A stretch of 39,794 nucleotides of DNA, taken from Methanohalophilus profundi (GTDB taxonomy: Archaea > Halobacteriota > Methanosarcinia > Methanosarcinales > Methanosarcinaceae). Each line of letters begins with the position of its first letter. Positions within the stretch are counted from its first letter, which is position 1. This document shows positions 1-39,794 of this stretch, one piece after another. A program made the position numbers and the translations under genes. The notes beneath the pieces are model-generated. The model did not search any database, was not told the origin of the DNA, and saw only the letters and a program-made list of their open reading frames with translations. Location: assembly GCF_004137855.1 (NCBI RefSeq), contig NZ_QBKB01000002.1:1008286-1048079 (forward strand), written 5' to 3'.

Positions 1-2
1 TG

Positions 3-1499
3 TCTTCTTCGAGCGACAACAACCTCACGAGCAACACTGCATCGAACAACTACTGCGGCATCCGCCTGCATTATTCGAGCGACGACAACACGCTCACGAA
101 CAACACCGCATCGAACAACTACTACGGCATCTACCTGTCTTCTTCGAGCAACAACAACCTCACGAACAACACAATGAATGAGAATACGTATAATTTTAGG
201 CTACATGGCAGTTCTGAGCCTCATTTTGCTAATCAAATAGATACAAATAATTTAGTTGATGGGAAACCAATCTATTACGTAAGAAACACCTCAAATGAAG
301 GTTATAACTCTTCGATAAACGCAGGAACATTTTACATTATAAATGGAGTAAATATCACTCTAACGGATCTTAACTTAACAACAAATCATTATGGAATATT
401 CTTGTGGAACACTACTGATTCAAATATACAAAATGTAAGTGTATCAAATAACAACTGCGGCATCTATCTGGTTTCTTCGAGCGACAACAACACACTCACG
501 AGCAACACCGCCAGTAACAACAACTACGGCATTTATGTGATTAGTTCAAATGATAATATTTTTTATGACAACTATTTCAACAACAGTGCCAATGTTTATG
601 ACAGTTACGACAACATCTGGAACACAACCAAAACCGAAGGGACGAACATCATAGGTGGTTCATGGCTTGGCGGGAACTACTGGTCTGATTATGAAGGTAT
701 CGATACGGACAGTGACGATCTGGGCGATACCTTGACTCCATATAACTCATCAGGCAACATAAATGGTGGCGACTATCATCCACTGACAATGCCAGATACG
801 ACAGAACCACCCGCACCAACAGATGATACAGATACAAGCAATGGACCTGTAAACTATCCAACACCACTCCCTGAGAATGTTGCGAACAGTGAAGTTAAAG
901 GAACCATATTCAACGAGCCTGTGACATCTGCTGACCTTAAATTCACTAAAGGTTACATAACTCTGGTAACAGTCGATGCAAAAGACAAAATTTCTGAAGT
1001 GATAATCACAATGCAGGAACTTAAGGGTAAACCATCTGAGATCAAAGTAACTCCACCTTCCGGTGTTGTACATACTTATCATAACATCGACCTGGGGCGA
1101 ATTGAAAATAGTGATCTTGCAGGTGCTACCATCAAGTTCAGGGCTGAAAAGAAATGGATCGCAGACAATGGCGGAGACAGAAATGCAGTTGTTGTCATGC
1201 GCTATCATGACGATTGGATGGCACTTGAAACCAAACCAATAGGTGAGGACGATGAGTATGTATTCTTCAGTGCAAGAACTCCTGGCTTTTCCACGTTTGT
1301 AATCACAATGGAATCGGAGGAAGAAGTTACTCCTGCGGAAGTGCAAACTCCTGAGCATGTTGTTGAAGATGAGGTAGATGAACCGGCACCTGTGCAGGCG
1401 GAATCACAAGAAGGAAAGTCTTATTGGTGGCTTGTACTTGTTGTGGGTGCCGTTATTGCCGGTGTGATCTTTTTTTGTTTACAAGAACAGAAAAGATGA
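3..1499 (+). CDS. NosD-like beta-helix surface protein with PGF-pre-PGF domain, 5' truncated
   Basis: The reading frame is open from the window edge, so the true start lies upstream and about 498 residues are visible. The first 57 codons and a later block (around 465-540) are 22-23-residue Asn/Ser-rich repeats of the type S-S-D-N-N-x-L-T-x-N-T-A, ending in GIYL, typical of NosD/CASH parallel beta-helices. A GGNYWSDYEG motif follows. The next region, about 880-1310, reads as a PGF-pre-PGF domain ending in TPGFSTFVI. An acidic Pro/Glu-rich linker leads to one C-terminal membrane helix (about 1417-1480) and a short basic tail. In Methanosarcinaceae such proteins are exported and anchored at the cell surface. 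No PGF-CTERM sorting motif is visible, so a plain membrane anchor is likely. The binding partner or ligand cannot be read from the sequence. Confidence 0.85.
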   Translation, partial: SSSSDNNLTSNTASNNYCGIRLHYSSDDNTLTNNTASNNYYGIYLSSSSNNNLTNNTMNENTYNFRLHGSSEPHFANQIDTNNLVDGKPIYYVRNTSNEGYNSSINAGTFYIINGVNITLTDLNLTTNHYGIFLWNTTDSNIQNVSVSNNNCGIYLVSSSDNNTLTSNTASNNNYGIYVISSNDNIFYDNYFNNSANVYDSYDNIWNTTKTEGTNIIGGSWLGGNYWSDYEGIDTDSDDLGDTLTPYNSSGNINGGDYHPLTMPDTTEPPAPTDDTDTSNGPVNYPTPLPENVANSEVKGTIFNEPVTSADLKFTKGYITLVTVDAKDKISEVIITMQELKGKPSEIKVTPPSGVVHTYHNIDLGRIENSDLAGATIKFRAEKKWIADNGGDRNAVVVMRYHDDWMALETKPIGEDDEYVFFSARTPGFSTFVITMESEEEVTPAEVQTPEHVVEDEVDEPAPVQAESQEGKSYWWLVLVVGAVIAGVIFFCLQEQKR

Positions 1500-1541
1500 A
1501 GAAGAAAAGTAGACAACTATGATGTAAATGCCGGTGGTTCC

Positions 1542-1613
1542 GGCCACAGAGGTCACAGAGGTCACAGAGATTGTAGCAACTTTTCCTCTGTGTAACTCGG
1601 TGCCCTCTGTGGC
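1542..1613. repeat. Intergenic imperfect inverted repeat (CCACAGAGG family)
   Basis: A run of direct GGTCACAGA units at the left is mirrored by CCTCTGTGTAACTC and CCCTCTGTGGC at the right. The outer arms GCCACAGAGG and CCTCTGTGGC pair exactly apart from the spacing, so the transcript would fold into a long hairpin. It lies between the stop of the surface protein and the small gene at 1663. Similar CACAGAGG-rich intergenic repeats occur in many prokaryotic genomes (from memory); here it may also act as a terminator for the upstream gene. Confidence 0.6.
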
Positions 1614-1662
1614 TTGAATTATACTTGCGGAGTGGTATATAACTACAAACTAATTTCCAACT

Positions 1663-1851
1663 ATGTCTGAAAAGATCGACCCAGGAGAAATTGTGCATTT
1701 AAGAGCAATCAGGGAAAATCTCATTTTAATCAAAAATTATATGGTTGATATTGATTCGATTATGACCGAAGATGACAATCTGTATTTGAATCGATACAGG
1801 TCTGAGAAGAAGGCTGGTACACTTATCTCTCACGAGGAACTGAAATTATGA
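1663..1851 (+). CDS. Small hypothetical protein upstream of MNT nucleotidyltransferase
   Basis: A 62-residue charged, probably helical protein that I do not recognise. Its stop codon overlaps the start of the next gene by 4 bp (ATGA), so the two are translationally coupled. The position directly before an MNT-type antitoxin suggests an accessory or third component of the toxin-antitoxin locus, but that rests on context only. It has no cysteines, no membrane segment and no obvious DNA-binding motif. The start is the first ATG after the inverted repeat. Confidence 0.6.
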   Translation: MSEKIDPGEIVHLRAIRENLILIKNYMVDIDSIMTEDDNLYLNRYRSEKKAGTLISHEELKL

Positions 1852-2159
1852 GTAAATCCGAAAAAGTCCCGCCGGGATTGGATGAGATAAAACTCCTGAT
1901 CAATGAACACCGGAAAGAGATCAGGCAGGAGTACAAGGCCGAAATTGTCGGAATCTTCGGGTCCTATGCCAGAGGGGAAGAAAAACCGGGAAGTGATGTT
2001 GATGTGCTGGTCAATTTTGATACCGCAGCCACCCTGTTTGATCTTGTGGGACTTGGCGACTATCTTGAGGAACTGCTCGGATTGCCTGTGGACGTGGTAT
2101 CAAAACGAGCCCTGCACCCCGGAATGCAGGATGATGTCCTGAAAGAGGTGACCCCATGA
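1848..2159 (+). CDS. MNT-type minimal nucleotidyltransferase, antitoxin of a HepT/MNT pair
   Basis: A 103-residue protein with the polymerase-beta-fold nucleotidyltransferase signature GSYARG (residues 38-43) followed by SDVDVLVNF, placing two metal-binding aspartates at residues 50 and 52. In HepT-MNT systems the MNT protein transfers AMP to the HepT RNase and so neutralises it. The gene overlaps the upstream small ORF by 4 bp. Its stop overlaps the start of a hepT remnant, the normal operon arrangement. Because that toxin is broken here, the antitoxin is probably an orphan. Family assignment is firm; specificity is inferred from the hepT fragment. Confidence 0.88.
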   Translation: MSKSEKVPPGLDEIKLLINEHRKEIRQEYKAEIVGIFGSYARGEEKPGSDVDVLVNFDTAATLFDLVGLGDYLEELLGLPVDVVSKRALHPGMQDDVLKEVTP

Positions 2160-2212
2160 GAGATTCTCTACTTTATATCTCAGAGATGATCGATGCAGTC
2201 CTTTTCCATTGA
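2156..2212 (+). pseudogene. hepT toxin remnant (DUF86), N-terminal fragment
   Basis: Immediately overlapping the MNT stop, an ATG opens 18 codons reading MRDSLLYISEMIDAV and then stopping at TGA. This matches the beginning of HepT-like (DUF86) RNases, which run to about 110-140 residues and carry a C-terminal R-x4-H-x-Y motif. The rest is absent: the IS200/IS605 element begins within the next few dozen bases, and nothing resembling the missing part is seen on its far side. The toxin appears lost by insertion with deletion. Confidence 0.55.
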
Positions 2213-2264
2213 GGATTGCCAGTCTACTTCTAAATGAGGATAATTACGGCAGGAAGGCAGAAAG

Positions 2265-2285
2265 CCTACATGCTTTAGCAGTAGG
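2265..2285 (+). repeat. IS200/IS605 left-end hairpin
   Basis: A compact palindrome with outer arms CCTAC/GTAGG and inner arms TGC/GCA around a TTTA loop, about 90 bp upstream of the tnpA start. It is the expected position of the TnpA-recognised left-end structure. Confidence 0.6.
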
Positions 2286-2375
2286 ATGAATGCCGTCAAT
2301 TATACAATGTTAATTAGGTACCAACCATCAAATAAAAACGTTATATATCTTGAAAGCGTATACTATTATGGTAAT

Positions 2376-2789
2376 ATGGAACTACAAAATTATAATAAGA
2401 AATATCAATCTAGGAATCATTTAGTGTATAGCTGCCAGTACCATGTAATCTTTTGTCCGAAATACAGGAGAAAAGTATTGACGGATGGCATAGATGAACG
2501 CTTAAAACAACTCATAACGGAGACACAGGAAGAGTATGGTTATGAAGTCTTAGATATGGAAGTAATGCCTGATCATGTTCATTTGCTGTTAGACGTTGAT
2601 CCTAAAGTTGGCATCTATAGCGTTGTAACAAAAATCAAAGGATATACTTCTAAACAACTAAGAGAACAATTTCCAGCATTAAAGAAAAGAATTCCGACAT
2701 TATGGACTCGTTCAAAGTTCATATCAAGTGTTGGATCAGTGTCCTTAGATGTAGTTAAACGGTACATAGAGGAGCAAAAACATGTATGA
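2376..2789 (+). CDS. tnpA: IS200/IS605 family transposase TnpA (Y1 HUH)
   Basis: A 137-residue Y1 transposase. The HUH metal-binding motif is in MPDHVHLLLD (His 67 and His 69) and the likely catalytic tyrosine is Tyr130 in VKRYIEEQ. The N-terminal strand YSCQYHVIFCPKYRRKVL is typical of the family. An upstream in-frame ATG at 2286 would add 30 residues, but the family length and the conserved start of the fold favour 2376; a TATA-like TTATATAT lies about 30 bp upstream. The enzyme cuts and rejoins single-stranded DNA at the hairpin ends. It overlaps tnpB by 4 bp. Confidence 0.92.
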   Translation: MELQNYNKKYQSRNHLVYSCQYHVIFCPKYRRKVLTDGIDERLKQLITETQEEYGYEVLDMEVMPDHVHLLLDVDPKVGIYSVVTKIKGYTSKQLREQFPALKKRIPTLWTRSKFISSVGSVSLDVVKRYIEEQKHV

Positions 2790-3790
2790 TACTAACCTAT
2801 AAGCTCAAACACAACAAGGATTTCTCAGATGAATTGAGGAAAGCTAAGCAGGTAGCGGAGTTTGGGGTTAAAAACAGAACTCTATCCTCTAAAGATGTTA
2901 AGCATTTTGGGCTTAAATCTGCAATATCGAATCAGATACTCAGGAAATATGTTAAAAACAAAAAAGTGAAATCTGTAAGATCGGTTCAACTAACAGTACC
3001 AAATCAAAGTATCAAAGTGGATAAGAAAAACAGAAAAATAACAATACCTTGTCTTAAACTTGTACTGAACTATCAGTTTCCAGATTTTGAAGAGATTAAC
3101 CAAATCGAGATTGGTAAAGAATATGCCTGTATATCTGTAACAATTCCTGGAGGGAATGAATATGAACCTGAACACTGGATAGGTGTGGACAGGAATACCA
3201 CAGGACATGTCGTTGTTGCTGGTGAACCTGATAGTGGAAAGGTGATAAAACTTGGAAAACATGCGCAGCATACCCATACCAAATATAAAAATATCAGGAA
3301 GCGATTGCAGAAACGAGGTAAACACAAGAAGGTCAAACAAATTAAAAATCGGGAAAGCAGAATAGTTCGTGATTTAAATCACAAGATGAGCAGGAAAATT
3401 GTTGATACTGCCAAATCAAATAATAGTGGAATTAAACTTGAGAATCTTAAAGGCATAAGGAAAAACCGCAAACATGCAAAATCATTCAAGTACTCCCTGA
3501 ACAGTTGGTCATTCTATCAATTGCAAACAATGATAGAATACAAGGCCAAGCTGCTTGGGGTACCGATTTCCTATATAGATCCGGCATATACTTCTCAGAA
3601 ATGCAGCAGGTGTGGACATATTGGAGATAGGAATGGCAAACAGTTTGAGTGTCCTGCATGTGGACACGTTGATCATGCGGATGTTAATGCAGCTTTCAAT
3701 ATTGCGTTATCTCCATACATGAGTCAATCCAGTGCAGAAAGTGATGTACTGGAAGGGAGCACTGATACCCCTGAAGTGGCAATGGCTTGA
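2786..3790 (+). CDS. tnpB: RNA-guided endonuclease TnpB (IS605 OrfB)
   Basis: A 334-residue TnpB with the split RuvC-like nuclease: GVDRNT (Asp135), KLENLKG (Glu219) and DHADVNAA (Asp299). The zinc ribbon CSRCG...CPACG (Cys 273, 276, 289, 292) sits between the last two motifs, as usual. The Lys/Arg-rich region before the second motif fits RNA binding. All catalytic residues are present, so the nuclease looks active. It is shorter than many TnpB proteins (about 370-400), mainly at the N-terminus. In this family the 3' end of the gene and the right end of the element encode the guide RNA. Confidence 0.92.
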   Translation: MILTYKLKHNKDFSDELRKAKQVAEFGVKNRTLSSKDVKHFGLKSAISNQILRKYVKNKKVKSVRSVQLTVPNQSIKVDKKNRKITIPCLKLVLNYQFPDFEEINQIEIGKEYACISVTIPGGNEYEPEHWIGVDRNTTGHVVVAGEPDSGKVIKLGKHAQHTHTKYKNIRKRLQKRGKHKKVKQIKNRESRIVRDLNHKMSRKIVDTAKSNNSGIKLENLKGIRKNRKHAKSFKYSLNSWSFYQLQTMIEYKAKLLGVPISYIDPAYTSQKCSRCGHIGDRNGKQFECPACGHVDHADVNAAFNIALSPYMSQSSAESDVLEGSTDTPEVAMA

Positions 3791-3836
3791 AAGCAGTCAA
3801 CCATAGAACCCCATGTACTTTAGTCGTGGGAGTATG
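3650..3836 (+). ncRNA. Probable TnpB guide (omega/re) RNA region at the IS right end
   Basis: In IS200/IS605 elements the transcript covering the 3' end of tnpB and the right-end hairpin acts as the TnpB scaffold RNA, and the guide is read from flanking DNA just outside the element. Here the right-end hairpin lies at about 3810-3830, about 20 bp after the tnpB stop, and the flank begins near 3837. The 5' limit is a guess from the usual size of such RNAs; only the hairpin is seen directly. Confidence 0.4.
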
Positions 3837-3907
3837 TCAGTAAATATCTGAAATAAACAATGCTATATACAATCCCCAAAGTGATAATTGCTTGAGATGA
3901 TAAGTCG

Positions 3908-4162
3908 ATGTTGATCGAATATATACAGGCAGCCCTTGAAAGAGCCAAATATGAGATAATTGAAGATGAAAAGGAGCCTTACTATGGAGAAATACCTGAA
4001 CTCGAAGGGGTCTGGGCAACAGGCACTTCTCTTGAAGAATGCCGTAAGAACCTGGAGGAAATCATCGAGGAGTGGCTCATTTTAAGATTGCGTAGAAATC
4101 TCCCCATTCCCCCTCTTGGCAACCATACAATAGACGATCTCGGAGAATTTGCCGTTGCCTAA
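3908..4162 (+). CDS. hicB: HicB-family antitoxin
   Basis: An 84-residue protein with the HicB partial RNase-H-like fold: EPYYGEIPELEGVWATG, then SLEECRKNLEEIIEEWL, the hallmark of HicB antitoxins. It lies just before a HicA toxin, and its stop lies inside the first codons of that gene, so the pair is coupled. The order hicB-hicA is the reverse of E. coli but common in archaea and cyanobacteria. No clear C-terminal DNA-binding domain is seen, so autoregulation may need another factor. Confidence 0.88.
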   Translation: MLIEYIQAALERAKYEIIEDEKEPYYGEIPELEGVWATGTSLEECRKNLEEIIEEWLILRLRRNLPIPPLGNHTIDDLGEFAVA

Positions 4163-4376
4163 GCTAAATCCTGTAGACTGGAAAACCCTTGTAAAAAGAC
4201 TCAGAGAATTGGGTTTTGAGGGTCCCTATTCCGGAGGAAAGCATCCGTTTATGGTAAAAGGCGATCTTGTTTTAACCATACCAAATCCACACAAAGGGAA
4301 AATTGGTGTGGCTTTACTAAAAAGAATTCTTAAGCAGGCCAAAATCGCCAGGGACAAATGGCTTGAAACAAATTAA
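4149..4376 (+). CDS. hicA: HicA-family mRNA interferase toxin
   Basis: A 75-residue dsRBD-like HicA. The catalytic histidine is His32 in GGKHPFMV, followed by LTIPNPHKGKIGVALLKRIL, a standard HicA C-terminal half. It starts with TTG at 4149, overlapping hicB by 14 bp; no in-frame ATG is available before the conserved W-x2-LV-x2-L helix. The toxin cleaves mRNA and is neutralised by HicB. It looks intact. The gene ends 11 bp before the convergent epimerase gene. Confidence 0.88.
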   Translation: MPLPKLNPVDWKTLVKRLRELGFEGPYSGGKHPFMVKGDLVLTIPNPHKGKIGVALLKRILKQAKIARDKWLETN

Positions 4377-4387
4377 TATTGTTAGCC

Positions 4388-5296
<909 letters not shown>

Positions 5297-5320
5297 GGCA
5301 TAAGGATTAACAGACGTTGT

Positions 5321-5330
5321 AAATATATAT
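5321..5330 (-). promoter_or_regulatory. TATA box for the epimerase gene
   Basis: AAATATATAT on the plus strand (ATATATATTT on the minus strand) lies 25 bp upstream of the minus-strand start at 5296, the usual distance for an archaeal TBP site with a very short leader. The divergent region 5297-5513 holds the promoters of both this gene and the GT2 gene. Confidence 0.5.
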
Positions 5331-5513
5331 TGTGCAATAAAGGCAAATGTGGCAGCAGGGTTTTTTGTATTACACAAATTGGAATCAGAAATAGGGCAGA
5401 GGAGAATGATTAGTATTTTATGGAAGGGAACTGTACACGGCAAGCAAAATTGATAAATATAATTAAAAGAATTGATTGTTTCAATTCCATAAAATCGAAA
5501 TGAATTCATATAA

Positions 5514-7048
5514 ATGGGTGGTAAATGTTTGCCAATGGTTGCAATAATTCCGGCTTATGATGCAGAGGTTCATTTAAGAGAGATCATATCAAGGGCCAGA
5601 CTTTATGTCGATAAAGTTGTGGTGGTGGATGACGGCAGTGATGATGCTACTGCATTCATTGCCGAGTCGATGGAAGCTATTCTGGTACAACATGAGGTCA
5701 ACCGGGGTAAAGCCCTGGCTCTTAAAACGGGTTTTGAAGAAGCGAGCAAACATGACCCTGCCATTATTGTGACCCTGTATGCCAATGGCAGACATAATCC
5801 CGATGACATACCCAAAATCACCAGTCCTATCATGCGAAAGGAGGCGGATGTGGTTTGCGGTTGTTATTCCGGGGAAGAAGAGTGTCCTGCAGAAGTTTCC
5901 GATTTCATACACAACACCTGTGGATTCAGTGCTTTTTCTCCTGCGGCCTATGAACAGTTGAAGTTCACCGAAACCGGTGACGGTGTGGAGACCGAGATGT
6001 TGCGGGAAGCCGAAGATGCAGGATGCCGGTTCAAGGGTGTCCAGTTATACAAAGCCTCCCCGGAAAAAGAACATCTCCTGCAGGAACATAAGATCGGAGT
6101 GGTCGTGCCGGCCTACAATGAGGAAAAACTGATTGTACCGACCATTGAAGGAATCCCCGAGTATGTGGACCGTATCTATGTTATCAATGATTACAGTACG
6201 GATAATACGGCAGAAGTGCTCAATTCCATTGAAGACCCGCGACTCTTTGTTATCAATCATGAGACTAATAAAGGAGTGGGAGCGGCGCTGATCAGCGGCT
6301 ACAAGCGCGCCTTAAAGGAGGATATGGATATCGTGGCCATTAGGCCGGGGACAACCAGATGAACCCGGACCAGTTACCCAAACTCCTGTACCCGATTATC
6401 GAGGGCAAGGCGGATTACACCAAGGGCAACCGCCTGTTCAGTGCCGAGTTCAGGAGCGGCATGAGCAAGTGGCGTACCCTGGGCAACGGCCTGCTTACGA
6501 TGATCACCAAGATAGGCAGCGGCTACTGGCATATCATGGACCCCCAGAACGGCTATACAGCCATCTCCCGGGAAGCCCTGGCCAATATCGGGCTGGATGA
6601 GGTCTACACCTATTACGGCTACTGCAACCATATGCTGGTGCGCCTCAATGCCTTTGGTTTCCGTACGCTGGATGTGGTGATGCCTGCCCGCTACGGCAAT
6701 GAGAAGTCCACCATCAAGTACGGCCCATATATGGTGAAGGTCTCCCTGATGCTGTTTCGCAGTTTCCTGTGGCGCCTGAAGATGAAGTACATGGTCCTGA
6801 ATTTCCATCCGCTGGTACTGTTCTACACCTTATCGATGATAATGCTGCCTGCAGGGGTATTGTTCGGCCTGTATATTTTGATCCGCAAGATGCTGTCTTT
6901 ATCGGTATCGACCAATTATCCCCTGCTGGATGCGGTGATTTTGATCGCAGGCCTGCAGTTCTTGCTGTTTGCGATGCTGTTTGACATGCAGGAGTCGGAG
7001 AGGGATATGAGAAGCCATGAGATGAGGAGCAATCAGCCCTATGAATAA
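5514..7048 (+). pseudogene. Tandem GT2 glycosyltransferase with C-terminal membrane helices, frameshifted
   Basis: Two reading frames, 5514-6362 and 6359-7048, together encode one protein with two GT-A domains. The first domain (about residues 1-175) has VVVVDDGSDD, but the DxD region reads LYANG where the family has LDADG, so it is probably inactive. The second begins at GVVVPAYNEE and has VINDYSTDN; its DxD region is cut by a one-base deletion near 6340-6343. Restoring one base gives AIMAGDNQMNPDQLP. The C-terminus carries two membrane helices (about 6805-6885 and 6925-6990). This fits a membrane-bound dolichyl- or polyprenyl-phosphate sugar transferase. The frameshift is a sequence error or a real mutation. 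ATG at 5535 is an alternative start. Confidence 0.8.
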
Positions 7049-7052
7049 GTTT

Positions 7053-7562
7053 TTAAGAGGTGCGAAGGCGTTGTCTCAATTTTGCGGCGGTGAAGATCAG
7101 GATTATTATAAGGCCGATAAGTTCGGTGGCCAGGCCCAGGGAGAGGCTGCCGTCCAGTATCCGGCCGTAGGCAGTGGAAAGGTACTGCCAGAAGGAGCCG
7201 TACTGCGTTCCCCTGCCAAACTCCCAGCCCAGCAGGGGCCAGAGGAAGGTCTGCGGGCTCTGCCATATACTGTCCAGCAGCAGGTGGACGGTACTGGCCG
7301 CGGCCAGGATGAGCAGGCGTGTGTCTTTCCTGCGCATATAGAGAAAATATCCGGCCAGACCCAGCGCCACAACAAAGAGCAGGGAATGTGCAAAGATCCT
7401 GCCGCTGGCAAAGGTATCGGCAAAGAGCACCCGTCCTATGAGTTTGTCAATGAGGTCGGGCAGTATGGAGCCTATGATCACGTACCAGTAGTTGATGTTT
7501 CTGCCTCTTGTGGCAATGTAGAAGAGTGCCAGGGTTATGCCGATGTGTGCGAAGGGAAGCAT
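7053..7562 (-). CDS. DUF457/YdjM-like membrane-bound metal-dependent hydrolase family protein
   Basis: A 169-residue protein with about four hydrophobic helices. It begins MLPFAHIGITLALF and carries the His/Asp signatures GSILPDLIDK and HLLLDSIWQ typical of the YdjM/DUF457 integral-membrane family, which resembles phospholipase C-like metal sites. Biological substrates are not established for the family. It is convergent with the GT2 gene (4 bp between stops) and divergent from the deacetylase gene, so it is transcribed alone. Its GC content is as high as that of the adjoining GT2 gene. Confidence 0.75.
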   Translation of the reverse strand: MLPFAHIGITLALFYIATRGRNINYWYVIIGSILPDLIDKLIGRVLFADTFASGRIFAHSLLFVVALGLAGYFLYMRRKDTRLLILAAASTVHLLLDSIWQSPQTFLWPLLGWEFGRGTQYGSFWQYLSTAYGRILDGSLSLGLATELIGLIIILIFTAAKLRQRLRTS

Positions 7563-7600
7563 GCTAACGGGAATAGCCTTCTAATGTTAAAAAGGATGTG

Positions 7601-8490
7601 ATGCTCTGGGAAACAGTCTGGCGATTACGGTGGATGTGGAGGACTGGTATCACATACCTTCGGTCTGCAGTTCTCCATTTTCAGAATACAGGGATGTCGA
7701 CGAGTTCTTTGAAAACTGGGATTCCAGATATGATTACCTCTCAGAACCAACACAAAGAGTACTGGATCTGCTGGAACGTTTCGATGTGAAAGCCACGTTT
7801 TTTGTGGTTGCCGATATTGTGGAGAATTATCCCGGGCTTGTGGAGTCCATAGCAGAGAAGGGACATGAGATTGCCTGTCATGGGCTGCATCACCAATGTA
7901 AGATCGATCCTAAGACCAAAGAACCTTTAATTACACCTGAACAATTCGAAAAGCAGACCCTCAAAGCCAAAAAGATCCTTGAAAAAGCATCTGGACAGGA
8001 AGTTAAAGGCTACAGGGCGCCCAACGCTTTAATCGGTGGCTGGATGCTTGATTGTCTTGAAAATATTGGATTTGAATATGATTCTTCAGTATGTGTCAAT
8101 TCCCTGTACAACAAAACGGATTCTTCTCTGGAAGGTGTTTCCACCACTCCCTATTATCCCGCGAAAGGGTCTCTGGAGAAGGGAAAGCCGAGAGACATAT
8201 TGGAACATCCCTGGGCATACTATGACTTTGCAGGTTTCAAGGTCCCAACTTCAGGGGGTCCGATGCTGCGTTTTCTCGGAGCACGCATGATGCTTAAAGG
8301 ACTTAAGCAAAGTTTAAAACGGGGAAATACAGTCTTTTATTTCCATCCCATTGATATTGCGTATGAAAAATTCCCTCAGATCGGAAAAGGCAGACCCATG
8401 TACTGGGCCATTAAGGGGAATATGGTGGAGAAGAGGATTGAGTATATATTGAAAGAATTAAAAAGCACTCACATAGATTGCTTAGGATAA
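7601..8490 (+). CDS. Polysaccharide deacetylase (NodB homology domain)
   Basis: The protein has the NodB-domain motifs in order: TVDVEDWYH (metal/catalytic Asp), CHGLHH (metal-binding His pair), GYRAPN and, near the C-terminus, FYFHPID. It resembles the deacetylases found in exosortase/EPS loci and would remove N- or O-acetyl groups from a glycan or lipid-linked sugar. The start is unclear: the frame is open back to TAA at 7588, but the only strict in-frame starts are CTG 7606 and GTG 7630, and 7630 cuts the first strand. ATG 7601 follows AAAGGA and would join the frame if one A were missing around 7611-7613, giving MLWENSLAITVDVEDW. A small indel is therefore suspected. Confidence 0.85.
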
Positions 8491-8533
8491 AAGTTTAATA
8501 ATTGCTAAAAGATGATGGCAAGGGATTAAAGGA

Positions 8534-8926
8534 ATGAATTTATCCAATAATATTACCAATTTCGGAGTGGGAACTGATATTGAATCCGTTGAAAGATTTA
8601 ATAATTATACTCTGAGTGACGACTCAAATTTTCTCAGAAGTATCTTTTCTGAAAGTGAACTGGTATATTGTTTTTCAAAAGAAAGTCCTGCAAATCATCT
8701 TGCAGTAAGATTTGTCGGAAAAGAATCTGTAATTAAAGCATTATATAGTATTGGCATTGAAGATGTCTTTTACAGGGATATTGAAATATTGAATAAATCC
8801 AACGGAGTTCCTTATATCAAATTAGATGATATGTATAAAAACATTCAATTTCAAATTAGCTTATCTCATTCAAAAGAAAACGCTATTGCTTTTGTGATAG
8901 CTATGGAGGTTACTGACAATGAGTGA
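8534..8926 (+). CDS. acpS: Holo-acyl-carrier-protein synthase (AcpS-type phosphopantetheinyl transferase)
   Basis: A 130-residue AcpS-fold protein with GVGTDIESVERF (metal-binding Asp15), RFVGKESVIKAL (Glu64) and ISLSHSKENAIAFVI, the three conserved motifs. It would move 4'-phosphopantetheine from CoA to the serine of an acyl carrier protein, and the neighbouring gene encodes one, overlapping by 8 bp. AcpS is uncommon in archaea, which lack bacterial fatty-acid synthase. Its presence with its own ACP points to a transferred acyl-modification module. The ATG start follows AAAGG. Confidence 0.85.
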   Translation: MNLSNNITNFGVGTDIESVERFNNYTLSDDSNFLRSIFSESELVYCFSKESPANHLAVRFVGKESVIKALYSIGIEDVFYRDIEILNKSNGVPYIKLDDMYKNIQFQISLSHSKENAIAFVIAMEVTDNE

Positions 8927-9152
8927 AGAAGATACTATAAAAAAGATATTTGGAGAAGTTATTGGAATCGATGAATCAGAAATTACTGATTCTATCGCCT
9001 ACAATTCACATGAATCATGGGATTCACTGGTTCATCTTGAACTTGTAAATGAGTTAGAAGATGAATTTGATGTAGAATTCGAAATGGATGACATTATTGC
9101 AATGGAAACATTTGGAAAAGTAAAAGAAATTGTAAAGAAATATCTTTCTTAA
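8919..9152 (+). CDS. Acyl carrier protein
   Basis: A 77-residue acidic four-helix protein of normal ACP size. The phosphopantetheine attachment serine is Ser36 in WDSLVHLELV, and the flanking acidic helices and IVKKYL tail are typical. It overlaps acpS by 8 bp and precedes an AMP-ligase/LuxE gene, so it probably carries the acyl intermediate between these enzymes. The binding motif is D-S-L in the specialised-ACP style seen in O-antigen and non-ribosomal systems, not the strict fatty-acid ACP form. Confidence 0.88.
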   Translation: MSEEDTIKKIFGEVIGIDESEITDSIAYNSHESWDSLVHLELVNELEDEFDVEFEMDDIIAMETFGKVKEIVKKYLS

Positions 9153-9169
9153 GTCCAACAGTGGTAGAT

Positions 9170-11746
9170 ATGAATTATGTTGATTTCCTGTTTGAAAATA
9201 GCAAAGATTTAGATAAGGTAGCTATAGAATATGAAGATAAATGTATCGATTATTCCAATCTCTATTCACAAGTTAATTCATTAGCTTCATATCTAAATGA
9301 CAAATATGGAGCAGGAAATCAGATAATGCTTTTATCTGAAAACAACCTTTTTTTCATTATTTCATATCTATCAATTTTAAAAAGTGGGAATGTTGCTGTA
9401 TTGGCAGAAACAAGAATTTCTGACCGTGATTTGGAAACTGTGCTGTCCAGTTGTTCGATCAAATGTATTTTTGCTCAAAGTAAATATACACCAAAATTCA
9501 ATAATTGCGATAGCATTTTTACAGAAAGTGTCCTTGAAGAACTTCCCGATATTTTAGAAGATTGCCCACGGTTAGTAAACCCCAATGACCTTGCAGTTGT
9601 GGTTTTCACATCCGGGAGCACTGGAACAAAAAAAGGAGTGATGCTTTCTCATAAAAATCTGATTGCCAATACATGTTCTATTGTTGAATACCTTGGATTG
9701 GATGAGTCTGACAAAGTACTTGTTGCACTCCCATTTTTCTACTGTTATGGCGCTTCTCTCTTACATACGCATCTTAGAGCCGGCGGTAGTGTTGTTTTGA
9801 GTAATTCTATATTTTTGGGTTCAGTCCTGAAAGATATAGATAAATATCGATGTACCGGGTTTTCAGGAGTCCCCAGCACATTCCAGATATTGATAAATAG
9901 AACTCCCTTTTTGGAGCAAGAGTTCCCAACTCTGAGATATTTTACTCAGGCTGGAGGAAAACTTGAAAACAAATTCATAACCAGAATCGCAGATGCATTT
10001 CCGGATAAATCGTTCTATGTTATGTATGGTGCTACAGAAGCAACATCCAGAATGTCCTATTTACCTCCACATCTTATTAAAGAAAAATTGGGTTCTATCG
10101 GAAAAGGAATACCAGGAGTGAAACTTGAAGTTTTGAACTCTTCTGGTAATCCGATAAAACCAGGGGAGATCGGTGAGATTACTGCTGTTGGTGAAAACAT
10201 TATGCAAGGTTACCTGAATGATACTGAAGGTACCAAGAAAAAAGTAAAAAATGGACGATTATACACCGATGACCTGGCTACAATCGACGAAGATGGTTTC
10301 ATCTATATCGTTGGAAGAGCAAATAATCTCATCAAATCTGCAGGTTATAGAATCGCACCCAACGAAATTCAAGATATAATTAATGGGATAAAGGGTGTGA
10401 ACACATCGGTAGTTATCGGAATTAATGATGATATTATGGGAGAAGCTGTAACTGCAGTAGTCAAGCCATCAGATTCTGGCTCTGATGAGCTAAAAGAACA
10501 TATTATCTCGCTTTGCAGCAAAAATCTCCCTTCTTATAAGGTGCCAAAACATATTGTATTCATGGATGCTTTTCCCTTAAATTCCTCAAATAAAATCGAT
10601 CGCATCAAATTGAAGGAAACTGTAGAAGAGAATTTGCTAAAGAGCAGTAATCCAAAACTCGACTCTGTGGATGAGATTCTAAAAGTCGATCCATATTCGT
10701 TAACAGATAGTGAAAAGGAAGCTATTCTGTTACCTATCCTCAAAGAACAACTTCAAAAGGCACAGAATAACCCACACATAAAGAATTTCTTTGAAAAACA
10801 AAACATCAGTGTTTCAGATATAAATTCACTTGAAGATATTCCACCATTGCCAGTCCAGATGTTCAAGTATTTCGATCTTGAAATATGCCCTAAAGATGAG
10901 GTCTATAAAATCTTACAATCAAGTGGCACTACAAGTGGAAAAAAAAGCAGGGTACCACTGAGCAAAACAACTACCATAAACCAAACAAAAGCCCTGAAGT
11001 CCATCCTTTCAGATTATCTTGGGAAAAAAAGACGAATATTCCTCGTTATTGACCATGAAGGCATGAATAATTCTGTTGATACATTTTCTGCCAGAACTGC
11101 CGGCATAAGGGGATTAAGCATTTTCTCCAAGAAGATATTCTATCTCTTAAAAGAAGAAAATGGAAAATTGGTACTTAACCTGCCTGTTATAAAGGAAGTT
11201 ATTGAGAAATATACAGATTATGACGTTTACGTTTTTGGATTTACATATATTATCTGGTCTACATTTTACAAACAAATACTTGATGAAGACTTAAATTTCA
11301 GTTTTAATGATATTAAAATATTCCATAGCGGTGGCTGGAAAAAACTGAAAAATGAGCAGGTTTCTAAAGAAGTTTTTTCAGATTCAATTGCAAATATATT
11401 CAATACTGAAAGTAAAAATGTTCTTGACTTTTATGGAATGGCTGAACAGACAGGAATCATATTTGTGGATTGCGAATATGGAAATAAACATGTGCCTGCC
11501 TTCTCACAAGTGATTGTAAGAGATCCTCAAACACTTAAAACGTGTGATGTAAATCAGATTGGAATGATCGAAGTTATGAGCGTCCTTGCAGACAGTTATT
11601 ATGGCCAGGCAATACTGACTGAAGATCTTGGCCATCTTGTTGGAATGGACAACTGCCCCTGCGGCAGAAAAGGCAGATACTTCAAGTTCAAATCAAGAGT
11701 TGAAAAGGCCGAAGTAAGGGGTTGCGGAGATACATTTAAGGAGTGA
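9170..11746 (+). CDS. Fusion of acyl-AMP ligase (ANL superfamily) and LuxE acyl-protein synthetase
   Basis: A large two-part enzyme. Numbered from GTG at 9161 (861 residues), the N-terminal 500 residues are an adenylate-forming ligase: VFTSGSTGTKKGVMLSH (about 148-164), MYGATEATSR (about 288-297), YTDDLATIDEDGF (about 368-380) and the A10-type lysine in SSNKIDR (Lys478). From about 505 to the end the sequence matches the LuxE/PaaK family, with QSSGTTSGKKS and DFYGMAEQTG. LuxE activates a fatty acid as acyl-AMP and passes it to a LuxC reductase, which is the next gene. The fused N-terminal ligase may load the ACP encoded upstream. ATG 9170 is preferred because GTG 9161 lacks an upstream SD. 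There is no frameshift in this long gene. Confidence 0.85.
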   Translation: MNYVDFLFENSKDLDKVAIEYEDKCIDYSNLYSQVNSLASYLNDKYGAGNQIMLLSENNLFFIISYLSILKSGNVAVLAETRISDRDLETVLSSCSIKCIFAQSKYTPKFNNCDSIFTESVLEELPDILEDCPRLVNPNDLAVVVFTSGSTGTKKGVMLSHKNLIANTCSIVEYLGLDESDKVLVALPFFYCYGASLLHTHLRAGGSVVLSNSIFLGSVLKDIDKYRCTGFSGVPSTFQILINRTPFLEQEFPTLRYFTQAGGKLENKFITRIADAFPDKSFYVMYGATEATSRMSYLPPHLIKEKLGSIGKGIPGVKLEVLNSSGNPIKPGEIGEITAVGENIMQGYLNDTEGTKKKVKNGRLYTDDLATIDEDGFIYIVGRANNLIKSAGYRIAPNEIQDIINGIKGVNTSVVIGINDDIMGEAVTAVVKPSDSGSDELKEHIISLCSKNLPSYKVPKHIVFMDAFPLNSSNKIDRIKLKETVEENLLKSSNPKLDSVDEILKVDPYSLTDSEKEAILLPILKEQLQKAQNNPHIKNFFEKQNISVSDINSLEDIPPLPVQMFKYFDLEICPKDEVYKILQSSGTTSGKKSRVPLSKTTTINQTKALKSILSDYLGKKRRIFLVIDHEGMNNSVDTFSARTAGIRGLSIFSKKIFYLLKEENGKLVLNLPVIKEVIEKYTDYDVYVFGFTYIIWSTFYKQILDEDLNFSFNDIKIFHSGGWKKLKNEQVSKEVFSDSIANIFNTESKNVLDFYGMAEQTGIIFVDCEYGNKHVPAFSQVIVRDPQTLKTCDVNQIGMIEVMSVLADSYYGQAILTEDLGHLVGMDNCPCGRKGRYFKFKSRVEKAEVRGCGDTFKE

Positions 11747-11750
11747 TAAA

Positions 11751-13042
11751 ATGATACAATGTTATCTTCTCGATGGTGATTTCAAGGAAACGGCTCACGA
11801 AGATTTTCCAAGATATCTGAGGTCGTAGAACAAAACCGAATGGCAATTTCTGCAATCCCACTGGAAGCTATCATAGATATACTGGGCCAGCTTGGAAAAC
11901 GTATCCTTAAACAACCTTCATTGAATCAATATCAAGGTATCAGTTATATCTCTTTATGGCTCAGAAAAGATAATCTCAGGAAAATATGTGAATTGAATTA
12001 TTCAAATCTTGATTATCTTGATCATTTCACAAAGATAAACACCAGACTTGAGATGTATGCCCAGCCCAGAGGAATCGTATGCCACTGGGTTGCCGGCAAC
12101 ATGCCTACACTGGCCTTTTTTTCCGCAGTACAGGCAATCTTGTCTCGTAATGGAAGTATAATCAAAGTGCCAGCAGATTACAGGGATTTGATTTTGAATA
12201 TATTAGATATTTTGAACGGTATTAGGACAGATGTCGACGGCAATATTTTCTACGGTGCTGATATTGTAAGATTGATAGCGATTGTTTCTTTTGAAGGGAA
12301 AAATCAACTATTAAGTGCCGGGCTTTCAAAGGTTGCCGATTGCAAACTCATATACGGAGGCTCTGAGGCTATTAAAACAATAGCAGCTTTGCCTCAGAAA
12401 GAATCCTGTGAAACAATCATTTATGGTCCAAAATATTCATTTGCGGCTTTTGATAAGGAATACATAGAGAGTGAACAATTTGAAGATGCTTTGAAAAACT
12501 GTGTTACTGATGTGGCCCTTTTCAATCAGATGGCCTGTTCATCTCCACATACTTTCTTTTTTGAAAAGAGCAAATATTCAATAGAAGAAGTTGCTGAGAA
12601 ATTGAAAACGTATTTTGAACAACTTCCGGATAATCTACTATATCAAAACAAATCACAATGGATGGCTGCAAATACTATTAATGAGAGAGCAAAATATCTT
12701 CTCAGTTATGATACAGGTATAATAAAATCAGAAGGCCTGGAATGGACTATCCTGATAAATAGCAAATCTTCGTTAGAAGAACCGGTTTTTGGTAAATGTC
12801 TATTCATTAAAGAAGTTGATGATGTCAGAGATACACTTGATCATATCACAAGAAAAGTGCAGGCAATGACTATATGTATTGCTGATCAGAATGACAGAAG
12901 AGAATTTGCAAAGGATGCTACTTACAGAGGTGTTGACAGAATAACCACTCCCGGCCATATACATGATTATGACCTTCCCTGGGATGGAATCCTACCTTTG
13001 AACCGCCTTGTAAGATGGGTAATCCTAAAAACTGAAAATTGA
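11751..13042 (+). pseudogene. luxC: LuxC-like acyl-CoA/acyl-protein reductase, apparent frameshift near the start
   Basis: The long frame 11840-13042 matches LuxC acyl reductases, with GIVCHWVAGNMP, KVPADYRD, YGGSEAI and the nucleophilic cysteine in FNQMACSSPH. A separate frame begins at ATG 11751 behind a strong SD (AAGGAGTGAT) and reads MIQCYLLDGDFKE, the expected LuxC N-terminus, but stops at 11827-11829. One extra base around 11805-11812 would join it to KISEVVEQNRMAIS in the main frame. LuxC reduces an activated acyl group to an aldehyde with NAD(P)H, using acyl groups delivered by LuxE, the partner fused in the gene just upstream. If the shift is real, translation from ATG 11840 may still give a nearly complete protein. 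Confidence 0.8.
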
Positions 13043-13058
13043 TATAAAGGTGATATTT

Positions 13059-13798
13059 ATGCTTGAAGGTAAAGTTGTACTGGTAACAGGAGCAAGCCGC
13101 GGTATCGGAAGAGCCACAGCCCTTATGGCAGCCCAAAACCATGCAAAGGTGATTGTCAATTACAATAACAGTGAAGATAAAGCGGCCGAACTGGTCGATC
13201 TGATCAGAGAGCAGGGTAATGAAGCCACCATGATAAAAGCCGATGTATCCAATGAAGATGAAGTCAAACAGATGTTCAAACAGATCAAGAAAGATTATTC
13301 CAGAATTGATGTTTTGGTGAACAATGCAGGGATTATGAAGGACTCATTATTGATGTTTACAAAGGCAGAACTATTTGATGAAATTATTAATACAAATTGT
13401 AAAGGTACTTTCCTCTGTTCCAGATATGCATCAAAAATGATGATTAAGCAAAAATCCGGCAAAATAATCAATCTTTCTTCCATTATTGGCACACAAGGTA
13501 GTAAAGGCCAGTCAATATATTCCGGAAGCAAGGCGTTGTCGTTGGATTTACCAAATCCCTTGCAAAAGAGCTTGGAAGTTACGGTATAAAAGTAAACGCT
13601 GTTGCACCAGGGTCTATTGAAACTGACATGTTAAACGTTTATGATGACGAAATTCTTGAAAATCTTAAATCAAATATTTCGCTTGAAAGATTGGGCAAAC
13701 CAGAAGATGTGGCAAATGTAATAATCTTTTTATCTTCTGATATGGGAGATTATGTCAGTGGGCAAGTAATTGGTGTTGATGGAAACCAATCGATTTAA
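13059..13798 (+). pseudogene. 3-oxoacyl-ACP reductase-like SDR (FabG family), frameshifted
   Basis: A classical SDR with TGASRGIG (residues 10-17), NNAG (88-91), Ser141 and the catalytic Tyr154 and Lys158 in IYSGSK. Directly after that lysine one base is missing (about 13534-13536, GGCGTTG instead of GGCGGTTG), sending the frame to a stop at 13589. In the corrected frame the protein continues VVVGFTKSLAKELGS and then VNAVAPGSIETDM, ending in a normal SGQVIGVDG tail at 13798. ATG 13059 behind AAAGGTGAT is the start. It is the last member of the acyl module and would reduce a 3-oxoacyl-ACP or the aldehyde from LuxC. Whether the deletion is real is unknown. Confidence 0.82.
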
Positions 13799-13815
13799 AA
13801 ATATTCGGAGAAAGC

Positions 13816-14343
13816 ATGATATCAAACCGGGATAAAGAAACCTATAATGAAGTTGTAGAGCATTATGGTGGCAATAAGTTATCCTTTGGCCTTAAATTTT
13901 TAAAAAATTGGTTTTTAGAAAGATTAGCTAATAGTTGTCCTATTCCTTCATGGAGAGCAAAATAGCATAAAATGAGAGGAGTTAACATAGGCAATAATGT
14001 CTATGTAGGATATGATGTTGTATTTGATAGAATTCACCCAGAACTGATCACTGTAGGGGATTATTCCGAAATTGGAGATAAATGCATATTTTCTGCTCAT
14101 TCAAGAGGCACTTTGACCACCAGGCATGCATATCCACGAAAAATGGAACCCATAGAAATCGGATCAGGTGTATCCATCACTCCAGGCTGTATAATTATTC
14201 AAGGTGTAACAATCGGTAATGATTCCATAATAGGTGTAGGGTCCGTAGTTAGCAGAGATATTCCACCAAATAGCCTTGCTATGGGCTATCCTGCAAGAGT
14301 CATCAAAAAAATAGGCAAGGAAGAACAAGATAAGGAATCATAA
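13816..14343 (+). CDS. Left-handed beta-helix acetyltransferase with in-frame TAG
   Basis: ATG 13816 opens 49 codons (MISNRDKETYNEV...IPSWRAK) ending in TAG at 13963-13965. The same frame then continues HKMRGVNIGNNVYVGYD through a full hexapeptide-repeat domain ending in GYPARVIKKIG. Related acyltransferases have a continuous helix here (R-x-K-[LF]-x-K-x-RG-x2-IG), so the TAG replaces a residue inside one protein. It is read as pyrrolysine or another residue, or is a nonsense mutation. The hexapeptide fold and the SITPGCIIIQGVTIG motif fit an O- or N-acetyltransferase acting on a sugar. The ORF restarting at ATG 13972 would lack the N-terminal helix. Confidence 0.75.
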
Positions 14344-14345
14344 TC

Positions 14346-14593
14346 ATGAAAAATATAGTAATTGATTCACCTATTCTTCGTGACAAATATCCTCGCAGCG
14401 AGCACCTGTGAAAATTGGAAAAGGAGTCTGGATGGCGCCCGGTTGCATCGTGATACAGGGAGTTGAAATCGGAGATAATTCAGTTATAGGCACAGGTGCT
14501 GTAGTAAATAAAGATATACCTAAGAATAGTGTTGCTGTAGGTGTACCTGCGAAGGTTGTTAAGAAGTTAGACATTGAAGGTGACCCTGAATGA
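14346..14593 (+). pseudogene. Fragment of a second left-handed beta-helix acetyltransferase
   Basis: ATG 14346 reads MKNIVIDSPILRDKYPRSEH and hits TGA at 14409. Restoring one C at about 14404-14406 joins it to PVKIGKGVWMAPGCIVIQG and continues to VGVPAKVVKKL at the stop 14593. The result is only the last 80 or so residues of a hexapeptide acetyltransferase of the CatB/WbbJ type. The N-terminal two thirds are missing, so it is truncated as well as frameshifted. It sits 2 bp after the preceding acetyltransferase gene and may be left over from recombination between similar genes. Confidence 0.6.
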
Positions 14594-15614
14594 GAATTAT
14601 TGTAGACATTGCCCATCCGGCACATGTTCATTTTTTTAAAAATTTCATATGGGAGATGGAAAAAAGAGGTAATGAAGTAATCATTACAGCAGGAGATAAG
14701 GAAGTAACACTAAAATTGCTTGATAATTATGGTTTCAAATATCATTTCACCTGTAAGAGAACAACCGGATATAAATTGATGTTTGAAATTGTAAAACGAG
14801 ATCTTCAGATGCTAAAATTCGTTAAAAAATACAATCCTGATATTGTAATGGGCATTGCAAGTACAATTTCGGCCCATGTTTCAAGAGTAACTGATGCAAA
14901 ATCCATTGTATTTACAGACACAGAACACACAAAACTGGCAGATATGATTACATATCCTTTTTCTGATTTAATTGTAACTCCATCCTGCTATTCCAAAGAC
15001 CTGGGCAAAAAACAGATCCGCTACAACGGCTATCATGAACTTGCCTATCTGCATCCCAACTACTTCACCCCCGACCCGGCGGTGCTCGAAGAACTCGGAC
15101 TTGAAGAGGGCGACCCTTTCATTATACTGAGATTTGTCTCATGGGAAGCCAGTCATGATATAGGCCATCATGGCATCCAGAACAAAATAGAGTTTGTGAA
15201 AGAACTTGAAAAATATGGACGTGTGTTGATAACTTCGGAAGGCGATCTGGGGCCGGAATTTGAGAAGTATAAAATAAAAGTGTCTCCCGAAAAGCTGCAT
15301 GACATGCTTTATTATGCTACTTTGTATATTGGAGAGGGGGCGACAACGGCTTCTGAATGTGCAATCCTTGGCACCCATGCAATATATGTAAATACCCTCC
15401 GACTCGGATATACTGATGAACAGGAAGAAAAATACGGCCTTGTCTATAATTTTTCTAATCCGAATACCTGTGAAAAGACGCACTAAATAAGGCTACAGAA
15501 TTGCTTGAAAATGAAAAATTATGGAAAGATGGAAAGGAAAAAAAGGAAAAATTGCTTTCCGACAAAATTGATGTGACGGAATTTATGGTTAATTTCGTAG
15601 AAGAATATAGTTAA
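14590..15614 (+). pseudogene. DUF354 family glycosyltransferase-like protein, frameshifted near its 3' end
   Basis: The main frame (14590-15486) begins MRIIVDIAHPAHVHFFKN, the signature of the DUF354 family, a GT-B-like group found in archaeal surface-glycan loci. It includes GIASTISAHVSR and GEGATTASECAILGTHAIYVN. One A is missing from the run at 15473-15476; restoring it replaces the early stop by KDALNKATELLENEKLW, and the frame runs to TAA at 15614, giving about 341 residues. As it stands only the C-terminal helix is lost. It overlaps the preceding fragment by 4 bp and precedes a nucleotide-sugar dehydrogenase by 15 bp. Confidence 0.78.
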
Positions 15615-15629
15615 TCTAAGAGGGGTATT

Positions 15630-16946
15630 ATGAAAAACCTTACAGATAAAGTAGAAAACAAGAATGTATGTGTAGGAATCATTGGCTTAGGTTATGTGGG
15701 CCTCCCTCTTGCGATTGCCTTCTCCACCAAATTTAAAACCGTAGGCTTTGATGTGGATGAATCCTACGTAAATGAGATTCAAAAAGGCAAATCCAATATA
15801 ATAGACGTACCGGATGAAACATTACAGCAATATCTTGACAAAACCTTTTATCCCACATCCGATTCTCAGAAACTGTCTGAATGTGATTTCCTGATCATTT
15901 GTGTCCCTACTCCTCTTACCGAGCAGAAAGAACCTGATCTCAAATATGTAAAAAGTGCAACACAGATTGCTGCAGATGTGCTTGACAAAAGCAAATTCGT
16001 GATACTTGAAAGCACTACCTATCCCGGCACCACTGAAGAAATAGTCAGATCAATCCTGGAAGATTCGGGACTGAAAGCCGGCGAAGATTTCGGACTTGCA
16101 TATTCTCCCGAGAGGATAGACCCCGGTAATACAAAATACAATGTCCAGAATACTCCAAAGGTGGTTGGGGGAATTAATCCTGAATGTACAGAAATTGCAA
16201 CAACCCTTTACAGCTGTGTTATTGACAACGTGGTAAGTGTCAGGGATCCAAAAACCGCAGAGGCGGTAAAGATTGTGGAGAATATATTCCGGAATGTGAA
16301 CATTGCTCTTGTCAACGAACTGGCCCTGATTTTTGAAAGAATGAATATTGATGCCTGGGAAGTGATAGATGCAGCTGCTACCAAACCCTATGGATTCATG
16401 CCATTTTATCCCGGACCGGGTATTGGAGGCCACTGTATCCCGCTTGACCCCTACTACATGTCCTACAAAGCCAAGAAACATGGCTTTATACCCCGTTTCA
16501 TTGAGACTTCCGGTGAGATCAACGAGTACATGAAGATACATGCAGTCAATCTGGTGGAAAAGGGACTTGCCAAAGTGGACAAGAAACTCTATGGTTCAAA
16601 CGTGGCTGTAATGGGGCTTGCTTACAAGAAGAATGTAGGAGATACAAGGGAATCTCCGAGTATCAAGATTATTGAAGAACTTGTGGGAAACGGGGCTAAC
16701 ATCAGGGTGTATGATCCTTATGCGGAATCAATTGATACCAGAAAAGGCACCTATTATTCAGAAAACTGTATCGATGATGCACTAAAGAAGGCAGATGCTG
16801 CCATTTTTGTGGTTGATCATTATGAGTTTGGATCACTTGATATTGATCTGGGTGTAATGAATAATCCGGTTGTAATAGATTGCAAAAATATTGTCAAGAA
16901 TTGTGATGATGCTGTGTATTATGGAATTGGGAGAATCATTCAATGA
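15630..16946 (+). CDS. UDP-N-acetyl-D-glucosamine 6-dehydrogenase-like nucleotide-sugar dehydrogenase (WbpA type)
   Basis: A 438-residue intact NDP-sugar dehydrogenase. The N-terminal Rossmann motif is GLGYVG (19-24), followed by VPTPL and ESTTYPGTTEE. The catalytic cysteine is Cys269 in GPGIGGHCIPLDPYY, followed by a C-terminal UDP-binding domain (MGLAYKKNVGDTRESPS). The GHCIPLDP form is typical of WbpA-like UDP-GlcNAc dehydrogenases, which oxidise C6 twice with NAD+ to make the uronic acid. A second dehydrogenase of a different subtype is encoded at 34301-35731. The start follows GAGGGG; the stop overlaps the next start (ATGA). Confidence 0.9.
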   Translation: MKNLTDKVENKNVCVGIIGLGYVGLPLAIAFSTKFKTVGFDVDESYVNEIQKGKSNIIDVPDETLQQYLDKTFYPTSDSQKLSECDFLIICVPTPLTEQKEPDLKYVKSATQIAADVLDKSKFVILESTTYPGTTEEIVRSILEDSGLKAGEDFGLAYSPERIDPGNTKYNVQNTPKVVGGINPECTEIATTLYSCVIDNVVSVRDPKTAEAVKIVENIFRNVNIALVNELALIFERMNIDAWEVIDAAATKPYGFMPFYPGPGIGGHCIPLDPYYMSYKAKKHGFIPRFIETSGEINEYMKIHAVNLVEKGLAKVDKKLYGSNVAVMGLAYKKNVGDTRESPSIKIIEELVGNGANIRVYDPYAESIDTRKGTYYSENCIDDALKKADAAIFVVDHYEFGSLDIDLGVMNNPVVIDCKNIVKNCDDAVYYGIGRIIQ

Positions 16947-18280
16947 ACGGACTGAGCAAACCCCTCTTCATCCTTGCACATCAGGTGGGCGACCGCAATT
17001 TCTATCCCACCTACAAACGGTTGCTTGCAAACCAGTGGCAGAGCTATGCCCAGCAGAAAGAATCCCAGGAGATGCAGTTGAGGAAGATGGTGGATTTTGT
17101 GTGGGAGAATGTACCCTACTACCACAGATTGTTCCGGGAACTCGGGATTGGGCCTGAAGATATAAGGCTGGTAGAGGATCTGGAGAAACTCCCCATTCTC
17201 ACAAAGGATATCATTAAGGAAAACTGGGAAGATTTCAAACCGAAGAATCTGGAGAAAATGAAATATTATACCAACTCTACCGGAGGGTCCACTGGAGAAC
17301 CTTTTAAATATAGGCTCCAGAAATATGATCGCTTCCTGTCCGGTGCACTATTATACAGAGGATGGGGGTATGCCGGATATGAACTGGGAGATAAGATGGT
17401 TTTCCTTGCCGGCTCATCGTTGGATGTCGGAACAGAACCAATAATTAGCAAAAAAGCCCACGAAATATCAAGGAATGTAAAAAAATTATCTTCGTTTGAT
17501 ATGGGATCCGATGATATTCAAAGCTATGTAAAAACTATTAATTCATTCAAACCAAAGTTTCTGAGAGGTTATGCATCAGCAATCAATCTCTTTGCAAATT
17601 ATGTGGCTGAAAATGACTTGGATATTCATCAGATGGATGGTGTGTTCACAAGTGCTGAAAAATTATTCCCTGTAATGAGAAGAAATATTAAGAGCGCTTT
17701 TAACTGTGATGTATATGATGGTTATGGTCTCAATGATGGCGGGATAGGTGCCTACGAGTGCCCTGAGCACAATGGATTACATATCGATACTGAGCGAAGT
17801 ATAATGGAGATTGTGAACAAGGATGGGACACAATTAAATGAAGGTGTTGGAGAGGTACTTGCTACCAGCCTGAATAATTATGCAATGCCATTTATACGCT
17901 ATGATACCGGTGATATGGGCCATCTTCTTGAGGACCAGTGTAGTTGCGGACGTGGATCGAAATTGCTGAAAGAAATATTAGGTAGGTCGATTGATATCTT
18001 AATAACTCCCGAAGGAAAACAGGTACATGGCTGGTTTTTCATTTATATGTTCTGGGAATACTCTAAAGGAATAAAGGAATATCAGGTAGTGCAAAAATCT
18101 CTGGAAAATATTGTGATCAAAATAGTCCCAGAGGATGATTTTGATGAAAAGCAACTAAATATGATAAAATCGGTTGTTCACAGTAAATCTCATGGGTGGA
18201 ATGTGGAGTTTAAATATGTGGATTACATTGAAAAAACAAATGCTGGAAAGCATAAATTTATAATAAATAACTATTGGTGA
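16943..18280 (+). CDS. CapK/PaaK-like adenylate-forming ligase
   Basis: A 445-residue member of the phenylacetate-CoA-ligase/CapK family. The nucleotide-binding loop is NSTGGSTGEPFKY, with YDGYGLNDGG in the middle, RYDTGDMG next and CSCGRGSKLLKEILGR near the C-terminal side. CapK-type proteins occur in capsule clusters and are thought to activate a carboxylic acid for transfer to the glycan; the substrate cannot be told from sequence. It overlaps the dehydrogenase by 4 bp and is followed 7 bp later by a GT2 gene. It is a relative of the LuxE domain encoded at 9.2-11.7 kb but not a copy. Confidence 0.85.
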   Translation: MNGLSKPLFILAHQVGDRNFYPTYKRLLANQWQSYAQQKESQEMQLRKMVDFVWENVPYYHRLFRELGIGPEDIRLVEDLEKLPILTKDIIKENWEDFKPKNLEKMKYYTNSTGGSTGEPFKYRLQKYDRFLSGALLYRGWGYAGYELGDKMVFLAGSSLDVGTEPIISKKAHEISRNVKKLSSFDMGSDDIQSYVKTINSFKPKFLRGYASAINLFANYVAENDLDIHQMDGVFTSAEKLFPVMRRNIKSAFNCDVYDGYGLNDGGIGAYECPEHNGLHIDTERSIMEIVNKDGTQLNEGVGEVLATSLNNYAMPFIRYDTGDMGHLLEDQCSCGRGSKLLKEILGRSIDILITPEGKQVHGWFFIYMFWEYSKGIKEYQVVQKSLENIVIKIVPEDDFDEKQLNMIKSVVHSKSHGWNVEFKYVDYIEKTNAGKHKFIINNYW

Positions 18281-18287
18281 ATAACAT

Positions 18288-19172
18288 ATGAACAATTTTA
18301 TAATGGTCACCCCTGCAAAGAATGAAGAACAGTTTTTACCGAAAGTAATTGATTCAATTGCCTCAAGTAGCTTAATTCCTGACATATGGATTATAGTTGA
18401 TGACAATAGTTCGGATAATACTCCAAAAATATTAAATGAATATAAAAACAAATGTCCTTATATAGAAATATTTACATTGAATGAAGCGCATCCAAGAGAT
18501 TTAAGTGTTCATTACTCTTATGTTTGTAACAAAGGATTTGACAGAGCAATTCAACTTTCAAAAGAAAAAAATGTTTCATGGGATTATATTGTATTATTAG
18601 ATGCAGATACAATCGTAAGCTCTGATTACTTTGATGGTATTTTTGAAGAGATGAATAGAAATGAGAGACTTGGAATATCAAGTGGAAATGTTCATTTACT
18701 TAAAGATGGAAAAATTGATTATGCAAAAATCGTACAAGATATTCCTTCTGGAACTGCAAGGGTTTGGAGAAGAAAATGTTTTGAAGAAACTGGCGGATAT
18801 ATGATAACTCATGCTCCAGATTCGGTTTCAAGAATAAAAGCAAAGCTAAAGGGATGGGATACTTTCAGATTTGATAAATATGAAGCATACCAATTACGAG
18901 AAACTGCTTCTGCAAGTGGATTATGGAATGGATACATAGTTACGGGTAAATCTGCATACTATCTCCAAAAGAATCCTATTTTAGTTTTTTTAAATTCGAT
19001 TAGTCATGCTTTAAAAAAGCCACATTATACAATGCTGCCTTTTTTATATGGATATACTATTTCAATCTTAAAAAGGGACTCCCAGATCGATGATGATGAA
19101 ATAAGACATTATTTTAAATACACAAGGCTTTTTGAACTAGCGTCAAAATATATAAAAAACATATTAAGATAA
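18288..19172 (+). CDS. Family 2 glycosyltransferase
   Basis: A 294-residue GT-A enzyme. The N-terminus MVTPAKNEEQFLPKVIDSI and IIVDDNSSDNT give the nucleotide-binding part, and LLDADTIVS holds the DxD metal site at about residues 104-106. The acceptor half has VWRRKCFEETGGY. A weakly hydrophobic C-terminal stretch may touch the membrane, but there is no clear transmembrane helix. It is intact, unlike many of its neighbours, and markedly more AT-rich than the dehydrogenase gene upstream. Probably adds one sugar of the surface glycan; donor unknown. Confidence 0.88.
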   Translation: MNNFIMVTPAKNEEQFLPKVIDSIASSSLIPDIWIIVDDNSSDNTPKILNEYKNKCPYIEIFTLNEAHPRDLSVHYSYVCNKGFDRAIQLSKEKNVSWDYIVLLDADTIVSSDYFDGIFEEMNRNERLGISSGNVHLLKDGKIDYAKIVQDIPSGTARVWRRKCFEETGGYMITHAPDSVSRIKAKLKGWDTFRFDKYEAYQLRETASASGLWNGYIVTGKSAYYLQKNPILVFLNSISHALKKPHYTMLPFLYGYTISILKRDSQIDDDEIRHYFKYTRLFELASKYIKNILR

Positions 19173-19287
19173 AGGGCGATATAATATGGGTTTTAGAAAT
19201 TTTGTTGACTGCAAATAGAATCAAAAAAATATTCCTCTAAAAGATACATGATAAAATTCAGATAACTCTTTTGTAAATTGAATAGAC

Positions 19288-21292
19288 ATGTTATCAAGAA
19301 CACAATTTATTAACCATAACACTTTTACGAGATGGAAATTGCAAGTTTTGCTTGCTTTGAACGATAAGGCGAGGTTTGACGCAAAAAAAACATCCATTTC
19401 AAAATTTATTTTAGTCTCATCCGTGCTATTCAGTACATTGGCAATAATAGTTGCTTTTCAAAATCCAATGACTGGATATGAATTATCTATATATTCTGCT
19501 ACACCCAAGATTGTATGGTTAAGTCTTATAATAAGTATAAGTGGATCGCTTTTTATTGTGATATATCAAATATATAGCAATCAATACAAATTGAATAATT
19601 TATGGCTTTGGGGTTTACTAGTACTACTTTATAATCGTGTAATTATCTTATATATCCCCTATATAAGAGGAATTTATTCATGGAGAGGTGACAATTTAAG
19701 CCATATTGGAGCAATAATTGATGTATTAAAGGATGGGCATGTCACTGAAACTAACTTTTATCCGATTACACATATTTTTTTAACACAAATGCACCATATA
19801 GGTAACATAGATATTGAATATATTGTGAATTATAGTACAGGTTTATTCTCAATATTTTATGTTATAGCAATATATCTATTATCAATTACTATATTTTCTT
19901 CTAAAAAAGCACAAATATTATCTACATCCTCAGTTGTCATTGTATTTTTTGCATATAATGTATATCTTATGCCTAATGGATGGTCTCAATTATATCTTCC
20001 CTTTGCAATTTTTTTTATTTTTTAAGACGTTAGGAAATAGAAATATATTCCAGTACAAGATTTTATTTTTAGTTATACTGCTATTATATCCTTTTTTCCA
20101 TCCAATAACATCATTATATCTTATAGTATGCATAGGAATTACCATAATTTATATGAGCTACTCTATACTTAACATAAATAAATTTTTTAATCCAAAAAAG
20201 CACATAAAAGAGATGAAAACTAAAAATATATTATCTGTCAGCAGCAAACCATATCAATTAATTAAAGAAAAAATATTATTTATTTATGATCAAATGAAGC
20301 ATGCCCCTACCTATTATCTAATACTTGAAATTGTAATTTTTAGTTATTGGGTATTATTGTTTGGTTTCTTCCATAAAAATATAAGAAATATGTATTACTC
20401 TTTAGTGAGAGGATCAAGTAATAGCAATACAATTGGCTCAATGCAAAACACATTAGACAAAATTGGTGTAACTGGAGCTGATTTTATTGAACTTTTGGTG
20501 AAAATGGAGGGAGCGAATTTATTATTTATAGGATTATTTATAATTAGTCTTTTTATATATATCAAAAGCAAAGATGTTCAGCAAAAAGATCCTTATTTAA
20601 TATTATTAGCAATAATAACAGGTATTACTGCTGTTATTTATGCAGTCTATTTATTTGGTATCGTTCCAGGTCTTGAAAATATAAATGCTGAAAGACTAAA
20701 AACTTACATAACTATTTTTACGCCAATTTTTGCGGGGTTTGTATTCCTATATTTGACAATGCCAAAAAAGAAATTTTATAAGTCAATGTTTTTCTTGTTT
20801 GGAATAATTGTTTTGACTGCTTCTATGTTATCAATATTTAGTCTATATAATTCTCCATATATAATGCAGCCAACGCCTTCAGTAACTCAAATGGATATGG
20901 AAGGAGCAGAGTGGTTTACAAATTACCATAAAGAGGGGACATTAACTGTTCATATAATTAGTCCAATGCCACGATTTGCAGATGCAATTATGGGAGAAAG
21001 TGAAAGGAGAGACACTTTAGGATTCAGCCGATCTATTCATAAAAATGTTCCAGACCACTTTAATTACAATGTAAACAATAGATTGGGAAAAACATATATT
21101 GATGACAAGTACATGATGATTACGATGTTTGATAGGAGAATATACGAAAGCGTTTGGAAAAATATTGGAAGATTTGACAAACATGATTTTAAAGTCTTAA
21201 ATAACGATTCGACAGTTACAAGAATCTATTCTAATAGTCAATCTAATTTATACCATATATCAGGTATACAATTGAATCAAAATACGGAATAA
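19288..21292 (+). pseudogene. Large multipass membrane protein (GT-C-like or polymerase-like), frameshifted in a poly-T tract
   Basis: Two overlapping frames (19288-20025 and 19934-21292) belong to one gene. The first ends in AIFFIF inside T8-A-T6 (20009-20023); dropping one T lets it continue as KTLGNRNIFQYK in the second. Together they give about 665 residues with roughly ten or more membrane helices and a soluble C-terminal domain (about 20880-21290). The loop RGDNLSHIGAIIDVL followed by FYPITHIFLTQ resembles the first luminal loop of GT-C glycosyltransferases, with a possible catalytic Asp. An O-antigen-polymerase-like role is possible from context. The tract could be an error site or a phase-variation switch. 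Confidence 0.65.
20009..20023 (+). repeat. T8-A-T6 homopolymer tract at the frameshift of the membrane protein gene
   Basis: Eight T, one A and six T stand exactly where the two frames of the membrane protein meet. A change of one T in either run switches the gene between a 245-residue product and the full-length one. Confidence 0.7.
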
Positions 21293-21407
21293 GACCAAAA
21301 AATATTTCTGTATAGATTCCATGTGAATAGTTATTAAAACCGAAATATACATATAATTATTATAAATTAATAATGTGCAGGCATTCAAAGATTATAAAAT
21401 CTAACTT

Positions 21408-22230
21408 ATGCAACAATTATCATTAGAAAATTGAATAAAGTTCGTAGAACTATCTGATGAACAACGAACATACATTATAAAATATTTACTACCCACTCTG
21501 ATTACTGAAGGAAAGAGAGCTTATACCGTAATGGAATTCTTTTTTAATAACAGGTTGTAGATGGGAAGACTACCAGATAGTTATGGGTCCATGTAACTGC
21601 ATGAAGAAGACTCAGAAAATCGTCTGAAGAAAAAATCTGGAATCAGGTAATGGAATCTCTTAAGGATACTGCTTATCAGGAAGGCAGGTCCTCATTAGAA
21701 ACTGTCTGTGTAGATAGCAGTTCATTGAGATTAAAAAGGGGGAAGAAGTAACCACATATAATGGCCACAAAAGAAAAAAGGAATAGAAATTCATGCGTGT
21801 GATATTGAAAGGATATTCTCTACAATTATAATGTCATCAGGAAATGAAAATGATAGTAAAAGATTCATTGATGTTATTCAAAGCACAAAGATTAGGACAC
21901 AAAGAAGACCTAGGACAAACCAGTAGAAGTACTCGCAGATTCTACTTATGATAATCGTGTAATCAGGAAATAATTAAGATCCAGAGTCATCAAAAGTAAT
22001 ATTCCTGTAAATGTCAGGAATAAGAAACAGAGAAAGAGGGGCGGACCTACAAGATTCAAGGATGAAAAATATAAAAGAAGAGGTACAATCGAGGGATTCT
22101 TTGCAGGGTTGAAGATGAGATTTAGAAAGATAGCAAGCAGATATGAAAGGCTTAATGTTGTCTTCAAAGCTCTATAAGATATTGTATGTTTCCTAATGTG
22201 CTGGAAAAAGAGTAAAGAAATGCTTTGAAA
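21408..22230 (+). pseudogene. Degenerate IS5-family DDE transposase
   Basis: Reading across frames and stops gives FVELSDEQRTYIIKYLLP, TGCRWED (second frame), then LETVCVDSSSLRLK, YNGHKRKKGIEIHA, VLADSTYDNRVIRK, IPVNVRNKKQRKRGGP and GTIEGFFAGLKMRF. These are the D, D and E blocks of the IS5-type transposases common in Methanosarcinales. At least three stops and several frameshifts show that it is long dead. Terminal repeats were not found. With a second dead transposase at about 23.6-23.9 kb it brackets the GT52-like gene. The stretch 22231-22469 after it holds nothing recognisable except the SD of the next gene. Confidence 0.8.
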
Positions 22231-22469
22231 TAGGTTCATGTATAAATAAAATGCATGATCTACGCTCATGAAATACCAAATGGCACCAAAAAAGGTTACA
22301 TTTTTAAAGTGTGAAGCTAATTTGGTAGTCTCGATACTATTCAAAATATACAAACTACTATCTTTTTATAAAATTAGTGTTCGTTACTGATAGAAAATTA
22401 GAAATTATAAGGTGCCGATAAAAATACATACTAAATCCTTATATGACCATTAAGGGAGTTGATTATTAA

Positions 22470-23565
22470 ATGAAAGATGTATACATTTGTTTCACTCCAT
22501 ACCATATCATATTATCTTGTGCAATAGCATTTGCTAAGAATGATAAAATTGAAAATGATTTGATAATTCAACCTAGTTTTCCTAATGTAGACAATTTTAT
22601 AGATGGAATCAAAGAGTGGAATGACAATTTATTTAATGAAATTATAGAAATTCCTGGGCGTTACGAATCAAAGCCACGAAATATAAAAATTATTAGTACT
22701 ATCGAAAATATTTATAAATATAAAAGAGCAAATCAATTATTAAAAAGAAAATATAACCATACTATGATAAATAATCTTTACATATTTAATGATTGTAGTC
22801 TTTCAGGACAGCTTCTGGCTTATTTAAATGACCAAAATGGTGGATGTAATATATATGTTGAAGATGGAATGGCCGCATATATAAATCAAATACCATCTAG
22901 GTCTATACGTCAATTATTAGCTCGCCATATATATAAACTTACATTTGGTAAATGGTATGAACAAAATGAAAAACAGGGTCTATGTAAATATATAGATAAG
23001 TTTATGGTTTTAAATCCCCAACATATTCGTATAGATTTGAGCAAAAAAAATATTAATGCTATTGAACTCGAAGATATTTTTAACCTAAATACAACTGGTC
23101 TACCTAATAAGATCACAAAACAATTCAATTTAAATATTTCAAAAAGAGAGAATGTAACGATTTTAATACTTTCTCCCTCTTACTTCTTAATAGAGAATGG
23201 TATATTGAATAAATGTAAGAACATAATAAATCAAATTGTAGAAAAAAAATTCTAATACTCTGATAAAATATCATCCAGCCGAGAAAAATTATTATTTGGA
23301 TGATATCATTTGTTCTGAAAAGATTATCCCTCAGTCTATTCCTTTAGAAATTATTTACCTATATCTAATGGACACTCCTCCAACTAATGTAATTGGAGAC
23401 ATATCAACATCATTGATGACTTCTAAGTTATTACTCGAAAAGACAAATGTCATTAGTTTAGCCAATATTTATAAATATAAAAATGATTCTATCATAAATT
23501 TATTTTCCAAAGTTGGAATTTTGGTACCACACAATATTGATTCATTATTTGACGTTTTAACTTGA
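22470..23565 (+). pseudogene. GT52-like (sialyltransferase-type) glycosyltransferase, frameshifted in a poly-A tract
   Basis: The first frame begins MKDVYICFTPYHIILSCAIA and includes NIYVEDGMAAYIN, matching the start and the E-D-G motif of GT52/polysialyltransferase-type enzymes that use CMP-activated nonulosonic acids. It stops at 23255 just after A8 (23242-23249). With one A fewer the frame continues NTLIKYHPAEKNYYLDD, where H-P is the family's second motif, then NVIGDISTSLMTSKLLL, and ends at 23565, about 364 residues. The CMP-sugar supply operon at 27-34 kb makes a pseudaminic acid transferase role attractive, by inference only. A good SD (AAGGGAGTTGAT) precedes ATG 22470. Confidence 0.65.
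23242..23249 (+). repeat. A8 homopolymer at the frameshift of the GT52-like gene
   Basis: Eight consecutive A follow GTAG directly before the premature TAA at 23253-23255. One A fewer or two more restores the full-length transferase, so this is a possible slipped-strand switch or a miscalled homopolymer. Confidence 0.7.
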
Positions 23566-23619
23566 TATTTTGACTTTAATGATCTTTTTAAAAGTTTAGC
23601 AATGTCTTTGCATGTTTTG

Positions 23620-23945
23620 CATCATGCAGGCTTATCTGAAATCTTAAAACCAGTTACAATGAACCTTTCAACGAATAGAATGAAGATATTCTGTTGGCAG
23701 ATTTTATCCAAAGTTGTGAAGTGAAGTACGTGTTTTATACAAATCTTGGATTGAACTCGATACATTAATTTAACAAATTTTCTATAATCTTTATTTATAT
23801 ACTTTTTGAACAATACAAATGTCATTAATTGGTGTTGAATATATTTTTGCTTGGAATGTTTACAACTGTAGATTGGAAATGGATTTTCCAGCTACAGAAA
23901 TAGCTGCATCGATAAAATTTAAATAATCATTTGACAAAATACATT
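23620..23945 (-). pseudogene. Degenerate transposase remnant (IS4/IS5-like DDE)
   Basis: On the minus strand, pieces in shifting frames read DYLNFIDAAISVAGK, then NPFPIYSCKHSKQKYIQHQ, LMTFVLFKKYINKDYRKFV and VLHFTTLDKIC. These match the N-terminal third of a DDE transposase family frequent in methanogens (typical YTQHQLL...LKEYL...YREFVEL...VPHYTTL). The catalytic core is missing and stops interrupt the piece. The remaining AT-rich sequence 23946-24238 holds no gene I can support, only the SD AAGGTG of the next gene. Confidence 0.6.
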
Positions 23946-24238
23946 CATCCTCTTTGTGTTTAGTCTAGTCAGAATCACATTGGAGGGGGATTCTTCTTAT
24001 AAAAATAATAATGTATTAGCCGAAATTAGAGTAAAGGGTTTCTACAGAGCTGAAATATCAAAAAATAGTTTAAATTGTTTTTTTAGATAGTAGCACTTGC
24101 ATCACTTGTATTCATTTCAAACAAATGAAACTCCCATTAAATCTTCGGTTAAATGTGGTGCTAAAGACACAGGGAGTTACACTTTAATTATAAAAATACT
24201 TTAAATAAAATAATGTCACTATATCATAAGGTGTGTGA

Positions 24239-25645
24239 ATGCGCATGGTTTCGAATAACACCATATTAGAACAATTTATTGAAATTGAAAGTAACTCAAA
24301 TCTATGGAATTATGAAATCAATGGAATTCATCTATGGCCTCTTATTCGAACAGACACTTTTACATATGTGAATAATGAATCCAAAGGTTATTGTGCGGCT
24401 CATGCAAATACCAATAAAACTAATTTTTTGAAACCACGTTTTTTTATGAATGCATTGAAAACCCAACTTTTTTTTATTGCAAACAAAGCAGATTATGATT
24501 CCTTGTTCACCACTACCAAAAGATATCTTTCAGAATCCGGCAGGTATAATGATTGTTTTTATGAACCATATATGTCTTTATTTTCAAAACCTCTTATTTT
24601 TGAAAGCAGTTATCAGGGTCAGACCAAACAACCATGGGAAAAGGAAGAGAAATATTTATTTGATTTTATTGTACTTTCCTCTGCAGTAAAAGCTATTATC
24701 AAATTACAACTTAAACAGGGCAAATACGAAAAAGAAATTTCAGAATTCACATTGCTGGTATGCCAATCATTTTCAATTCCGGATCATTACCCCCAGTTGA
24801 ATAAAATATTGGATAGAAGTTTCCACAGCATAAAATACATAAAATCTCACACTAACAAAATTAGTAATCGTCTGGATGGAAAGATTGCTTTCATACACTG
24901 TGCCTCCTATCTTTCAACCCATGGAGAAATAATCAAAAGTTTAAAAGAAAATGGAATTACTACGATTGAATTACAACATGGTTATGTTGGTAAGGAACAT
25001 CACGCGTATAATTATCCAACAGGAGATGCGCAATTAATTGCTAAAGAATACTTGCCCGATTATTATCTTACTTTTGGTAAATACTGGAACGAACAAATCC
25101 AGACACCAAGCAAAGTAGTAACTGTTGGAAATCCTTCCTTCAATAGTTCCAGAGATTATCATGATAAGAATTGTACTGTTGATCCAAATTCGATTCTAAT
25201 AATATCCCAGGGGACGGTCACTCCTAAAATGGTCAAAATCGCTACATATCTCTCAAAAGAGTTCCCGGAAAGAACAATTATTTTCAAACTACATCCCGGA
25301 GAAGTACCTTTTAGAGAACGGTATGAGGAACTTGATCAATATGAAAATATACTAATAAAGACCTATGATGATATATATGAACTCATAGCATCAACCAAAA
25401 TAATTGTAGGCTATAATTCTACAACACTCTTTGAAGCTATGGCATACACCGATAAAAGAATCCTTGTCTTGCAAAATAATTCAATCCCGGATTCAATCGG
25501 ATACAAATTTTCTGCATGTGAGGAACTGAGAGATGCAATTTTGAATCCTAAATAGGGATATTCTACAGCAGACTCCTCGTATTTCTGGGAGCCAGACTGG
25601 GAATCCAGGATAGCGGAATTTTTGTCTGGATTATCGCAGAAGTAA
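24239..25645 (+). CDS. GT-B-like capsule/teichoic-type glycosyltransferase, with in-frame TAG near the C-terminus
   Basis: The 438-residue part up to TAG at 25553-25555 has a C-terminal half typical of capsule/CDP-glycerol-transferase-like GT-B enzymes: IELQHGYVGKEHHAYN, IISQGT, FKLHPGE and GYNSTTLFEAMAY. The N-terminal half is poorly conserved. After the TAG the frame stays open for 29 codons and reads GYSTADSSYFWEPDWESRI and then AEFLSGLSQK to TAA at 25645. The FWE-x-DWE-x-RI-x-EFL pattern looks like a natural C-terminal helix, so the TAG is probably inside the gene. It would transfer a sugar or sugar-phosphate of the surface polymer. SD AAGGTG precedes ATG 24239; ATG 24245 is an alternative. 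Confidence 0.72.
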
Positions 25646-25653
25646 AAGTCGAA

Positions 25654-27102
25654 TTATCTGTGATGTACAAGGGACTTAAAGAACAAGATTTCTTCATCCC
25701 TGAATGTCTTTAATGCATACATCAATACAAAGTATATAGCAGCACACAATGCAATAATCAATAATATATTGTACAATCCTGCTGGCTCATAGATAATTAT
25801 TGGTATGGCCATTACTGAAGAGGAAAATAGACTCTTTAATATTGGACGCAGGCTCATATCAAAAGGAAGCATTTTGCTGGAATAAATAAACGCTATTATG
25901 AAACTGAAACCAAATGCTAACAGGGTTGTAAAAGCTGCTCCGATGATCCCGATATAAGGCACAAGGAGGAAATTCAATACAAGGTTAAATATTGCAGCAA
26001 TTATCCAGATCTTACCGCTGATATGTGTTTGTTTTTCAAGAATTATAATTTGCACTGTTATTGCATAAGCTCCAAATAGAAGCATACTCACAGCTACAAA
26101 AGGTGTTATCAAATATCCTTTTTCTGCAATTTCCGGTGTTGAAAGTATTGTTAATAGAGGCTTGGACAATATCGATAACCCAAAAGTGGCAGGTATTGCG
26201 ATTATCATGAAGTACTTGAAAGAATAGCCAAGTATATGTTTGACATTTTCAATTTGTTTTTTGTCATAATTTTCTGAAAGAATGGAAGGCAACAGGAACG
26301 TGAGAGGTGAGACAAACATTCTCACCATCCCTCCAAGTGCGTAACCTGGAGAATAATAACCAACCGAAGATGCACCGAGTAAAATGCCAATCACATAACG
26401 GTCACTGGAGTTTACCACCCAACTTGAAAGGTTACCTGGGACAGTGGGAATTCCAAAATTGAGATATTCTTTCATATTATGGAAATGAGGGACTGCAAAA
26501 CCCACATCACTATAAACCAGGATTGTTAAAATTAGAAATAATATTACATCAATAAGAAGTAAACCATATACTGCACCGGTGATCCCATATCCACTGAATA
26601 CAAAATAACCAATTATGGAAATCATCAATACGGTCTTGGCCAACATTATGGTCGAGTATTTTTTTATGTACTGTTTTGCTCGTAGATAATTTATGAAAAA
26701 GAGTATCAAACATTCAAAGAAAACAATAACTACCAGTATCTGGGCGACCAGCAGGTTTCCTTCAAACAGAATATTCGCAATTTTCTCAGAAAAAAGATAT
26801 AATGCGATTGAAGAGAATATGGTTGATGAAATTACAATAGTAAATATAGAATAAAACGTCTCCTGCAAATCATTTTTGTGTTCAATAGCAGGGATATAGC
26901 GAACCATTGTATAGGGAAGACCAAAAAGTGCAATTTGGGGAACGATACCAATGGTTACCATTATTTGTGCCCATATACCATAATTTTCAATGGAAAGGTT
27001 TTTTGTCAGGATTGGTAGCAGAACCAATCCTTGTAAACCTACAACTAGTTGGGTTAAGCCGACAAGTCCTACTCTACGGGCAAAAAGATGTGATTGGGTC
27101 AT
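25654..27102 (-). CDS. Wzx-type polysaccharide flippase
   Basis: A 482-residue integral-membrane protein with about 12-14 hydrophobic helices, of the MATE/MVF polysaccharide transporter superfamily. Recognisable segments are QLVVGLQGLVLLPILTK at the N-terminus, DRYVIGILLGASSVGYYSPG mid-protein and IPATFGLSILSKPLL. It would flip the lipid-linked oligosaccharide made by the surrounding transferases across the cell membrane. It is the only minus-strand gene between 7.6 and 34.3 kb, convergent with the GT-B-like gene (8 bp from its TAA) and divergent from the pse operon. A TATA box lies about 25 bp upstream of its start. Confidence 0.92.
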   Translation of the reverse strand: MTQSHLFARRVGLVGLTQLVVGLQGLVLLPILTKNLSIENYGIWAQIMVTIGIVPQIALFGLPYTMVRYIPAIEHKNDLQETFYSIFTIVISSTIFSSIALYLFSEKIANILFEGNLLVAQILVVIVFFECLILFFINYLRAKQYIKKYSTIMLAKTVLMISIIGYFVFSGYGITGAVYGLLLIDVILFLILTILVYSDVGFAVPHFHNMKEYLNFGIPTVPGNLSSWVVNSSDRYVIGILLGASSVGYYSPGYALGGMVRMFVSPLTFLLPSILSENYDKKQIENVKHILGYSFKYFMIIAIPATFGLSILSKPLLTILSTPEIAEKGYLITPFVAVSMLLFGAYAITVQIIILEKQTHISGKIWIIAAIFNLVLNFLLVPYIGIIGAAFTTLLAFGFSFIIAFIYSSKMLPFDMSLRPILKSLFSSSVMAIPIIIYEPAGLYNILLIIALCAAIYFVLMYALKTFRDEEILFFKSLVHHR

Positions 27103-27125
27103 GTAACTGGTTCTACTAAAGATTC

Positions 27126-27140
27126 TTTATATAAATATAT
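27126..27140 (-). promoter_or_regulatory. TATA box of the flippase gene
   Basis: TTTATATAAATATAT lies about 25-38 bp upstream of the minus-strand ATG at 27102, the right place for an archaeal TBP site with a leaderless or short-leader transcript. Confidence 0.55.
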
Positions 27141-27204
27141 TATTGACTATACGTTGTGATACTTCACATTGTTTTGGTTAGCAATCTTTTTTTAATAGAA
27201 GATT

Positions 27205-27212
27205 GTTTTATA
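27205..27212 (+). promoter_or_regulatory. Candidate TATA box of the pseudaminic acid operon
   Basis: GTTTTATA lies about 35-42 bp upstream of ATG 27247, allowing a transcription start about 12 bp before the first gene. Seven of the eight junctions inside the operon are overlaps or gaps under 10 bp (the largest is 27 bp), so this is probably the main promoter for all nine genes. Divergent from the flippase promoter. Confidence 0.4.
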
Positions 27213-27246
27213 CAACATTAATTTACTAATCTATAATGGGATTATT

Positions 27247-28215
27247 ATGACAAATATCTTCGATGGGAAAAACATTCTTCTTACAGGTGGAACCGGTTCT
27301 TTCGGACACAAATTCACTGAAATAATACTAAACAATTACAGTCCAAAGTCATTAAGAATCTATTCAAGAGGAGAATATAACCAGTATCTAATGCAACAGA
27401 AGTTTCAGGATGAAAGGTTAAGATTTTTAATTGGTGATGTCAGAGATAAGGAACGTCTCTACCGTGCAATGAACGATGTGGATATTGTTGTGCATGCTGC
27501 TGCCTTAAAACAGGTGCCTGCCTGTGAATATAATCCTATTGAAGCAGTCCGTACCAACATTGATGGTACTGTAAATGTGATTGATGCAGCCATCGATAAT
27601 AATGTCGAAAGAGTGATGGCTATTAGTACGGATAAGGCTGTTCATCCTGTGAACTTATATGGAGCAACCAAAATGGTTGCTGAGAAACTGTTTGTGCAGG
27701 GAAACACTTACTCCGGGAAAAGGAAGACAAAATTTAGCTGTACAAGATATGGAAATGTGGTTGGAAGCCGGGGTAGTGTGATACCTCTTTTCCTAAAACA
27801 AAAGGAAGAAGGAACCCTGACGATTACCGATGAAAAAATGACACGGTTCTGGCTGACCCTGGATCAGGGCGTGAATTTTGTAATTAATTCAATGGAAAAA
27901 ATGCAGGGTGGAGAAATATTTATCCCGAAAATTCCAAGTATGAAGATAACAGCTCTTGCTGATGCTATTGCACCAGAAGCCAATAAAGAGTTTACCGGCA
28001 TCAGACCAGGGGAAAAACTTCACGAGATAATGATTACTGAAGATGAAGCCAGACACGCAAAAGAGTTTTCAGATTATTTTGTAATAGAGCCCGAGCATCC
28101 TTTCTGGGATAAAAATGCAAATGTTGATGGAAACGATCTTCATGAAGGTTTCAGATATTCAAGTGACATAAATACAGAGTGGCTTACTGCAGAAGATCTT
28201 AAAGAAATGTATTGA
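27247..28215 (+). CDS. pseB: UDP-N-acetylglucosamine 4,6-dehydratase (PseB-like)
   Basis: A 322-residue SDR dehydratase. TGGTGSFG is at 13-20, YSRGEYNQ at 39-46 (PseB has YSRDE-K-Q here), STDKAVHPVNLYGATK with Tyr138 and Lys142, and RFWLTLDQGV later, all marks of the PseB/FlaA1 class. It removes water from UDP-GlcNAc and inverts C5, giving the 4-keto-6-deoxy-L-altrose-type intermediate: the first step of pseudaminic acid synthesis. It heads a nine-gene operon and is followed after 7 bp by a cupin gene. Inverting versus retaining type cannot be fully settled by eye, but the neighbours fit the Pse branch. Confidence 0.88.
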   Translation: MTNIFDGKNILLTGGTGSFGHKFTEIILNNYSPKSLRIYSRGEYNQYLMQQKFQDERLRFLIGDVRDKERLYRAMNDVDIVVHAAALKQVPACEYNPIEAVRTNIDGTVNVIDAAIDNNVERVMAISTDKAVHPVNLYGATKMVAEKLFVQGNTYSGKRKTKFSCTRYGNVVGSRGSVIPLFLKQKEEGTLTITDEKMTRFWLTLDQGVNFVINSMEKMQGGEIFIPKIPSMKITALADAIAPEANKEFTGIRPGEKLHEIMITEDEARHAKEFSDYFVIEPEHPFWDKNANVDGNDLHEGFRYSSDINTEWLTAEDLKEMY

Positions 28216-28222
28216 TGATTCT

Positions 28223-28624
28223 ATGTTTTATGAACAATTGTCCCGACAGAAACATATCCGGGAAGATGGCTGGTTGTCCGAACTGGTCTCTATGAACTAT
28301 GAAGATGAACCTTTTAATTGTCTTCATACCTATGTTGTTTCTGTAAATCCTGGTAAAATGCGGGCAAATCATTATCATAAACATAAGGAAGAATGGATTG
28401 CAGCAGTTGCAGGAAAAATTACTTTGTATCTGAGAGATGTTGAATCAGGAGAGTTGGAAGAGGTAGTGTTGGATACTTCTACCAGTTCTTCTTCCATAAT
28501 ATATATCCCTCCCCGTGTCGCACATGCTGTATATAATGGAACAGAGAATGAAGCAAGTTTGATCGTTTTTAGCCTAAGCCCGGAGGATAAAAATGACACA
28601 ATTGCCTTTGAGGTTTTGAAATGA
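28223..28624 (+). CDS. Cupin-fold sugar-nucleotide modifying protein
   Basis: A 133-residue single-domain cupin. The metal-site motifs are ANHYHKHKEEW and, after the barrel turn, PPRVAHAVYN. It resembles the C-terminal cupin of CapF/WbjC-type enzymes and the FdtA/WxcM ketoisomerases, which act on 4-keto-6-deoxy sugar nucleotides. Standing between PseB and PseC and overlapping the latter by 4 bp, it likely acts on the keto intermediate, perhaps as an isomerase or epimerase. The standard pathway has no such step, so the final sugar may be a variant. The reaction is not provable from sequence. Confidence 0.72.
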   Translation: MFYEQLSRQKHIREDGWLSELVSMNYEDEPFNCLHTYVVSVNPGKMRANHYHKHKEEWIAAVAGKITLYLRDVESGELEEVVLDTSTSSSSIIYIPPRVAHAVYNGTENEASLIVFSLSPEDKNDTIAFEVLK

Positions 28625-29745
28625 TTCCTTATGGCCACCAGTCTATTGATGAAAGGGATATCGAAGCAGTTATTAATGTATTAAGAAGTGATTGGTTGAC
28701 TACTGGTCCTAAAGTCAAGCAATTTGAAGATTCTCTTTGCGAGTATGTGGGATGTGATTATGCCACAGTCGTTAATAGCGGCACGAGTGCACTGGATATA
28801 GCAGTGGCTTCCCTTAATCTTCCCAATGGTGCAGAAGTGATCACAACCCCTTTTACTTTTGTTGCTACAAGCAATTCATTGATTTATAATAATTTAAAAC
28901 CTGTTTTTGTGGATATCAAAAAGGATACCCGAAATATTGACCCTGATGATATTAGACGTAAGATCACTTCCAATACAAAGGCCATAAGTTTTGTTGATTA
29001 TGCCGGGCAACCATGCGAAATAGATAAAATAAAAGAGATTGCAGAAGAGTTCGATCTGTATCTCATTGAAGATGCATCGCACGGCCTTGGTGCAAGTTAT
29101 CATGGAAAAAAGATTGGTAACTTTGCAGATCTTACTGTTTTTAGTTTCCATCCTGTAAAACCAATTACTACAGGGGAAGGGGGAGCAGTAGTCACAAACA
29201 ATGCTGAACTTGCAGAGAGGGTCCGTCTTTTGCATAACCATGGAATTGACAAAAGTGCAACCGATAGATATGGGCCTGATGCAGGATGGGCTTATGACAT
29301 GAATATTCTTGGCCGCAATTACAGGATGACAGATATTCAGGCAGCCCTTGGCATTTCTCAACTGAAAAAATTGGATGATTTTATTGAGAGGAGAAATGAG
29401 ATTGCACATCTCTATAATGAATTACTGGACGGCTGTGAGTTTGTTGAAAGACCGATAACCAAAGAAAATGTGGTTCACGGCTGGCATATTTACACGGTAT
29501 TACTTGATGAATCAATTAGTAGGAATGAATTCTTCAAATACATGCGAAAGAATGAAGTTGGTGTGAACGTCCATTATATACCATCATATCATTTCAGTTA
29601 TTACCGTAATAATTTTAATTTCAATGAAAGAGATTATCCTGAAACAGAGGATGTATTTAATAGAATTGTTACTCTTCCAATACACCCAGGAATGAAAAGA
29701 GAAGACGTAGAGTACGTGGTAAATACTCTAAAAGAATGGAAATAA
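28621..29745 (+). CDS. pseC: DegT/DnrJ/EryC1 aminotransferase (PseC-like)
   Basis: A 374-residue PLP-dependent sugar aminotransferase. VNSGTSALD (51-59) binds the cofactor phosphate, IEDASHGLGASYHGKKIG gives the PLP aspartate, and the Schiff-base lysine is Lys180 in FSFHPVKPITTGEGG. The FHPVK-x-IT-TGEGG form and GWAYDMNILGRNYRMTDIQ are typical of PseC, which aminates C4 of the PseB product using glutamate. It overlaps the cupin gene by 4 bp. A second, different DegT aminotransferase is encoded at 37324-38397. Confidence 0.9.
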   Translation: MIPYGHQSIDERDIEAVINVLRSDWLTTGPKVKQFEDSLCEYVGCDYATVVNSGTSALDIAVASLNLPNGAEVITTPFTFVATSNSLIYNNLKPVFVDIKKDTRNIDPDDIRRKITSNTKAISFVDYAGQPCEIDKIKEIAEEFDLYLIEDASHGLGASYHGKKIGNFADLTVFSFHPVKPITTGEGGAVVTNNAELAERVRLLHNHGIDKSATDRYGPDAGWAYDMNILGRNYRMTDIQAALGISQLKKLDDFIERRNEIAHLYNELLDGCEFVERPITKENVVHGWHIYTVLLDESISRNEFFKYMRKNEVGVNVHYIPSYHFSYYRNNFNFNERDYPETEDVFNRIVTLPIHPGMKREDVEYVVNTLKEWK

Positions 29746-29754
29746 ATATTTGAG

Positions 29755-30462
29755 GTGATCTGCATCAAAGCCGTTGCAATAATACCTGCAAGGGGAGGGT
29801 CAAAAGGTATCCCCAGAAAGAACATCAAAGAACTGTGTGGGAAACCACTTATAGGTCATATTATAGAAACTGCATTGGAAGTAGACGAACTCGATCGGGT
29901 AATTGTATCTACCGAAGACGCTGAAATTGCAGATGTTGCTAAAAATTTTGGTGCAGAGATACCCTTTATCAGATCTGAAGAACTTGCAAGGGATGAAACT
30001 CCTACATTACCTGTATTACAGCATACTGTAGAGTATCTTGAAAAAGAGGAGAATTATTATCCAGACATCATTGTCTTATTATATCCCACATCGCCTTTAC
30101 TGAGCAATGAAAGGATATCAGAGGGAATTAAACTTATTAGTAAAGGAAAATTTGATTCTGTCATAAGCGTGGTTGAAGATAAGGGACACTATTGGATTGA
30201 GAATGAGAATGGATATGAACGCTTATATCCTAAAATATTGAAAAACCGTCAATTGACAAAACCACTGTTTAAAGAAAATGGTGCATTTTATATTTTCAAA
30301 CGAGAAGTTTTGATGGAACAGAATCTCCTTGTGGGAAACAGTATTGGTTTTGTAGTAATGCAGGATAAAGAATCAATAGATATTGATGAACCATTTGATT
30401 TTGAGATGTGTGAAATATTACTGGAAAAAAGGAACGTATCTTGTAATCAATACAGTTTATAA
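29755..30462 (+). CDS. pseF: CMP-nonulosonate cytidylyltransferase (PseF/NeuA-like)
   Basis: About 235 residues with IPARGGSKGIPRKNI, the CTP-binding signature of acylneuraminate cytidylyltransferases, then LLYPTSPLL and GAFYIFKRE; it activates the nine-carbon sugar as the CMP derivative. The start is odd. GTG 29755 is itself part of GAGGTGAT, a near-perfect SD. The codon at the right spacing after that SD is ATC (29764-29766), where relatives would have ATG before KAVAIIPARGG. So either GTG 29755 is used with a poor SD, or ATC is used, or an ATG was mutated. The gene is otherwise intact. Confidence 0.88.
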   Translation: MICIKAVAIIPARGGSKGIPRKNIKELCGKPLIGHIIETALEVDELDRVIVSTEDAEIADVAKNFGAEIPFIRSEELARDETPTLPVLQHTVEYLEKEENYYPDIIVLLYPTSPLLSNERISEGIKLISKGKFDSVISVVEDKGHYWIENENGYERLYPKILKNRQLTKPLFKENGAFYIFKREVLMEQNLLVGNSIGFVVMQDKESIDIDEPFDFEMCEILLEKRNVSCNQYSL

Positions 30463-30489
30463 GAATGAGCAAATGAAAGAGTAATATAT

Positions 30490-31188
30490 ATGAATAAAAA
30501 TAAAATAATAATTGCAACTATAAAATCTTGGAATATAAAAAATGCATTGAAATTCAAAGAGGAATATTGCGAAAAATACGATGTATTAATAATTACGAAA
30601 AAAGATGATTTAAATTATGAGACTATAAAACAGCATGACCCAGAATACATTTTTTTCCCTCACTGGTCATGGATTATTCCTGAAATAATATATACTAATT
30701 TTGAATGTGTGGTATTCCATATTACAGATTTACCTTATGGACGGGGTGGAAGCCCTTTACAAAATTTAATTTTAAGAAAAGTCTACAATACAAAAATATC
30801 AGCAATAAAGGTTGAACAAAATCTGGATGCTGGCGAAGTTTATATTAAAAAAGATTTTTACATTGGACTTGGTAGCGCAGAAGAAATATTCATGGAAGCT
30901 TCTAATATTATTTTTGAAATGATAAATTATATAGTTGATAAATCTCCAGAACCACAATATCAAAGCGGTGAACCCGTTTTTTTCAAAAGAAGGACACCTT
31001 CTGAAAGTGACATTTCAAAACCGGATTTTAAGAATTATGATGACATATATGACTTTATAAGAATGCTTGATGGTGAAGGCTATCCTAAATCATTCCTAAA
31101 AATTGGAAATTTCAAGATTCTTTTTTCAGATATCCATAAGAAAGGAGATAAACTTACAGGAAGGTTTGATGTTGTTGAAGACAAATAA
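30490..31188 (+). CDS. Formyltransferase family protein (sugar N-formyltransferase-like)
   Basis: A 232-residue protein of the methionyl-tRNA formyltransferase fold but much shorter. The core reads YIFFPHWSWIIPE, then VVFHITDLPYGRGGSPLQN, a variant of the N-x-H-x-S-x-LP-x-YRG catalytic loop with His and Asp retained, and EQNLDAGEVY. It probably transfers formyl from N10-formyl-tetrahydrofolate (or the methanogen equivalent) to an amino sugar. Its place in a Pse operon next to a deacetylase suggests that one N-acetyl is replaced by N-formyl. It follows pseF by 27 bp and overlaps the PIG-L gene by 20 bp. Confidence 0.8.
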   Translation: MNKNKIIIATIKSWNIKNALKFKEEYCEKYDVLIITKKDDLNYETIKQHDPEYIFFPHWSWIIPEIIYTNFECVVFHITDLPYGRGGSPLQNLILRKVYNTKISAIKVEQNLDAGEVYIKKDFYIGLGSAEEIFMEASNIIFEMINYIVDKSPEPQYQSGEPVFFKRRTPSESDISKPDFKNYDDIYDFIRMLDGEGYPKSFLKIGNFKILFSDIHKKGDKLTGRFDVVEDK

Positions 31189-31861
31189 AACAATTTTAGT
31201 AATTGCTGCCCATCCAGATGATGAAATACTGGGTTGCGGAGGTACTGTCAAAAGACTGGTTGATGAAGGTCATAAAGCTTATACACTAATATTGGGTGAA
31301 GGAGTCACTTCAAGAGATGATTCAAGAGATAGAAGCAAAAGAGAACAAGAATTATCTAATCTGAAAGGGCAAGTTAAGGGAGCAAATGAATTAATTGGTG
31401 TAAAAGATACATTCCTATATGATTTTCCAGACAATCGATTTGATAACATCCCATTACTTGATGTTGTAAAAGTTATAGAAGAAGTGAAGTCAGAAATTAA
31501 ACCAGATATAATATTTACTCATTACAAAGATGATTTAAATATTGATCATCAAATAACATACAAAGCTGTATTAACAGCAACTAGACCATTACCAGATGAA
31601 TCTGTAAAAGAAATATATTCTTTTGAAGTGTTATCATCTACAGAATGGAACTATCCTCTTAGCTTTTCACCTGATGTTTTTTTTGATATAAGCAGTTCTA
31701 TTGAATCCAAAATAAAAGCTATGAGTGCTTACAAATCTGAACTCAGAGAATATCCACACCCAAGATCATTGAAAGGAATCAATCTAAGTGCAAAGAATTG
31801 GGGAATTAAAGTTGGGTTTGAATATGTTGAAGCTTTCAAATCTGTGAGGGTTTTGCGATGA
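31169..31861 (+). CDS. PIG-L/LmbE family deacetylase
   Basis: About 230 residues. AAHPDDEILGCGGT (residues 13-26) holds the zinc ligands and catalytic Asp, TRDDSRD-like acidic residues follow, and FTHYKDDLNIDHQITYKAV supplies the second His motif. PIG-L enzymes remove N-acetyl groups from GlcNAc-type sugars. An upstream in-frame ATG at 31103 would overlap the formyltransferase much further; ATG 31169 behind AAGG fits the fold. It overlaps the next gene by 4 bp. With the neighbouring formyltransferase it suggests exchange of an acetyl for a formyl group. Confidence 0.85.
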   Translation: MLLKTNKTILVIAAHPDDEILGCGGTVKRLVDEGHKAYTLILGEGVTSRDDSRDRSKREQELSNLKGQVKGANELIGVKDTFLYDFPDNRFDNIPLLDVVKVIEEVKSEIKPDIIFTHYKDDLNIDHQITYKAVLTATRPLPDESVKEIYSFEVLSSTEWNYPLSFSPDVFFDISSSIESKIKAMSAYKSELREYPHPRSLKGINLSAKNWGIKVGFEYVEAFKSVRVLR

Positions 31862-32403
31862 AATTCAAAAAGCAGCATGATTTTGGAGATTTTGTATTAA
31901 TAAATTTTACAGAGTTGAATAAAAAAGAAAAAGACAGCATAAGGGAATGGAGGAATAGTGAAACTGTTCGGAAATGGATGTACTCAGATTCATTAATATC
32001 GCCAGAAGAACACACTCAATTTATAAATAGTCTAAAATTGGATACAAAAAATTGTTATTGGCTTGTTAGTAATAAAAAAGAAGAACATATTGGGGTTATT
32101 TATCTAAATAAAATTGATTTTAGAAATAAGAACGCTTACTTAGGAATATACAACAATCCAAATTGTAAACTAAAAAATAGAGGCAGTATTCTTATAAACC
32201 TCATAATCGAATTGTCTTTTTCATTATATGAACTCCATACATTAAAACTTGAAGTGATCGAGAACAATGAAAGAGCTATAAATTTCTATAAAAAAGCAGG
32301 TTTTATTCAGGAAGGGAGACTGAAAGAATTTGTTTTAAAAAATGGAAGTTGGCATGATGTAATTGTGATGGGTCTCACAAATGATAAGGAGATACCTATA
32401 TGA
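31858..32403 (+). CDS. pseH: GNAT N-acetyltransferase (PseH-like)
   Basis: A 181-residue GNAT protein: IREWRNSETVRKWMYS near the start, YLGIYNNP in the acceptor strand, RGSILINLIIELSF as the acetyl-CoA loop, and LEVIENNERAINFYKKAGF in motif B. This is the PseH pattern; PseH acetylates the C4 amino group installed by PseC. The acetyl-CoA P-loop is R-G-S rather than the canonical Q-x2-G-x-G/A. It overlaps both neighbours by 4 bp (ATGA), so it is part of the same translational unit. Confidence 0.85.
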   Translation: MKFKKQHDFGDFVLINFTELNKKEKDSIREWRNSETVRKWMYSDSLISPEEHTQFINSLKLDTKNCYWLVSNKKEEHIGVIYLNKIDFRNKNAYLGIYNNPNCKLKNRGSILINLIIELSFSLYELHTLKLEVIENNERAINFYKKAGFIQEGRLKEFVLKNGSWHDVIVMGLTNDKEIPI

Positions 32404-33446
32404 ACATTCATATTGGAAACAAGTCTATCGGAAATAGAAACCCTGCTCTCATAATCGCTGAGCTATCTGCCAACCATCTACAAAATTATGACCTGGCAAT
32501 CGATACAATAAAAGCCATAAAAGAATCTGGGGCTGACGCTGTCAAAATCCAAACATATACTCCAGATACTATTACTATGGACTGTGACAACGAATACTTC
32601 CAGATCAAACAGGGTACCATCTGGGACGGAAAGACAATGTACCAGCTTTACAAGGAAGCATACACTCCATGGGAATGGCAACCCAAACTCAAGAAAATAG
32701 CTGAAGAGATGGGGCTTATATTTTTTTCATCTCCATTCGATAAAACTGCAGTAGATTTTCTTGAAGAAATGAATATTCCTGCTTACAAAGTCGCTTCATT
32801 TGAAATCACAGATATTCCTCTCATAGAATATGTTGCATCGAAAGGAAAACCTGTAATAATTTCTACAGGTATTGCCACACTCGCAGATATTGAAAAAGCA
32901 GTAAATGCATGTAAACGGATGGGCAATAAACAAATAGCACTTTTAAAATGTACTTCGACATATCCCTCTCCTCTTGAAGAAATAAACCTCAATACAATTC
33001 CAAACCTCAAAGATACTTTCAAAACGGTTGTAGGACTATCAGATCATACACTTGGGACATCCGTGCCGATAGCTGCTACTGCACTCGGTGCTAAAATAAT
33101 TGAAAAACATTTCATACTGGACCGTAACATTGGTGGACCGGATGCTCAGTTTTCACTTGAGCCTCATGAATTCAAAGATATGGTTGACTCTGTAAGAGAG
33201 GTTGAAAAAGCACTGGGGGAAGTTAGTTATGAGCTTACAGAGAAAATAAAAAGGAGCCGGGAGTTCTCACGTTCTCTTTTTGTAGTGAATGATATAAAAA
33301 AAGGAGATGTTTTTACCGATAATAATGTACGTTCCATAAGACCCGGATTTGGTTTGCACCCATCTCATCTTTCTTCCGTAATAGGCAAAAAAGCACGAAC
33401 AGATATTAAACCAGGAACTCCTTTGAAATGGGATTTGATTGAATGA
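32400..33446 (+). CDS. pseI: Pseudaminic acid synthase (PseI)
   Basis: A 348-residue NeuB-family synthase: IIAELSANHLQNYD at the start of the TIM barrel, then GTIWDGKTMYQLYKEAYTPW, which separates PseI from sialic and legionaminic acid synthases, LKCTSTYPSP, GLSDHTLGTSVPIAA and EKHFILDR. A C-terminal SAF (antifreeze-like) domain occupies about 290-348. It condenses phosphoenolpyruvate with the six-carbon diacetamido sugar to give the nine-carbon acid. Its usual partner PseG, which removes UDP from the precursor, is not recognisable in the operon. Overlaps both neighbours by 4 bp. Confidence 0.92.
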   Translation: MNIHIGNKSIGNRNPALIIAELSANHLQNYDLAIDTIKAIKESGADAVKIQTYTPDTITMDCDNEYFQIKQGTIWDGKTMYQLYKEAYTPWEWQPKLKKIAEEMGLIFFSSPFDKTAVDFLEEMNIPAYKVASFEITDIPLIEYVASKGKPVIISTGIATLADIEKAVNACKRMGNKQIALLKCTSTYPSPLEEINLNTIPNLKDTFKTVVGLSDHTLGTSVPIAATALGAKIIEKHFILDRNIGGPDAQFSLEPHEFKDMVDSVREVEKALGEVSYELTEKIKRSREFSRSLFVVNDIKKGDVFTDNNVRSIRPGFGLHPSHLSSVIGKKARTDIKPGTPLKWDLIE

Positions 33447-34192
33447 ATTTTGGTTTGAAGCTCTGGTCTACCAATGCAGATGTTATTGACAAAGCTGCTT
33501 GCCTTATTAAAGAAGATGTCTTCCAGTATATTGAGCTCACACCTATTCCAAATACTGAAATATATCCGTTCCTGAAGCAGGATGTTCCGTATGTGATACA
33601 TATCACTACTGAAAGACACGGATTCAACATTGCTGATGAGAGTAAATGGGATTTTAATATTCAAGTCATTGATGAATGTATAGAATGGGCTGATAAACTG
33701 AATGCAAAATATCTGGTTTTGCATCCGGGGTTTGGTTCTATTAACAAATCGCTGGACTTTCTGCAAATGATAAATGATGATAGGATCTTAATTGAAAATA
33801 TGCCTAAAGTGGGACTTTATGATGAGCAAATGATAGGTTATTGGCCGGAGCAGATTGAATCGTTGATGGGATCAAAATTTGGACTCTGTCTGGACCTGAA
33901 TCATGCAGTCAAAGCTGCAATTAGTTTAGGGCTCAATTACAAAGATTTTATATTGGAATTTATGGAATTAAATCCTTGTTATTTTCATATTGCAGATGGC
34001 AGATTGAATTATGAGAAGGATGAACATTTAGCGATTGGGGAAGGCGAATACGATTTTGAATTCTTAAAGAATCTGATGAAATTTGCAAGTAATGCTCAGG
34101 TTACATTCGAAACACCAAGGATGGACTTAAATTCCTTCTCAGATGACATTCGTAATATGAACATACTGAACCAGATTTCTGCAAATAGCTAA
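33443..34192 (+). CDS. Xylose-isomerase-like TIM-barrel protein
   Basis: A 249-residue TIM-barrel protein of the sugar-phosphate isomerase/AP-endonuclease superfamily. Likely metal ligands are in YVIHITTERHG, YLVLHPGFG, RILIENMP, GLCLDLNHAV, CYFHIADGR and VTFETPR, a complete set of strand-end Glu, Asp and His residues, so it looks catalytic. It is the last gene of the operon and overlaps pseI by 4 bp. Its reaction is unknown. As the only operon member without a pathway role while PseG is absent, it may replace the hydrolase or epimerise the product; this is only a suggestion. Confidence 0.75.
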   Translation: MNFGLKLWSTNADVIDKAACLIKEDVFQYIELTPIPNTEIYPFLKQDVPYVIHITTERHGFNIADESKWDFNIQVIDECIEWADKLNAKYLVLHPGFGSINKSLDFLQMINDDRILIENMPKVGLYDEQMIGYWPEQIESLMGSKFGLCLDLNHAVKAAISLGLNYKDFILEFMELNPCYFHIADGRLNYEKDEHLAIGEGEYDFEFLKNLMKFASNAQVTFETPRMDLNSFSDDIRNMNILNQISANS

Positions 34193-34204
34193 TTCTACTA
34201 TATA

Positions 34205-34270
34205 ATCACGAAAAACACTGTATCCGTGATACAATTGTGACATATATATGTATGAAATTTCCGATTTCAT
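34205..34270. terminator. Hairpins between the convergent pse and dehydrogenase operons
   Basis: Two short palindromes follow the TIM-barrel gene: ATCACG/CGTGAT at 34205-34230 and ATGAAAT-ttccg-ATTTCAT at 34252-34270. They lie in the 108-bp gap between convergent genes and may help end transcription on both strands. Archaeal terminators need only U-rich tracts, so this is a weak call. Confidence 0.3.
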
Positions 34271-34300
34271 GCGATCCTAAAAACATCGGGGTTTTACGCT

Positions 34301-35731
34301 TTAATTTACAACATCATGCCCGTTCTTATCTCCCCTACCAATCCCCTAATACACAAACCCTGCATCAATAAAAGCATCCGGCTCCACCACATTCCTGCCG
34401 TCCACGATAACAGGATGAGTCTGTCCGGACAACTCCTGCAACTGCCGGGGCTCCAGGGAATAATACTGCCTGTGGCCTGCAAAGATCACCACTGCATCCA
34501 CACCGCCCAGCACTTCCTCCATATCCTGCGAAACTTCCACATCCGGATACTGCAGGACATGCGGGTCATGTACCCTAACGTCTGCGCCTGCCTCGATCAA
34601 TAAATCGCGATAGGGCTCTGCCGGGGTGTTCCTGGCATCATCCGAGTCATTGAGGAACGCCCAGCCCAGGATTGCCACTTTTGAATTTGCGATATTCTTA
34701 TTGATACGCTCCAGGGCCTCCACTGTCAGATTGTACATGTGCTCTGGCATGAAATCATTGATATGGCGGGCTGTGACGTAGAGGGACGGTTCCTCAGGGA
34801 AATCGAGGTCTGCCTGTTTGGCTATCTGCAGACCGCGCTCCAGGTGATAGGTGTCCTTGGTCAGGCAGTGGCCGCCCACACCGGCTCCCGGATACAGGAT
34901 CGCACGGGTGATGCCTTCGCCCTTGAGACTGGCCACGCCTTCCCGCACATCATAGACATTGATCCCCATGGCCTCACAGTACAGGGCCAATTGGTTGACA
35001 GCGGCGATCTGCAAATCCCTGAACGTATTCTCGGAGGTCTTGGTGACCTCGGCTGCAGTGGCGGACATCGGGATCACACGACCCTTTGTGAGCACCGGCT
35101 CGTACAGGTCCACAGCCCGCCGGGTACTGACATCATCAATCCCGCCCACGATACGGTCATGCTCCTGGATGTTCTGCAACAGGCGACCCACCATGACCCG
35201 CTCCGGTGCATGGGCCAGGGCGAAATCCTCGCCCGCCTTCAAACCGGATTCCTCTTCCAGGATCTCCCTGGCCATGCCTGTAGTGGTTCCGGGAGTGATG
35301 GTAGATTCCAGCACCACCAGCATACCGGGCCGCAGGTACTGGCCTACATGGCGAATACCCGCCTCCAGGGCCGAGAAATCCGGCAGCAGGTCCTTTGGGT
35401 CCTTGAACGGGGTCTGGATGGCCAGGGTTACTGCATCCATCTCGCCGATTTGGGAAAAATCGGGAGTGCACTCGAATTTATCTGCTTCAACTACCTTCCG
35501 CAATAAATCCTCCAGTCCGGGCTCCTCGCCCTTCAGGGGGCTTTCCCCGTGGTTTAGCAAATCGATCTTGTAGCCGGAAGTTGGAGAATCGCGCTGGAAA
35601 CCCAGCACCTTGTCGAATTCCGGGGAATCGGCAAACAGGGCTGCTGCGGGAATACCCACATAACCCATCCCTATCACACCTATTTTTTTGATCGGTCCAC
35701 GTTCTTCAAGTAATGATTGTAATTTATCCAT
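34301..35731 (-). CDS. Nucleotide-sugar dehydrogenase (UDP-ManNAc/UDP-GlcNAc 6-dehydrogenase type) with in-frame TAG near the C-terminus
   Basis: A GC-rich dehydrogenase: IGVIGMGYVGIPAA (19-30), TPFKDPKD, ESTITPGTTTG, APERVMVG, and the catalytic Cys289 in GAGVGGHCLTKDTYHL, followed by a UDP-binding domain. The frame reaches TAG (minus strand, 34346-34348) after DAGFVY, then continues GIGRGDKNGHDVVN to TAA at 34301-34303. Relatives, as I recall them, end in F-x-Y-[RK]-GIGRG, so the TAG replaces a basic residue inside a conserved tail. Stopping there would remove only 15 residues. The product makes the uronic acid for the minus-strand sugar operon. A SWISS-cheese-free, intact gene otherwise. 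Confidence 0.85.
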
Positions 35732-35787
35732 GTTATAACCTGTTTTTAATCAGTAAGTAGATTTAGTAAAACGAGACCCGCAACATC

Positions 35788-36042
35788 TCAGGCACAGACC
35801 TCGTTCAGGCTAACCTCTCCGGCTGCCACGGGATGCATTAATAATTTGGATTCATGGAATTTTTTCATGACTTTATCTATCTTCCTTGAAACCTCAGGAG
35901 TATAGTAGGCCTCTCCACACTCTTCACATACATAGGCAGAAACGTCTTTGATGGTAAGTACCGTATTTCCCACTTTCACCACAAACTCGGTCTTGCCTTC
36001 AACAAGTCTGCCATGGCAGAAACTGCATTTATCAGGTATCAT
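35788..36042 (-). CDS. YgiT-type zinc-finger protein (MqsA-like antitoxin)
   Basis: An 84-residue protein with an N-terminal zinc site C-x2-C (CSFCHG) and C-x2-C (CEECGE), the YgiT/MqsA-type finger, and a C-terminal helix SRKIDKVMKKFHE. In many archaea and bacteria this protein follows a DUF4258 gene, and the two are thought to form a toxin-antitoxin pair. It overlaps the upstream DUF4258 gene by 4 bp. No helix-turn-helix domain is present, unlike full MqsA. Confidence 0.82.
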   Translation of the reverse strand: MIPDKCSFCHGRLVEGKTEFVVKVGNTVLTIKDVSAYVCEECGEAYYTPEVSRKIDKVMKKFHESKLLMHPVAAGEVSLNEVCA

Positions 36043-36353
36043 TGGTTATCCTTCCTTACTTTGTAGTCTATCCATTTATCCTTTGCCGGCGGGTAAACAG
36101 TAATAATTCTGATATGGTCCCTACACTGTCCTGCAACCACATGAAGCGCCTTTTTTGCCACAAACCCCAGTAAAAGGGCTGATGGACAGGGTTCATCATC
36201 ACTATAATCTTCAATAATCTCACCATGGGATATTGCCTGGATTATATCATCAGTTGAAATATTCCTCTGGAACATTCTTATACGTGCATGATCTGAAATT
36301 ATAAAATCGCCATTCATCAAATATTCTTCAAGGAATTTTTTGTCAACCGCCAT
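36039..36353 (-). CDS. DUF4258 protein, putative RelE-like toxin
   Basis: About 104 residues with FIISDHARIRMFQRNISTDD, GEIIEDYSDDEPCPSAL, HVVAGQCRDHIRIITVYPP and KWIDY, the full DUF4258 consensus. The conserved His-Arg-Arg residues and fold are reminiscent of RelE-type RNases, but activity is not proven for the family. An in-frame GTG at 36362 would add MEY. ATG at 36353, with GGTGGA about 5 nt ahead, is preferred. Together with the zinc-finger gene it forms a small module inserted between two genes of a sugar operon. Confidence 0.82.
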   Translation of the reverse strand: MAVDKKFLEEYLMNGDFIISDHARIRMFQRNISTDDIIQAISHGEIIEDYSDDEPCPSALLLGFVAKKALHVVAGQCRDHIRIITVYPPAKDKWIDYKVRKDNQ

Positions 36354-36380
36354 ATATTCCACCGGTAATCCAGCCTCGTT

Positions 36381-37319
36381 TCAATATTCGATCTGCACCA
36401 GTTTTTCCTCAGTATAGGAACAAATGGCACCCAGACACACTTCCAGCGCATGCCTGCCTTCCTCCCCGCAGGGATGGGCAGATTGTCCGTTTATCAGGCA
36501 ATGAATAAAATGACTCAATTCGTTTTTCAGGGGTTCGGCCTTTTCCACTTTCGCATAGCGAACCCAGCCTTCATCATGGATCTCCACGGTCTGGTCGATA
36601 TAATCCAGATAGGCCACACCTTCCAGCCCCACCACGGTCAATTTACGCACCTTGTGAGGAGTCAGCCAGTTGACCTCCACCAACCCTGTCAGATCGTGAT
36701 CCAGGCGCAGATGTACACTGGCATGATCCTCAAAGGGATGGATATCCGCCCCTGCCACTGCATGTACCTGATTGACATTCTTATCATAAAGATGGGAAAT
36801 TATATCGATATCATGTACCCCGATATCCAGGATCACACCCACGTCCCTGATCCGCGGATTATAGGGACCTACCCTGCGTGTGGATATGGATACGATCTTG
36901 CCCAGGATACCCGAATCAATAATTTCCTTCAGTTTCAGCACTGCCGGATTGAACCGCTCGATATGGCCCACCATGAGATTCCTGTTAACTTCCTCGGCCT
37001 TTGCGATCATCGCATTGGCGTTCTCAATGGTATCCGCGATGGGTTTTTCCACAAGCACATCCAGCCCCGCTTCCAGTGCCTCGAATACCACCTGACGATG
37101 TAACTTGGTGGGCACCACGATACTCACGGCATCCAGGTCATTGTCAAATAATTGCCTGTAATCGGTAAACCCTTCAATTTTATACTGTTTTGTAAGACTG
37201 TTGACCCTTTGCTCATCCACATCCGCAATCCCTGCAAGTTCCACACCCTCCATCTCATGATAGATGCGCACATGGTTCTGCCCCATGGCTCCGGTACCGA
37301 CAACACCTACTCGTAACAT
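36381..37319 (-). CDS. Gfo/Idh/MocA family oxidoreductase (WlbA-like UDP-sugar 3-dehydrogenase)
   Basis: A 312-residue protein with the Rossmann motif GVVGTGAMGQNH (GTGAMG 8-13), VEKPIADT (catalytic-site EKP 91-93), VGHIERFNPA and GVHDIDIISHLY. The ERFNPA and GVHDIDI pattern is that of WlbA-type enzymes, which oxidise C3 of UDP-GlcNAc or UDP-GlcNAcA to the 3-keto sugar. The following aminotransferase and acetyltransferase genes would complete a 3-acetamido sugar, so the operon has the Wlb/Wbp logic. It starts 4 bp after the aminotransferase stop. Confidence 0.88.
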   Translation of the reverse strand: MLRVGVVGTGAMGQNHVRIYHEMEGVELAGIADVDEQRVNSLTKQYKIEGFTDYRQLFDNDLDAVSIVVPTKLHRQVVFEALEAGLDVLVEKPIADTIENANAMIAKAEEVNRNLMVGHIERFNPAVLKLKEIIDSGILGKIVSISTRRVGPYNPRIRDVGVILDIGVHDIDIISHLYDKNVNQVHAVAGADIHPFEDHASVHLRLDHDLTGLVEVNWLTPHKVRKLTVVGLEGVAYLDYIDQTVEIHDEGWVRYAKVEKAEPLKNELSHFIHCLINGQSAHPCGEEGRHALEVCLGAICSYTEEKLVQIEY

Positions 37320-37323
37320 CGAA

Positions 37324-38397
37324 TCATTCCCAGTTTTTAATAGTTGTAATTATGTGTTCAATATCCTTCTCTTCCACTGCCGGATGCACCGGCAGGGACA
37401 GTACCTCTTCAGCTGCCTTTTCAGTTTCCGCCAGATCGTCCGTATAACCCAAATCCCTGTACAGGGGCTGCTTATGGATGGGGATCGGATAATAAATACC
37501 GCAACCCACACCGTTATCCTTCAGGTAGTCTGCCAGAGCGTCCCGATTTTGCGTCCTGACAGTATACTGGTGATAAACGTGTTCACATCCCTCTCTTACA
37601 ACCGGCGTAGTGATATAATCAAGACCTCTCAAACCATCTGTAAGAAGGGAAGCATTCGTTTGACGGGCGGAATTGAATTCATCAATCCTGCCAAGTTGAA
37701 CCAGACCGATGGCTGCGGCAATATCCGTCATCCTGTAATTATACCCCATAAGTTCATGCATATAACGCTGTTTTGAACCATGCGCCCGGATCATTCGTGC
37801 CTTCTCTGCCACCTGCACGTCATCAGTGGTAATCATGCCACCTTCACTCGTGGTCATGTTCTTGGTGGGATAGAAACTGAAAGCCCCGGTGCCAAAAGAA
37901 CCCACTCTTTTCCCATTAAAACCAGCCCCATGTGCCTGGCATGCGTCCTCTATCACTGCAAGATTATGATCTTCTGCAATTTCCATAATTGCCTGCATGT
38001 CAGCAGATTGCCCATACAGATGAACCGGCATGATGGCTTTTGTTTTGGGAGTGACCTTTTCCAGAATAGCCTCGGGGTCTATATTGAACGTATCCGGTCG
38101 GATATCCGCAAATACGGGAGTTGCACCTGTGGCAAGGATGGAGTTGCCGGTTGCAATGAAAGAAAAAGAAGACGTTATCACCTCATCCCCCTGACCAATA
38201 CCATTAGCCAGCAGGGATACATGCAAAGCGGCAGTCCCGGAATTCACAGCAATCGCATGTTCCACCCCGGTATATTCGGCAAACGCCTCTTCGAATTCCA
38301 CAACTTTGGGGCCTTGCGCGATCATTCCGGACCGTAACACAGAAGAGACAGCTTCAACTTCCGCCTCTCCAATCAGGGGTTTTGCTATGGGGATCAT
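37324..38397 (-). CDS. DegT/DnrJ/EryC1 aminotransferase (WlbC/WbpE-like)
   Basis: A 357-residue PLP enzyme: [14 protein letters not shown] (phosphate site), [11 protein letters not shown] (PLP Asp), and the Schiff-base lysine Lys179 in [16 protein letters not shown], the form typical of WbpE/WlbC aminotransferases rather than of PseC. It probably aminates the 3-keto sugar made by the Gfo/Idh enzyme. The neighbouring beta-helix protein would then acetylate that amine. It shares the overall fold, but not the active-site signature, with the PseC-like enzyme at 28621-29745. Confidence 0.9.
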
Positions 38398-38450
38398 TAG
38401 AATATCATGCCTTCATAAGTGAGTTTACAGGTATCGTTGTATTAGACAAT

Positions 38451-39116
38451 TCAAATATTATTTAAAGTTTTCAAGTCCTCGGACAAATCTGTAATTGTAG
38501 CCGGGCCGCCCATGGCAAGTTTCCAGGCAGGAACGTCCTTTGTGACAACCGCACCGCCTGCAACCATTGCCCCTTCTCCGATTTCCACTGCCGGCATCAG
38601 GGTGGCATTGGCACCGATGGATGAACCTTTTCGCAGCACAGGTCCTTTATTTTCAAATTGTTTGCGTATGGGGTACTTATCATTGGCCAGCACAGCGCAG
38701 GGGCCGATAAAGACATTATCCTCGATCACAACATCCGTGGGGATATAGACATTGCCCTGGATACTCGCATTATTACCTATCGTTACATTGCCATCGATAA
38801 TAACATTGGTGCCGATCAGCACATTATCCCCGATGGTGGTATTTTCCCGGATTATTACGTTGTGTCCGGTCTTGAATTTACTACCCGTGGAAACATTGCT
38901 AAAAATTGTACAACCCGGCCTGACAATTGATTCAGGACCAATACTGCAGCCGGGAAAATCAGCATCCTCGATTTGCTGGTCATTGTCCAGAATCTCCATC
39001 AGGATGCTGTGTTCAGGATAGCCAAGAATAGTGTTTTCAAGAATGATGGAATCTGCACCTACAGTTGATGAGCCGTATATTCTGGAGGAGGGATGGATTG
39101 TCCTTTTTGTAGTCAT
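38451..39116 (-). CDS. Left-handed beta-helix N-acetyltransferase (WlbB-like)
   Basis: A 221-residue hexapeptide-repeat protein. Repeats such as NTTIGDNVLIGTNVIIDGNV and TIGNNASIQGNVYIP run through the centre, and NDKYPIRKQFENKGPVLRKG forms the active-site loop. The C-terminus MVAGGAVVTKDVPAWKLAMG caps the helix. WlbB/WbpD relatives acetylate the 3-amino group of UDP-GlcNAc(3N)A with acetyl-CoA. As the first gene of the minus-strand operon it lies 53 bp upstream of the aminotransferase. It is intact, unlike the plus-strand acetyltransferases near 14 kb. Confidence 0.87.
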   Translation of the reverse strand: MTTKRTIHPSSRIYGSSTVGADSIILENTILGYPEHSILMEILDNDQQIEDADFPGCSIGPESIVRPGCTIFSNVSTGSKFKTGHNVIIRENTTIGDNVLIGTNVIIDGNVTIGNNASIQGNVYIPTDVVIEDNVFIGPCAVLANDKYPIRKQFENKGPVLRKGSSIGANATLMPAVEIGEGAMVAGGAVVTKDVPAWKLAMGGPATITDLSEDLKTLNNI

Positions 39117-39179
39117 TGTTTGCCCCGGTCTTGTTACAGAAAACCCTGATATAATATATTAACATCTTAAACGAGAAGT

Positions 39180-39216
39180 CCCCCTCCTCAAGCAGCCAAC
39201 GGCTGCCAGGTGGGGG
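39180..39216 (+). repeat. Strong hairpin, probable left end of a second IS605-type element
   Basis: CCCCC...GCAGCC-aac-GGCTGC...GGGGG forms a stable stem-loop about 87 bp before the partial tnpB. The bases after it (GGATGAA) match those after the left hairpin of the first element (2284-2290). It could also act as a terminator or attenuator. Confidence 0.5.
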
Positions 39217-39280
39217 ATGAAAGCGTTCCATAACGTGAAAAAACGATAACGGATACTAACATTTTAATAGTTTTAATACA

Positions 39281-39288
39281 TTTATATG
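39281..39288 (+). promoter_or_regulatory. TATA-like element upstream of the partial tnpB
   Basis: TTTATATG lies about 15-22 bp before ATG 39303, a bit close but in an AT-rich stretch typical of an archaeal promoter. Confidence 0.35.
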
Positions 39289-39302
39289 TGTGGGAATATT
39301 AT

Positions 39303-39794
39303 ATGCAATTAACGTTACCAATCCATATTAAACCTACTCCCGAACAGGAATCTGTCCTGTGGGATATTTCTGAAAAATGTAGGCTTGTATATAATTTTGG
39401 ATTGAGTGAACGTCGTGATGCATATAAAAACAAAACCAGAATCAGTTACGTTAAACAACAAAATGGATTACCTGGTCTCAAACAAAAATATCCTGAATAT
39501 AACTGGGTATATTCCAAAGTATTACAGGGTACTTTGAAGTGTCTTGATAGTGATTATAAGTCTTTCTTCAATTTGAGAAAGAATGGGGATAAGAAAGCAA
39601 GATTGCCGAAATTCAAAGGTAAACAGTATTTTACTACGATGATATACAATCAATCGGGATTTGAGATCACTGATTCAAACGATCATATTGTTATACGTAA
39701 ATCAATGGATACCAGAATCAATAGACCAGATTCAGGATATTCTATTCATGATAAATTATATATTGATTTTTCACATAAACATCCGTCTGGGATA
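39303..39794 (+). CDS. tnpB: TnpB family protein, N-terminal part cut by window edge
   Basis: The frame from ATG 39303 is open to the window edge, 164 codons. It begins MQLTLPIHIKPTPEQESVLW and continues with CRLVYNFGLSERRDAY, LPGLKQKYPEYNWVYSKVLQ and KKARLPKFKGKQYF, the helix-turn-helix and wedge-like N-terminal regions of IS1341/IS605 TnpB. The catalytic RuvC part lies outside the window. No tnpA is seen upstream, so it is either a tnpB-only element or one whose tnpA lies downstream. It is not a copy of the TnpB at 2786-3790: the N-termini differ clearly. Confidence 0.85.
   Translation, partial: MQLTLPIHIKPTPEQESVLWDISEKCRLVYNFGLSERRDAYKNKTRISYVKQQNGLPGLKQKYPEYNWVYSKVLQGTLKCLDSDYKSFFNLRKNGDKKARLPKFKGKQYFTTMIYNQSGFEITDSNDHIVIRKSMDTRINRPDSGYSIHDKLYIDFSHKHPSGI

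Follow-up and report, generated by a model that had tools for sequence, protein, structure and literature searches.

In the methylamine methyltransferases (mttB, mtbB and mtmB) the in-frame TAG is conserved, and the pyrrolysine that it encodes is catalytic according to the literature. A proteomics study from 2025 reportedly describes a genome-wide archaeal 'Pyl code' in which all TAG codons are read as pyrrolysine. Outside the methyltransferases, the published accounts of Thg1 (tRNA-His guanylyltransferase) of Methanosarcina acetivorans describe a pyrrolysine that arose by neutral evolution, at an in-frame TAG found in one species only, and that was physically observed and reported not to be essential for activity (PMC2933860, PMC3639795). 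In Methanohalophilus mahii, pyrrolysine was proposed in 2010 for an amber-interrupted citrate synthase, the argument put forward being that the product is indispensable (PMC3017947). Thus, pyrrolysine beyond the methylamine methyltransferases, which an earlier note on the present DNA had raised for glycan enzymes, is already known.

Here we analysed a stretch of 39,794 nucleotides of Methanohalophilus profundi (the window), in which three glycan genes carry an in-frame TAG. As in the citrate synthase of M. mahii, each is a non-methyltransferase gene with a single in-frame TAG and in the same genus, although the genes are different ones. The likeness to Thg1 lies in a TAG restricted to one species, but pyrrolysine at our sites is a prediction from sequence. 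The three TAG codons look like new members of this known kind of pyrrolysine use.

Results

All three TAG codons that the earlier note had placed within genes of the window were confirmed to be in frame (Table 1), in a hexapeptide acetyltransferase gene (P1), a glycosyltransferase-like gene (P2) and a nucleotide-sugar dehydrogenase gene (P3). The frame is open past each TAG with the expected rest of the protein, as had been claimed, since homologues align across all three.

Table 1. Genes of the window with an in-frame TAG, and the position of each TAG codon.
Feature	Position	Strand	Evidence
P1, hexapeptide-repeat acetyltransferase, 175 aa with TAG as sense	13816..14343	+	PF00132; 29 homologues across TAG
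Site 1, in-frame TAG, codon 50/175	13963..13965	+	Leu (19) or Phe (10) in 29/29 homologues
P2, surface-carbohydrate biosynthesis / glycosyltransferase-like protein, 468 aa with TAG as sense	24239..25645	+	Homology; NCBIfam below cut-off
Site 2, in-frame TAG, codon 439/468	25553..25555	+	Leu (TTA) in G002, Ile in G001 fragment
P3, nucleotide-sugar dehydrogenase, UDP-N-acetylmannosamine dehydrogenase-like, 476 aa with TAG as sense	34301..35731	-	TIGR03026, NF040825
Site 3, in-frame TAG, codon 462/476	34346..34348	-	Within conserved stretch Y-[K/R]-GIGRGDKN

P3 matched TIGR03026 with 320 bits (above the cut-off) and NF040825 with 312 bits (below its cut-off of 750). For P2, the NCBIfam matches were below the cut-off (NF046086, E 2.4e-11), and the Pfam search gave no match.

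In the alignments with relatives, homology crosses each TAG, and all relatives that reach a site have another codon there. The relatives have mostly Leu or Phe at site 1 (29 other fetched loci), Leu or Ile at site 2 and Lys or Arg at site 3, where 92 aligned stretches, including paralogues and fragments, gave 77 Lys, 11 Arg and one each of Glu, Ser, Leu and Tyr. Site 2 is reached by two relatives, G002 (86% identity) and G001 (a fragment of 38 residues), and three further relatives of P2 align yet end short of the TAG. A sense codon one base from TAG occurs in relatives at site 1 (TTG, 8/29) and at site 3 (AAG, in the nearest relatives), and at site 2 TAG can be reached from the TTA of the nearest relative only via TTG. 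The conserved TAG that is a trait of methylamine methyltransferases is therefore absent among the relatives at the three sites, and TAG is private to M. profundi among those seen. A private TAG one base from the codon of the relatives (at site 2 via TTG) is the mark of a neutral substitution as in Thg1. Due to the residues of the relatives and the lack of TAG in them, the three sites look like recent, tolerated pyrrolysine replacements and not like catalytic residues.

About 180 kb from the window lies a pylT-pylS-pylB-pylC-pylD cluster, which is complete, as would be expected from the pyrrolysine decoding suggested in the earlier note. The profile scores were all above the cut-off (pylS 695 bits with NF007083, pylB 517, pylC 445 and pylD 350); PylC was detected with TIGR03909, and a search with PF21360 (PylC N-terminal) gave no match. 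The tRNA-Pyl, with anticodon cta, was the sole suppressor-type tRNA of the 15 tRNAs in the 834 kb searched, which is less than half of the genome.

TAG is seldom a true gene end. The note had found none of the other recognised genes of the window to end in TAG, and of the 32 non-overlapping ORFs of the window with 150 aa or more, TGA closes 17, TAA 13 and TAG two, the last being P2 and P3 themselves. Genes of the congener G005 aligned to this genome gave 259 gene ends, 254 of which are stops in both genomes, and TAG accounts for only two of the 254 (pylB and a CofC-like gene, in both genomes). There were 13 swaps between TAA and TGA and no change from either of them to TAG in M. profundi. In G005 itself, TAG with no coding-like continuation after it closes 4 of 976 coding-like ORFs of 60 aa or more, and TAG-ended coding-like ORFs numbered 2/130 in G002, 2/116 in G004 and 0/45 in G003. 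The raw numbers of TAG-ended ORFs in M. profundi were not low (14/344 coding-like ORFs of 100 aa or more, 29/632 in a larger sample and 39/626 without the coding filter), and they were dropped as a measure of termination as many of these ORFs were judged by eye to be antisense or frameshifted. TAG usage by named genus in the flanks of 57 of 80 loci gave small and mixed numbers, which we did not take as proof (Methanosarcina 6/150, Methanolobus 16/123, Methanococcoides 3/45, Methanohalophilus sp. RSK 1/13, G005 15/911).

A coding-like continuation after the stop was found in G005 for 7 of 11 TAG codons, compared to 31/461 for TAA and 28/504 for TGA (pooled 59/965, p 1.3e-6), and in M. profundi for 7/33 TAG against 48/658 TAA and TGA (p 0.012). 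P1, P2 and P3 are not among these counts. The coding filter loses P2, and the upstream part of P1 is too short for the ORF list. Methylamine methyltransferases, the already known cases, make up three of the seven TAG continuations in G005 and two of the seven in M. profundi; the latter are MttB and MtbB by Pfam, and the three of G005 were assigned by similarity to them. Pfam domains span the TAG in five of eight non-methyltransferase TAG genes, namely a malic enzyme and a UDP-glucose-dehydrogenase-like gene in M. profundi and a histidine kinase (PAS), a Y-family polymerase and an integrase in G005. In-frame TAG codons were also found in the citrate synthase of G004 and in a gene of 101+171 codons in G002.

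The only full-length match to prolyl-tRNA synthetase (ProRS; TIGR00408, 639 bits) in the M. profundi genome has TAG at codon 177, which is TGG in three congeners, and no second full-length match was found in this genome. The ProRS of the congener G007 has a TAG at another codon, 59. Counting against UAG as a sense codon, 41 class I tRNA-synthetase matches in eight genomes had no interior stop of any kind. Citrate synthase is present only as a C-terminal remnant in four of eight Methanohalophilus genomes and was not found in one, and thus ProRS is the better witness. Its TAG falls on separate codons in the two species, which also makes it a stronger one than the published argument from citrate synthase.

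Interior stops were scanned in 326 genes (89,436 in-frame codons) aligned to G005. The 213 genes free of frameshifts had four interior TAG (codons 478/581, 49/431, 199/408 and 462/476), five TAA and no TGA, and all five TAA codons were explained away, two lying ahead of the real start and three within the last seven codons (variation in end length). In the middle 5-95% of these genes there were, in small number, three TAG against no genuine TAA or TGA, while the expected shares of nonsense changes are 0.42 for TAA, 0.37 for TAG and 0.21 for TGA. The 113 genes with a frameshift had four TAA and two TAG, which looks like ordinary noise. The reverse alignment gave three TAA, two TGA and one TAG in frameshift-free genes of G005; it adds no support, because five of these stops lie at most 12 codons from the end or start and the TAG, at codon 14/458 of a helicase-like ORF, lies ahead of the likely start.

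Two other TAG-extended ORFs of the window were dropped: 19859-21292, with TAG at codon 3 ahead of the likely start, and 23236-23565, judged by eye to be the out-of-frame tail of a homopolymer frameshift. Frameshifted genes adjoin in the same cluster (an SDR gene at 13050 and a gene at 22470-23565).

Discussion

The three TAG codons are very probably pyrrolysine codons, as the full pyl machinery is present, TAG rarely ends genes and TAG occurs inside the ProRS gene. We give a probability of roughly 0.87 to the reading that UAG is decoded as pyrrolysine by pyrrolysyl-tRNA(CUA), and that the three TAG codons are recent, private cases yielding full-length enzymes with one pyrrolysine each. The tRNA would be supplied by pylT/pylS together with the pylBCD pathway. 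With TAG so rare at gene ends in the genus, UAG acts as sense, and a single-base change of TTG, AAG, CAG, GAG or TGG to TAG would be a missense change to pyrrolysine and not a knock-out. Such changes would appear occasionally and be kept at positions that tolerate a bulky lysine derivative. That pyrrolysine is the residue at UAG, and how efficiently UAG would be read, we infer from these genomic data.

Sequencing or assembly error, with wrong bases at these codons in otherwise ordinary genes, is very unlikely to account for the pattern. The assembly is indeed indel-rich, with a mid-gene frameshift in 44 of 277 genes that are intact in G005 (9 of 271 in the reverse comparison) and a completeness of 89.98%, so single bases may also be wrong, and at sites 1 and 3 one base separates TAG from a codon of the relatives. 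However, random errors would also produce TAA and TGA, neither of which occurs as a genuine mid-gene stop in the 213 frameshift-free genes, and the congeners G005, G004, G007 and G002 have in-gene TAG codons too.

Genuine nonsense mutations in truncated or dying genes, with UAG terminating and products of 461 aa, 438 aa or, after a re-start, 123 aa, seem just as improbable. All eight genomes have an aRF1 with ordinary NIKS and YxCxxxF motifs, which speaks against UAG as sense and makes some termination at UAG likely, and according to a review, archaea that have pyl genes use UAG in both roles, as sense and as stop, a further point against a purely sense UAG. The ATG two codons past the TAG of P1 and the frameshifted neighbours in the same cluster would also fit decaying genes. 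On the other hand, the relaxed selection beyond the stop that marks a pseudogene was not seen: both before and after the TAG, dN is well below dS in ProRS, malic enzyme, CLC-CBS, the UDP-glucose-dehydrogenase-like gene, P2 and P3, although the tails of P2 (29 codons, dN 0.030, dS 0.339) and P3 (12 codons tested) are short. In P1, dN is 0.199 upstream and 0.143 downstream of the TAG, with dS at 2.7 and saturated. The TAG of P3 lies 14 codons before the end, and the tail that would be lost carries a stretch retained by nearly all relatives. In addition, the presumably essential ProRS would be non-functional, and nonsense changes should include TAA and TGA. Reading of UAG by another, near-cognate tRNA (Gln, Lys or Trp), with pyrrolysine confined to the methyltransferases, is the least probable explanation, for while CAG, AAG and TGG are among the codons that relatives have in place of TAG, the genome has a dedicated tRNA-Pyl(cta) with a full pyl cluster and no other cta tRNA in the part searched.

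Two outcomes that the earlier note had named as refuting its reading, a genome lacking pyl genes and many conserved genes with a natural TAG end, did not occur. Decoding of UAG as pyrrolysine thus agrees with the earlier note as far as TAG is a tolerated sense codon, whereas a pyrrolysine-dependent glycan chemistry is not supported, as the residues replaced are mostly Leu/Phe, Leu/Ile and Lys/Arg, with no special sign, and TAG is unshared. The MttB- and MtbB-family genes of M. profundi have their TAG and would share the same decoding, but their TAG is of the conserved, catalytic type. The genome resembles the archaeal 'Pyl code' in its complete pyl set, in TAG within conserved non-methyltransferase genes and in the near absence of TAG as terminator; it may differ in that TAG still closes pylB and the CofC-like gene, unless these are read through too. 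These results add a comparative-genomic case for UAG as a working sense codon in Methanohalophilus. Under the standard code, such genes appear dead or cut short. Should the case hold, proteins far outside methylamine metabolism would rely on the pyl genes.

A more far-reaching possibility, which we regard as doubtful, is that UAG has, in effect, been reassigned across the genus Methanohalophilus, with pyrrolysine at each TAG, the ends of pylB and the CofC-like gene among them (readthrough would lengthen the products by 39 and 4 residues, respectively). Essential translation, through a ProRS that was hit independently in two species, would in that case depend on pyrrolysine supply. The pylB TAG might then serve as a gauge, where plentiful Pyl-tRNA would read through it, cut the termination-coupled start of pylC and lower pyrrolysine synthesis. 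In the four Methanohalophilus genomes that we compared at this point, the pylB TAG sits one base ahead of where pylC starts.

Probable decoding and termination of UAG

An earlier note on this DNA had proposed pyrrolysine at three in-frame TAG codons whose positions and frames were borne out when the sequence was re-read, and the pyl genes it asked for are present in this genome, with tRNA-Pyl (anticodon cta), pylS, pylB, pylC and pylD in one cluster. PylS, PylB, PylC and PylD all score above the curated profile cut-offs, and tRNA-Pyl is the sole suppressor-type tRNA among the 15 detected in the 834 kb sampled. The products of pylBCD would synthesize pyrrolysine and PylS would charge tRNA-Pyl, which would then decode UAG; with few genes needing UAG for termination, a new in-gene UAG would amount to a missense change. 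An archaeal code in which every TAG is pyrrolysine was reportedly described in 2025. The release factor aRF1 has ordinary NIKS and YxCxxxF motifs in 8/8 genomes, and together with the pyl cluster this makes UAG in principle both readable and terminable. In pyl-bearing archaea UAG acts both as a sense codon and as a stop according to the accessible part of PMC2933860, which also notes a single release-factor homologue in M. mahii; that of PMC9499178 gives a model of competition between Pyl-tRNA and release factor. The portions available of PMC8211752, PMC8629427 and PMC11363022 hold nothing decisive for the TAG question.

TAG at gene ends

Coding-like ORFs from a 1.2 Mb sample of G005, one of seven Methanohalophilus congeners compared (G001-G007), were aligned with an 834 kb sample of this genome, giving 326 genes at coverage of at least 80%, with 89,436 in-frame codons and a median identity of 95%; the alignment is frameshifted in 113 of these genes. 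The count of TAG at conserved gene ends suggested by the earlier note came to two among the 254 stops common to both genomes (259 terminal codons aligned), namely pylB and a CofC-like gene (Pfam). TAA and TGA are swapped at 13 ends, and no TAA or TGA end of G005 has changed to TAG here. When the alignment was reversed, one gene with TAA in this genome had TAG in G005, and in three ORFs the terminal TAG of this genome faced a sense codon in G005. TAG ends 11/915 coding-like ORFs (at least 100 aa) in G005, 2/130 in G002 (one continues for 171 codons), 2/116 in G004 (pylB and one resembling MtbB-type genes) and 0/45 in G003. The claim that no other gene of the window stops at TAG also held among its 32 non-overlapping ORFs of 150 aa or more: TAA or TGA closes 30 of them, and the two closed by TAG are P2 and P3 themselves. 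Low amber-stop usage in Methanomassiliicoccales and Methanosarcinaceae is described as avoidance in the part of PMC3941956 available. In the CofC-like gene and its G005 counterpart the next stop is four codons on; its TAG is a real terminator or permits a harmless short extension.

Probable reading through TAG

The sequence beyond the stop is coding-like in 7/11 cases after TAG versus 59/965 after TAA/TGA in G005 (Fisher p 1.3e-6), and in 7/33 versus 48/658 in this genome (p 0.012). Many of the TAA/TGA continuations have, by eye, a new ATG soon past the stop and are the next gene in the same frame. Methylamine methyltransferases make up 3/7 of the TAG continuations in G005 (called by similarity) and 2/7 here (by Pfam, MttB and MtbB families). 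A Pfam domain spans the TAG in five of the eight other TAG genes tested, those of this genome being malic enzyme and UDP-glucose dehydrogenase, and the best listed domain leaves it uncovered in the CLC-CBS, four-CBS and wHTH-type proteins. In the tested genes dN is well below dS 3' of the TAG (see table).

This continuation test is stronger than that of interior stops, where 213 frameshift-free aligned genes of this genome gave 4 TAG (codons 478/581, 49/431, 199/408 and 462/476, the last being P3), 5 TAA and 0 TGA. The five TAA were rejected as mid-gene stops, two preceding the real start and three lying at most 7 codons from the end. With shares of TAA 0.42, TAG 0.37 and TGA 0.21 expected under a mutation model based on fourfold sites, the excess of three to four clean TAG cases (0.37^4 = 0.019) is only suggestive taken alone. 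Interior stops of the 113 frameshifted genes (4 TAA, 2 TAG) are read as noise, and those of frameshift-free G005 genes in the reverse direction (3 TAA, 2 TGA, 1 TAG, all close to end or start) add nothing.

In-gene TAG is uncommon, as no interior stop of any kind was found in 41 class I tRNA-synthetase matches from eight genomes. Prolyl-tRNA synthetase (ProRS) is expected to be essential. The TAG in this genome's single full-length match lies where G005, G006 and G002 have TGG and others GGC, TCC, AAG or AAA, and G007 has TAG at codon 59; two distinct sites in two species argue for repeated tolerated substitution. The other match in this genome spans roughly 100 residues at 28% (E 2.8e-9), and a second copy could lie in the part missing from the assembly, which is 89.98% complete. 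Assembly quality might itself create in-gene TAGs, and the indel-rich assembly of this genome (mid-gene frameshifts in 44/277 genes, versus 9/271 in the opposite comparison with G005) is the chief caution for any single site. However, in-gene TAGs are present also in G002, G004, G005 and G007, which the indels of this assembly leave unexplained.

The three genes of the window

Homologues span each of the three TAGs, as the earlier note had wished to see, and P3 has its best named match in Methanohalophilus sp. RSK (94%). At the P1 site the residue is Leu in 19 and Phe in 10 of the 29 other loci, at that of P2 the two relatives covering the codon have Leu and Ile (three additional loci end before it), and at that of P3 the aligned stretches have Lys (77/92), Arg (11/92) and Glu, Ser, Leu and Tyr once each; none of the aligned homologues has TAG at these sites. 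With relatives mostly Leu/Phe, Leu/Ile and Lys/Arg, the sites look permissive, which fits a neutral appearance of pyrrolysine like that reported for Thg1 of M. acetivorans. The accessible part of PMC2933860 records pyrrolysine observed in Thg1, and in-frame amber is treated as neutral in that of PMC3639795.

In the part of PMC3017947 available, the amber codon of M. mahii citrate synthase is proposed to be pyrrolysine. Among eight Methanohalophilus genomes this enzyme (loci L316-L322) is full-length in three (one with in-frame TAG), a C-terminal remnant in four and not found in one, and the published indispensability argument is thereby weakened.

Coordinates of TAG-bearing genes and other features, with substitution rates 3' of TAG
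Feature	Position	TAG	dN	dS
P1, hexapeptide acetyltransferase, 175 aa	window 13816-14343 (+)	13963-13965, codon 50		saturated (distant relative)
P2, surface-carbohydrate glycosyltransferase-like protein, 468 aa	window 24239-25645 (+)	25553-25555, codon 439	0.030	0.339
P3, nucleotide-sugar dehydrogenase, 476 aa	window 34301-35731 (-)	34346-34348, codon 462	0.037 (12 codons only)	1.344
ProRS		codon 177	0.011 (301 codons, vs G005)	0.117
Malic enzyme		in-frame	0.008 (208 codons)	0.141
CLC-CBS protein		in-frame	0.026	0.235
UDP-glucose-dehydrogenase-like protein		in-frame	0.015	0.188
PAS/histidine kinase, G005	L168:13835-15439 (-)	in Pfam domain
Y-family DNA polymerase, G005	L170:10509-12143 (-)	in Pfam domain
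Integrase, G005	L215:1883-2971 (+)	in Pfam domain
pyl cluster	about C2:826.9-831.2 kb
pylB	L086:8262-9323
CofC-like gene	L104:6102-6731 (-)	terminal
AMP-binding/LuxE fusion and LuxC-type acyl-CoA reductase	window 9161-13042
Short-chain dehydrogenase-like gene	window 13050-13797
Hexapeptide acetyltransferase fragment	window 14396-14578
Gene apparently split by frameshift	window 22470-23565
NeuB-family protein	window 32400-33446

TAG at the end of pylB

The best 30 of 35 pylB family genes above the cut-off among 40 genomes (L086 and L276-L305) end in TAG (19), TGA (8) or TAA (3). By eye, all eight TGA ends read ATGA and overlap the likely pylC start, and in 17 of the 19 TAG-ended genes an ATG starts one base past the TAG. 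Because this TAG is widely kept though TAG stops are rare in Methanohalophilus, it is possible that it serves as a hypothetical feedback gauge of pyrrolysyl-tRNA; its retention might also reflect shared ancestry only. Published work already notes the pylB TAG of several species: the accessible part of PMC2933860 gives TAG for M. mazei, M. acetivorans and M. burtonii and TAA for M. barkeri.

Neighbouring genes

Directly 3' of P1 lies a second hexapeptide acetyltransferase fragment, 56% like P1 residues 109-169. By eye, the short-chain dehydrogenase-like gene has a one-base frameshift near 13530, probably an assembly indel, and another gene is apparently split at an A-run near 23240-23250. An AMP-binding/LuxE fusion adjoins a LuxC-type acyl-CoA reductase in this archaeal glycan cluster, and, since the NeuB-family protein carries a SAF domain, a surface sugar resembling sialic acid may be the product of the cluster.
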